Source: Macrocystis pyrifera
Taxonomy: Eukaryota > Sar > Phaeophyceae > Laminariales > Laminariaceae
Length of the DNA: 64,000 bases
Assembly (NCBI GenBank): GCA_031763025.1
Contig: JASSKH010000045.1
Location: 1,965,501-2,029,500 of the forward strand
Direction: 5' to 3'
The notes under the pieces are model-generated. The model was not told the DNA's origin, did no database searches, and saw nothing but the letters and a program-made list of their open reading frames with translations. The first letter of the stretch is position 1. Every line of letters starts with the position of its first letter. Positions 1 to 64,000 of the stretch are shown in pieces. A program made the position numbers and the translations under genes.

Positions 1-845
1 CAATTGCTAGATAGTCTATGACATCACTTGCCCGGACAATTCCAATTAATAGACAACTTCGTGACTCTGCTGTAGGGGCAATAGTCTATTGATAGGTCTA
101 TTGTCCAAGGCATAAGCAGAAAAGGGCGGGACACCCCAACGTCAGCTCTGTATTTTATGTCCGCGGGTAGGAAGTTTTGATACCGCTTAGCCCATGTGCT
201 CAGATGTGATCATTAAAAAAATAATCACGAAACAAAGTAATCCGTATGCACTGTTGTTTTGAAAAGTACGGGCAGTTAATTTAGAAGACTGCCCACCAAT
301 GATGTCATTGTCTGAAGTAGTTTTGGAGATTTCGTATCAGTCGAAATTGTCGGGATAATTGATTTTGTATACCGTCTATTAATTGAAATTGCCCGGACAA
401 TTGATTCAGAAAGCAGTCTGCTAATTGAAATTATCCTGACAATTGATTTTGGAGACTGTGTATAAATTGGAATTGTCGGGATAAATACTTTTGGCGTCAG
501 TCTACTAATTGAAATTGTCCGGACAACTATTTAAGGGGGCCGACTATCAATTGGAATTGTCGGGACAATTGATTCAGGAGACAGTCTGTCAATTGGAATT
601 GGCCGGACAATTTATTCAGGAGAAGGTCCATTAATTAGAATTGTCCGGACCATTGATTACGGAGACTACCTGTAAAGTGAAATTGTCTGGACAATAGGGT
701 CAGGTAGGGGTCACTTAGTAGAAATTGTCTGGATAATAGAGCTCGACGCCTTTCAATTAACTGGAATTAGGGACCACAATAGACAGTCAATTGCAATAGG
801 AAGCTATTAATAGACTATTGGACTATTGTCTATTGTCCAGGGTGT
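1..845. repeat. 42-bp tandem repeat array and AT-rich flanks
   Basis: Ten diverged units start with a GTCCGGACAATT-like core at 349, 391, 433, 475, 517, 559, 601, 643, 685 and 727. The period is exactly 42 bp with no net insertion or deletion. The best cores form the palindrome AATTGTCCGGACAATT. Scattered single cores (near 30) and ATAGTCTATT motifs extend the flavour to both sides. Because 42 is divisible by three, one frame reads as 14-residue repeats of the type IEIVRTIDSGDSLL, but with about three TAA stops, so I do not call a gene. The array lies outside the left arm of the inverted repeat and has no counterpart at the right end. It could be a protein-binding array, the subterminal repeats of a transposon, or a decayed coding repeat. 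Confidence 0.85.
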
Positions 846-985
846 GATTTTTAAATTTATGAAATACGTCAGCTGTGAGTTCGACTGATTAAATGGTTGA
901 GACTCAACTCTGCAAGCTGCGTAATACGTCTCGTCTATATTCCATTTTTACCGAATTTTACAAAGTATTGTAGTAATAATGAGAC
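846..985 (+). repeat. Fragment of dispersed repeat E
   Basis: About 140 bp beginning near AAATACGTCAGCTGTGAG and including TCTATATTCCATTTTTACC. Related copies lie at 20,844 (+), 42,938-43,060 (-) and 58,105-58,400 (-). The first half resembles one unit of the about 180-bp repeat family found at 18.7-20.3 kb, which suggests a common origin. No coding potential is seen. Confidence 0.7.
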
Positions 986-1009
986 AAGTTATAAAATCCA
1001 GTGTTTGTT

Positions 1010-1934
1010 AATATTATCTTCGCGCTACGTACATCGCCCAAGCTCCCCTCCTCTCATAACTCAGATCCGGGGTCATATTACAAGCGGGCACCCCCTTCCC
1101 CCGCCCTCCCCACTAACGCACGGTGCGTGCCTTCGTTTTTATCGCGCGAAAAAAGTTCAGCGTTTTTTCCCCTCTCGTTGTTTTTTGTGTACCAGTACGT
1201 CATAAACAGCAGCACAGGAAAGCACAGAGTAAAAAAAAACGAAAAAGAACGAAAGTACGAAAGAACGAACGAGAGAGAAAGAAGTATGGAGGGTGCCTCC
1301 GTTGGTGGTGTCAGCCTTGTCTTCGTCTCGGTCGGGGTTGGCCGAGGCCTTGACGTGCACGTTTCTCTCGTGATATGTGGCAAGGAGGTGCCTCCACAAG
1401 CCTCTCCCTCGCGTCTCACAAGGAGAGAACTTCTAGAAATTGTGAGAGCGCGGTTTTTTCTCCCTGGCGCGTTCGGACTTCATGGCCCGAACGCCAACCA
1501 TTATGAAGGTCCATCAGTGAAGAAGGCGGATCTCATAGACCGGACGCTGGTTAACTTATCTTCATGGTTGGCATTCTTTGTGATCGGAGATCGACGGTAT
1601 CTACGTACCCTGTCCTCCACAGAAGGGCTAAATACAGCAGCTTCAAGAAAAAAAAAACAGAAGAAACGAAAGAAGTACTCGTAGTGCGGAGAATTTTTGC
1701 AGGGAAAATTTCGGGAAGGGGAGGATGGACGCTCAACGGTTTTGTCAAACCTCGCATCCGTTGCGTACTACAGCAGCAGCAGCATTACCTGGTACGGGCT
1801 ATGACCTACTATGTATAACAATTATTTTTAGCTTCATAGCCCATAGAGGTTGCGTACGTCTGATACTCTCATCTCTCCTCAGCTACGTTCTGGTCACCCA
1901 TGGTGGATAACTGCTGTGCCTCTCCCCTGGGCTG
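1010..1934 (+). other. 5' flank of kinase gene, outer left copy (A)
   Basis: This is the duplicated upstream region of the kinase gene. It is homologous to 3,198-4,176 (B), 60,290-61,100 (A', minus) and 63,040-63,860 (B', minus). All four copies share a stretch near CAAGCTC..ACTCAGATCCG, a CCCCC-rich patch, an A-rich GAAAGAACGAACGA tract, and a short ORF beginning MEGASVGGV (ATG at 1,286 here). The ORF differs in length between copies and its substitutions are not clearly synonymous, so it may be leader or promoter DNA and not a gene. By sequence this copy is closest to A' in the right arm. Confidence 0.55.
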
Positions 1935-2320
1935 ATGTCTTCTGGTGACTCTTCCACGAGCCTCTCCCCCGCACGGTTCAATTTTAGTGCCTCTTTCTCT
2001 CCCGTGATCCCAGGGCCGACTGATGATGACTCTTTCGAAGCCCTCTCCTCAGGGCTGACGGATGATGGGGACTCTTTCATGACCCTTTGGCAGATAATGT
2101 TTTATGGGATTTTGTCTATTTTTGCGCTAGTGTTGGTGTGGCGTCTGGCAATCTTGGCCTGGAAATTTGTCATCGCAGTTGAGAGTGGCTCTACTCTCAC
2201 AGAAATAGTACTGGGAGACGGGCTTACCGTTCATCCGCCTGCTGCAGCTGCTGTCTCGGCGCCACATGCTTCTCGCGGCCGGGCAAAATATCGGGGCGGC
2301 GCGCCATCGCCTCATCATGG
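1935..2320 (+). pseudogene. Truncated exon 1 of the membrane kinase gene (copy A)
   Basis: It encodes the acidic N-terminus, one membrane segment (WQIMFYGILSIFALVLVWRL) and the juxtamembrane motif ESGSTLTEIVLGDGLTVHPP. These match the first 130 residues of the two kinase genes at 4,177 and 60,162. At about 2,320, just after the SPHHG-encoding codons, the reading jumps into unrelated sequence and stops at 2,354. That junction is the outer edge of the left arm: downstream sequence is mirrored at 61,950 and upstream is not. The poly-Ser region, helical bundle and kinase domain are absent, so this is a broken partial duplicate. Its residues are closest to the right-arm gene. Confidence 0.75.
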
Positions 2321-3195
2321 CACTCCAGACAGCAACCGCTGTATGAGTCAATAGCCACACGAGTTGGTTAGTGGTTGGAACGGGGGGAACTCTATATGAT
2401 GTAGTTAAGAGGATATACCCGCCGACAAGTAAGTTCAGTTTGTACATTGATTTCATCTTGTGTGCGCCTTCTTCGTCTCATGTATTTTCTAAAAGCAGCC
2501 GAAGTCAGAAGTTCGATATTTTATGACTTTAAGGATCTTCCTGAGGCTCCAGCACCTTCGTGTTTTTGACCGATGGACTCCTTCATTTGAGAGTTAATGT
2601 GAGAACAACAACAACCGAAATCAAATAATTCCGAACCTAATTTCAAGTGTTTTGTCTCCACAATGGGAGTGAGTGCAGTCCTAAGTCCTAAACAGGTAAA
2701 CTTCAATTCTCTGGCCTATTACAGAGAAGTAGTATGGCGAGGGGGGTTCTCGGTTCATAGCTCATAGCTCATAGGACGTCGTAGCCGCGAGGACTACTGT
2801 TACTATTGCGAGCGTCCGCGAGCTTCGATATCGCGGGTTCGATTCTCCGTACGTATGGAGTGTGTATACATACCGGTATAGCAAACGAGACACCAACTGC
2901 GCAGAGCGCCCAGCGCCGGAAAGCACAATTCCACGCGAACCCAAGAGGGAAGAAAGTGCTGAACCCTTTTTGTGATAAAAATGCCAGGGGCGTACCGTAT
3001 ACGGTAGTGGGTTGGGGGGGGGGGGGGAAGAGCCTCCTGCTATATTACCCTGAATCCAAGCTACGACTAAAATAAGGAGGGAGCAGGAGAAATAAGGGCG
3101 AATAGGTACAATGCGCTCGCAGATGGGCCTCGCGGATAAAACATTAAACAAAGTCTGCTGAGAGAACAACCATTGTTTTTTTTCTGCCCATCCCA
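2321..3195. other. Outer arm segment without a gene
   Basis: Mirrored at 61,140-61,950. It holds a CATAGCTCATAGCTCATAGG direct repeat (about 2,756-2,774), a possible B-box-like GGGTTCGATTCTCC near 2,837, and a run of about 15 G near 3,010. Overlapping ORFs on both strands are short and differ between arms. No gene is supported. Confidence 0.6.
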
Positions 3196-3197
3196 TT

Positions 3198-4176
3198 TGT
3201 TAATGTTATATTTGCGCTACGTACTTCACCCAAGCTCGCTTCCTTTCATAACTCAGATCCGAGGTCATATTTAAAACGGGCACCCCCTCCCCCCCTCCGT
3301 CCCCACTAACGTACGGTGCGTGCCTTCGTTTTTATCGCGAAAAAAGTACAGCATTTTCTCCCCCTTCATCGACTCGCGTCGAACTGCTGTGCCTACACGG
3401 GCTGTTTCTTTTTGTATACGTCATTGTCAGCAGCACAGCATAGCACAGAGTAAAAAAAAAAAAAAAACGAAAAAGAACGAAAGAACGAAAGAACGAACGA
3501 GACAAAAAGAAGTATGGAGGGTGCCTCCGTCGGTGGTGTCGGCCATCTCTTCATCTTGGACGGGGCTGGCCGAGGCCTTGACGTGCGCTTTTCTTTCGTG
3601 ATCTGTGGCAAGGAGGTGCCTTCACAAGCCTCCCCCGCGTCTCGCAAGGAGAGAACTTCTAGAAATTGTGTGAGTGCGGGTCCTTCTCCGAAGGACCCTT
3701 TTTTCTCTCTGGCGCGTTCGGACTTCATGGCCCGAACGTCAACCATTATGAAGGTCCATTAAGTGATGGCGGATCTCATGGACCCGGGGACGTTGGTTAA
3801 CGTAACTTCATGGTTGGCATTTGTGATCGGAGATTGACGGTATCCATGTGCCCTGTCCTCCACAGAAGGGCTAAATAACTGAGCTTAAAAAAAAAACGGA
3901 AGAAAGGAAAGAAGTGCGGAGAAATTTTTCAGGGAATTTTTTTTGGGAAGGGGAGGATGGCGCTCAATGGTTTTGTCAACTGCAACTTCACACCCGTTGC
4001 ATACTTCAGTAGTGGCGGCAAGAAATTACCTGATACGGGCTATGACCTACCACGTATCACAATTAGGTTTAGGTTCATAGCCCATACAGGTTGGGCACGT
4101 CTGATACCCTCTGACACTCCTCCTTAGCTACGTACTGGTCAACCGTGTATAACTGCTGGGCCTCTCCTCAAGGCTG
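3198..4176 (+). promoter_or_regulatory. 5' flank and probable promoter of left kinase gene (copy B)
   Basis: This sequence lies directly upstream of the left kinase start and is homologous to 1,010-1,934. It contains the shared A-rich/GAAAGAACGA tract (about 3,450-3,510), the short MEGASVGGV ORF (ATG at 3,514) and a conserved block ending near GGGCCTCTCCTCAAGGCTGATG. I see no convincing TATA box. The promoter role is inferred from position and from co-duplication with exon 1 in four copies. Confidence 0.45.
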
Positions 4177-4571
4177 ATGTTTGATGATGACGTTTCAGTG
4201 ACCAGCTCTTCAGGGCAAACGGATGACTTCCCAGGGCTGACGGATGACTTCACATGGCCGACGGATGACTTCACAGGGCTGACGAATGACTTCCCAGAGC
4301 TGACGGATGATGGGGACTCTGTCAGGACTTTTTGGTCGATAGTGCTTTATGGATTTTTGTCTGTTTTTGCGCTAGTCTTGGTGTGGCGTCTGGCAATCTT
4401 GGCTAGGAAATTTGGCACCGCAGTTGAGAGTGGCTCTACTCTCACAGAAATAGTACTGGGAGACGGGCTTACCGTTCATCCGCCTGTTGCAGCTGCTGTC
4501 TCGGTGCCACATGCTTCTCGCGGCCAGGCCAAATATCGGGACGGGGCGCCATCGCCTCATCATGGCAACAT

Positions 4572-4608
<37 letters not shown>

Positions 4609-7600
4609 GGAAGTGCAGTTAGAGAGAGCGATGTAAACGAAAGGGCGCAGAATCAACAAAACGCAGCACCAGCGGCGGCGCCGGCGCCGGCGGCTATGGC
4701 CCCCACCGCGAGCGTCTCGGCAGAGGAAGGGGGCAAGTTTCGGGGCGCCCCACCTGTGGAGGAGCATGGTCGTGAGGGTGCCGGGGCCCTTGTCGACACC
4801 TCCATGATGGACACACGCCAGAGAGCAACAACAGCAGCACGCACAGCAGCAGCAGCAGCGGCAGCACCACCATCACCAACAGCAGCAGCAGCAGCACCAC
4901 CATTACCAACAGCACCACCAGCACCACCAGCACCACCAGCCCCGGCACCGTCACCGGCGCCGGAGCCAGTGTCGACGAGCGGCCGCCGTTGCGGGTCATC
5001 TGACGGAGGAGGAGGAGGAGGAGACATCTATCAGGCCGTGATGGAAGCGGCACACGACCTGGCGGAGAGGTCCCAGATCCCCGGCGTTAGCGAGGCCGTA
5101 GCACTGGTGTCGATTCTGATGAATCTCGTGGCGGACAGTCGGAGTAATGCCGAGGGTGCCGATACTGGAGTAAAGCAGTGCCGGTCGATCATCAGGCTGC
5201 TTCAGCGCGCGGAAAGGGTGCTCGGCAAGGTGAGGTGGTGCGATGCGGCAACATGGTTACATAATGTTCCGTCCTTCGTCTTGGGAGGCTGTGTACAACA
5301 TTGAAGTACAAATACTGCATGTACAGAGTACGGCTACTGCTGACTGCTGTACGTTACTGCTGCAGATATCAAGATACGAAGAAAAACAGCAATAAGAAAG
5401 GCAGGCTGGGCTTTGTAGGAAAATAAGAAATTTGGGAGTCGATAGACTGAAGTTAGTGTAGAACGCACCCATCTATAAATAAGAAATACAGCCTGGACCA
5501 GCTTTCCTGTTTCTTACTACAATACAGGTGGCCTGTACTGCTGCTGTACTGCGGGCGCGAAGTACGTTTTTCTATTATTAATATTTGTAGCTTCGTACGA
5601 GTATATAAATGTTTCCCTACGGCCAGAAAGTGCCCGATTCTCTTTCCAAGTATTTTGGACTCAAGAAGATGAGCAGGGTGTAGTTTTAACTGTATACATA
5701 GATTGAAAATAAAAAAAAACGGTGGTGTTCCGATTCGAGAATTTTTCGCCACTGACCCAACACTGACCTGTTCGCCTGTCTGCCTAAATGTATCTACGAG
5801 CATATAATATTACTAAATGTTTCCCTACGGCCCAAGTGCCCGATTCTCTTCCCAAGTATTGTGGACTCAAGAAGATGGGCTCGCATGTCTGCCTAATTGT
5901 AGGTACGAGCATATAAATGTTTCCCTACGGCCAAAAACTGCTCGATTCTCTTTCCAAGTATTGTGGACTCAAGAAGATGGGCAGGGTGAAGTTTTAACTG
6001 TATTCATAGATTGAAAAATAAAAAAAACGGTGTTCTGCTTCGAGATTTTTTTGCCACTGACCCAACACTGACCTGTTCGCCTGTCTGCCCAAGGGGGAAA
6101 TATACCAGGTACCAGGTATAAAGTATGTACATACATCGTACGTAAAAAAGATGACCTTCGATGTTGCGACTGCTCCCGACACATCTCGCGCGAGTCTTCC
6201 TGTCGAAACGTTTGAATCCATCGCCGTGCACGCTTGGCCTATATATCTTGTTGCCCGGGACCACTTCATCTACAGAGCTCACGTAGTATGTGTGTGGTTT
6301 GAACTTTTTTTTTTTTAAACTTTTGCTTTCCAGCCTAACTCGTAGGAGGATTTACCCTCAGCGATCTTCTGGACAAGCCGTGGCCACAGGTGTCGTCCCT
6401 TCTCCCCCCCGGTACGTGCCTTTAGCTTTCATCACGCATAGGGCTCAGCATTCCCACTGCTCGTCGATTTTCATCGAATTTACAGCTAACTCACGCTTTC
6501 GCGCTTTCCGCTAATCATTTTTTTGCAAGAAGAAGTCCCTACGAGCATGCACTCGGTGAGACTCGAACTCACGAAATTGATCTTGATAGGCTCGCCTACC
6601 ACCTACCAAGCCACCGGGGACGCCGGCACTGACCTTGATTGTGGTATACTCACAACTTGTTAATATAAGAATATTCAGCCTATCTTCATGATATATAATA
6701 GAGCAGTGGCCAAAAATCGGGTATACACGATGCCTTTGTGGCCAAAATCGGGTACCTTTCAGTGATCGCGACGGCCCCAGGACGCCATTTCATTGGCCAA
6801 CGCCGGCCTCCATCCGATGCTGGCCACATTTGTGCCGGGTATGCCCGATTTTGGGTACTTACCCCCCAAGAAGTACCTGATTATTGTACCCACCTACCCG
6901 AAAATGGCCACTCTAGTCGATCACAACGACCAACCACCCACCTCAGGGTTCATGCCTCTATGCCTCTCGCCTCGACGAAGACGGGCAATACCCATCTGCG
7001 TGATGTCCATGATTAGGTTCATTCTAGACTAGTATTACGGGGGACCATAGTAAACATGACCAAATATTGTTAGTAAAAATACCTAAATATATAGGTTTTT
7101 ATGTATGCCATAGGTCCTGTTAACTATAGACCCCCCGTAATACTATTAATAGTTAATTCACTCTCTCATTCGCTCTCTCTCTGCTGTAGAGTGCCGTTGT
7201 ATCAACCGCACACAGACCACCGCTCTCCCTCACTCCCTGTCATCTCCTCTCTCAGACCAAAGTTAGCGCAGCCCTCTCTCTCCCCTTCTCCCGAACCAAA
7301 AGCAACCTGAGCACAGCAGTAGTAGTAGTGACGGATCGTGGGCGACGCTACCAACTTCGTGACAAATAATGTGTTACTATCCAGTCACAAACAAAGAGTG
7401 GGCAATGCTATGCAACACCTCTTCCTGGATTTCTGGCAACGCTGGAATTCTTAAGAGGCAGGGTGTGTCCGACCCTATTTTCAGCACAAAAAATGCCATA
7501 TTCTTATTTTCGTCTGACTCTCGAGCCTGTAATTCTTAACAGTCTATCTCGTACGGGTAAGTAAGTGCTGTCGCGTACGACTACTAGTGTCGTCATCATG

Positions 7601-10600
7601 CATTTTTTCGACACGCACGCGCCGGGTTTTGTTCGGTGCCTGAGGCTGTATACGTATCTGGAACAGAAACTTTCGAATAACAGGTACAAAAATGTTGGAC
7701 GACGATGGACGAACTACGAACTACTCGTTCGTAGGAGGGGTGTGATATGAGTCCATTTGTTCTTACTGTAGGAAGTTAATGTTGCGTAGCGTCAACTATT
7801 TTACACATTACGACCCAACGATGGAGGTGCCATCGCCAAATTTTTCATTCAGCATCGAACTCGTTGACTAATGCTCCCAACTGCTTACTATACATGTGGA
7901 AGACGCACGATACGATCCGGTGGGAGTAGCATTTCTTGGCGAAATCGTTTCTGCCTGCTGTAGCTCCTTATCTGACGAAGTACCTAATGTCGTCAAACAA
8001 CCGTTTGTGTTTTAGAGGTTGTCTGTTGTTTACCTAGGCCATTGTCTTGCACTTTCATGTTCTTTCAAGGTCAGGTTCTGGGTGAGAAAGTGAGCTTCTC
8101 GAGCGAAGAGCCCCAGGAGCGAGTCGGTGCACCCCTTTCGTACAGTAGTACGTGTCGGAAGATTTTTCCTAACTTTTGGTACCGACTGCTATCCTTTGCA
8201 ATCTCGAAGACCTGTTTTTTTTTTTTTCAAGTAGGTAGGTTTTTCCTCAGCGAATACGCTCTACCGCCGTGCAGGGAATAATAGGCCCACATTTTGTTCA
8301 GGCCCGTGTAACATCGGCGGCGGTATGAGCGAACGATGCATCGAAAAACTCGATTCAATATTCAACCCTATTTGAGACACAGCTATTAATAGCTTTAGCT
8401 TTGATCGTGATGCATATATCGTGAGTGGTGGTTGGGCAGCTCCCTCCAAATTGAGCTTTGATCAGCGTCCGAGGAATCGGAGGGGATGTATGTTTGTACT
8501 ACCCGAAGCTATGGCATGTGCGCGCTGTACATATATATGTGAATTATAATCTTGCGGTATGTTTGGTTTACACATGAAAAACGAAGCCACAAGAAAACCG
8601 CGACTGAGCGCGTTTGTTTGCGTAAACTGCCCCCCCTCGTGCGCCCCATGCAGGACGGTGATTCGGCCAGACAAGAATCAGAGAGTGAAATGATTGAGGA
8701 CGTGCACGATGCGGTCGCCGATCTGGTGCAAATAATAAAAATCTACCAGAGCAGGAACAAAGTATCTCAGGTTCTGATGTCGACGCTGTTTAAGCGTCGT
8801 CAGGAAGAGGCGGAGGCGGTCATCGACAGGGCTATTTGGCGCCTAAACGTGAGTCCGTTCGTGACACACGAATCACACCTTTCGCACGATTTTTTTTCCA
8901 AGCCGATGTGTCGTCGTTTGGTTTTTTTTTTTTCATACTGACGAAGCAGCATCGGTTGGGTTTCTAAGGCGCCGAAAATGTTTGCTTGTTGGTTGTCAGC
9001 ACGCTTCACCACTGAAAAAACGAGCCTACAGTGATTTCATGTGGAATTCTCCAATCAAAGCGTGGTTACCGTTTTTTATAGTTGTAACTGGGCCTGACCT
9101 TCACGATGAGTTGTTTCCTGGCGCCTTCATCCGAGGACAGGCCCAGATCCCGGATCGGCTAGTATATAAGTATACCCTGGTACATCACAACGCCTGGATA
9201 CAGCAGTGCTTGAGTAAGGTACTGAAGCTCGGTCTACTGCTATGCGGCACAGTGCGCTCACCGCCAGCATGAAGGAAACAAGTATTTTCGGCTGGATGCG
9301 TAGCACCGCATACCGTGGTAGGTAATATAAACATGTGAGGATTGACCTAAAATTAATCCTCTGTGCGCGGACGTTTTGGGATTTTCTGGACTTTTTAATT
9401 CGTTTTACCGTGAGTTGTTCTAATATTCCCGAGAGGTAGGTGTGCATTGCCGACGTATAGATATGAATGCGTGATACTCCTTGAACATGGAAAGGCCTTT
9501 CCATAAGACATGGAAAAGCCTTCCCATAAGAGATACATTAGATCCTCCTTCTATGTTTACCCTGAATATAACTACCCGCGAAGCCGGTCGCGGAATCACA
9601 TAAATAACGAACGGTGCTCCCACAATACGCTGATTTGGTAGTCCACACTCCTTACGATTCAAAGCCACTACAGGCAATGCGGACGCTTCCCTTTACCCGG
9701 TCTCATATCTTACGTTATTTAGTCAAGTAGAAGCTCGTGAAAGCTTCCCCTAATTCCAAGGAAAAATCCACTATCTCCGTGAAGTTTTCCACTACTTCCA
9801 TGAAAGCGCCCGCTACTGCCATGGAAGCTTCAGTTACTTCCACGGAATCTTACTTCGCTTCCATGAACATGACGTATTATGTTTTGTGACCCCCTTTGCC
9901 TGTGGTTTGCACGCCACAGTTGAACTTGCACGTAGAAGTAGGGCAAAAACTGCAGGACGTGGGCGAAGACGTTAAGGAGGGATTACGCCTTCAGGCCGCT
10001 CAAGCGGCCAAGGTGAGCCGGCCACGATGTTTGTTTTTGGTGTTCCAACTCACCCGATAGACCCATGCAAAGGTTTGTTGTATTCGTTCATAAGCCGGGA
10101 GACGAGCTACTTGTATATCGAACATGGCGTTGGAACCTATCAGAGGCTACCACTGAAGAGACCGAGGCGAGGTCTACTGCTGAGGGTTTCTTTGTGAAAT
10201 GGCAAGCTGTTTCTTTATGTATCCGGACCGCGTATGTATGTGTGCCTGTTTTTTCTTCCGTCGGGATGCTGATTGGCCGATGGCGATATCGGGCTGGATT
10301 TCAGAGCAAAGGAAATGACGTCTCAAAAGAGCACCATCACCATAATATTTTGCGAATCTTGCTTGGAAACTGTATCACATGCTGTGATTGTTCACCCAGT
10401 TCTCTCAGATACGTCATAGCCTCCATACGTATACAGCTGATAGCCCACATCTTGTTGTGTTTTTTCATTGAGCAGGAAGTCGTGGTGGCCGGGCCAATTT
10501 CGGATTCCCTAGCGGAAGCCCGTCGCGTGCGGCGGCAGCGAAATCTGGATACGATCCAAATCCCCGAGGACCATGTGTTGGTAACTGACGAGCTGCTGGG

Positions 10601-12765
10601 AAAGGGCGGGTTCGGTGCGGTCTACATTGCCGACTACAACGGCCGAAACGCCGCTGCCAAGGTGAATTACATCAAACGATCATCAAACAATCGGGGCGCG
10701 AGAGGAGCGTCACCATGTATGTCCGCCTTCCCCTACAGTACAGTATACCGGTACCTGTGTGCAGGACCCCTACCGAGTAAGAAAGCTACTGTAGGCTACG
10801 GTTCGCAGGAAAATGTGAAATTATGGGATCATGCTACTGATTCCTATATACAAGACACCTTTTTTCCAAATGTTGAATCCCGCCTGAGCCAGGATTTCCC
10901 GTTTCTAACTATTGCAGGTGTCCAGTACTGCATACGACAACATATTTCCGAGAAGGAAGCAAACAGGGTTTGGAAGAAAGGGAGCAAAGAGACATGCAAC
11001 CCCCGAGGAGAGGTGCAATTGTGGAGCGAAACTCTCTGCCGGCCAGGCGGGCTTTGCAAGAAGAGGCAATGTCTCGTGGTAAATGTGGTCGGCCGCTAGT
11101 TTCGAAGTTCGTTTTCGCTTCGCAAACTCTTGAGCAGACGTTGCCTCACACAAGCTGATGTGCCCGCTTGCGCCGGATCGATTGAATAATGTGTAGGTTC
11201 TGAATGTCACCCATGACCTTGGGGGACCCGGCGGCTTAGACAGCGACGACGACGGTATCAGGGATAGAAAGCAAGGCACGTCCAAGAGCGACCAGGCCAA
11301 GCTCCAACGCAAAGCGTTCTTGCGGGAGCTAGACGCGATGATGCGCCTCAGGAGCCCTCACACGGTGAACGTCTACGGAGCCATGATGTCTCGCGGAGAC
11401 CGCCTTGTTCTCGTCATGGAACTCTTAGCGGGCGGTGACCTGCTCACATTCTTGCGGAACTCCGTCGAGCCGCTTGCGGACGGCCTCGTCAGGCGTATCA
11501 TCGGAGACGTATGCGCGGGCATGGCGTTCTTGCATGCCCGGGAAGCCGTCCATGGGGACCTCAAATCTGCGAACGTGTTGCTGGATGGAGACGGCCGGGC
11601 GAAGGTGAGACGACAAGTTTGACTACATCGTACGCGTGTACAAAATATGACAGGCGCGCAACAGCTGCATGTAAGACAAGCGCTGGGGCGACTCCTGCTG
11701 CTGCGACCAACGTGCATAACATGTTTACCGCGATGCAGGGAAACAGGCTCCCTGGCTCTTCCTTCCGTCATTCCAACGATTGAAGGATCTAAACAAGATA
11801 TATACGGTACGATTACCGAGGTTTGGTACTCATGCTCAAGTAAAACATCAGAAGGGGCGAGCTTCATCGTCAGCAAAGTGATAAGGTTGATGAGTTTTCC
11901 TTCTTGTTTCGTTGTGTGTTCAGATCGGAGACTTCGGGACATCGAAATGGGTACAACACACTGACTCTACCGGTCTCGCCACGTACACGGGCAGCGAGAT
12001 GCAGGGTGGAAAGATGAGTCTCGCATGGGCCGCCCCTGAGGTACGTTGTCATGCGAACAAAAAACCGATACAATAGGCACGCCCACCGTCAAGATCGGTC
12101 TATATAGAGAACGCAGCGAAAGCCCTAGGCAGAAACAAAACGGAGGTGTAGATAGCGAGGTACTGGTGCCCAATCACGACGGTTGTATAAAAATGAATAT
12201 AGGTGTACAGATCACAGGTCAGGCATGTTTAGTCTGCGGCGAGTTCGAGCTTAGTATGTAAGCCCGAGCAAGGTTCAAGACTATCACCCCAAACGGTCAC
12301 GAATAGGGCACGTTGTGCATTGTGCCGATAAACGGGCGCACCTTCTTCCGCGAGCTTCGCCCGAAATATGTCGTCCTCGTTGCCCCAAGGCTTGTGCACA
12401 ACAAGCATGCGTTGAATACTACCGTCCCCGCGCCTTATCACACACCGTACACATGTACCGGTATGCGTTAAATCTTCTGCCTCTTAAAGGTACTAGAGAC
12501 CAAGGGCAACTCCTACGCAAGCGACGTGTACAGCTTCGGCATTGTCACATGGGAGGTCATCACCAGACAGCTTCCTTGGGCGGACCAACCTCTCGCTCGA
12601 GACATCTTTTTGCGCGTAGTCATGAAGGGAGAGCGTCCGGTTATCCCCGCCGACAGTCCTTCGGATATCGCACAGGTCATTCGGGCGTGCTGGGCCGAGG
12701 TACCCTCAGATCGCCCCACGTGTCATGAGGTCATGAAAGGCATGAAGTTGATAGGTTGGAAGTAA
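4177..12765 (+). CDS. Membrane-anchored TKL-like protein kinase, left copy, 7 exons
   Basis: Seven exons join in one frame: 4177-5229, 8654-8848, 9920-10012, 10476-10661, 11197-11604, 11924-12040 and 12490-12765. All introns are GT-AG and all are phase 0, giving 775 aa. Residues 1-50 are acidic (LTDDF-type repeats), 52-74 form one membrane segment, 132-143 are Ser-rich, and about 163-280 are Ala/Pro/Gly low complexity. Residues 284-447 (IYQAVMEAAHDLAERSQIPG onward, then KISQVL-like and FKRRQEEAEAVIDRAI) look like an MLKL-type helical bundle. The kinase domain has a Gly loop LGKGGFGAV (488-496), Lys509, a charged insert at 512-548, Glu553 in RELDAM, HGDLKSANVLL (catalytic Asp630), DFG (648-650), APE (682-684) and YSFGIVTWEVITRQLPW. 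HRD is HGD, so this is a non-RD kinase. The substrate is unknown. It is probably a signalling kinase at a membrane. The ATG at 4177 is the first in frame; the related copies instead begin MSSGD. Confidence 0.86.
5600..6090. repeat. Imperfect tandem repeats in kinase intron 1
   Basis: About three partial units carry CCCTACGGCC..GTGCCCGATTCTC, CAAGTATT.TGGACTCAAGAAGATG and GACCTGTTCGCCTGTCTGCC. The mirrored intron in the right arm has the same units at about 57,690-57,880 and 58,430-58,670, split there by about 510 bp of other DNA. They lie inside the 3.4-kb first intron. No function is apparent. Confidence 0.7.
6305..6624 (-). mobile_element. tRNA-derived SINE, copy 1
   Basis: Read on the minus strand it begins GGCGTCCCCGGTGGCTTGGT, has an A-box-like TGGCTTGGTAGG and a B-box-like GAGTTCGAGTCTCA in a perfect T-arm stem (GTGAG/CTCAC), and ends in an A-rich tail (the T-run at 6,305 on +). 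Copies 2 and 3 lie at 49,753 and 62,212. The right arm at about 57,495 reads straight through from GGTTTGAA to CTGACCTTGATT, which is an empty site. The insertion therefore post-dates the arm duplication. It lies in kinase intron 1. Confidence 0.85.
7035..7140. mobile_element. Short MITE with TTACGGGGGACC termini, copy 1
   Basis: A 106-bp element with terminal inverted repeats beginning TTACGGGGG and ending CCCCCCGTAA, and an AT-rich middle containing ACCAAATATTGTTAGTAA. It is flanked by TA on both sides, as in Tc1/mariner-related Stowaway-like elements. A second copy is at 36,900-37,012. The mirrored right-arm site near 57,078 lacks it. It lies in kinase intron 1. Confidence 0.82.
7141..8653. 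other. Rest of kinase intron 1, no gene seen
   Basis: It contains a CT-rich block (about 7,160-7,300), CAGTAGTAGTAG, a T-run near 8,217-8,228, and otherwise unremarkable DNA mirrored in the right arm. It ends with the acceptor CCCCATGCAG before exon 2. Short ORFs here are not conserved in frame between arms. Confidence 0.5.
9715..9885. repeat. About 30-bp minisatellite in kinase intron 2
   Basis: About six loose units contain CACTACTTCCATGAAAGC-like sequence. In the right arm (about 54,420-54,560) the same array is open on the minus strand and would encode MEASVTSTES-like repeats. The left array is not open in the matching frame, so a coding role is unlikely. Confidence 0.6.
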
Positions 12766-14770
12766 CTATTACCAGGTGCTGTGGTTAGAGGACAACCTCA
12801 AGCACATGGCGTCGGTTGGCTTATACTACCGTTTCGTTGTACCAAAACAGTCATCTCTGTCTGGCAGCATTCTCTTCATAGAGCTACTGTAGACCCCACG
12901 GTTGAGCCTATGCTGATTCCGCGGGTGTCTGGTGGAGATTTACACTTGCCGTGGTTTTCTTGGCAGGCTTCGCATCCACTATCGGGTAGTGTCCATTTCA
13001 GCGACATATTGAGTATCAACTGTAGTACGGTTGAGTTCGATCGAAGTGTCGCGACCAATGCGTACAATGATGATGGTGTGGTGGTAACCAACCAGTACCC
13101 TTGTGATACTAAGATTGCATCGATCTGGTGTACGACCAGGCATGCTCGGTGCAGTACGGCGACGATGGAATGCCGGTATGGTCTGGTCATTGGAGAACGT
13201 CTGGAGGTGGGAAAATGGCATAAGTAGATTACTCAACGGTTTCGTAGTCGGCAGCCTCCCTCTTTGCCCGAGGGTTTTGTCAAAGTAGTCCTCGGACGCT
13301 CTACTGTCTACGCTTATCATCAAGGAATTGGTGCTGATGGTGCTTTTTCTGTAGTTGTTGAACCCCCCGGCGCTATCTTCCATCAGGGTTGAGTGCTCTG
13401 GGTTCTGGCCAAACTTCCCAAGCGTCGCGACCAAGGGTCCGTTGTTGTCCTTGTTGTGCCCGCGCGCCGGTGTCCCAAGCATATGGTATTGTTATCATGT
13501 GCTCCACCGATACGCTTGACGTCCTGCATGGAACAATGGCCATTAACCCGTATTAGAAAGCCTTGTTCCCCTTGCGCTGCACGGTGGTGCTCCTGAAACC
13601 AATTGGCGATGTTGGCGTTGCCTTTGTTGGTCTGTTTATTGTGGAGCTGGCGCTCATCATCTCAATGCGATGTAGTCAAGTGTGCGAGCACCACTTGTCC
13701 TCTCCTCCGCGTTTTTCTCTCTGCTGTTTCGCGTGATGATTCCTGCCCTTTACTTTCCATCCGCCGTTAGAATGGGACGTCGTTTTGTGCAAAGATCACC
13801 GCTTCGGGGACCCTCGTTGGGGTTTCTTGTAAGTGGGGTCGTGCTTGGAGCAATTAAAATCCCCCTTGAGGTGCTCAATCTGCCTGCAGATATCGTCTTA
13901 GATAATAAAGCCATTGGTTATGTAGCCCTTCAAGCTATGGGGGTCATCCCACGCTTTCACGGCGATACCGTGGCCCGCAATTAGCGGTGCGTTCGCCGGA
14001 CACGAAAGGAGGTCCGTGTTCACATTACGCGTCGTTGTTTTGACGTCTCGAACCCGTACTTCCGGTCTCTCAAGTGTTAATTTAGCACGAAGTTGTAGTC
14101 ACGTGTGAAGGCATTGAGTAAGAAGTCGACGAAGTGTTCGGGGCAGAATGTGCTCACCCATGTAATTAAGACAGACTCGAGCTGTCTCCATGACGTATAC
14201 AGAAAATCGCCTGAGTTCTGGCCCTGGTTCTTCTTGCACGTTCCTCGTTAATCTCGGAGTGGCGTTGCTGGCAGCATCGTGATTCTTCACGAGCGCCTTC
14301 CAATCCAGTCGTTCGTCCATCCCTACGTCAATCTTCCGTTTTTGCCCTCATGTTGCCGTGCAACTGCAGTGGCTCCTTCGTTTCTAGCTCTTTTTAGGAA
14401 GACGACAGAGTAGAGGTTGGCGTTGTTGCGCTGCCGGCGGACGAGGTTGCCGCCGACCGTCGGGTTCAGACCTTCCTTCCCCATACGTAGACCGTATGCA
14501 TCAGGGGCTGACACATCCAGGCGGACGCTGACCTTCCTTTTCCACTAGCAATACGCGTACCCGCCCGTCGACCCACGGGAGACTCTCCGTCATTGATACC
14601 ACTTTGTTGGTGGTGGTGTCGTCCATTTTGCGAAGCATTACTGCTGCGGCACATGGTGCGTATGTGCCGCAACTTTGCAGATCCCGCCACTTTATGGAGA
14701 ATATTTCGCCGCGCTACTGCTGTAGGTCCTACCGTGACGCAATTTTGCGGGCTGGCTTTGCTGCACTTGG
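12766..14770 (-). pseudogene. Unidentified ORF remnant region downstream of left kinase
   Basis: The minus strand holds an open stretch at 12,979-13,482 (167 aa, starting MLGTPARGHNKDNNG). It is the C-terminal part of the 232-aa ORF at 50,613-51,311 in the right arm. The left version lacks about 18 nt and has a 1-nt difference just upstream that closes the frame. Further upstream on the same strand are disconnected open pieces (14,099-14,690) with RLTRNVQEEP and RMGKEGLNPTVGGNL, also mirrored. I do not recognise the family. It may be a decayed gene or transposon protein, or chance. Confidence 0.35.
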
Positions 14771-15000
14771 TGCGTGCTTTCAGATATCAAATTGTGGGCT
14801 TGGGATACGGTACCTTTACGGGATGTTCTTGTAGCGAGCTTCAATTTCAGCTCTGCAGGTTTGGGACACCAAGTTCACGGTATGTGTTGAGGTACTTGGT
14901 GCAAGTTTCTGTCAAGGCTGGTGTGGTTTGTGATACCACAACGTCACGGTGTGTGCTATGTACTTGCGCTGCGAGTTTCTATTTCAAGCTGTAGACTGCT
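14771..15000. repeat. About 75-bp imperfect tandem repeats
   Basis: About three units contain GTACTTGGTGC, a GTTTGGGATACCAAGTTCACGG-like segment and GTATGTGTT. Mirrored at about 49,010-49,230. No coding signal is seen. Confidence 0.55.
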
Positions 15001-18000
15001 AGGAGTGAGGCTCGAAGGTGATATTGTTGGGTTATCTGATATCTGAATTCTCAAAAACAAACTACATCATCGCCGTGTACAGCTGTGTGTCTCCGTTTCA
15101 GGCGTATTTCTCCGTATCAGCGGACACCTCGTGGGGCTCTATGGGTGGCGGTGCTGTGTGCGTGGGGCTCTGTGGGTGGTGGTGCTGTGTGAGTGTGTTG
15201 GTCAAATGGGACGACATGCGTTACATTTTGGGAGCCTGAAATATTATCGGTACATGCCTGGAGAACGAGAGTGATAATCGGACGGGTAGACTGCCAGCCA
15301 AAACACGTCCCACTGCCGAGGAACTCAATGGGACCCCCTTGCACACTACAGAGAGGCTTAGTGCACGCCGGGAGAGCTCGTGGGCTTCTATGATATGTGT
15401 GGTCCTGTGGGTCTGATTGTGCGTTAGGTGTTGAAATCGCAAGTAATAAATACGTGAGAGTCACAATTGCACCAGAACATGGGGGTTTTTGCGTACAGGG
15501 CCTACAAAGTATTAATCGAACGAACAATTTCCATGGTTTTAGAGATTAAATATCGATCGAAAACACATACACTTTCCCAGATGGAGATCCCTCCCTTTAG
15601 TAAACCACTGGGAACTACCGGTGTCGTTTACGGTGAGCCTCGTGTGTAGCATCTCATCACCATACGACTCACAGGATTGGGAACGGAAAATCTCCGAATC
15701 GTAGCATGAAGCAGGGTAGTCTGGGTCAGTGTCCAGCCTTGGTGATAAGACTTCAGCACCGCCAGTCTATCTTTCTTATCACGGTGCAATAGGGATGACT
15801 GCAGTGGAACTTGAAACGCATCATGGCTCACGGTCAACAATCCAACTAATAACATGTGTTTGTTTGGAAATGAAGCAATATTTGTTTGTATTTGCGATTT
15901 CCATCGAGGGGGGGTGTTAAGGAATAGGCACCAGCAATCCATTGTCCTCGTCAATGTGCAGTAGCGACTGCAGTGCAGCTTTGCAGCGCATCGTAGCAGA
16001 AATATGTAGGTATATGTTGCGATGTCGTGTAGAATCGCAGCGGCGCGATCATCGACTGTTCCCAACAGGAAGCCTTGGTTCTACAAGATATCTTCCAGAC
16101 TGGGGGTTCTATGTACGAAGAATTTTTGCGGATATTGTAGAGCTAACACGGACCGTTCTACGCAGTTCTTAACTGCTGTACAGGCTTGTAGAGCATAGCA
16201 GCAGCGGTATTGTGGGACAGACGTCGTAAGCTTCTAAAGCATAGCAGTACTCCATTGATAGACGTGGAGGCACCAAAGCGCAGCACACCCTCCAGAAGCA
16301 TGCTACACTGGGGGTTTAATGAATTAAAAGTTGTCATTTGAGGAGCTTCATACCTGACGAAAAAAAAACAACCTTGAGAGATTTTGCTTACCCCTCCAGG
16401 GGTATAAAAAAAAAGACAAAACAGCGCCACACTCGCCACCATGTCGGGATAGAAAACAAAATATATTGGCGGGTTGGGATGTTTGTCAGAAACGAAATGA
16501 ACTATTTGTATGCTTTCACTTTTTTACTTGGTTTTAATATAACCCCTTGTCTGGGACTCGAAAAAAAAAGTTGCCGTATCGATTATTATTTTTTCGTGTA
16601 CCCTTGACTATACGTAGGTTAAGAACGAATGGTATAGTTTGTACCAGGTACGTTTTGTATGACAAAAGTGGGATTCCAACGACATAGAGAAAGTCCACGG
16701 TCGAGGATCCCCGCCAGCCAGAAACAGTTCAGGCCGACAAGTGGTTCGTACTGTACTTCGTACCCCTTTATCGTATACCTGGCACAGCGTGCGCCTCTCT
16801 AGGGGTATTCATTCTGTTTTCTATGTTCCGCTTTGTTTGGTCGACTCTTGTCTTCACTGAGTACGATCGGATGGGTATGTATGTGATTCGCAAGTCCATA
16901 CTTCAAGCAACCAAGCTTTCGCTGGCCCGAAAACAATGGCGTGTTTACCAACATCAAGCACATTCTGCACTTTCCAAATACCAGCTATATAAGTAGTATA
17001 ACTGTTGCGGCGGAGGGACGTCGGAGCAACCGAAAGCACGACGAGTCGAGGCATGCAACCACGAGTCGTTGGGTGCAGAGTAGAGGAGGATTAATCTGTG
17101 GGTGTGGGATACGTGATTCATTCAGCTGACGGTTTCAGCCTGCTGAATGCAAAACGCCTGACCAAGGTGTACAGCGCATGCAGCGCGGGGGCCAACACCG
17201 AGTGTCTTTAGACGCCACCCAGGCAAGGGAGAGAATACGTGCAACACCTAAAAGTGAAATAAAGGACTTAATACTGAGGGACTAAAGGCTAAACCGACTA
17301 TTCGCTTGCATAAACGCATCGTTCCGCGTGATTGCGAGCATAATCGAGTATCTGCATTGTGATTCGCTCGTAATCAGGGTTTCTGGTCATCGTTTGCTTC
17401 GCTCTCGCTTGAGCGAAGCACTTGAGCCGTTCAGACTGCCGACGGGTCCAACTCACGAACTGAGGAGGCGAGTCAGGTGAGCGCTGACAGCTCACGCCGG
17501 GGAGCTTGCCGTAACATGGTGAACCCAGGGATATCGACCCAGGCGGGATCAGGAAGTGGTGACAGGGTTACGAGCATCATGCAAGTCGGAGGGAGCAAGT
17601 CACACGAGCACCAGCTGCTCGAGGACTGGAGTCTGCAAAACAAATTGGGGGGTTCGGCGAACTGATGGAATCTGATGCTGTTCTGTAATGTTTGTTTTGC
17701 GGACTTGATGGAATCTGAAAATGTTTTTGGTCCGGTAAAGATTGGGTCTGGCGAACTGGTGGAATTTGATGAACATTGGTGTGTCGCCGTACGCAGCTGG
17801 AAGGCAAGGTGAACGCCCGACAGCCACAGTAGACGAGTCGCGGGGTGAGGGCTTCTCGGGGGTAGGGCTCAGGGTGACGGTGAACACAAACGAGCCGACA
17901 AGGAGCTAATATCATATACTTGGCAGCTCTCCACTACTCATCACATCTAGTGACGACCTACAGCTCGTGGTATACTACTATGTCGTACAAAAATGAAAAC

Positions 18001-18690
18001 CTACTATGTGGTAAAAAAATAGAAAAAACAATGAAAAAATGGTCATAGATGGTCTTGAAGGAGGTGTGCATACACGGACAAGAAATATGGTTGGGCAGTA
18101 CGAACGAAGCCAGACTAACAGCTGGTAGCTGGACAGTCTGCCGTGTGGCTTTGCCAGTCTCGTCTAATGAAGCAGCTAACCGGTGATAACAAGACATTGA
18201 GTTATACCACATGAACAGGAAAAAGCTGGCGTATTCAGAGGAGATACCGGCCGTAATACGGGATGAATTATTGTATACGATTTTATAAGAAACTAAGAAA
18301 GCACGTCAGCTGTGAGTTCAACCGATCTATAGAATGTGATACCAACAACGATCAATAATGAAAGACACCACTACGTGGTGTTATATAGTGAATATGTATG
18401 CTAAAAAAATACATACAACCGGTGAGGGGAGAAAATCAGGGCTACACTCTGGTGAAGCACAAGTCAGTACGCGACAACAACTAATAATCTCAAAAGGTCA
18501 AACAATAAACTAAAACTTCATAGCAGACTGGCGACCCACGATACTCTTACAGTAACTATTAATAGGTGTATACATACTGCAGCTGTCATTGTCGAGTACA
18601 CCGAAATAGATATAGATACGATATTGTTAGCCCTTTGCTCTCAGCGTTCCTCAGCGTTTTTTAGACATGTTTTCTGCGTTGTTCGTGCTA
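15001..18690. other. Gene-poor arm DNA
   Basis: Mirrored at about 45,250-49,000. It has a 33-bp duplicated GTGGGGCTCTGTGGGTGG element (about 15,130-15,195), loose repeats of GGCGAACTGATGGAATCTGA (about 17,650-17,780), and a small palindrome ACACCACTACGTGGTGT near 18,368. ORFs are short, occur on both strands and are not frame-conserved between arms. I see no gene. Confidence 0.5.
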
Positions 18691-20350
18691 ACGCGAGATG
18701 AGGTTCACTTCACGGGACGAAAGTGCCTCATCGTGATCCATGACCCCGACTGTGTCCGGGGCGGCCTCGGGCGTGCTTGCGCCGTGCTCTGGCTGCCGAC
18801 TGACCGGGTATGAGTACGCCATCTTTGAGTTGGACCAGTGGAGTGGTCGATACTTGATTTGTATCTGTCTCCGTGCCCTGGCTGCCGGCTGGCTGGGTGT
18901 GAGTAGGTCAAGCTGTGAGATGGATCAGTTGAGTGGTCGATACTTCGTTTATAACAGCCTCGTGGCCATAGAGTTTGGTCTATGACCTACCTTTGCCCCG
19001 TTAGGCCTACCTTTGGCCCGTCAAGCCTTACTCTGAAATGTAATAATTTTGAACATTGGGATGTCGTTGACGGCTGTCCGTCAAGGGGCAAATGTGCCGT
19101 CAGCTAACATCTATGCTCGCTCGTGACGGTAAAAATATTGTGTTCTCGATGCCAGCATCCAAATTGGACCTCTTCTCCTTTGGCCGATCCTCTGCGGCTT
19201 TCGACAGCTCATAGCGGCAAGAGTGTGGGGAATATGGGCTGGGGTGGCCGGTCTCGTGCCTCTCCGTTGCTTGTGCGTTGAGGGTTGGGCGTTCCAGAAA
19301 CGAGTGTCGAAAATCCAATTCGGGCTATTTTACGTGTGAAAGCACGAGTTTTGCGCAAACATGTTGGCATTCGTAGGCTAGCATATGGTCGCGAAACGAA
19401 CGTCACGAGCCTCTTCGGCTGATGTGCACGCCGGGCGACCAGACTCCGTAAGGCAGAGAGGACGGATTCTTTGGTGTCGACCGAATCGGACGAGGCTACG
19501 CCACGGGAGGAGCGGTACCGTGGTGGAGGTACAAACGGTGCCTACGGAAACAATTTTGTACACACAGCAGCACTCTGGCAGACAGTGTCATATGCATCGC
19601 GGAGTTTGGGTTGTGTTGTGAAGGCGTTTTGTATTCTTATGTAACTGCCAAGAAAAAAAGGAGAAGTTATAAACGAGTACATGTGCGCGTTACGCTCACC
19701 CTGCAGCATGTTTCGTTGCGGACTCTCGAGGGTATGATTATGCCTTTCGTTGTCGATCCTACTGCTGTAGAGACGGCCTCTGACACGCTCGCGCGCTGCC
19801 CAGGCGGGGCGCGAGAAACATCTCAAATACGTCAGTTTTGAGTTGTACCAAATGATGAGTGGTCGATACTGAGTTCCGTGGACCAGTCGAGTGGTCGATA
19901 CTGAGTTCGACGAGCAGAGTGGTCGATACCCAGTTTTGAAAGCTACCAGTACGTGATTTATCACAGATTTCGGTTGACGGCCTACTTTGCCCCGTCAAGA
20001 CTGCCTTTGGCCCGTCAAAAACCGTCATTTAAAATACTATGGTTCATGGCATTGGCATGCCCAATTTTGCCAAGCTCCCAGTATGTGATTTATCACAGTC
20101 TCTGTGAGATTACCAAATGAGTGGTCGATACTGATTTTCGTGGACCAATCGAGTAGTCGATACTGAGTTCGACGGGTTGAGTGATCGATACCCAATTTTG
20201 CGAGCTACCAGTACGTGATTTATCACAGTCTCGGTCCAAAGATTTTAGTTGTCGGCCTACCTTTGTCGCGTCAGGCCTACCTTTGACCCGTCAAACCGTC
20301 TTTGAAAATACGATAAGTTAATAGCATTGGGATGTCCATTCATCCTTCAG
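18691..20350 (+). repeat. Cluster of about 180-bp repeats (GTGGTCGATACT family)
   Basis: Units run from ACGTCAGCTGTGAG through AGTGGTCGATACT, ATTTATCACAG, TTGACGGCCTACCTTTG and GGCCCGTCAAGCC to AACATTGGGATGTC. About two units lie at 18,691-19,085 and about three at 19,830-20,350. The DNA between (19,090-19,830) has scattered ORFs but no recognisable gene. Right-arm counterparts are at 43,490-44,010 and 44,740-45,240, where one extra unit is present. Confidence 0.8.
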
Positions 20351-20435
20351 GCTGATGCCTGATGTTTCCGGTCAACTTCGGGCATGCGAGATTATTTGCC
20401 CTCCCCAAAAATAGAAAATAATTAATCATGTTTAT

Positions 20436-20770
20436 TGATTCCGATCTTCTCCACACGACAAGAGGTTATAATTGTCAATTGTCATTTATGGCGGGTTAGG
20501 AATCCCTGAATGATACATCAAATTACTATCCACGACTTTCCGGAACGACCAACGCACTTCATCGTTTCTTGATTTCGATATCCTCCCCTAAAGAAGTTAT
20601 AAGTATTTATCGTTTGCAGCGGGTTAGAAATCTCTGAATGATACATAAAAAACTGTATCATCCACGACTTTCCGGTACGACCAACGCACTTCATCGCATC
20701 ACTCAGAGATTCCCAAAACGTCGCAAACGATAATTCTAACCTCTTTAGGAGAGGAGATCGAAATAAATAT
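20436..20770. mobile_element. Fold-back (long-TIR MITE-like) element cluster
   Basis: The 20,570-20,640 segment beginning ATTTCGATATCCTCCCCTAA is matched in inverted orientation by 20,690-20,766. The result is a unit of about 197 bp with termini of about 70 bp. A related half-unit precedes it (20,436-20,575) and shares CCACGACTTTCCGGAACGAC. Mirrored at about 43,075-43,415. No transposase is seen, so it is presumably non-autonomous. Confidence 0.65.
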
Positions 20771-21086
20771 AATCGAAATAAATACCTGGTATAGCTTGCG
20801 GGAGAGACAATTTCTCCTCGCCAAAAATAAAAAATAATTATATTTTATAAATTTTGAAATACGTCAGCTGTGAGTTCGACTGATTAAATAGTTGATACTC
20901 AACTTTGCAAGCTGCGTAATACGCCTCGTCTATATTCCATTTTTACCTATTTTTACAAGTATCGTGATAAACCGAGCGCGCGTATTCTATACCTGGTATG
21001 TGATTCCTTGTCAAACATATAGGCCAGCGGCTCCCCTGGATGCTGCCCGGGTCAACAGGACAATTTTAAATAATCATTCTGCGCAC

Positions 21087-21321
21087 TATGGCCTCTGCCA
21101 GATGATATCAGCAAGAGGGCTTCCAGCGAGGGACTCCACCAGTCTCGCTGGCCTCGCACTCAGTAAGTCTTGTTCTTAGAGCTTGTATTATCACGGAGTG
21201 ATCCTCATCGGACCACGAGCCAGGTGGCTAGGGGACATCACACAGGATCCCCGGCCACTGCTCCACTCACACATGCGATTACACTGAAACCTCCACGGCT
21301 TGGTATCTTTTGGCTACAGCA
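21087..21321 (-). repeat. 3' LTR of the Ty3/gypsy element
   Basis: A 235-bp LTR, downstream in the element's own orientation. It appears identical to 26,615-26,849. Confidence 0.88.
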
Positions 21322-21396
21322 CCCCCAAAGCGAGTTCACTCGACACGAACGAGCTTGACAAAACCAAAAAACCAAGACGAAATCGCATGCGGCAAA

Positions 21397-24300
21397 TCAC
21401 AAATCAATGCTGAACTCTGAAGCAATTTTAATCTTGAGCGCACGGGTCATCCGTAATTTGCGCAATTCCTTCACGACGAATTCAGGCGCAGCAGAATAAA
21501 TCGACCGCAAAGACTCCCACGTGCGCTCCTCTGCTTCGAAACCATCCCAATCGACCAAGACAATCACCTCGTTGGCATCATCTTCGGCCACATGCACCAA
21601 AGCATTCATGCGGCATTCACCCTGCGCAAAGGAATGTTGGAAAACATCCTTCAGATCAGCGGTGACGTTCAACGTCGCATCCGCATAAAATCGTAAACGA
21701 GCCACGTGAGCTTGATGCACCTTCCCAGAAACGATGTTCTGAACTGAGTACACATGATCATGATCAGCTGCTACCACACGCCACGGACCAGTCCATGTGG
21801 ACAACAATTTCGGTGTGACACCCTGCCGACGAACACGAGCATACAACACGAAATCACCAACCGCAAATTTTGGCAACACCACCTGGCCCTGAGCCTGTTT
21901 ACGTTTGTTGTCGCGAGACACGGCAACAGCTGCGCGAATATCGGCGCAAAATCTCTCCTGCTCTGCAACGACTTCACGGACGTTCGCACGCAACAAGTCA
22001 GCATTCATCACGTCAACATTCCACCTGCCATCAGACTCAGAAACGAGCGCCGAGAAATCGGTACGCGGAGCACGCCCAAACATCACGCTGTACGGAGTGC
22101 TTCGGTAACGTTCACGAAACGAAGTGTTCAAGGCCCACTGAGCGGCCGGCAAAACATCAACCCACTCCGAAACCTGACGACGCTGTTCTGACAGAATGGA
22201 ACGCAGAGCACGTACCACCTCTTTTACCATGCGTTCACACGTACCGTTCGACCACGGCGTGTAAGCGACAGCAAAACGATGTTCGATGTGCAACGCGTCG
22301 CTCAACAAAGCAAGCACCCTGTTCTTGAAATGCGTGGCGGTATCACTCACCCACACACGCGGCACCCCCAAAGTCTTACACCAGGCTAGCAAATGCTTCG
22401 CTGTGACCTCGGCTGTACAAGCCTCGGCCGGTTCCAACGCCACGTAGTTGGACAAATCATCCATGATGACCAAAACATATCGGAAACCATCCTCATCAGG
22501 CAGGCCATCGCTACCTTCGGGCCCGCTGTGGCCAACATACAAAAAATCAAAGTGCACCACTTCTCCCGGAGCGGTACCATGCACCGTGTCTCCGTAGGGA
22601 CGAGGAATGAGTGCACCTGCACGCGTGTCTACACAGTGCAAACACTGGCGAACGAATTCGCGAACCTGAGAATCCATGTGAGGCCAAACACAATATTCCT
22701 TCAGGCGAAACAAAGTCGGCGCCACACCACGGTGACCAGCCGAGCGCATGTGCGCGCACACCATCAAACGAGTTTGAAGAGCAAGATCATCCGGCGGAAT
22801 CCACAAGACGTCACGCACCCCAACACGCACACGAAACAAACCATCATCGGCCAAGGTAGCTTGACCGAAGGTTGTCGAAAATTCATGAACACCAACGCCG
22901 ATACGAGCGACAGACCTTTGTTGCGAGGCACGAATCACATCCAATGCGGGAAGCGAATCGTCAGCATTACATGGGCTGTGCACGGCAACCGAACGAACAG
23001 GCACCGTAGGAACTTTGACCCAACGAGACAACAGATCCCCCCAACAGTTTCGATCGCCAGGGATGTGTTCGATTGCATAGCGGTATTGTCCTAAAACACC
23101 CTTCCAATTCTCTAGGCGTTGTGCCATGGTCTTTGTGACCGTCGTGACACACTTCTCCGGATTGAAAATGTACTGCAAGTTTCGATGATCAGTAAAGATA
23201 TGAACACCACCCCAAAGCAGGTATTCGAGCCTCCGGAACGTATTAACGATCGCAAAACCTTCTTTGTCGACAGTCGCCCAGCGCAACTGCGAACCTGTGA
23301 ACGAACCACTCAGAAATCCGAGAGGCTCGTGAGACATGCTTTCCAACGCCAATCCACTGCGAAATTCGTGTTCAGGCACTTGGGTGAGAAAACTACCCCA
23401 ATGGAAATCAGAAGCGTCAGGAAACATCAAAACAACGCACCCGGGACGAGGATGATGAAGCGGCACTGCTTGCGCCACCAAACCCCGTGCGGCATTCCAC
23501 GCCCGCACCCGATCCTCCGTCCACGCGGTATCCTTGATGACACGATTGCGCGCCACTCGCTTAGTCCGACGTGTAGCCCCAACAAGGAGCTCCTCCAAAA
23601 AATCACGTAACGGTGCTACCGTTTCCGCTAAACGTGGTAACGATGTACGCAACCAGTTGACAGCCTGCAAGAATTGCATTAGTTCTCCAGCGTTTTCGGG
23701 ACGACGCATTTCACTTAAACCTTGCACTCGAGCGGGGTCATGGGACACGACACCATTGGAATACACCTTACCACACCAGACCAGTTCACGAGAGAAGAAG
23801 GTACACTTGTGGGCGGCGACAAACAGTCCAACATTCTCCAGGCGTTCAAGAATGTCATCAAGCAGCTGCAGAAGAGCTTCTTCGGTGTCTGCGAAAAAGA
23901 AAACGTCATCGACCCAAACTTTGCAATCCAAACCACGCAACACTTCAGTCATGACACCTTGGAAATAAGAAGTCGCATTCAAAACACCTTGGGGAACACG
24001 GGTAGGCGTGAACAAACCGTCGCTTGTCGCCATGGTGAAGACGTCTTGCGCCTCCGGAGCCAAAGGCATCTGCCAGTACCCTTGAAGTAGGTCCAGCTTG
24101 CCGAAGAAACGCGCCCCCAGCAGATCTCCCATGTCTTCATGGTTGGGCATGACGCCCGGGGACTTCTCCACCTGTGCGTTCACCGCCGAGTAGTCGCTCA
24201 CCAAACGGAAAGAGTCCTTCTTGGGCACCGCCATCGCCGGACTCGCCCACACCGCCTGGATGTTGTGGTAGACAAAGCCAAAAAACACCAAAGCAGCAAT

Positions 24301-26319
24301 GCACTTCGAGAGCCAGTCCCTTTTCGTCGGTTCGTACCGACGTGGCGTTGCCTTGACAGGCTTCGCCTGTTGCTTCAGCTGCACTCGCATCGGCTCCACT
24401 TGCGCTGGCGGATCACCACACAGCGCACGGCGAAAAGCACCCACGCGACGAGCCAAAATTTCGCGCAAACGGGTTGCTCCGCCGACGCTTAATCCACTCT
24501 GCTCTGCCTGCTGCACGCTGTCCTCCAACGCCCGTTCTCGGGCCGTCCGCTCCGCCTCCGGATCCATGAACATGTCTGGCCCCCGGTCGACCAAATGTTC
24601 CACCGCCTTGTCCTCCGGAGCATCCACCGTAGCCTCGGTCTGAAAAGCACGCACGGAAACCGTCACTCTGCGCGCCGCAAGGTAACTCGGAGTCTCCACA
24701 CCGGTCGATACCGGCACTGCGCGAGGGCGAAGCTTCTCCAGAGCTTCACGGTAGACGTCGATGCCAAGAGCTTTCATGGTAGCCATGCCAAACAGAACGA
24801 CGTTATCTGTACCAGGCATGACCGCGAAAGTGATGGGCTCCAATTTCACCGCTCCCCACGGCGTCCGTACACTCACGGCAATCGGCACCGTTTTGTGCGT
24901 GACCATCACTGAAACACCCGTAGCGGTTTTCGCCTGCTGCGGGCCATTTTCGAACGGAATTTGCAGATCGGCGCCGCCGAAATGCGAAGACAGCTGCTGA
25001 AGTAAGCCGACACCGATGGACGTGAGCGCCGACCCCGAATCAAGGATCACACGCGCCATCAGCGAACCAACCGACCCTGGCAAAGAGAGATCAGCGCGTA
25101 AACACTCAGCGCTGCGATCGACAGGCACTTCACCTGCAGTTGAACTCTGGTCGGTACCAAGAGTCACCTGACGCCATGGCTGCTCTGCTACAGCCGGCGC
25201 CGAAGAAATAGAATCGGCGGTCCACCCCGACCAAGACGCCGAATATACAGACGGTTCCGGCGCTACCGCCCCTGCAGCAGCACCAGACACTGACTCCGCC
25301 CGCTCGGTGGATGGCGAAGTACTCGCTCCAGCAGCACCCACCGATGTTCCAGCTCCTCCAACGTATACAGCTCGGCCGGCAACAGACGAACCAGATCCCG
25401 ACCCAGCGGCTCCTGCCGCTGGCGCACCAGAAGTTGAAGAAGCAACAGCAGAAGTTCCACCGCCCGCTGTCAATTGATTGCCACCACGGCCACCGCGCCC
25501 GCGTCCATGGTTGAATCTGCCCCGGCCGCCATTGCGGCCCCCGCGATACCCTGACGACCCGCGCCCACCACTGCTGGGAGCTGTGCCGCCACCGCGAGCT
25601 TTTGGGCAATCAGAAACATAATGGTTGGGATCACCACACTCGAAACAGACGCGAACAAACGACTTTTTCGCGGACTGCTGCTGTTTCGGTTTCTGCTGCT
25701 GTTGGCGTCGCGGTTCAGCTGCCCCTGCAGCATCTTTCCGACCATACGCCTCGATGAATTTCCACTGTTCTGCAGCAGAAAAAATTTGGTCCATGACCAA
25801 TGCCGGGTCCTTCTTCCACCCTGCAGCGTACGTTAGCTGACCTTTTACGTACTTTTTGAACTCGGACGGCCATAAGCCATCCACCAACGCCATGCTCACA
25901 AATTCCGCCGGTCCGGGCAACCACGAACGGTCCTGCGCGCGGTACATGGCATGCACCGCGTGATTCTCCGCAAAATACTTTTCCATAGCGGAGTTTACCA
26001 TCATCGCGCGGTCTTTGACGGATGTTTCACCGCCCTGCTTTTCATCGCGCCTCATTGAGAGAACGCGACGCAAGTCCGCTGCCGCCCGCGAGGTGTCAAA
26101 TCTGTTGCTGGTGGTTGTGTAACCAGCGTGCTGCCTAACAGCGTCCAACAACTCCGAGGCGGTCATCGTAGTCTGATGCTTGTAAAATCCCTCAAAACAC
26201 CGATGAATGTAATTGGGGATAAGCTGGCCCATGCTCACTTTGGAGTGCTGAACCACCCCCTGAGCGTTGGCGAGCTGCAGCCGTTCCTCATAATCGAGGT
26301 ACGCTGCGTAAAAAAACAC
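21397..26319 (-). CDS. Gag-Pol polyprotein of Ty3/gypsy element
   Basis: About 1,640 codons. In order it contains a gag-like region, a CCHC knuckle (CFECGDPNHYVSDC, about residue 230), a Gly/Ser/Ala-rich linker, an aspartic protease (ILDSGSALTSIG), reverse transcriptase with a VDDV active-site box, RNase H (FPDASDFHWGS; TDHRNLQYIF), integrase with an HHCC zinc finger and a DFLYVG/SDTATHFKN core, and a C-terminal chromodomain-like segment (LVDWDGFEAEERTWESL). Gene order RT-RNaseH-IN identifies Ty3/gypsy, and the chromodomain points to the chromovirus lineage. The fused single-frame gag-pol is common in that lineage. Confidence 0.92.
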   Translation of the reverse strand: MFFYAAYLDYEERLQLANAQGVVQHSKVSMGQLIPNYIHRCFEGFYKHQTTMTASELLDAVRQHAGYTTTSNRFDTSRAAADLRRVLSMRRDEKQGGETSVKDRAMMVNSAMEKYFAENHAVHAMYRAQDRSWLPGPAEFVSMALVDGLWPSEFKKYVKGQLTYAAGWKKDPALVMDQIFSAAEQWKFIEAYGRKDAAGAAEPRRQQQQKPKQQQSAKKSFVRVCFECGDPNHYVSDCPKARGGGTAPSSGGRGSSGYRGGRNGGRGRFNHGRGRGGRGGNQLTAGGGTSAVASSTSGAPAAGAAGSGSGSSVAGRAVYVGGAGTSVGAAGASTSPSTERAESVSGAAAGAVAPEPSVYSASWSGWTADSISSAPAVAEQPWRQVTLGTDQSSTAGEVPVDRSAECLRADLSLPGSVGSLMARVILDSGSALTSIGVGLLQQLSSHFGGADLQIPFENGPQQAKTATGVSVMVTHKTVPIAVSVRTPWGAVKLEPITFAVMPGTDNVVLFGMATMKALGIDVYREALEKLRPRAVPVSTGVETPSYLAARRVTVSVRAFQTEATVDAPEDKAVEHLVDRGPDMFMDPEAERTARERALEDSVQQAEQSGLSVGGATRLREILARRVGAFRRALCGDPPAQVEPMRVQLKQQAKPVKATPRRYEPTKRDWLSKCIAALVFFGFVYHNIQAVWASPAMAVPKKDSFRLVSDYSAVNAQVEKSPGVMPNHEDMGDLLGARFFGKLDLLQGYWQMPLAPEAQDVFTMATSDGLFTPTRVPQGVLNATSYFQGVMTEVLRGLDCKVWVDDVFFFADTEEALLQLLDDILERLENVGLFVAAHKCTFFSRELVWCGKVYSNGVVSHDPARVQGLSEMRRPENAGELMQFLQAVNWLRTSLPRLAETVAPLRDFLEELLVGATRRTKRVARNRVIKDTAWTEDRVRAWNAARGLVAQAVPLHHPRPGCVVLMFPDASDFHWGSFLTQVPEHEFRSGLALESMSHEPLGFLSGSFTGSQLRWATVDKEGFAIVNTFRRLEYLLWGGVHIFTDHRNLQYIFNPEKCVTTVTKTMAQRLENWKGVLGQYRYAIEHIPGDRNCWGDLLSRWVKVPTVPVRSVAVHSPCNADDSLPALDVIRASQQRSVARIGVGVHEFSTTFGQATLADDGLFRVRVGVRDVLWIPPDDLALQTRLMVCAHMRSAGHRGVAPTLFRLKEYCVWPHMDSQVREFVRQCLHCVDTRAGALIPRPYGDTVHGTAPGEVVHFDFLYVGHSGPEGSDGLPDEDGFRYVLVIMDDLSNYVALEPAEACTAEVTAKHLLAWCKTLGVPRVWVSDTATHFKNRVLALLSDALHIEHRFAVAYTPWSNGTCERMVKEVVRALRSILSEQRRQVSEWVDVLPAAQWALNTSFRERYRSTPYSVMFGRAPRTDFSALVSESDGRWNVDVMNADLLRANVREVVAEQERFCADIRAAVAVSRDNKRKQAQGQVVLPKFAVGDFVLYARVRRQGVTPKLLSTWTGPWRVVAADHDHVYSVQNIVSGKVHQAHVARLRFYADATLNVTADLKDVFQHSFAQGECRMNALVHVAEDDANEVIVLVDWDGFEAEERTWESLRSIYSAAPEFVVKELRKLRMTRALKIKIASEFSIDL

Positions 26320-26614
26320 GAGAGGCCTGCTCGGTCCACACCTCTCCGTATTTCGGTGGAGTCAGAGACTCCCCTACCACCAGCGGCGTGCTTGCCGTGT
26401 GCGCCATAATCCACAGCAGTCCACCTGGACTCTACTGTAATAACGGAGAAACTGCCGCCTGACCTGTGCGTCCTCCAGCTCCCGGAGCGTCCTCCCCTGC
26501 TGTGCGCTTCAAGCCGTTTCGATCCGTCCAACGGGCCAACTGCCTTCCCAGCTGTGACCCAATACTCCGCAGCCGAAAACTCCTCCAACAGAAGTTCCGC
26601 GAATATCTAGATAT

Positions 26615-26849
26615 TATGGCCTCTGCCAGATGATATCAGCAAGAGGGCTTCCAGCGAGGGACTCCACCAGTCTCGCTGGCCTCGCACTCAGTAAGTCTTG
26701 TTCTTAGAGCTTGTATTATCACGGAGTGATCCTCATCGGACCACGAGCCAGGTGGCTAGGGGACATCACACAGGATCCCCGGCCACTGCTCCACTCACAC
26801 ATGCGATTACACTGAAACCTCCACGGCTTGGTATCTTTTGGCTACAGCA
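26615..26849 (-). repeat. 5' LTR of the Ty3/gypsy element
   Basis: A 235-bp LTR, upstream in the element's own orientation. The internal region begins just inside at 26,614. Confidence 0.88.
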
Positions 26850-27115
26850 CTGATACTATATAACCCGAACAAGGGGTACTGATATGATGTTGCAACATGT
26901 TGAAACCTTTGCATTATTTATAAATAATTATATGACGACTGCCAGGTATCGGTATGGTGTTGAGTGTTGTCTTCCAACATACCTGGTAAGTATATGTTGA
27001 GCGTTATGTTGCAGTGTGAACCAAGCAGTCATCCATTGAGCCGAGTAGGTGTATCATACAGCAGGTTGCTTCATCTGCTGTACACGCTCCGATCAGGCTG
27101 TCGTTAAATTGTAGT

Positions 27116-27705
27116 GTTGTACGCGTTCAGGTTTTGATTCGGCAAGAATGGTGGTACCTATGTTTCGAGTGGACCGATGAAGAAGCCGCCGTCGTGCCGT
27201 CATATATTAAAACAATTAATGTACGCATTCTGAGTGCCCCCTGCAGTATAGATAGATCCGCCGCACCAGGTACTTGCTGCAGATCGCAGGTCCAACCTTG
27301 CCTGCATCTCTGCATCTCACGTGCCGATCAGGCAGAGACTTTCATTCGTGATGTTGTACGCGTTCAGGGTTGAGTTTGGCAGCAACAGCGGTAGTGTGGC
27401 GTTGCCGATCAGGCAGAGGCTTTCATCTGTGATGGTGTACGCGTCCATTAAAGATTATTTATGTACGCGTTCAGATTTTGATTTTGGCAAGAACGGTGGT
27501 ACTTGTGTTTCGAGTGGACCAAGGAGGAAGCGGCAGTGGTGCTGTCATATTGAAATAATATGTGTATGCATTCTGAGCGTTCCCCTGCAGTACGGATAGA
27601 TCGGTCGCACCAAGTACTTGCAGCAGGTCCAACCTTACCTGCATCTCACGTGCCGGTCAAACAGAGGCTTTCATTTAGATTTATTATGGTGCATTCGTTC
27701 AGGGT
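27116..27705 (+). repeat. Two 240-bp direct repeats
   Basis: Units at about 27,116-27,358 and 27,462-27,705 share TACGCGTTCAG.TTTTGATT, GTTTCGAGTGGACC, CCCCTGCAGTA..GATAGAT and GCAGGTCCAACCTT. A partial third unit of about 74 bp lies between them in the left arm only. The right arm has the pair at about 41,940-42,440. Confidence 0.75.
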
Positions 27706-28845
27706 GAAGTATGACAGCACGGCGGTGATGTTGCTTTTCGTGGGCGGATGTCGCGAGCATAGCATAAAAACAAACATAAGGAGAACGTCAACAACAACAA
27801 CAACGTCGAGGAAGCTGGCGGTCACGCGAGCGTCATGAATAATAGAATAATGATGCCGCCTCTCCATTAATATTTAGTATTTATTGATAATTTCCACCGT
27901 AAACCCCTTGGCAGTACAATCATTTTTTCGGCCGGCTTCCATTTACCCACAATACGGGCATGCGCGAAGCCGCAGGCGGGCATCAGCCCGCCGCGGCGAA
28001 GCCCCCCTTGTATGATAATACGATGTCCTTCGTCATAAGTAAGCTGGTCATAGCTCGGCATAGCAAGAGAGCCCATATCAATGTCGCACTGGCATGCGGG
28101 CTACCGATGTTGGCCAGGCAACTTGCGACTATCAGCATAGTCATTTTGGGACGAGAGCGCTTGTCTGCGATCGTGTTTGCGTTCATATGAGCGAACGGAG
28201 AACATCGAAAAGCCGGCTGGGTGCGACAGGATTTCAACACAACCTTGGAATCGTCTCCTTTGTGCTTATAGGCACCTACATACAGTAGATGAAAAATAAA
28301 GTAGTAAGTGAATCAGATGCTGACATGATGCTTGCTGTCGGCCTCGAGCAAACAGAAGGGGGAGGTAGGATGCCGCACATGTGCCAAGTGTTGAGCCACG
28401 GGCCGACGCTAAAACCATGCATTGAATCTGCGTTGTGAGTTATCGGGTCTACTTCAGTTTTAGCTGGAGTACTATTGAAAGTACCTGCGGTGGGCTGAAT
28501 AGGTACGTTTGTCCTGTAAACAGTAGGGCGGTGCCGCCAAACTCATGTAAAGTCCTGGCAAGGCAAGCAAGAAATGTCTGCGCTGGTTCCTTGCAGTATC
28601 AAGGAAACTTTAAACTGGTCACAGCAGTAGCCAACTGACTAGACATCGAGCAGTGCCACGAACACTCGTATCTCCAGGCGCCGCTGCAATTATATTAGTA
28701 GTTGTAGTATCAACACTAATAGGGAGTAGGAGGTGTATGTTTCGTGATGGAAAAAAACTCAAACTGGCGACCTCCAGTAAGGGTTTATATAATATACTAC
28801 GGGACAAACATCAAACAGCAGCACATACAAGCACCTTAAGGTGAT
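27706..28845. other. Arm DNA without a recognised gene
   Basis: Mirrored at about 40,790-41,930. It holds a CAACAACAACAAC run near 27,790, a strong hairpin (GCGGGCATCAGCCCGC near 27,976) and overlapping ORFs on both strands (for example 27,867-28,076 minus, 27,960-28,190 plus). These ORFs are kept in both arms only because the DNA itself is so similar. No family is recognised. Confidence 0.5.
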
Positions 28846-30840
28846 GGATGTGGAAGGGAAGAGGACATTCCATTCGCAGTACATCCGGGATGAGTATCGT
28901 AGATTACTGCGGGACATCGACCTCATCCGGGAACGATGGGTAAGGTGATTCTATATGCTGCTGAGCACCAAGTCATTGACCCTCGACCCGTCTATCGTCA
29001 ACGAGCTCAAGATCTGGCCCTCGTGCAGTCCGCTGGATGACGTCCCGTCTAGGTCCGAGGTGATTGACGCGATCCGGGCGATGGCGAAACGCAAGGCGGT
29101 TGGGCCTGATGGTCTCCCAGCAGAACTGCTGAAGGTCCTGGCCGACGAAGGAGACTCGGACACCTTAGTAAGCGTCTACGAGATCATCGTCGCTATGCGG
29201 AGGGGAGGGGTCATGCCGCAGCAATGGAAGGATGCCACGATTAAGGTGCTGCACAAGAAGAAAGCCAGAACGGAGTGTGGTAACTAACGTGGCATTTCCC
29301 TTGTCGCGCATGCTTCTCAAAGTCATCGCGCGCCGCCTCAGCGACTACAGCGAACGGGAAGGCATCCTGCCAGAGGAGCAGTGCGGCTTTAGGCCCGAAC
29401 GTTCGACACGATGTACGTGGTGCGACGCCTGCAGGAATTGGCAAGGAAGGACACCCCGCTGTTCATGTGCTTTGTCGACCTCACCAAAGCCTATGGCTCC
29501 GTCTACCGAACCTCCTGTGAACCGTCTTGGCTCGCTTTGGCGTGTCACCTAGAATGCTCACCGTTATACGGCATTGCCACAACGGCATGCGAGCATGCGC
29601 GCCGCTGGATGATGGCGAGTGCTCAGATATGTTCGACGTGGAGCAGGGCCTTCGGCAAGGGTGTGTGCTTGCGCCATTGCGGTTCAACGTATTTTTCACA
29701 GCAGTGCTGAGTGTGGCGGAGAACGCTTCGCCGCTGATAAAGTCAATACGGACAACATGGTGCAACTCCAACGAAAGGGGAAGGGGAAAAAGAGGAGGGG
29801 AGAAGCGTGGGCCGGGCACGCCGACGGACAGGGGAAGGATAAAGAGGTCCAAACATTGTGGGCAATGTTGTATACGGACGATGATGGCATGATTCACGAT
29901 CACCGAATGGCCTGGAGAGAATGATGACGGTGATCGTGACTGCATGTGCATTGTGCTGCGCTCGGCCTGACGGTCTCGTAGGCCAAGACGGAGGTAATGT
30001 GTCTGCAGACGAAAGATAGGGTGCCGTTCACCGTCACCGCAGCCGGCCAAGTGTACAAACAAACACTCGAGTTTGTGTATCTGGGCGGGGCTATCAGCGC
30101 AGATTGGACGAGCAGAAGTGTCGAGGTAGCGCGTCGACTTCAGAGGGCATGGGCGTGCTTCGGGCGGTACAAAGACGGAAATCTATGACCGCCCGGGTGT
30201 GCGCCTACGCCTGAAGGTGTGGATGCTGAGAGACGAGGTGATCGAAACGTTGCCCTACGGATGCGTTACTTGGAGCCCGAGCAAGACTGATTACGGCAGG
30301 GTACGGAACGTCCACCACAAGATGCTCCTCCGATGCCTTGGCTGGAAAGAACGAAAGCGCGAAGATCACATTCTATCTCATGCCAGCGCGCTTCTCAGGA
30401 CAAACTCCGAGAGCGTAGAGACGACGGTACGCAGGCGTAGACTATATTGTTTGCGGGCTGTGTGACACGCATGGGAGAGGATCGCCTGCCGAAGAAGGTG
30501 ATGTCTGGGGAGATGGTCGGGGGTAAGGGCTACTCTGGAGGACAAGAGTGGGACTGATTGAGGTATCTTGAGGAGGACCTCAAGGAGGTTGGCGTCAAGC
30601 TCGAAGGGTGGCGCGAAGCAGCACAGAGAGCCGGCAGATGGTTCCGAGGGGTCGAGGCAGGGCGGAGGTCTTCATGCGGAAAGGGCACAAGGATTGGAAG
30701 GAGGCATCGGCAGAACGGCACAGGATGACTGCAACCGCGACTACAACCGTTGACGCCAGTGCACGCGCGCAAAATGGCAGGGGCGAAAGGGAGGCGAGGG
30801 GGGAGGGGGGGGGGGGGGAGGCGATCTGCCCAACAGACTG
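28846..30840 (+). pseudogene. 5'-truncated, frameshifted LINE (non-LTR retrotransposon), left arm
   Basis: Reverse-transcriptase pieces run in order across several frames. A pre-RT segment (RLLRDIDLIRERW, with a TGA where Trp is expected at about 28,950) leads into AKRKAVGPDGLPAELLKVL. Then come [15 protein letters not shown] (about 29,360-29,410), [13 protein letters not shown] (about 29,470), [13 protein letters not shown] (about 29,640), an active-site LYTDDDG near 29,870, VYLGGAISADW (about 30,080) and the tail IETLPYGCVTWSPSK (about 30,250). At least five frameshifts and one stop separate them. No endonuclease domain is present. The right arm (38,800-40,790) shares the same breaks. Confidence 0.88.
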
Positions 30841-31954
30841 ACACCTGGATATGGCCATCATTGTCATGATGCGCTCCCTTCTTTGAGACCCAAATAACTA
30901 GCATGGTGCCACCCGGGCATCTCTGCGTGTCTGTATGCCCCAGTGCCTGTCCTTCGTATTGTCTTTCCCCCCCGCCTCCTTTTAGTCCCTTTTTTCCTCA
31001 ACTTTTTTTTCCTCTTTCCTTTTTTCCCGTTTGCTTTGTGTCTCTGTCTGTATTTCCCTTTTTACTTTTCGCTATCTGCTGTTTCTCTTTGGTTTGCTTC
31101 GTCGTCTTCCCTTTCCTTGTCGTTTTCGTTTTTTTTTTTTTTGTTTATTTCTTTCTTTTTTGCTTCTCTGGTGTTCTTAATAGCGGAGTAAGTGTGTTTG
31201 TTTTATGGTTCTTATCTCTGTTCTACACCCCTCGCGTAGCTTGCGAGCCTGCAATCTGCGAAAATCTGCGCATTCGCTTGTGTGCTTTCCTTTCTTGATT
31301 TCTTGCTTTCTTGCTTGTATCGTTTTTTTTCTCTCTCTTCCTTTTTGATTTTTGATTTTTCGACTTCATTTTTCGATTTTTTTCGACGGCGAGTTGTTTC
31401 TTTCATCTTGTCTACCTGGTATTTTTTTCCGGGTAGTATCCGGTTTTCTCGGTTTATGTGGCGACTTGTACAGCGTACCGCATGTACCTGATACGCGCGA
31501 GCGCGGATCTCGCTTGCGTTTTAAGCCTGAGGTGTAAATGCGCTGGGAGGGTTGTCATATATATTATTATTTGCTTGTTTTTTATTCCTACCGAGGTATT
31601 CTTCCGATCCAGAGTTATTGGAGCCTGTCCTGCGACCACAGAATGTAATTGCATTGCATTGTTGTGGCGATGAATTAATGTGTAGAGCAACAACATGTGC
31701 CAGCACCACGGATGGATGGATATGATCACCTGCTAAAAGGGATAGGTGTGGAAGATCCTCCAGTGAATAACCAAGGTAATATAAAAAGTCCATGATCGTA
31801 CATATTCTAGAAAGAAAATGTGTGATTTCGTCGGGGTAAATACCTACCAATATGATTTTACTATTCTGATAGCTGGATCATACGCATGATTTTTCTATTT
31901 GATATTATAGTATTTCACCCTCGGGCGTGTCTCATCAGGTATCACTTGTACAGC
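30841..31954. other. CT-rich tail and AT-rich inner arm
   Basis: A pyrimidine-rich stretch (about 30,945-31,400) follows the LINE and may be its 3' untranslated tail. Beyond it is unassigned DNA. Mirrored at about 37,740-38,740 as purine-rich sequence. The long open frames through the CT tract (Phe/Leu/Ser-rich) are compositional. Confidence 0.5.
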
Positions 31955-31962
31955 ACGCACAT

Positions 31963-32396
31963 GAGGTATGTACATTATTGTCTTTTTTCGCAACATGCCG
32001 GGGCATGCCGTGGCACCACCTGCGGCAAAACCTTCCACGGCATCTTCCACGGCATACCACGGAACTTTCCACGGACCTCCACGGCATACCATGGGACCCT
32101 AACCCTAACCCTAACCCTAACCCTAACCCCAACCCCAACCCCAACCTAGGTGCCGTGGACATTGGGGTGCCGTGGGGGTTGCCATGATATGCCGTGGGAT
32201 TGCCATGGAGTGCCGTGGCGGTAGCCGCGGGGGTTGCCATGGTACTACCCATGGCATGTCATGGCAACCCCCACGGCGTGCCATGGAATCTTATGCCACA
32301 CCATGGGATGCCGTGGTGATGCCATGGTATGCCATGGGCGGTACCATGGCAATGCCACGACATGCCCATGGCAAGGTCAAATAGTGTAGAACCCTG
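31963..32396. mobile_element. 434-bp hAT-like insertion built of CCATGGCATGCC repeats
   Basis: It is flanked by a perfect 8-bp duplication ACGCACAT (31,955-31,962 and 32,397-32,404). The right arm has the single-copy target CAGCACGCACATACTGAC near 37,720. One end read inward is CAGGGTTCTACACTATTT and the other GAGGTATGTACATTATTG, matching at about 12 of 18 positions. An 8-bp duplication and a CAGGG-type terminus suggest a hAT-related non-autonomous element. The inside is short GC-rich motifs (CCATGG, GCCGTGG, CATGCC) around a telomere-like array. No ORF of interest is seen. Confidence 0.75.
32098..32145 (-). repeat. Interstitial telomere-like array
   Basis: Five perfect CCCTAA units (32,098-32,127) are followed by three CCCCAA units (32,128-32,145). 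The array lies inside the 434-bp insertion, so it arrived with that element and does not mark a chromosome end here. Confidence 0.92.
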
Positions 32397-32591
32397 ACGC
32401 ACATACTGACATGTACTGCTGCTGTGCCACCGAGATAGGACTAGGGATATGAAGTAAACGAGACACAAAGTGTGGTAGGAGCATAACGGCATGCCGGGAG
32501 GGCGAGTTATGTCAGGGTGTGTTTTTTTATGTCTACGCTGGCACGCTGGCCAACCTTGAAAGGTCAAGGAGCGAGTGAAAACCGAACGTCT

Positions 32592-34399
32592 TGCCACAGC
32601 AGGTATTTGCAACAACAGGTATCAGGTATCAGGGTGGTAGGTGCAGGGGGGTGGCGGAAATTTCAGGGGAAGTAGGAAAGGGCAGGGAGAAGTGATTGCA
32701 GTCAATATGTTGATATTAATAGTGGGTTTACCTTTTTTTTGTGTAGTTTCGTCAAGTATTTAGGTCTGATCGATCATCTCTGGAGTAGTATTGGATTTTG
32801 GATTCCCTTCTTTCTGTATGTGGATTGATGGTGCGATTGGAATAAGCAAGACACATCGTCAGATGGCACATTAAATATATATATATATATACAAAAAAAA
32901 TGTGTAACAGGTACCCAGTCCCACACAGGTATAAAACGGCAGTGCCGACGTTTCATACCAGTACCACCGCAGCTGGAGCACTAGGAACGTGTTTTCTACT
33001 ATACTGCATGTTTCTAGTGGGTGGTGTCTTATCGCTATATACAGCCCCTGTGAAGGTAGTGCAGAGAAATAAGCTGGTAAGATACACAGGGATGTCAGGG
33101 CACGCTGTAGTTCACGATCTTCTTGCTCCTACTGCTGACAGATGGCACCCGAAACAACGCACACACAAGAAGAGCTGTCTCAAGCTTTGTAGTCTAACCC
33201 CCAACCTGTTTGTTGCGAAGCACGAGGAAATAACGCTATTATTAGTAGTGTTGATCTACTCGATCTCTTTTTTTTTACCCAAGGACTGATATGTATATAT
33301 ATATATGTACAGAACGATAAGACAGTTGACATCGGAACAACCCTTTTGGGAATAAATGCCAACCAACACGGTCCCCCGGGACTTTGCGAGCACGGCCGTG
33401 GTTATCCCCGGCAAAGACGGGGGAGGCGACAAGGTGAGGTGCGAACAGGAAACAGAGCATCCGAATCGATTGGTGGACCTCATCGCGAGCTAGCTCGCAA
33501 ACGATAAAAAAAACTGATTTATCTAAAAACATATTTCGATCTGTCACACCCGACCTCAATCAACTTGATATCTGTACAAGCTGGGTCCGTCGAAAACTGA
33601 GTAAAGACTATCCATTTTAAGTGCTACTTTGCAGCGGTTCACGAGATACGACCTTCCCCCGGCAGAGACGGGGCGGGGCGAGCAAGGTGAGGCGCGAACA
33701 GGAAACAGAGTACCAATTGGCAGACTTCATTGAGGTGAGGACTTAGCTGAAGACCCTACGAGAAGACCGATATATATATATATATTGCGCAGTTCGCCAC
33801 CCATGAAGAAATACTGCCACAACACATATTTCATACGTAAAACGAGAACGAGGTATACACGATATATAAATGTTGGGTTTCCTGCGACGCCCCGCTCAAT
33901 TTTGCCTGTGTCGATCTGAAAAATTAAGCTCGTGTTTGGACATATATATGCAGACAATTTCAATGCGAGCCCTTTCTTTTTCTTCGGAAAAATTATGCGG
34001 TCACTTTCGTAGTTCTCCGGATCTCTGTATCGGTCATATCTCTCGAACAGAAAAAGGGGCTTGCTTTCCACTTGTGGGTTGGTGCATGATCAACATCGTG
34101 TAAAAACATTGCTATCTAAACAGTATACTTCGAAGTAGAACGTACATATCGGGTAGTAGTATTGAGCGGGGCTCGGCTAATCTGCCGCTTTGGCAGGACC
34201 ATGGCTGGCCCAGCTCTTACGCAATGTGTGTGTGTGTGTTCTTCACATTAAACCGTTCTTCTACTCGTCGACATCCAGCAAGCCCAGTGTCCGTGCTGAT
34301 TCTTCACCCTAGAAAGATACGAGCTCTGTGGTCACAGACTACGACACAGAGATAACACACCGTGATGCATTAATAGCCTACGTAATACCATGCCTTCGC
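32592..34399. other. Left part of the spacer, no gene supported
   Basis: This is unique DNA between the arms. It contains (TA)n tracts near 32,875, 33,295 and 33,775. A loosely duplicated block, GGTGAGG.GCGAACAGGAAACAGAG, occurs at about 33,432 and 33,690 with similar surroundings. A 129-codon ORF at 32,900-33,289 (plus) resembles nothing I know, and I do not call it a gene. Confidence 0.5.
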
Positions 34400-36003
34400 A
34401 CTAGGTGCGGCCGACACAACATACATACATACGCCAGCAACCAAAATACACCATAAAGAAAGAGAAGCAACGAAAAAACCAAACCGAAAAAGAACAAGAA
34501 AAAGAAAAAGAAAAAGAAAAAGAAAAGGGGAAGAATCCCAAATAAATAAATAAAGTGGGAAGCCAAAGCTCAGACACATACATACTTACCCCGAGCATGA
34601 GCCAAAAGGGACGTGCAAGGGGAAAGATACGAGAAGGAAAAAGGGGACTATGCATCCCGGTGAACACTTAACTAAGTAAAAAGAGCAATATTGAGTGGGC
34701 CAAAATACGCTCGTCACCCACCCACTATGTAGTACTTCTTTCATAGGGATAAGAAGGGAAAAAAATCTAAATGCATACCGAACGGCCGCAGCAGTTGGCG
34801 GTACGAGTAGCAAAGAAAAGTCCAACCTATTAGTCGGCCTGGTACCTTGCTACCCTATCTGCGGTCTCTCTGCTACTCTCTTCTACCGCAGTTTCCCTTC
34901 TACTCCTCCTGTTCCCCCCCCTGCCCCCATACACTTGTACGGTGTTCCCTCTACCCCTCCTGCTGTTACCCCTCCCCCCATTCCCTCTAACACTACCTGC
35001 AGCGGATGCACGGCGCTGTCTACTCAGCTTTGCCTCAGCCTCGTGCCACCTGCCCATGAACTGTTCAGCTGCTTCGAGGATTCCCCGGTACCACTTTCCC
35101 GTCTGTTTTGCTGCAGTGGGCCACAGTGCGGTCCCAACTCCAAAGACTAAGGGGGAGTCTTCCGTTGATCCCTCGGTGGCTTTGAACACTCTAAGGTCCT
35201 CAGCAATTGCCCTAGGCCAAGTCTTGGGCTGCCCGCCTGGTTTCGGGCTCCCCCCACCAGCGATCGTCCCGAACATCAACCGACTGGGCAATCGCCCCTC
35301 GTGTTGCCGCACCACAGCCCCCGCAAAGAAGAGTCGCCGTTTACGGATGGTCGTTTCGATACTTTCGCATCGTGTTATCCTGAGCGCCTTCGCATACGAG
35401 AGGGTGGTGTGGTCGGTGCGTAGTCGGCGCTGGAAACCAATGACTCGCAGAAGGACTTCGTGGTGGGCTGATCGAAGCTTGGCGAAGTGGTCCGCATTGA
35501 GGGTCCACGTCACGCAACCGTACAGCAAGGTCTCAATCACCTCGGCCTTCAGCATCCGGACTTTCAGACTAAGCGGTGCGTTCGTCCTATCGTACAGTTC
35601 CGGACCATACCGTTTGAGGCATGCCCGCATCAGACGGATTCGTCGCTCGATTTCGAAGGAGAGGTCAGCGTTCTCGTGGATAATGCCTCCTAGGTACAAA
35701 AACTGGGTCGTCTGTTTATACTTTTGGCCTGCAGCTTCGATCGCGAGCGGTGAGGTGGTAAACGTCTGATCCGGTGTTCGTAGGAGCATCGTCTCTGTCT
35801 TCTTCTCGGATACCGTGAGACCTACTGCTTCGAAGACAGTCACGATGACTGTCATCATTCTTGCAAGGCCTTCCGCCGACTTCGAGACTATTCCTGCATC
35901 GTCTGCATACAACATGCCCCACACAGCCCTTTGCACGCATGCCAACGGTTCCTCTTTTCCGACAACCCTATCCTCTTCGAGATGAACCAAATCCCTTACG
36001 ATA
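34400..36003 (-). mobile_element. 5'-truncated LINE in the spacer
   Basis: The C-terminal reverse-transcriptase half is intact (ORF 34,830-36,038) and is followed by a noncoding tail of about 400 bp down to an AAAGAAAAAG-rich tract near 34,500 (plus strand). Homology to LINE protein begins abruptly at about 36,003 with IVRDLVHLEEDRV, the usual sign of 5' truncation at insertion. Part of the tail (34,625-34,765) recurs at 63,861-64,000 in inverted orientation. It is a relative of the arm LINEs but a distinct subfamily, with LYADDAG as its active-site box. Confidence 0.82.
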
Positions 36004-36038
36004 CATATGCGAGACGAAAACAATAGGCATAAACACAC
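34830..36038 (-). CDS. C-terminal half of LINE reverse transcriptase
   Basis: 402 codons without interruption. From about residue 14, DLVHLEEDRVVGKEEPLACV leads to MLYADDAGIVS (catalytic Asp pair), then LYLGGIIHENADLSFEIERR, AEVIETLLYGCVTW, IRKRRLFFAGAV and an Arg/Gly-rich C-terminus. The first dozen residues come from flanking DNA. The N-terminal RT fingers and any endonuclease are missing, so it cannot be autonomous. Confidence 0.85.
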   Translation of the reverse strand: MCLCLLFSSRICIVRDLVHLEEDRVVGKEEPLACVQRAVWGMLYADDAGIVSKSAEGLARMMTVIVTVFEAVGLTVSEKKTETMLLRTPDQTFTTSPLAIEAAGQKYKQTTQFLYLGGIIHENADLSFEIERRIRLMRACLKRYGPELYDRTNAPLSLKVRMLKAEVIETLLYGCVTWTLNADHFAKLRSAHHEVLLRVIGFQRRLRTDHTTLSYAKALRITRCESIETTIRKRRLFFAGAVVRQHEGRLPSRLMFGTIAGGGSPKPGGQPKTWPRAIAEDLRVFKATEGSTEDSPLVFGVGTALWPTAAKQTGKWYRGILEAAEQFMGRWHEAEAKLSRQRRASAAGSVRGNGGRGNSRRGRGNTVQVYGGRGGNRRSRRETAVEESSRETADRVARYQAD

Positions 36039-36203
36039 ATTAGCCTGGTAAAATGGTATAGTAACATGGCACCCGTCACCGTGTACGCCGCAGAGCGACA
36101 GGACCTATGCCTCGTGGTAGCGGCGCTATGAGGCTTGAGACGGGACTCGTTCAGGATCTCGTGTGAATAACGCGACAACAAAAAAGTGCAATTAATGGGT
36201 GGG

Positions 36204-36545
36204 TGTTAAGGTCTTAGTCCGTTGGGCTGAAGGTAAAAGGTTAACCAGTCGCCTACCCAATCTAAGCCTCATAACACTCTCCCCCCCTGGAACGGACCGG
36301 ATATACGGGTCGACGCGTGACACCAACACGCGGTTCTAATTTCTGGGGATCCAGAAGTATTTTTTCAGGTTCTTGACATGAAGAAATTCACTTTTCTTTA
36401 AAAAGCGATTTCATGGTGGACGTGAGATTCAAACTCACGACCAACGACCCATGTCCTGCCGATGACGCCATTTGTTAAGGTCTTAGTCCGTTGGGCTAGA
36501 AGTAAAAGGTTAACCAATCGCCTACCCAATCTAAGCCTCATAACA
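36204..36545 (-). mobile_element. TRIM-like miniature LTR element
   Basis: Two 73-bp direct repeats (36,204-36,276 and 36,473-36,545) each begin TGTTA and end TAACA on the plus strand. They enclose 196 bp with no coding capacity. Read on the minus strand, a purine tract (GGGGGGGAGAG) directly precedes the downstream repeat, and TGGCGTCATCGG follows the upstream one as a possible primer site. TGGG flanks both ends. The two repeats differ at about 4 of 73 sites, so the element is old compared with the gypsy copy. The interior contains a tRNA T-arm-like hairpin (GTGAG-TTTGAAT-CTCAC). Confidence 0.75.
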
Positions 36546-36899
36546 TGGGTGTGTTTTGCGGGCTTTGTGCGCCGGTTTTCGCCTCCATTGTCGTTATCGT
36601 TATCGACTTTTTGGGGTTTTCGGTACGGTAATGATAATTATCGTTATCGTTCTCGAAATTATTTCGGCCTTATCGTATCGAAACGTTTCTGGTTTCGAGA
36701 ACCAACACAAATGCCGCTACATGAAGAGTTTACGCTTTACAGGCGTCGTCGTCCCGGCACTGGGACTGCTGTACCGCTGTATCTTTGATTTACGGTTATA
36801 TAATATGTTGATCCCAATATACGTAAAATAATGATTGTAAGGACCGAACAGGTCAAAGTAATAAAACGGCTCTATTTCGTAGGCATTTGGAAATATATA

Positions 36900-37012
36900 T
36901 TACGGGGGACCATATTAATAGTAAATAGGACCAAATATTGTTAGTAATAATATAATAGGGAAGTATATAGGTTGTGTTTATCGCAGGTCCTGTTTACTAT
37001 GGTCCCCCGTAA
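36900..37012. mobile_element. TTACGGGGGACC MITE, copy 2
   Basis: 113 bp, with the same termini and middle as 7,035-7,140. One arm has a 6-bp extra ATTAAT-like insert. TA precedes it but does not follow it. It lies in the spacer. Confidence 0.8.
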
Positions 37013-38799
37013 CGCCAAGTACCGGGTGTACGGTTGGTGCGAAACAAAGTAACGTGTCGTGCCCCCCAGAAGGAGATGTGGCAGACAACATAAGAACCAG
37101 CAAAATAAACAATACCATGACACTTGCTAATAAACTGAGTAACACTATTAAAAATAGTAAGATAAAGCACCTGAGGGAAGAACTGGCAAACCGATTAAGA
37201 TAAAGCACCTGAGGGAAGAACAGGCAAACCGAAGCACAACGAAACAAAACAAAAAACAACCTGTAGACAGCCGCAGCAGTTTGTGGTGCGAGTCGCATGT
37301 AGACAGGTTCTATCTTCTATTAATCGATCTGATACCCGCTAATAGCCATCCTGTCTGCCGTCTCCTCCCTGTTTTCGTCAACCGTGCTCTCCCCCCGGAA
37401 ATGACATGGGCTAGGCAGCGCAAAACAACAAAACGAGCTCGCCGTCCACATGCTGCCCGTGAGCGTGTACTGTTTTGTTAAGAACACCATACATATGTAT
37501 ACACTTAAATTGAGGTCGCCAGACTTTCGGTTTTCACTCCCTCTTTGACCTTTCAAGGTTGGCCAGCGTGCCAGCGTAGACATTAAAAAACGCACCCTGA
37601 CATAAATCGCCCTCCCGGCATGCAGTTATGCTCCTACCACACTTTGTATCTCGTTTACTTCATATCCACAGTCCTATCTCGGTGGCACAGCAGCAGTACA
37701 TGTCAGTATGTGCGTGCTGTACAAGTATACCTGATGGGACACGCCCGAGGGCGAAATGCTATAATACCAAATAGTAAAATCATATGATCCAGATATCAAA
37801 ATAGTGAGATCATACCTGGTAGGTATTTACCCCGACGAAATCACACATTTTCTTTTTGGAATATATACGATCATGGACTTTTTATATTACCTTGGTTATT
37901 CACTGGAGGATCTTCCACATCTATCCCTTTTTGGCAGGTGATCATATCCATCCATCCGTGGTGCTGGCACATGTTGTTGCTGTAGTTTGTTCTCACATTA
38001 ATTCATCGCCACAACAATGCAATGCAATGGCATTCTGTGGTGGCAGGACAGGCTCCAATAACTAAGCAAAGAATAATACACATGACAACCCTCCCAGCAC
38101 ATTTACACCTCAGATTAAAAATACAAAATGAAGTCCGCGCTCGTGCGTATCAGGTACATGCGGTACGCTGTACAAGTTGCCACATTAACCGAGAAAACCG
38201 CACACTACCCGGAAAAAAATAGGCAAGATGAAAAAAACAACTCGACATCGAAAAAATCGAAAAACGAAGTCGAAAAATCAAAAACCAAAAAGAAAGAGAG
38301 AGAAAAAAAACGATTCAAACAAGAAAGCAAGAAATCAAGAAAGGAAAGCACACAAGAGAATGCGCAGATTTTCGCAGACTGCAGGCTCGCAAGCTACGCG
38401 AGGGGTGTAGAACAGAGATAAGAAAAAAAAAAAGAAACATACTTACTCCGCTATTAAGAACACCAGAGAAGCAAAAAAGAAGGTAATAAACAAGAAGAAA
38501 CGACAACGAAAAGGAAGACGATGAAACCAACCAAAAAAAAACAGCAGATAGCGAACAGTATAAAGGGAGATACAGACAGAGACACAAAGCAAACGGGAAA
38601 AAAGGAAAGAGGAAAAAAAAGAAAAGGAAGAAAGGGGACAAAAAGGAGGCGGGGGGGAAAGACAATACGAAAGACAGGCACTGGGGCATACAGACACGCA
38701 GAGATGCCCGGGTGGCACCATGCTAGTTATTTGGGTCTCAAAGAAGGGAGCGCATCATGACAATGATGGCCATATCCAGGTGTCAGTCTGTTGGGCAGA

Positions 38800-40790
38800 T
38801 CGCCTACCCCCCCCCCCCCCCCCCCCTCTCCCCTCGCCTCCCTTTCGCCCCTGCCATTTTGCGCACGTGCACTGGCGTCAACGGTTGTAGTCGCGGTTGC
38901 AGTCATCCTGTGCCGTTCTGCCGATGCCTCCTTCCAATCCTTGTGCCCTTTCCGCATGAAGACCTCCGCCCTGCCTCGACCCCTCGGAACTATCTGCCGG
39001 CTCTCTGTGCTGCTTCGCGCCACCCTTCGAGCTTGACGCCAACCTCCTTGAGGTCCTCCTCAAGATACCTCAATCAGTCCCACTCTTGTCCTCCAGAGTA
39101 GCCCTTACCCCCGACCATCTCCCCAGACATCACCTTCTTCGGCAGGCGATCCTCTCCCATGCGTGTCACACAGCCCGCAAACAATATAGTCTACGCCTAC
39201 GTACCGTCGTCTCTACGCTCTCGGAGTTTGTCTTGAGAAGCGCGCTGGCATGAGATAGAATGTGGTCTTCGCGCTTTCGTTTTTTTCCAGCCAAGGCATC
39301 GGAGGAGCATCTTGTGGTGGACGTCCCGTACCCTGCCGTAATCAGTCTTGCTCGGGCTCCAAGTAACGCATCCGTAGAGCAACGTTTCGATCACCTCGTC
39401 TCTCAGCATCCGCACCTTTGGGCGTAGGCGCACACCCGGGCGGTCATAGATTTCCGTCTTTATACCGCCCGAAGCACGCCCATGCCCTCTGGAGTCGACG
39501 CGCTACCTCGACACTTCTGCTCGTCCAATCTGCGCTGATAGCCCGCCCAAATACACAAACTCGAGTGTTTGTTTGTACGCTTGGCCGGCTGCGGTGACGG
39601 TGAACGGTACTTTCCCCCCATCTTTCGTCTGCAGACACATTACCTCCGTCTTGGCCTACGAGGACGTAAGGCCGAACGCAGCACAATGCACATGCAGTCA
39701 CGATCACCGTCACCATTCTCTCCAGGCCGTTCGGTGATCGTGAATCGATGCCATCATCGTCCGCATACAACATTGCCCACAATGTTTGGACCTCTTTATC
39801 CTTCCCCTGTCCGTCGGCGTGCCCGGCCCACGCTTCTCCCCTCCTCTTTTTCCCCTTCCCCTTTCGTTGGAGTTGCACCATGTTGTCCGTATTGGCTGTA
39901 TCAGCGGCGAAGCGTTTCTCCGCCACACTCAGTACCTCTGTGAAAATACGTTGAACCACAATGGCGCAAGCACACACCCTTGCCGAAGGCCCTGCTCCAC
40001 GTCGAACACATCTGAGCACTCGCCATCATCCAGCGGCGCGCATGCTCGCATGCCGTTGTGGCAATGCCGTATAACGGTGAGCATTCTAGGTGACACGCCA
40101 AAGCGAGCCAAGACGGTTCACAGGAGGTTCGGTAGACGGAGCCATAGGCTTTGGTGAGGTCGACAAAGCACATGAACAGCGGGGTGTCCTTCCTTGCCAA
40201 TTCCTGCAGGCGTCGCACCACGTACATCGTGTCGAACGTTCGGGCCTAAAGCCGCACTGCTCCTCTGGCAGGATGCCTTCCCGTTCGCTGTAGTCGCTGA
40301 GGCGGCGCGCGATGACTTTGAGAAGCATGCGCGACAAGGGAAATGCCACGTTAGTTACCACACTCCGTTCTGGCTTTCTTCTTGTGCAGCACCTTAATCG
40401 TGGCATCCTTCCATTGCTGCGGCATGACCCCTCCCCTCCGCATAGCGACGATGATCTCGTAGAAGCTTATTAAGGTGTCAGAGTCTCCTTCGTCGGCCAG
40501 AACCTTCAGCAGTTCTGCTCGGAGACCATCAGGCCCAACCGGCTTGCGTTTCGCCATCGCCCGGATCGCTTCTTTCACCTCGGACCTAGACGGGACATCA
40601 TCCAGCGGACTGCACGAGGGCCAGATCTTGAGCTCGTTGACGATAGACGGGTCGAGGGTCAATGACTTGGTGCTCAGCAGCATATAGAATCACCTTACCC
40701 ACCGTTCCCGGATGAGGTCGATGTCCCGCAGTAATCTACGATACTCATCCCCGATGTACTGCGAATTGAATGTCCTCTTCCCTTCCACAT
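38800..40790 (-). pseudogene. 5'-truncated, frameshifted LINE, right arm
   Basis: Mirror of 28,846-30,840. Pieces are AKRKPVGPDGLRAELLKVL (40,351-40,683), [40 protein letters not shown] near 39,765 and IETLLYGCVTWSPSK near 39,390. It has the same frameshift positions as the left copy, for example the early stop after [11 protein letters not shown]-run of about 20 at 38,807-38,826 corresponds to the G-run near 30,805. The active-site box keeps YADD here, while the left copy reads YTDD. Confidence 0.86.
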
Positions 40791-41939
40791 CCATCACCTT
40801 AAGGTGCTTGTATGTGCTGCTGTTTGATGTTTGTCCCGTAGTATATTATATAAACCCTTGCTGGAGGTCGCCAGTTTGAGTTTTTTTCCATCACGAGACA
40901 TACACCTCCTACTCCCTATTAGTGTTGATACTACAACTACTAATATAATTGCAGCGGTGCCTGGAGATACGAGTGTTCGTGGCACTGCTCAATGTCTAGT
41001 CAGTTGGCTACTGCTGTGACCAGTTTAAAGCTTCCTTGATACTGCAAGGAACCAGCGCAGACATTTCTTGTTTGCCTTGCCAGGACTTTACATGAGTTTG
41101 GTGGCACCACCTTACTGTTTACAGGACAAACGTACCTATGCAGCCCACCGCAGGTGCTTTCAATAGTACTCCAGCTAAAACTGAAGTAGACCCGATAACT
41201 CACAACGCAGATTCCATGCATGGTTTTAGCGTTGGCAAGTGGCTCAATCAACACTTGGCACATGTGCGGCATCCTACCTCCCCCTTCTGTTTGCTCGAGG
41301 CCGACAGCAAGCATCATGTCAGCATCTGATTCACTTACTACTTTATTTTTCGTCTACTGTATGTAGGTGCCTATAAGCACAAAGGAGACGATTCCAAGGT
41401 TGTGTTGAAATCCTGTCGCACCCAGCCGGCTTTTCGATGTTCTCCGTTCGCTCATATGAACGCAAACACGATCGCAGACAAGCGCTCTCGTCCCAAAATG
41501 ACTATGCTGATAGTCGCAAGTTGCCTGGCCAACATCGGTAACCCGCATGCCAGTGCGACATTGATATGGGCTCTCTTGCTATGCCGAGCTATGACCAGCT
41601 TATTTATGACGAAGGACATCGTATTATCATACAAGGGGGGCTTCGCCGCGGCGGGCTGATGCCCGCCTGCGGCTTCGCGCATGCCCGTATTGTAGGTAAA
41701 TGGAAGCCGGCCGAAAAAACGATTGTACTCCTAAGGGGTTTACGGTGGAAATTATCAATAAATACTAAACATTAATGGAGAGGAGGCATTATTATTTTAT
41801 TATTCATGACGCTCGCCGTGACCGCCAGCTTCCTCGACGCTGTTGTTGTTGTTGTTGACGTTCTCCTTATGTTTGTTTTTATGCTATGCTCGCGACATCC
41901 GCCCACGAAAAGCAACACCACCGTGCTGCCATACTTTAC
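40791..41939. other. Right-arm mirror of 27,706-28,845, no gene recognised
   Basis: The same hairpin (near 41,660) and ORFs as the left arm occur here, with a few percent divergence. Nothing further is supported. Confidence 0.5.
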
Positions 41940-42440
41940 CCTGAACGCATGCACCGTCATAAATCTAAATGAAAGCCTCTGTCTGACCGGGACGTGAGAT
42001 GCAGGTAAGGTTGGACCTGCTGCAAGTACTTGGTGCGACCGATCTATCTGTACTGCAGGGGAACGCTCAGAATGCATACACATATCATTTCAGTATGACA
42101 GCACCACTGCCGCTTCCTCCTTGGTCCACTCGAAACACAAGTACCACCGTTCTTGTCAAATCAAAATCTGAACGCGTACATAACTAACCTTGAATGGACG
42201 CGTACAACATCACGAATGAAAGCCTCTGCCTGATCGGCACGTGAGATGCAGAGATGCAGGCAAGGTTGGACCTGCGATCTGCAGCAAGTACCTGGTGCGA
42301 CGGATCTATCTATACTGCAGGGGGCACTCAGAATGCGTACATTAATTTTTTCAATATATGACGGCACGACGGCGGCTTCTTCATCGGTCCACTCGAAACA
42401 TATAGGTACCACCATTCTTGCCAAATCAAAACCTGAACGC
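41940..42440 (-). repeat. 240-bp direct repeats, right arm
   Basis: Two units mirroring 27,116-27,705. The partial unit of about 74 bp between them in the left arm is missing. Confidence 0.72.
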
Positions 42441-42654
42441 GTACAACACTATTAATACAATTTAACGACAGTCTAATCGAAGAGTGTACAGCAGATGAAG
42501 CAACCTGCTGTATGATGCACCTACTCGGCTCGATGGATGACTGCTTTGTTTACACTGCAACATAACGCTCAACATATACCTACCAGGTACCCTGGTATGT
42601 TGGAAGGCAATACTCAACACTATACCGATACCTGGCAGTCGTCATATAATTATT

Positions 42655-42937
42655 TATCACACAGCACACAGGATCGTGCTGCTGCTGTAGAAACATAAAT
42701 CACGAGGAGATAAACTGCAAAAAAAAGTGACGAGCACGGCAGGGCAGCGCGCCCCGTCTGGGGACTGCGCGAGCCGCACACGTTCTCGTTCACATACCGA
42801 TTTTTCTTTTTGCAGCTTGCCGTAGAGAGGCTATTTTTTTTCATCATGACCGAACCAACCGGAAACATCAGGCATCAGCCCGACCGAGCTTGCGGGAGAG
42901 AGCACAATTTCTCCTCGCCAAACAAGAAAAATAATTA
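42655..42937. other. Right-arm-only segment
   Basis: About 280 bp replaces the distal half of repeat E found at the mirror position. Part of it (CGCGCCCCGTCTGGGGACTGCGCGAG) resembles 44,020-44,060. No coding signal is seen. Confidence 0.5.
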
Positions 42938-43060
42938 CATACTTGTAAAATTCGGTAAAAATGGAATATAGACGAGGCGTATTACGCAGCTTGCAAAGTT
43001 GAGTATCAACTATTTAATCAGTCGAACTCACAGCTGACGTGTTTCAAAATTTATAAAATA
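42938..43060 (-). repeat. Dispersed repeat E, half copy
   Basis: The first half of repeat E on the minus strand, the mirror of 20,844-20,965. Confidence 0.7.
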
Positions 43061-43074
43061 TGCCGGTATATTTA

Positions 43075-43415
43075 TTTCGATCTCCTCTAAAAAAAAAAGA
43101 GATTATTATCGTTTGCGACGAGTTGAGAATCTCTGAGTGATACGATGAAGTGCGTTGTTCGTACCGGAAAGTCGTGGATGATATAGTTTTTTGTGTATCA
43201 GTAAAATATTTCTAACCCGCTGCAAACGATAATTAATTATAACTTCTTTAGGGGAGGATATCGAAATCAAGAAACGATGAAGTGCGTTGGTCATTCCGGA
43301 AAGTCGTGGATAGTAATTTGATGTATCATTCAGGGATTCCTAACCCGCCACAAATGACAATTGATAATTATAACCTCTTGTCGTGTGGAGAAGATCGGAA
43401 TCAAGAAACATAATT
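43075..43415. mobile_element. Fold-back element cluster, right arm
   Basis: Mirror of 20,436-20,770, with the same long inverted termini and CCACGACTTTCCGG core read on the minus strand. Confidence 0.6.
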
Positions 43416-43489
43416 CACTATTTCCTATTTTTGGGGAGGGCAAATGACCTCGCATGCCCGAAGTTGACCGGAAACATCAGGCACCAGCC

Positions 43490-45240
43490 CGAAGGATGAA
43501 TGGACATCCCAATGCTGTTAACTTATCGTATTTTCAAAGACAGTTCGACGGGTCAAAGGTAGGCCTGGCGCGACAAAGGTAGGCCGACAGCTAAAATCTG
43601 TGGACCGAGACTGTGATAAATCACGTGCTGGTAGCTCGCAAAATTGGGTATCGATCACTCAACCCGTCGAACTCAGTATTGACCACTCGACTGGTCCACG
43701 AAAATCAGTATCGACCACTAATTTGGTAATCTCACAGAGACTGATAAATCACGCACTGGAAGCTTGCAAAATTGGACACGCCAATGCCATGAACCACAGT
43801 ATTTTAAATGATGCTTTTTGACGGGCCAAAGGCAGTTTCGACGGGGCCAAGTAGGCCGTCAACCGAAATCTGTGATAAATCACGTACTGGTAGCTTTCAA
43901 AACTGGGTATCGATCACTCTGCTCGTCGAACTCAGTATCGACCACTCGACTGGTCCACGGAGCTCAGTATCGACCACTCATCATTTGGTACAACTCACAG
44001 CTGACGTATTTGAGATGTTTCTCGCGCCCCGCCTGGGCAGTGCGCGAGCGTGTCAGAGGCCGTCTATACAGCAGTAGGACCGACAACGAAAGGCCTAATC
44101 ATACCCTCGAGAGTCCGCAACGAAACATGCTGCATGGTGAGCGTAACGCGCACATACAGGCATAAATATACTCGTTCAAAACTTCTCCTTTTTTTCTTGG
44201 CAGTTACTTAAGAATGCAAAACGCCTTCTTCACAACACACTCCGCGATGCATATGACACTGTCTGCCAGAGTGGTGCTGTGTGTACAAAATTGTTTTCGT
44301 AGACACCGTTTGTACCTCCACCACCGTACCGCTCCTCCCGTGGTGTAGCCTCGTCCGATTCGGTCGACACCAAAGAATCCGTCCTCTCTGCCTTACGGAG
44401 TCTGGTGGCCCGGCGTGCACATCAGCCGAAGAGACTCGTGACGTTCGTTTCGCGACCATATGCTAGCCTACGAACGTCAACATTTTTGTTCAAAACTCTT
44501 GCTTTCACACGTAAAATAGCCCGAATCGGATTTTCGACAGTCGTATCTGGAGCGCCCAACCCTCAACGCACAAGCAACGGCGGAGCATGAGACCGGTCAC
44601 CCCAGCCCATATTCCCCACACTCTGAAGATACGGCCTCTCCCGTTTCGGCCAAAGGAGAAGAGGTCCAATTTGGATGCTGGCATCGAGAACATAATATTT
44701 TTACCGTCACGAGCGAGCATATATGTCAGCTGACGGCACATTTGCCCCTTGACGGACAGTCGTCAACGACATCCCAATGTTCAAAACTATTATATTTCAG
44801 AAAAAGGCTTGACGGGCCAAAGGTAGGCCTGACGGGGCAAAGGTAGGTCATCAACCATATTTTTGGCCACGAGACTGTTATAAATGAAGTATCGACCACT
44901 CTACTGGTCCAACTCACAGCTGACGTTTTCATACGAAGTTTCTGCAGGAAAAGAGCACGACACATTCGGTCACAGCTGTCAAGGACATCCCAACGGTGAA
45001 CACGTTTTTTATTTGAGAAGAGGGTTTGACGGGACAAAAGTAAGCCTGACGGGGCACAGGTAGGCCGTCAACCAAATCCTTTGGCCGCGAAACTGTGAGT
45101 ATCGACCACTCAACTGATCCATCTCACAGCTGACGTACTCACACCCAGCCAGCCGGCAGCGAGGGCACGGAGACAGATATAAATCAAGTATCGACCACTC
45201 CACTGGTCCAACTCACAGCTGGCGTACTCACACCCGGTCA
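43490..45240 (-). repeat. About 180-bp repeat cluster, right arm
   Basis: About three units lie at 43,490-44,010 and three at 44,740-45,240. The outer group has one more unit than the left arm (about 44,920-45,110). The region between (44,020-44,740) mirrors 19,090-19,830. Confidence 0.78.
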
Positions 45241-48200
45241 GCCGGCAGCCAGAGCACGGCGCAAGCACGCCCGAGGCCGCCCCCGACACAGTCGGGGTCG
45301 GGGATCACGATGAGGCAGTTTCGTCCCGTGAAGTGAACCTCATCTCGCGCTAGCACGAACAACGCAAAAAATAAGCCTAGAAAACGCTGAGGAGCGCTGG
45401 AGCAAAGGGCTAACAATATCGTGTCTGTCTATATTTCGGTGTACTCGACAATGACAGCTGCAGTATGTATACACCTATTAATAGTTACTGTAAGAATATC
45501 GTGGGTCGCCAGTCTGCTATGAAGTTTTAGTTTATTGTTTGGCCTTTTGAGATTATTAGTTGTTGTCGAGTACTGGCTTGTGCTTCACCAGAGTGTAGCC
45601 TGATTTTCTCCCCTCATCGGTTGTATGCATCTTAAGCATACATATTCACTATATAACACCACGTAGTGGTGTCTTTCATTATTGATCATTGTTGATATCA
45701 CATTCTATAAATCGTATACAATAGTTCATCCCGTATTACTGCTGGTATCTCCTCTGAATATGGCAGCTTTTTCCTGTTCATGTGGCATAACTCAATGTCT
45801 TATTATCACCGGTTAGCTGCTTCAATAGACGAGACTGGCAGCGCCACACGGCAGAGAGTCCTACCAGCTGTTAGTCTGGCTTCGTTCGTACTACCCAACA
45901 ATATTTCTTGTCCGTGTATGCACACCTACTTCAAGACCGTCTATGACCATTTTTTCATTGTTTTTTTTTTTATTTTTTTACCACGTAGTAGGTTTTCATT
46001 TTTGTACGACACAATGGTATACGACGAGCTGTAGGTCGTCACTAGATGTGATGAGTATTGGAGAGCTGCCAGGTATATGATATTAGCTCCTTGCCGGCTC
46101 GTTAGTGTTCACCGTCACCCTCAGCACTACCCCCGAGAAGCGCTCACCCCGCGACTCGTCTACTGTGGCTGTCGGGCGTTCACCTTCGCCTTCCAGCTGC
46201 GTACGGCGACACACAAATGTTCCTCAAATTCCACCAGTTCGCTAGACCAAAGCTTTACCGGACCAAAAACATTTTCAGATTCCATCAAGTCCGCAAAACA
46301 AACATTACAGTACAGCATCAGATTCCATCAGTTCGCCGAACCCCCCAATTTGTTTTGCAGACTCCAGTCCTCGAGCAGCTGGTGCTCTTGTGACTGGCTT
46401 TCTCCGACCTGCATGATGCTCGTAACCCTATCACCACTTCCTAACTCCGCCTGGGTCGATATCCCTGGGTTCACCATGTTACGGTAAGCTCCCCGGCGTG
46501 AGCTGTCAATGCTCACCTGACTCGCCTCCTCAGTTCGTAAGTTGGACCCGTCGGCAGTCAGAATGGCTCAAGTGCTTCGCTCAAGCGAGAGCGAAGCAAA
46601 CGATGACCAGAAACCCCGATTACGAGCGAATCGCGATGCAGATACTCGATTATGCCCTCTATCACACGGAATGATGCGTTTATGCACGCGAATAGTCGGT
46701 TTAGCCTTTAGTCCCTCCGTATTTAATCCTTTAGTCCACTGTTTAGGTGTTGCACGTACTCTCTTCCTTGCCTGGGTGGCGTCTAAAGACACTCGGTGTT
46801 GGCCCCCGCGCTGCATGCGCTGTACACCTTGGTCAGGCGTTTTACATTCAGCAGGCTGAAACCATCTGCTGAATGAAACACCCTATCCCACACCCACAGA
46901 GTAGTGCGCCTCTACTCTGCGCCCAACGACTCGTGGTTGCATGCCTCGACTCGTCGTACTTTTGGTTGCTCCCATGTCCCCCTGCCGCAACAGTTGTACT
47001 ACTTAGCTGGTGTCTGGAAAGTGCAGAATGTGCTTGATGTTGGTAAACACGCCATTGTTTTCGGGCCAGCGAAAGCTTGGTTGCTTGAAGTATGGACTTG
47101 CGAAGCACATACATACTCATCCGATCGTACTCGGTGAAGACAAGAGTCGACCAAACAAAGTAGAACATAGAAAGCAGAGTGAGTACCCCTAGAGAGGCGC
47201 GCTCTGTGCCAGGTATACGGTATAGGGGCACGAAGTACAGCACGAAGCACTTGTCGGCCTGAACTGTTTCTGGCTGGCGGGGATCCTCGACCGTGGAATT
47301 TCCCTATGTCGTTGGAATCCCACTTTCGTCATACAAAACGTACCTGGTACAAACTGTACCATTCGTTCTTAACCTACGTATAGTCAAGGGTACACGAAAA
47401 AATAATAATCGATACCGCAACTTTTTTTTCGAGTCCCAGACAAGGGATTATACTAAAACCAAGTAAAAAAAGTGAAATAATACAAATAGTTCATTTTGTT
47501 TCTGACAACCATCCCAACCCACCAATATATTTTGTTTTCTATCCCGACATGGTGGCGAGTGTGGCTCTGTTTTTTGTCTTTTTTTTATACCCCTGGAGGG
47601 GTAAGAAATATCTCTCAAGGTTGTTTTTTTTTGTCAGGTATGGAGCTCCTCAAATGACAACTTTTAATTCATTGAACCCCCAGCGTAGCATGCTTCTGGA
47701 GAGTGGTGCTGCACTTTGGTGCCTCCACGTCTATCAATGGAGTACTGCTATGCTTTACAAGCTTACGACGTCTGTCCCAGAGTACCGCTGCTGCTATGCT
47801 CTAGAAGATTGTACAGCAGTTAAGAACTGCGTAGAACGGTCCGAGTTAGCCCTACCACATCCGCAAAAATTCTTCGTACGTAGAACCCCTATTCTGGAAG
47901 ATGTCTTGTAGAACCAAGGCTTCCTGTTGGGAACAGTCGATGATCGCGCCGCTGCGATTCTACACGACATCGCAACATATACCTACATATCTCAGCTACG
48001 ATGCGCTCCAAAGCTGTACTACAGTCGCTACTGCACATTGACGAGGACAATGGATTGCTGGTGCCTATTCCTTAACACCCCCCTTCGATGGAAATCGCAA
48101 ATACAAACAAATGTTGCTTAATTTCCAAACAAACACATGTTATTAGTTGGATTGTTGACCGTGAGCCACGATGCGTTTCAAGCTGCACTGCAGTCATCCC

Positions 48201-49080
48201 TATTGCACAGCGATCAGGAAGATAGACTGGCGGTGCCTAAGTCTTATCACCAAGGCTGGACACTCACCCAGACTACCCTTCTTCATGCTACGGTTCGGAG
48301 ATTTGCCGTCCCCAATCCTGTGAGTCGTATGGTGATGAGATGCTACATAAGAGGCTCACCGTAAACGACATCGGTAGTTCCCAGTGGTTTACTACAGGGA
48401 GGGATCTCTATCTTGGCAAGTGTGTGTGTTTTCGATCGATATTTAATATCTAAAACCAGAGAAATTGTTCGTTCGATTTATACTTTGTAGCCCCTGTACG
48501 TAAATACCTCCATGTTCTGGTGCAATTGTGACTTTCACGTATTTATTGCTTGCGATTTCAACATCTAACGCACAATGAGACCCACAGGACTACACATATC
48601 ATAGAAGCCCACGATCTCTCCCGGCGTGCACTAAGCCTCTCTGTAGTGTGCAAGGGGGTCCCATTGAGTTCCTCGACAGTGGGACGTGTTTTGGCTGGCA
48701 GTCTACCCGTCCGATTATTAATCTCGTTCTCCAAGCATGTAACGATTTTTTTTTTCAGGCTCCCAAAATGTAACGCATGTCGTCCCATTTGACCAACACA
48801 CCCACACAGAACCACCACCCACAGAGCCCCACGCACACAGCGCCACCACCCATAGAGCCCCACGAGGTGTCCGCTGATACGGAAAATGAAACGAAGATAC
48901 ACAGCTCTACACAGCGATAATGTAGTCTTTTTTTGAGAATTCAGCTATCAGATAACACAACAATATCACCTTCGAGCCTCACTCCTAGCAGCCTAGAGCT
49001 TGAAATAGAAACTCGCATCAAGTACATAGCACACACCGTGAAGTTGTGATATCACAAACCACACCTGCCTTGACAGAAAC
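45241..49080. other. Gene-poor right-arm DNA
   Basis: Mirror of 15,001-18,690. Short ORFs only. A minus-strand ORF at 46,848-47,243 (131 aa) is longer than its left counterpart and is of unknown nature. No gene is supported. Confidence 0.45.
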
Positions 49081-49752
49081 TTGCACCAAGTACCTCAACA
49101 CATACCGTGAACTTGGTGTCCCAAACCTGCAGAGCTGAAGTTGAAGCTCGCCACAAGAACACATGTAAAGTTACCGCATCCCAAGCCCACAATTTGATAT
49201 CTGAAAGCACGCACCAAGTGCAGCAAAGACAGCCCGCAAAATTGCGTCACAATAGTACCTACAGCAGTAGCGCGGCGAAATATTCTCCATAAAGTGGCGG
49301 CACCTGCAAAGTTGCGGCACATCCGCACCATGTGCCGTAGCAGTAAAGCTTCGCAAAATGGACGCCTATTGCTAGTGGAAAAGGAAGGTCAAGGTCCGCC
49401 TGGATATGCCAGCCCCTGATGCACACGGCCTACGTATGGGGAAGGAAGGTCTCAACCCGACGGTCGGCGGCAACCTCGTCCACCGGCAGCGCAACAACGC
49501 CAACCTCTACTCTGTCCTCTTCCCAGTAAGAGCTAAAAACGAGGGAGTCACTGCCGTTGCACGGCAACATGAGGGCCCAAACGGAAGATTGACGTAGGGA
49601 TGGACGAACGAACGGATTGGAAGGCACTCGTGAAGAATTACGATGCTGCCAGCAACGCCACTCCGAGATTAACGAGGAACGTGCAAGAGGAACCAGAGCC
49701 AGAACTCAGGCGGTTTTCTGTATACAGCATGGAGACAGCTCGAGTCTGTCTT

Positions 49753-50092
49753 ATTTTTTTTATTTATTTATTTATTTATTTTCATCACTTTTACTTTCCA
49801 GCCCACTCGTAGGAGGTTTTACCCTCGACAATCTTCTGGACAAGCCGTGGTCACAGGTGCCGTCCCTTCTCCCCCCCGGTACGTGCCTTTAGTTTTTTAT
49901 CGCGCATAGGGTTCAGCATTCCCACTGCTCGTCGATTTTCATCGAATGTACAGCTACCTCACGCTCTCGCGCTTTCCGCTAATCAATTTTATGCAAGAAA
50001 AAATCCCTACGAGCATGCACTCGGTGATACTCGAACTCACGAAATTGATCTTGATAGGCTCGCGGACCACCTACTAAGCCACCGGGGACGCC
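49753..50092 (-). mobile_element. tRNA-derived SINE, copy 2
   Basis: Same structure as copy 1. It starts GGCGTCCCCGGTGGCTTAGT on the minus strand, has a B-box-like GAGTTCGAGTATCA, and ends in a TTTATTTATTTA run (plus strand). The left arm near 14,165 reads GTCTGTCTTAATTACATGGG without a break when read on the minus strand, which is a clean empty site. The insertion is therefore younger than the arm duplication. Confidence 0.85.
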
Positions 50093-50612
50093 GGTGGTAA
50101 TTACATGGGTGAGCACATTCTCCCCCGAACACGTTGTCGACTTCTTACTCAATGCCTTCACTCGTGACTACAACTTCGTGCTAAATGAACACTTGAGAGA
50201 CCGGACGTACGGGTTCGAGATCTCAAAACAACGACGCGTAATGTGAACACGGACCTCCTTTCGTGTCCGGCAAACACACCGCTAATTGCGGGCCACGGTA
50301 TCGCCGTGGAAGCGTGGGATGACCCCCACAGCTTGAAGGGTTACATAACCAATGGCTTTATTATCTCTAGAAGACGATATCTGCAGGCAGATTGAGCACT
50401 GCAAGGGGGATTTTAATTGCTCCAAGCACGACCCCACTTACAAGAAACCCGAACGAGGGTCCCCGAAGCGGCGATCTTTGCACAAAACGACGTCCCATTC
50501 TATCGGCGGATGGAAAGCAAAGGGCAGGAATCATCACGCGAAATAGCAGAGAGAAAAACGCGAAGGAGAGGACAAGTGGTGCTCGCACACTTGACTACAT
50601 CGCATTGAGACG

Positions 50613-51311
50613 ATGAGCGCCAGCTCCACAAGAAACAGACCAACAAAGGCAACGCCAACATCGCTAAATTGGTTTCAGGAGAACCACGGTGCAGCGCAAG
50701 GGGAACAAGGCTTTCTAATATGCGTTGATGGCCATTACGCGTTGATGACCACTACTTCTATGCAGGACGTCAAGCGTATCGGTGGAGCACATGATAAACA
50801 GTACCATATGCTTGGGACACCGGCGCGCGGGCACAACAAGGACAACAATGGACCCTCGGTCGCGACGCTTGGGCAGTTTGGCCAGAACCCAGAGCACTCA
50901 ACCCTGATGGAAGATAGGGCCGGGGGGTTCAACACCTACAGAAAAAGCACCATCAGCACCAATTACTTGATGATAAGCGTGGACAGTAGAGCGTTCGAGT
51001 ACTACTTTGACAAAACCCTCGGGCAAAGGGGGAGGCTGCCGACTATGAAACCGTTGAGTAATCTACTTATGCCATTTTCCCACCTGCCGACGTTCTCCAA
51101 TGACCAGACCATGCCGGCATTCCATCGTCGCCGTACTGCACCGAGCATGCTTGGTCGTACACCAGATCGATGCAATCTCTGTATCACAAGGGTACTCGTT
51201 GATTACCCCCACACCATCATCATCGTACGCATTAGTCGCGACACTTCGATCGAATTCAACCGTACTACAGTTGATACTCGATATGTCGCTAAAAAGGACA
51301 CTACCAGATAG
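50613..51311 (+). CDS. Unidentified 232-aa ORF
   Basis: Open from MSASSTRNRPTKATP to VAKKDTTR. It lies 219 bp beyond the right kinase's stop codon and converges with it tail to tail. It has no signal peptide, membrane segment or motif that I recognise. The composition is mildly basic and Thr/Ser-rich. The left-arm version is open only for the last 167 codons. It could be a real small gene that decayed in the left arm, a relic in both arms, or a chance ORF. Confidence 0.3.
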   Translation: MSASSTRNRPTKATPTSLNWFQENHGAAQGEQGFLICVDGHYALMTTTSMQDVKRIGGAHDKQYHMLGTPARGHNKDNNGPSVATLGQFGQNPEHSTLMEDRAGGFNTYRKSTISTNYLMISVDSRAFEYYFDKTLGQRGRLPTMKPLSNLLMPFSHLPTFSNDQTMPAFHRRRTAPSMLGRTPDRCNLCITRVLVDYPHTIIIVRISRDTSIEFNRTTVDTRYVAKKDTTR

Positions 51312-51530
51312 TGGATGCGAAGCCTACGAAGAAAACCACAGCAAGGATAAATCTCCACCAGACACCTGCGGAATCAGCATAGGCTCAACCGTGGGGTCTA
51401 CAGTAGCTCTATGAAGAGAATGCTGCCAGACAGAGATGACTGTTTTGGTGCAGCGAAACGGTAGTATAAGCCAACCGACGGCATGTGCTTGAGGTTGTCC
51501 TCTAACCACAGCACCTGGTAATAGCTATTT

Positions 51531-54500
51531 TCAACCAATCGACTTCATGCCTTTCACGACCTCATGAAACGTGGGGCGATCTGAGGGTACCTCGGCCCAG
51601 CACGCCCGAATGACCTGTGCGATATCCGAAGGACTGTCGGCGGGGATAACCGGACGCTCTCCCTTCATGACTACGCGCAAAAAGATGTCTCGAGCGAGAG
51701 GTTGATCCGCCCAAGGAAGCTGTCTGGTGATGACCTCCCATGTGACAATGCCGAAGCTGTACACGTCGCTTGCGTAGGAGTTGCCCTTGGTCTCTAGCAC
51801 CTTTACGAGGCAGAAGATTTAACGAATATCAGTACATGTGTACGGTACGTGATAAGGCGCGGGGACGGTAGTATTCAACGCATGCTTGTTGTGCACAAGC
51901 CTTGGGGCAACGAGCACGACATATTTCGGGCGAAACTCGAGGAAGAAGGTGCGCCCGTTAGTCGGCGCAATGCACAACGTGCCCTACTTTGACCGTTTGG
52001 GGGGATAGTCTTGAACCTTGCTCGGGCTTACATACTAAGCTCGAAATCACCGCAGAATAAACATGCTTGACCTCTGATGTGTACACCTACATTCATTTTT
52101 ATACAGCCGTCGTGATGGGGCACCAGTACCTCGCTATCTACACCTCTGTTTTTGTTTCTGCCTAGGGCTTTCGCTGCGTTCCCTATATAGACCGATCTTG
52201 ATTGTGGGCGTGCCTATTGTATCGGTGTTTTGTTCGCATGACAACGTACCTCAGGGGCGGCCCATGCGAGACTCATCTTGCCACCCTGCATCTCGCTGCC
52301 CGTGTATGTGGCGAGACCGGTGGAGTTAGTGTGTTGTACCCATTTCGATGTCCCGAAGTCTCCGATCTGAACACACAACGAAACAAGAAGGAACATTCAT
52401 TAACCTTGTCACTTTGCTGACGATGGAGCTCGCCCCTTCTGATGTTTTACGTGAGCATGAGTACCAAACCACGATAATCGTACTGTATATATCTTGTTTA
52501 GTTCCTTCAATCGTTAGAATGACGGAAGGAAGAGCCAGGGAGCCCGTTTCTCTGCATCGCGGTAACCACGTTATGCGTGTTGGTCGCAGCAGCAGGAGTC
52601 GCCCCAGCGCTTGTCTTACATGCAGCGGTTGCGCGCCTGTTACATTTTGTACACGCGCACGATATAGTCAAACTTGTCGTCTCACCTTCGCCCGGCCGTC
52701 TCCATCCAGCAACACGTTCGCAGATTTGAGGTCCCCATGGACGGCTTCCCGGGCATGCAAGAACGCCATGCCCGCGCAAACGTCCCCGATGATACGCCTG
52801 ACGAGGCCGTCCGCAAGCGGCTCGACGGAGTTCCGCAAGAATGTGAGCAGGTCACCGCCCGCTAAGAGTTCCATGACGAGAACAAGGCGGTCCCCACGAG
52901 ATATCATGGCTCCGTAGACGTTCACCGTGTGAGGGCTCCTGAGGCGCATCATCGCGTCTAGCTCCCGCAAGAACGCTCTGCGTTGGAGCTTGGCCTGCTC
53001 GCTCTTGGACGTACCTTGCTTTCTATCCCCGATACCGTCGTCGTCGCTGTCTAAGCCGCCGGGTCCCCCAAGGTCATGGGTGACATTCAGAACCTACACA
53101 TTATTCAATCGATCCGGCGCAAGCGGGCACGTCAGCTTGTGTGAGGCAACGTCTGCTCAAGAGTATGCGAAAGGAAAACGAACTTCGAAACTAGCGACCG
53201 ATCACATTTACCACGAGATATTGCCTCTTCTTGCAAAGCCCGCCTGGCCAGCAGGGAGTTTCGCTCCACAATTGCACCTCTCCTGAGAGGTTGCATGCTC
53301 TGTTTGCCCCCTATCTTCTAAACCCTGTTTGTTTCCTTCACGGAAACATGTTTTCGTATGCAGTACTGGACACCTGCCATAGTTAGCAACAGGAATCCTG
53401 GCTCAGGCGGGATTCAACGTTTGGCCATAAAGTATCTTATATATAGGAATCAGTAGCATAATCCCATAATTTCACATTCTCCTGTGAATCTTATCCTACA
53501 GTAGCTTTCTTACTTGGTAGGGGTCCTGTACACAGGTACCGGTATACCGTACTGTAGGGGAAGGCGGATATACATGGTGACGCTCCTCTCGCGCCCCGAT
53601 TGTTTGATGATCGTTTGATGTAATTCACCTTGGCAGCGGCGTTTCGGCCGTTGTAGTCGGCGATGTAGACCGCACCGAACCCGCCCTTTCCCAGCAGCTC
53701 GTCAGTTACCAACACATGGTCCTCGGGGATTTGGATCGTATGCAGTTTTCGCTGCCGCCGCACGCGACGAGCTTCCGCTAGGGGATCCGAAATTGGCCCT
53801 GCCACCACGACTTCCTGCTCAATGAAAAACCACAACAAGATGTGGGCTATCAGCTGTCGACGCATGGAGGCTATGACGTACCGGTATCTGAGACAACTGG
53901 GTGAACAATCACAGCATGTGATACAGTTTCCAAGCAAGATTCGCAAAATATTATGGTGATGGTGCTCTTTTGAGACCTCATTTCCTTTCCTCTGAAATCC
54001 AGCCCGTGATCGCCATCGGCCAATCAGCGTCCCGACGGAAGAAAAACCAAGCACACATACATACGCGGTCCGGATACATGAAGAAACAGCCTGACATTTC
54101 ACAAAGAAACCCTCAGCAGGAGACCTCGCCTCGGTCTCTTCAGTGGTAGCCTCTGATAGGTTCCAACGCCATGTTCGATATACAAGTAGCTCGTCTCCCC
54201 GCTTGTGAGCGAATACAACAAACATTTGCATGGGTCTATCGGGCGAGTTGGAACTCAAAAAACAAACATCGTGGCCGGCTCACCTTGGACGCTTGAGCGG
54301 CCTGAAGGCGTAGTCCCTCCTTAACGTCTTCGCCTACGTCGTGCAGTTTTTGCCCTACTTCTACGTGCAAGTTCAACTGTGGCGTGCAAACCACAGCAAG
54401 GGGGTCACAAAACATGATACGTCATGTTCATGGAAGCGAAGTAGGATTCCGTGGAAGTAACTGAAGCTTCCATGGCAGTAGTGGAAGCTTTTATGGAAGT

Positions 54501-57500
54501 AGTTGAAAACTTCACGGAGATAGAGGAATTTTCCATGGAATTAGGGGAAGCTTCCACGAGCTTCTGCTTGAAAACTAAATAACGTAAGATATGAGACCGG
54601 GTAAAGGGGAGCGTCCGCATTGCCTGTAGTGGATTTGAACCATTAGGAGTGTGGACTACCAAATCAGCGTATTGTGGGAGCACCGTTCGTTATTTATGTG
54701 ATTCCGCGACTGGCTTCGCGAATAGTTATATTCAGGGTAAACATAGAAGGAGGATCTAATGTATCTCTTATGGGAAGGCTTTTCCATGTTCAAGGAGTAT
54801 CGCGCATTCACATCTATACGTCGGGAATGCACACCTACCTCTCGGGAAAATTAGAACGATTCACGGTAAAACGAATTAAAAAGTCCAGAAAAGCCCAAAA
54901 CGTCCGCGCACCAAGGAATAATTTTAGGTCAATCCTTTCACGTTTACATTACCTGGTATGCGGTGCTACGCATCCCGCCGTAAATATGTGCTTCCTTCAT
55001 GCCCGCGGCGAGCGCACTGTGCCGCATAGCAGTAGACCGAGCTTCAATATCTTGCTCAAGCACTGCTGTATCCAGGCGTTGTGATGTACCAGGGTATACT
55101 TATAGACTAGCCGATCCAGGATCTGGGCCTGTCCTCGGATGAAGGCGCCAGGAAACAACTCATCGTGAAGGTCAAGCCCAGTTACAACCATAAAGAACGG
55201 TAACCACCCTTTGATTGGAGAATTCCACATGGAATCACTGTGGGCTCATTTTTGCAGTGGTGAAGCGTGCTGACAACCAACAAGCAAACATTTTCGGCGC
55301 CTTAGAAACCCAACCGATGCTGCTTCGTCAGTGTGAAAAAAAAAAAAACGACGACACATCGGCTTGGAAAAAATCGTGCGAAAGGTGTGATTCGTGTGTC
55401 ACGAACGGACTCACGTTTAGGCGCCAAATAGCCCTGTCGATGACCGCCTCCGCCTCTTCCTGGCGACGCTTAAACAGCGTCGACATCAGAACCTGAGATA
55501 CTTTGTTCCTGCTCTGGTAGATTTTTATTATTTGCACCAGATCGGCGACCGCATCGTGCACGTCCTCAATCATTTCGCTCTCTGATTCTTGTCTGGCCGA
55601 ATCACCGCCCTGCATGGGGCGCACAGAGCAGTTTACGCAAACAAACGCGCTCAGTCACGCTTTTTCTTGTGGTTTCGTTTTTCTTGTGCAAACCAAACAT
55701 ACCGCAAGATTGTAATTCACGTATGTACGTACAGCGCGCACATATCATAGCTTCGGGTAGTACAAACATACATCCCCTCCGATTCCTCGGACGCTATCAA
55801 AGCTCTATTTGGAGGGAGCTGCCAAACCACCACTCACGATATATACATCACGATCAAAGCTAAAGCTATTAATAGCTGTGTCTCAAATAGAGTTGAATAT
55901 TGAATCGAGTTTTTCGGTACATCGTTCGCTCATACCGCCGCCGTTGTTACACGGGCCTGAACAACATGTGGGTCTATTCTTCCCTGCACGGCAGAGCGTA
56001 TTCGCTGCAAAAACAAATACCTATTTAAAGTTGTTCAGGAGATTGCATAGAATAGCAGTGGGCATCAAATGTTAGGAATTATCTTCCGACACGTACTACT
56101 GTATGAAGGGGATGCACCTACACGCTCCTGGGGCTCTTCGCTCGAGAAGCTCTCTTTCTCACCAAGCACCTAACCTTAAGAGAACATGAAAGCGCAAGAC
56201 AATGGCCTAGGTAAGCAACAAGATAACCTGTGAAACACAAGTGGTTGTCTGACGATATTTTTCCTCAGATAAGGAGCAACAGCAGGCAGAAACGCTTTCG
56301 CCAAACGTTACTCCCATCGTATCGTGCGTCTTCCATATTTATAATAAGTAGGTTGGGAACAGTAATCAACGAGTTCGATGCTGAATGAAAATTTTGGCGA
56401 TGCCACCTTCATCGTTGGGTCGTATTGTGTAAAATAGTTGACGATACGCAACATTAACTTTCTAAGAACAACTTGACCCATATCATACCCCTCGTCCGAA
56501 CGAGTAGTTCGTCCGCCGTCGTCCAACGTTTCAGTACCTATTATACGAAAGTTTTTATTCCAGATACGTATACTGCCTAAAGCACCGAACAAAATCCGGC
56601 GCGTGCGTGTCAAAAAGATGCACGATGACTACAGTATAGTAGTCGTACGCGACAGCACTTACTTACTTACCCGTACAAGATTTGAATCCTAAGAATTTCA
56701 GGCTCGAGGATCAGACGAAACTAAGAAAATGGTATTTTTTGTGCTGAAAATAGGGTGAGACACACCCTGCCTTACATAAGATTTCCAGCGTGGCCAGAAA
56801 TAGGAAGAGATGTTGCATAGAATGCCCACTCTTTGTGACTCGATAGTAACACTTTATCTGTCACAAAGTTGGTAGCGTCGCCCACGATATGTCACTACTA
56901 CTACTGCTGTGCTCAGGTTGCTTTTGGTTCGGGAGAAGGAGAGAGAGAGGGCTGTGCTAACTTTGGTCTGAGAGAGGAGATGAGAGGGAGGGAGGGAGAG
57001 CGGTGAATCATGTGTGGTTGATACAACGGCACTCTACAGCAGAGAGAGAGCGAATGAGAGAGTGAATGAACTAGTAGTAGTCTAGAATGAACCTAATCAT
57101 GGACATCACGCAGATGGTTATTGCCCGTCTTCGTCGAGGCGAGAGGCATAGAGGCATGAACCCTGAGGTGGGTGGTTGGTCGTTGTGGTCGAATAGAGTG
57201 GACATTTTCGGGTAGGTGGGTACAATAATCGGGTACCTCTTGGGGGGTAAGTAGCCAAAATCGGACATACCCGGCACAAAAATGTGGCCAGCATCGGGTG
57301 GAGGCCGGCGTTGGCCAATGAAATGGCGTCCTGGGGCCGTCGCGGTCACTGAATGAAATAGAAAGGTACCCGATTTTGGCCACAAAGGCATCGGGCATAC
57401 CCGATTTTGGCCACTGCTCTATTATATATAATGAATATAGGCTGAATATTCTTATATCAACAAGTTGTGAATATCCCACATTCAATCAAGGTCAGTTCAA

Positions 57501-59733
57501 ACCGCACACATACTACGTGAGCTCTGTAGATGAAGTTGTCCCGGGCAACAAGAGATGGGCCAAACGTGCACGGCGATGGATTCAAACCTTTCGACAGGAA
57601 GACTCGCGCGAGATGTGTCGGGAGCAGTCGCAACATCGAAGATCATCTTTTTACATACGATATATGTACATACTTTATACCTGGTATATTTCCCCCCTTG
57701 AGCAGACAGGCGAACAGGTCAGTGTTGGGTCAGTGGCAAAAAAATCCCGAATCGGAACACCACCGTTTTTTTTTTTAATTATTTTTCAATCTATGAATAC
57801 AGTTAAAACTGCACCCTGCCCATTTTCTTCATTCCACAATACTTGGTACACTACTTTCGAATCTACACAAAAAGCCATATAAAATAATATCTAGACATTA
57901 AAACAACAGAAGTAGCAAAAACAGCAGCAGCAAGAATAGCAGCATTATTCACACTTAGAACCATACTACTAAGACAACAGAAGTAACAAAAACAACAGCA
58001 GTAGTAGCAAGAACAGCAGCAGCTCATCTCCGGAAGAATTATTCACACTTCGAACCAAATCAATAACACTCAATCAATCTATAAATATTTGTGAAATGCA
58101 AAGGTTTCAACATGTTGCAACATCATATCAATATCCCTTGTTCGGGTTATATAGTATCAGTGCGCAGAATGATTATTTAAAATTGTCCTGTTGACCCGGG
58201 CAGCATCCAGGGGAGCCGCTGGCCTATATCTTTGACCAGGAATCAAATATAGAATACGCGCGCTCGGTTTATCACAATACTTGTAAAATTCGGTAAAAAT
58301 GGAATATAGACGAGGCGTATTACGCAGCTTGCAAAGTTGAGTATCAACTATTTAATCAGTCGAACTCACAGCTGACGTATTTCAAAATTTAGAAAATACT
58401 TGGAAAAATAGTCGGGCACTTTTTGGCCGTAGGGAAACATTTATATGCTCGTATCAATAGCTACAATTAGGCAGACAGGCGAACAGGGCAGTATTGGGCC
58501 AGTGGCAAAAAATTCTCGAATCGGAACACCGTTTTTTTTTTTTTTTTTGATGTACAGTTAGAACTGCACCCTGCCCATCTTCTTGAGTCCACAATAATAC
58601 TTGGAAAGAGAATCGGGCACTTTTTGGCCGTAGGGAAACATTTATATGCTCGTAGCTACAATTATTAATAGTAGAAAAAATACATTTCGCGCCCGCAGTA
58701 CAGCAGTACAGGCCACCTGTATTGCAGTAAGAATCAGGAAAGCTGGTCCAGGCTGTATTTTTTATTTATATTTATATAGATGGGTGCGTTCTACACTAGC
58801 TTCAGTCTATCGACTCCCAAATTTCTTATTTTCCTGCAAAGCCCAGCCTGCCTTTCTTATTGCTATTTTTCTTCGTATCTTGTTATCTGCAGCAGTAACG
58901 TACAGCCTTTCTTATTGCTATTTTTCTTCATGTCTTGTTATCTGCAGCAGTAACGTACAGCAGTAGTAGCCGTACTCTGTACATGCAGTACACAACCTCC
59001 CAAGACGAAGGACGGAACATTATGTAACCATGTTGCCGCATCGCACCACCTCACCTTGCCGAGCACTCTTTCCGCGCGCTGAAGCAGCCTGATGATCGAC
59101 CGGCACTGCTTTACTCTTGTGTTGGCACCCTCGGCATTACTCCGACTGTCCGCCACGAGATTCACCAGAATCGACACCAGTGCTACCGCCTCGCTAACGC
59201 CGGGAATCTGTGACCTCTCTGCCAGGTCGTGTGCCGCTTCCATCACGGCCTGATAAATGCCTCCTCCTCCTCCTCCTCCGTCTGATGACCCGCGACGGCG
59301 GCCGTTCGTCGACACTGGCCCCGGCGCCGGTGACAGTGCCGGGGCTGGTGCTGCTGCTGGTACTGGTGGTGCAGTTGGTGATGGTGGTGGTGCTGCTGCT
59401 GTTGGTGATGGTGGTGGTGGTGGTGCTGTTGGTGATGGTGGTGGTGCTGCTGCTGTTGGTGATGGTGGTGGTGTGTGCTGCTGCTGCTGTGCGTGTTGCT
59501 GTTGTTGCTCTCTGGCGTGTGTCCATCATGGAGGTGTCGACAAGGGCCCCGGAACCCTCACAACCATGCCCCTCCACACGTGGGGCGCCCCGAAACTTGC
59601 CTCCTTCCTCTGCCGAGACGCTCGCGGTGGGGGCCATAGCCGCCGCCGCCGCCGCCGCCGCCGCCGCTGCTGGTGCTGCGTTTTGTTGATTGTGCGCCCT
59701 TTCGTTTCCATCGCTCTCTCTAACTGCACTTCC

Positions 59734-59770
<37 letters not shown>

Positions 59771-60162
59771 ATGTTGCCAGGAGGCGATGGCGCCCCGCCC
59801 CGATATTTGGCCTTGCCGCGAGAAGCATGTGGCGTCAAGACAACAGCTGCAGCAGGCGGATGAACGGTAAGCCCGTCTCCCAGTACTATTTCTGTGAGAG
59901 TAGAGCCACTCTCAACTGCGATGCCAAATTTCCTAGCCAAGATTGCCAGACGCCACACCAAGACTAGCGCAACAATAGACAAAATCCCATAAAACATTAT
60001 CTGCCAAAGGGTCATGAAAGAGTCCCCATCATCCGTCAGCCCTGGGGAGAGGGCTTCGGAAGAGTCATTATCAGTCGGCCCTGAGATCATGGTCGAGGAA
60101 GAGCCGTCATCATTGAACCATGATGAGGGGAAGCTCGTGGGAGAGTCACCAGAAGACATCAC
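51531..60162 (-). CDS. Membrane-anchored TKL-like kinase, right copy; exon 1 frame change
   Basis: Exons on the minus strand are 60162-59055, 55609-55415, 54376-54284, 53814-53629, 53093-52686, 52366-52250 and 51800-51531. Splice sites match the left gene exactly. Exons 2-7 are open and all phase 0: helical bundle, Gly loop GKGGFGAV, catalytic Lys, HGDLKSANVLL, DFG, AWAAPE. Exon 1 has MSSGDSPTSFPSSW, the same membrane segment, poly-Ser and poly-Ala. Within the CAGCAG/CACCAC tract near 59,450-59,470 the frame shifts by one. Exon 1 is 1,108 nt, not a multiple of three, and the shifted frame stops at 59,194 after 322 codons, before the bundle. It is either a pseudogene encoding only the membrane stub or a base-call error in a microsatellite. 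The C-terminus is two residues shorter (GMKSIG). Confidence 0.78.
57885..58400. repeat. Right-arm-only insert: CAA/CAG-rich DNA plus full repeat E
   Basis: About 510 bp interrupts the intron-1 tandem repeats. The left part (57,895-58,060) is rich in ACAACAGAAGTAGCAAAAACAGCAG. The right part (58,105-58,400) is repeat E on the minus strand. It includes the uninterrupted TATCAGTGCGCAGAATG that corresponds to the gypsy insertion point at 21,086. Confidence 0.75.
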
Positions 60163-60289
60163 CCCAGGGGAGAGGCACAGCAGTTATCCACCACGGGTGA
60201 CCAGAACGTGGCTAAGGAGGGATGTCAGAGAGTATCAGACGTACGCAACCTACATGGGCTATGAAGCTAAAAATAACTGTTGAACATGG

Positions 60290-61100
60290 TAGGTCATAGC
60301 CCGTACCAGGTAATGCTGCTGCTGTAGTACGCAACGGATGCGAGGGTTGACAAAACCATTGAGCGTCCATCCTCCCCTTCCTAAAACATTTTCCCTGCAA
60401 AATTTCTCCGCACTTCTTTCTTTTCTTCCGTTTGCTTTTAAGCTCCTTTATTTAGCCCTTCTGTGGAGAACAGGGTACGTAGATACCGTCAATCTCCGAG
60501 CACAAGTGCCAACCATGAAGATAAGTTTACCAGCGTCCGGTTTATGAGATCCGCCTTCACTGATGGACCTTCATAATGGTTGGTGTTCGGGCCATGAAGT
60601 CCGAACGCGCCACGAAGAAAAAACCGCACTCTCACAATTTCTAGAAATTCTCTCCTTGCGAGACGCGAGGGAGGCTTGTGGAGGCACCTCCTTACCACAT
60701 ATCACTAAAGAAACGTGCACGTCAAGACCTCGGCCAACCCCGACCAAGACGAAGACAGGGCCGACACCACCAACGGAGGCACCTTCCATACTTCTTTCTG
60801 TCTCGTTCATTCTTTCGCTCTTTCTTTCTTTCGTTATTTTCCGTTCTTTTTTACTCTGTGCTCTTTTGTGCTGCTGTTTATGACGTACACAAAAAACACC
60901 CAGTGCGTGTAGGCACAGCAGTTCGACGCGAGTCGACGAGAGGGAAGAAAACGCTGAACTTTTTTCACTATAAAAACGAAGGCACGCACCGTACGTTAGT
61001 GGGGAGGGAGGGGGGAGGGGGTGCCTGCTTTTAATATGACCCCGGATCTGAGTTATGAAAGGAGGGGAGCTTGGGCGATGTACGTAGCGCGAAGATAATA
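60290..61100 (-). promoter_or_regulatory. 5' flank and probable promoter of right kinase gene (copy A')
   Basis: Homologous to 1,010-1,934 and 3,198-4,176 but closest to the former. It shares SSRYVHRPSSPP-encoding DNA and the GATAAGTTTACCAGCGTCCGG block. It contains the MEGASVGGV ORF on the minus strand. The promoter role is inferred only from position. Confidence 0.45.
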
Positions 61101-61139
61101 TTAACTGCATTAATTACATAGGAGGGGCAGAGAAAACAA

Positions 61140-61950
61140 TGGTTGTTTTCTCGCAGCAGACTTTGTTTTATGTTTTATCCTCATCCCATCTGCGAGCGCA
61201 TTGTACCATTTCGCCCTTCTTTCTCCTGCCCCCTCCTTATTTTAGTCGTCTCAGATTCAGGGTCATGTAGCAGGCTCTTCCCCCCCCAACCACAACGGTA
61301 CGCCCCTGGCATTTTTATCGCAAATAATGGTTCATCACTTTCTTCCCTCTTGGATTCGCGTCGAACTGTGCTTACCGACGCTGGGCGCTCTGCGCAGTTG
61401 GTGTCTCGTTTGCTACACAGGTACATATACACACTCCATACGTACGGAGAATCGAACCCGCGATATCGACGCTCGCAATAGTAATAGTAGTCCACGAGGT
61501 TACGACGTCCTATGAGCTATGAGCTATGAGCCTAGAACCCCCCTCGCCATATTCCTGCTTTGTCATAGGCCAGAGAATCGAAGTTTACCTGTTTAAGACT
61601 TAGGACTGCACTCACTCCCATTGTGGAGACAAACACTTGATATTAGATTCGGAATTATTGGGTTTCGGTTGTCGTTCAAATGAAGGAGTCCGTGGTCAAA
61701 AACACGAAGGTGCTGGAGCCCCAGGAAGATCCGAAAAACTGTGAAAAAACGAAATTCGGCTGATTTTAGAAAATACATGACACGAAGAAAGCGCGAACAG
61801 AAGATGAAATCAATGTACAAACTGAACTACAGCAGTAACATGGCCGCGGGTACGATATATCCTCTCAACTACAGCATAAAGTTTGCCCGGTTCCCACAAC
61901 TAACCAACTCGTGGCTATTGACTCGTACAGCGGTTGCTGTCTGGAGTGTT
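61140..61950. other. Outermost right-arm segment, no gene
   Basis: Mirror of 2,320-3,195. The repeated CTATGAGCTATGAGCTATGAG at about 61,510-61,530 pairs with CATAGCTCATAG in the left arm. Confidence 0.55.
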
Positions 61951-62211
61951 GCCTGCATCTTACGAAACGCACGGTAGTCGTGAACTCAGAGGGGAACACG
62001 CCTGCTGTCTATTAATAGGGTGCTGTCAGAGTGACAACTCGCGGACATGCAGTGAGAAAAGGGCAATCGAAAACCAAAAACCACCACACAAGTATCAAAG
62101 ATCGCCCTCTCTTCCCGGACTGTCGGACGAAAAGTGCGGCACAACTATGATACCACGTCCCTGAAAATTGCGGGGGTCATTCCCCATGAAGGGTATACAA
62201 CTCGTCAACAC

Positions 62212-62552
62212 TTTTTTTTTTTTTTTTTTTTTTTTTTTTATCATCACTTTTACTTTCCAGCCCACTCGTAGGAGGTTTTACCCTCGACGATCTTCTGGAC
62301 AAGCCGTGGTCACAGGTGTCGTCCCTTTCCTCCCCCCCGGTACGTGCCTTTATTTTTTGTCGCGCATAGGGTTCAGCATTCCCACTGCTCGTCGATTTTC
62401 ATCGAATGTAGCCAACTCACGCTTTCGCGCTTTCCGCTTATCAATTTTTTATGCAAGAAAAATTCCCTATGAGCATGCACTCGGTGGGACTTGAACCCAC
62501 GAAATTGATCTTGACAGGCACGCGGACCACCTACCAAGCCACCGGGGACGCC
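62212..62552 (-). mobile_element. tRNA-derived SINE, copy 3
   Basis: The best-preserved copy. On the minus strand GGCGTCCCCGGTGGCTTGGT is followed by a B-box GGTTCAAGTCC in a GTGGG/CCCAC stem, a body of about 250 bp shared with copies 1 and 2, and a run of about 28 A (T-run at 62,212 on plus). It lies outside the inverted repeat. Confidence 0.88.
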
Positions 62553-62875
62553 ACGAAGACCAGTGACGTAAACAACAAATACATACTACGTACTGCCTCG
62601 TGAAAAACGAAAGCACAAGTAAGTACCCGTACAGTGCAGTAGTAGTACAACCGGGTGGGGCCATCAATGTTGCTGCGGCGTAGCGACGTACATAGGTTGG
62701 AGTTTTTTTTTTTTTTTTTTTTTTGCATGGGGCTTTTGGTGCGACAGGGTACTGGGAAGTCGGGTTTTGAATTTCACCGTCGGGGAATTAATGCAGTTGT
62801 GCCGTGCCTTCCCCGCCCCCACTTCACAACTGTACGTAATGGGACATATCTATTGAATAGCTCCATGTCTAATGT
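62553..62875. other. No feature except a poly-T run
   Basis: A T-run of about 22 at 62,703-62,724. Nothing else is supported. Confidence 0.4.
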
Positions 62876-63035
62876 CTACCAGGTATTATCACAGATTTCG
62901 GTTGACGGCCTACTTTGCCCCGTCAAGACTGCCTTTGGCCGGTCAAAAGCCGTCATTTAAAATACTATGGTTCATGGCAATGACATGCCCAAATTTGCCA
63001 AGCTCCCAGTATGTGATTTATCACAGTCTCTGTGA
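62876..63035 (+). repeat. Fragment of the 180-bp repeat family
   Basis: Nearly identical to 19,960-20,110 in the same orientation (TTATCACAGATTTCGGTTGACGG and onward). It is spliced directly onto the B' promoter copy at about 63,036. Confidence 0.78.
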
Positions 63036-63860
63036 GATACGTGGTAGGTCATAGCCCGTATCAGGTAATTAATGCTGCTACTACTGAAGTATGCAACGGG
63101 TGTGAAGTTGACAAAACCATTGAGCGCCATCCTCCCCTTCCCAAAAAAAAAACCCTGAAAAATTTCTCCGCACTTCTTTCCTTTCTTCCGTTTTTTTTTG
63201 AAGCTCAGTTATTTAGCCCTTCTGTGGAGGACAGGGCACATGGATACCGTCAATCTCCGATCACAAATGCCAACCATGAAGTTACGTTAACCAACGTCCC
63301 CGGGTCCATGAGATCCGCCATCACTTAATGGACCTTCATAATGGTTGACGTTCGGGCCATGAAGTCCGAACGCGCCAGGGAGAAAAGGGTCCTTCGGAGA
63401 AGGACCCGCACTCACACAATTTCTAGTTGTTCTCTCCTTGCGAGACGCGGGGGAGGCTTGTGAAGGCACCTCCTTGCCACAGATCACGAAAGAAAAGTGC
63501 ACGTCAAGGCCTCGGCCAGCCCTGTCCAAGATGAAGACATGGCCGACACCACCGACGGAGGCACCCTCCATACTTCTTTTTGTCTCGTTCGTTCTTTCGT
63601 TCTTTCGTTCTTTTTCGTTTTTTTTTTTACTCTGTGCTATGCTGTGCTGCTGAAAATGACGTATACAAAAAAAAACAGCCCGTGTAGGCACAGCAGTTCG
63701 ACGCGAGTCGATGAGGGGGGGAGAAAACGCTGTACTTTTTTCGCGATAAAAACGAAGGCACGCACCGTACGTTAGTGGGGACGGAGGGGGGGGGGGGTGC
63801 CCGTTTTAAATATGACCCCGGATCTGAGTTGTGAAAGGAAGCGAGCTTGAGTGAAGTACG
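63036..63860 (-). other. Partial kinase-gene 5' flank, outer right copy (B')
   Basis: Matches 3,220-4,050 (left inner copy B) on the minus strand, including the SAGPSPKDP-encoding stretch found only in B. It ends before exon 1, so no kinase coding sequence is attached. Confidence 0.7.
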
Positions 63861-64000
63861 TTTTTCCCTTCCTATCCTTATGAAAGAAGTACTACATAGT
63901 GGGTGGGTGACGAGCGTATTTTGGCCCACTCACTATTGCTCTTTTTACTTAGTTAAGTGTTCACCGGGATGCATAGTCCCCTTTTTCCTTCTCGTATATT
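63861..64000 (+). mobile_element. Start of a 5'-truncated LINE tail, running off the window
   Basis: Matches 34,625-34,765 in inverted orientation (TATGAAAGAAGTACTACATA and onward), the noncoding tail of the spacer LINE. It begins abruptly at TTTTTCCCTTC inside kinase-promoter DNA, which suggests a heavily truncated insertion. Confidence 0.65.

Follow-up and report, generated by a model that had tools for sequence, protein, structure and literature searches.

An inverted segmental duplication consists, in general, of two reverse-oriented copies that lie close together and diverge after copying. The arms of the human X and Y palindromes carry genes. These palindromes are large inverted repeats that are maintained by or subject to gene conversion, which keeps their arms more than 99% identical (PMC3723533, PMC8981503). 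The gene-bearing arms of the palindrome W.P1 on the W chromosome of willow are described as being about 20 kb long and separated by a spacer of 3.6 kb; they contain old retrotransposons and show gene conversion in limited patches (PMC7023750). For the inverted-repeat pairs of paralogous genes in Caenorhabditis, whose structure is described as conserved among species, gene conversion has also been proposed; their arms are about 2.2 kb long, surround spacers of 126 and 414 bases, and are often 95–100% identical (83% in one case; PMC1803023).

The locus analyzed here occupies a window of 64,000 nucleotides, which is the whole stretch of DNA under study. Like willow W.P1, it has gene-bearing arms of similar size around a spacer of a few kilobases, together with conversion-like patches and retrotransposons, whereas W.P1, according to its description, is sex-linked, belongs to a set of four arms in two palindromes, and had its gene conversion tested against a second species (PMC7023750). 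With the Caenorhabditis pairs it shares paralogues in inverted repeat (convergent in one example) but not the short arms and spacers (PMC1803023), and with the human palindromes the large inverted repeat but not the near-identity of the arms, which are only about 94% identical in aligned bases (PMC3723533, PMC8981503). In the features compared, it does not differ from inverted segmental duplications in general, an already known class, and would be an ordinary kind of structure.

With a probability of roughly two in three, the window represents an inverted segmental duplication that is old, lies in the nuclear genome of a eukaryote, and has arms that have drifted apart, with patchy exchange between them. 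A block of about 24 kb, comprising one multi-exon kinase gene and transposon debris, would have been copied in reverse beside itself, presumably by template switching or breakage repair, with a spacer of some 4.9 kb between the two copies. The arms, which would lie on one chromosome, would then have gathered substitutions and insertions separately, and occasional recombination between them would have overwritten a 3.6-kb part close to the middle and, at the outer end, one 5'-exon block; the similar patches would derive from gene conversion. If real, the locus is an example of a large inverted duplication in decay, with parts drifting and parts overwritten by the other arm, and of the fate of a duplicated kinase gene; as an artefact, it would call for caution with the gene counts of the assembly, in which two alleles would figure as two genes.

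Arms, spacer, and insertions

An opposite-strand self-comparison of the window pairs the two arms in mirror order. The matches cover 23,524 of the 24,434 bases of the right arm and 23,432 of the 30,277 bases of the left arm, figures that include, besides the mirror chain, a few short off-diagonal opposite-strand matches between the arms; the fraction is lower on the left because this arm holds a retrotransposon of 5.8 kb that the right arm lacks. A control comparison of the window with its plain reversal, at identical word size and E cut-off, gave no matches. The giant inverted repeat over nearly the whole window that an earlier note had proposed is therefore real in the sequence (23.5 kb of mirror coverage), and the arm size, the collinear mirror order, and the spacer of about 4.9 kb hold as well.

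Left arm, 2321..32597, + strand: 30,277 bases including insertions, with mirror matches to 61,948–37,515
Right arm, 37515..61948, − strand: 24,434 bases, with mirror matches
Spacer, 32598..37514, no strand: 4,917 bases, halves without mirror homology
Reverse-transcriptase-like open frame in the spacer, 34,830–36,104, − strand: RVT_1, E = 4e-06, 27.1 bits, below the Pfam cut-off of 29.6
LTR retrotransposon, left arm only, 21087..26850, − strand: repeated ends of 236 bases without differences, a single open frame (1,654 aa), no clear target duplication
Insertion of 434 bases, left arm only, 31963..32396, + strand: 8-base target duplication ACGCACAT
Short interspersed element, left arm only, 6305..6627, no strand: right-arm site empty
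Short element of the same family, right arm only, 49754..50097, no strand: left-arm site empty

Each arm carries insertions that the other lacks, in agreement with the different transposon content noted earlier. An unoccupied mirror site is present for both short elements and for the 434-base element, and a related repeat at 58,080–58,398 shows the target of the LTR element without the insertion. The presence of a CCCTAA-type array (32,096–32,146) beside the spacer had raised the possibility of a chromosome-end fusion, which was rejected because the array lies inside the later 434-base insertion with its 8-base target duplication and is lacking in the right arm.

The main rival, which we consider less likely, is an assembly artefact in which the assembler linked diverged haplotypes of one locus in head-to-head orientation, with the spacer between them; two alleles would also show patchy divergence and insertions in one arm only. 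Wrongly joined alleles, however, would be expected to keep their homology as far as the join, whereas the homology between the arms, as far as detected, stops abruptly at 32,597 and 37,515, and no mirror homology exists between the two spacer halves (best E = 0.59), which bears out the sharp inner end claimed before and favours a duplication. Joined haplotypes would therefore need two chance events: a wrong join, and haplotypes that differ in structure at exactly this position. There are also no N bases in the window, hence none at the join, and with homology breaking off at each edge of an unrelated spacer free of gaps, the artefact is the less likely explanation. Moreover, for most species, a neutral divergence near 6% between alleles would be very high.

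When compared with its own opposite strand, the spacer contains a single self-complementary site of 42 bases at E ≤ 0.01. A stretch of the left arm (29,857–29,942) resembles the reverse-transcriptase frame of the spacer at 76% (E = 2e-5), and sequence matching spacer positions 34,627–34,763 begins at 63,861, where the outermost block of the right side ends. The window contains no Rfam matches at gathering thresholds and no genes detected by ARAGORN (bacterial code), and no relatives were confirmed in prokaryotic and viral contig collections scanned with a few short patterns, a search that is little informative for a eukaryote.

As to haplotypes in general, a large insertion in one of them only could account for an unrelated spacer, and equal divergence, insertion differences, and patchiness could also arise between alleles if the species is very diverse or the region does not recombine.

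Patchy divergence and crossed outer blocks

From position 5,954 inward, the aligned arms differ by substitutions at 994 of 17,632 sites (5.6%, indels apart), an average that is slightly raised because the underlying chain includes a few mispaired short internal repeats in the region 19,078–20,839 versus 44,971–43,067, most of which it missed (aligned at 91.8% in the self-comparison). Taking segmental duplications to be long collinear copies of more than 1 kb with an identity above 90%, the opposite-oriented arms fall into this class by their 23.5 kb of covered sequence and their divergence from 5,954 inward; with gaps counted, identity in the outer part (2,321–5,402) is 83.8% and thus lies under 90%. 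Divergence reaches 12% in 2,321–4,500 and is low in one part of 3.6 kb.

Low-divergence arm part, 27403..31000, no strand: 2.6% divergence, no gene recognized, weak reverse-transcriptase traces

This part is about twice as similar as the stretch at 8.25–19 kb (94 of 3,592 differing sites versus 590 of 10,582; Fisher p = 5e-14). It includes a tract of 454 bases (29,175–29,628) that is identical in both arms, versus a maximum run of 231 among 1,000 shuffles that assumed independent sites and a single rate throughout the stretch. Coding constraint does not appear to be supported as the cause: none of the left-arm frames of at least 45 aa at 27.4–31.0 kb passed a third-position test (at least 4 differences, at least 55% of them at third positions), which is powerless for frames with the 0–3 differences that identical tracts leave. 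Comparison of three frames from this part with Pfam yielded a single weak trace of a reverse transcriptase (RVT_1, E = 0.18), and there was no Pfam match for the right-arm frame 39,444–40,025.

The outer end, by contrast with the earlier description of a sharp boundary at about 2,320/61,950, is prolonged by a repeated 5'-exon block, which extends the homology to 1,027/63,861.

Outer left copy, 1004..2322, + strand: 5' exon block, 81% to 3,417–4,567 and 89% to 59,781–60,888
Inner left copy, 3196..4567, + strand: 5' exon block, nearest kin the outer right copy
Inner right copy, 59781..61105, − strand: 5' exon block, nearest kin the outer left copy
Outer right copy, 63033..63861, − strand: 5' exon block, nearest kin the inner left copy

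The two outer copies pair at 1,027–1,816 and 63,861–63,037 with 10.5% substitutions, whereas the crossed pairs reach 95.6% (3,219–4,061 versus 63,861–63,033) and 89% (1,195–2,313 versus 60,888–59,781); the outer left copy is truncated near the position of the CAG repeat in the inner left copy. Inner left and outer right copies differ at 18 of 736 sites in the first 800 alignment columns and at 13 of 105 in the next 200, inner left and inner right copies at 86 of 732. All 52 informative sites among the four copies support the crossed arrangement (inner left with outer right, outer left with inner right) and none the mirror or tandem pairing, a count that reflects mainly the close kinship of the inner left and outer right copies, because these two are so alike. 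The crossed blocks were dropped as a discriminator between alleles and paralogues, since misaligned exchange is possible either way.

Together, the 3.6-kb similar part, the 454-base tract, and the crosswise outer block make some exchange between the arms likely and would be compatible with arm-to-arm conversion. The contrast with conversion-kept palindromes drawn earlier mostly stands, since arms that differ by 5.6% are not kept identical. The same features, with an apparently recent cross-arm exchange at the outer end, are what would be expected of an active palindrome kept by ongoing gene conversion, as on mammalian or willow sex chromosomes, a special case whose odds overlap those of the main explanation. 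We regard it as improbable, because most of the arm is 5–6% diverged without any sign of being kept alike, far from the near-identity (above about 99%) of conversion-maintained palindromes, and because of the 12% divergence in 2,321–4,500 and a frame break in the right gene copy. Even more doubtful is a palindrome of long standing in a lineage other than animals and land plants, perhaps in a non-recombining region of a host that is presumably a stramenopile, in which a convergent pair of kinase genes, perhaps with an immune or cell-death role, would have stayed related over a long period through occasional conversion.

A convergent pair of kinase genes

Returning to the inverted duplication, each arm contains one multi-exon protein kinase gene directed at the spacer, so that the two copies are convergent.

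Left gene, first long exon, 4153..5229, + strand: open frame 4,153–5,301, donor GTGA after 5,229
Right copy of the first exon, 58938..60183, − strand: front and helical end in different frames (frame break)
Left gene, helical exon, 8687..8848, + strand: donor GTGA in both arms, coordinates without a fixed 5' exon end
Left kinase exons, 10,512–10,661 (5' end provisional), 11,197–11,604, 11,924–12,040, and 12,490–12,765, + strand: junctions common to both arms
Right kinase exons, 53,778–53,629, 53,093–52,686, 52,366–52,250, and 51,800–51,525, − strand: as aligned to the left copy

The motifs GKGGFG, AAAKV, HGDLKSAN, and DFG, which represent the glycine loop, the lysine, the catalytic motif, and the DFG motif of kinases, are read in both arms. 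PF07714 matches the second (E = 3.3e-22) and fourth (E = 3.7e-15) of the left kinase exons and, below the cut-off, the third (E = 0.0066); the first had no Pfam match. A PDB search with one kinase exon matched kinases, with TYK2 in first place and RIPK1 among the 60 matches listed, and the gene is predicted to encode a tyrosine-kinase-like protein kinase. Its stop codon lies two residues earlier in the right copy than in the left.

Constraint acts on the kinase exons, which differ by 2.2–3.4% between the arms, whereas the kinase introns differ by 6.5–7.5%; over 315 codons, dN is 0.014 and dS 0.064 (dN/dS about 0.2). The exon divergence of 2–3% given in the earlier note is therefore correct for these four exons. 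In the helical exon at 8,687–8,848, 54 of 54 residues are the same in both arms. Part of exon 1 (4,393–4,566) is without constraint, with nine replacement and no silent changes in 56 codons, which together with the frame break suggests that the second gene copy may be dead.

That the arms are distinct paralogous loci from one gene family, united by a chimeric contig, is highly improbable: the repeated and cross-paired outer blocks indicate a gene family that duplicates readily, but the collinearity extends beyond the gene and for 24 kb takes in introns, transposon debris, and the sequence between genes. The arms of a foldback or missed-adapter read would be equal save for sequencing errors; this origin was rejected, since each arm has element insertions of its own and the substitutions follow the kinase codons, with fewer replacement than silent changes per site.

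The left first exon, by reading, comprises a transmembrane-like stretch, a low-complexity linker, and a helical end; its sole Pfam match (TrbL_3) is sub-threshold, at 20.1 bits versus 23. Two helical exons, likewise recognized by reading, precede the kinase in an arrangement that may resemble the MLKL-type four-helix domain. Neither matches Pfam at E ≤ 1, and a PDB search with one of them gave five weak matches at E ≤ 5, none of which is MLKL and the best of which is a designed armadillo repeat protein (E = 0.0043).

Extent and origin of the inverted repeat

Comparison of the window with its own opposite strand yields a mirror chain that runs from 2,321/61,948 inward to 32,597/37,515.

2,321–32,597, + strand, left arm
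32,598–37,514, spacer
37,515–61,948, − strand, right arm

Of the 24,434 right-arm and 30,277 left-arm bases, 23,524 and 23,432, respectively, are covered by opposite-strand matches to the other arm, counts that take in a few short off-diagonal matches; the uncovered left-arm bases are mostly those of one LTR retrotransposon (21,087–26,850). Since a control comparison of the window with its plain reversal gave 0 matches and the N content is 0, the giant inverted repeat described in the earlier note is real in the sequence. The inner end is as sharp as that note had it. No mirror homology was found past 32,597 and 37,515, and the two halves of the spacer (4,917 bases) are unrelated, with a best match of only E 0.59 using 7-base words; the sole match of the spacer to its own opposite strand is a 42-base self-complementary site.

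Three readings fit the mirror. A real inverted duplication has, in our estimate, a probability of about two in three. Two alleles of one locus joined head to head by the assembler are a weaker candidate, although one to be taken seriously: joined alleles are expected to be homologous up to the join, whereas both arms instead meet unrelated, gap-free spacer sequence, and this reading requires, in addition, that the haplotypes carry a large difference at the very site of the misjoin. Moreover, a neutral divergence near 6% would be exceptional between alleles. As far as internal evidence goes, the spacer is the best argument for duplication over haplotypes. A chimera of two paralogous loci is unlikely because introns and debris are collinear over 24 kb. 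Foldback reads were ruled out by the arm-specific insertions and codon-structured differences.

This type of structure is already known, and the present case is a further instance. In the willow palindrome W.P1, arms of ~20 kb flank a spacer of 3.6 kb and conversion is limited (PMC7023750), and Caenorhabditis has paralogous gene pairs in inverted arrangement, some of them convergent (PMC1803023). The identity of human sex-chromosome palindromes is reported to stay >99% (PMC3723533, PMC8981503), a level that the present arms, with 5.6% substitutions, do not reach. Among titles on Ectocarpus, palindromes, and genome assembly, none describe such a nuclear structure, which is not to claim its absence from print.

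Arm-specific insertions and divergence along the arms

The arms carry different insertions and must therefore have been apart long enough to gather them. The different transposon content claimed earlier is borne out by three elements with an unoccupied mirror site and by the LTR retrotransposon.

6,305–6,627, left arm only, short element; unoccupied site at mirror position
49,754–50,097, right arm only, short element of the same family; unoccupied site at mirror position
62,212–62,552, third copy of the short element
31,963–32,396, left arm only, 434-base element with 8-base target duplication; unoccupied mirror site
21,087–26,850, left arm, LTR retrotransposon; repeated ends of 236 bases, identical
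20,841–21,087 with 26,847–26,932 (split by the LTR retrotransposon), 42,936–43,061, 58,080–58,398, and 847–972, four locations of a dispersed repeat, at most ~320 bases long

The three short elements (320–340 bases) have a T/A-rich end and an internal stretch that we take, by eye, to be tRNA-like; ARAGORN reported no tRNA genes, these elements included. The 434-base insertion encloses a telomere-type CCCTAA array (32,096–32,146; 8.5 units by TRF) surrounded by numerous words resembling CCACGGCAT/ATGCCGTGG and is perhaps a mobile element with telomere-like repeats. The LTR retrotransposon, probably a recent insertion, encodes 1,654 aa in a single open frame, which matches reverse transcriptase, RNase H, and integrase and, below threshold, a chromodomain. 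It splits a repeat whose unsplit relative lies at 58,080–58,398; the four candidate target-duplication bases also form the end of the other LTR. An element of ~100 bases with terminal inverted repeats (TTACGGGGGACC...) occurs at 7,042–7,140 in the left arm and at 36,918–37,012 in the spacer (78% alike). Transposons, together with introns, identify the host as a eukaryote, and the appearance of the transposon proteins may hint at a stramenopile, perhaps a brown alga.

From 5,954 inward, the arms differ by substitution at 994 of 17,632 aligned sites (5.6%). Divergence is highest at 2,321–4,500 (12.1%) and 7,142–8,250 (11.1%), amounts to 4.7–6.3% at 8,250–19,000 and to 6.0–7.6% next to the spacer, and drops to 2.6% at 27,403–31,000 (94/3,592 differing sites vs 590/10,582 at 8,250–19,000; Fisher p 5e-14). 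The low-divergence segment contains an identical run of 454 bases (maximum of 1,000 shuffles, 231). The segment revealed no recognisable gene: none of its left-arm frames passed the third-position test, which is powerless within identical tracts, and a weak trace of reverse transcriptase was all that the protein searches yielded. In this comparison of the two arms, conversion from arm to arm would be the natural reading of the low divergence.

A kinase gene in each arm

Each arm carries one kinase gene, both directed toward the spacer.

11,197–11,604, + strand, left kinase exon; PF07714, E 3.3e-22
11,924–12,040, + strand, left kinase exon; PF07714, E 0.0066, below cut-off
12,490–12,765, + strand, left kinase exon; PF07714, E 3.7e-15

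The first of these exons matches solved kinases, with TYK2 at the top, and an upstream piece (10,512–10,661) has a glycine loop by reading and no Pfam match. Where exons have a fixed 5' end, the examined donor and acceptor sites agree between the arms. Kinase exons differ by 2.2–3.4%, in line with the 2–3% previously claimed for exons, and the intervening introns by 6.5–7.5%. Across 315 codons, dN is 0.014 and dS 0.064, and the codon changes show that the predicted kinase protein has been constrained for at least part of the divergence. Two helical pieces, one identical in both arms (8,687–8,848; 54 residues) and the other with dN 0.020 and dS 0.176 (5,026–5,229), agree with this constraint. 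At odds with it is the piece at 4,393–4,566, whose 56 codons hold 9 replacement changes and no silent one. In the whole frame 4,153–5,301, changes are not concentrated at third positions (44 at position 1, 33 at position 2, and 28 at position 3).

In the first long exon of the right copy (58,938–60,183), the front and the helical end lie in different frames, whereas the left copy is open throughout. Because of this frame break, the right copy could be a pseudogene; alternatively, the number of bases in its triplet repeats may be in error. The helical exons are, we presume, reminiscent of the MLKL-like kinases of brown algae. Pfam returned nothing for both, and a PDB search with one of them returned no MLKL; the likeness is a lead.

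Crossed block copies at the outer edge

The sharp outer end proposed in the earlier note does not hold, as a second copy of the block of 5' exons of the kinase gene lies outside the arm on each side.

1,004–2,322, outer left block copy, outside the arm
3,196–4,567, inner left block copy, just within the arm
59,781–61,105, inner right block copy, just within the arm
63,033–63,861, outer right block copy, outside the arm

Within alignment columns 1–800, 18 of 736 sites distinguish the inner left copy from the outer right copy, and 86 of 732 distinguish it from the inner right copy, its mirror partner. For the same two comparisons, the following 200 columns, within which the outer right copy ends, give 13/105 and 30/184. 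All 52 sites with a two-two split among the four copies favor the crossed pairing (0 mirror, 0 tandem). Taken alone, this count mainly says that the inner left and outer right copies are closest kin. A single exchange between these two, younger than most of the arm divergence, would produce the crossed pairing.

Starting at the exact end of the outer right block, the stretch 63,861–64,000 matches spacer positions 34,627–34,763 at 97.8% and is perhaps a truncated non-LTR element. Outside the left arm, an array of 42-base units (8.4 copies, ~71% alike) occupies 343–695.
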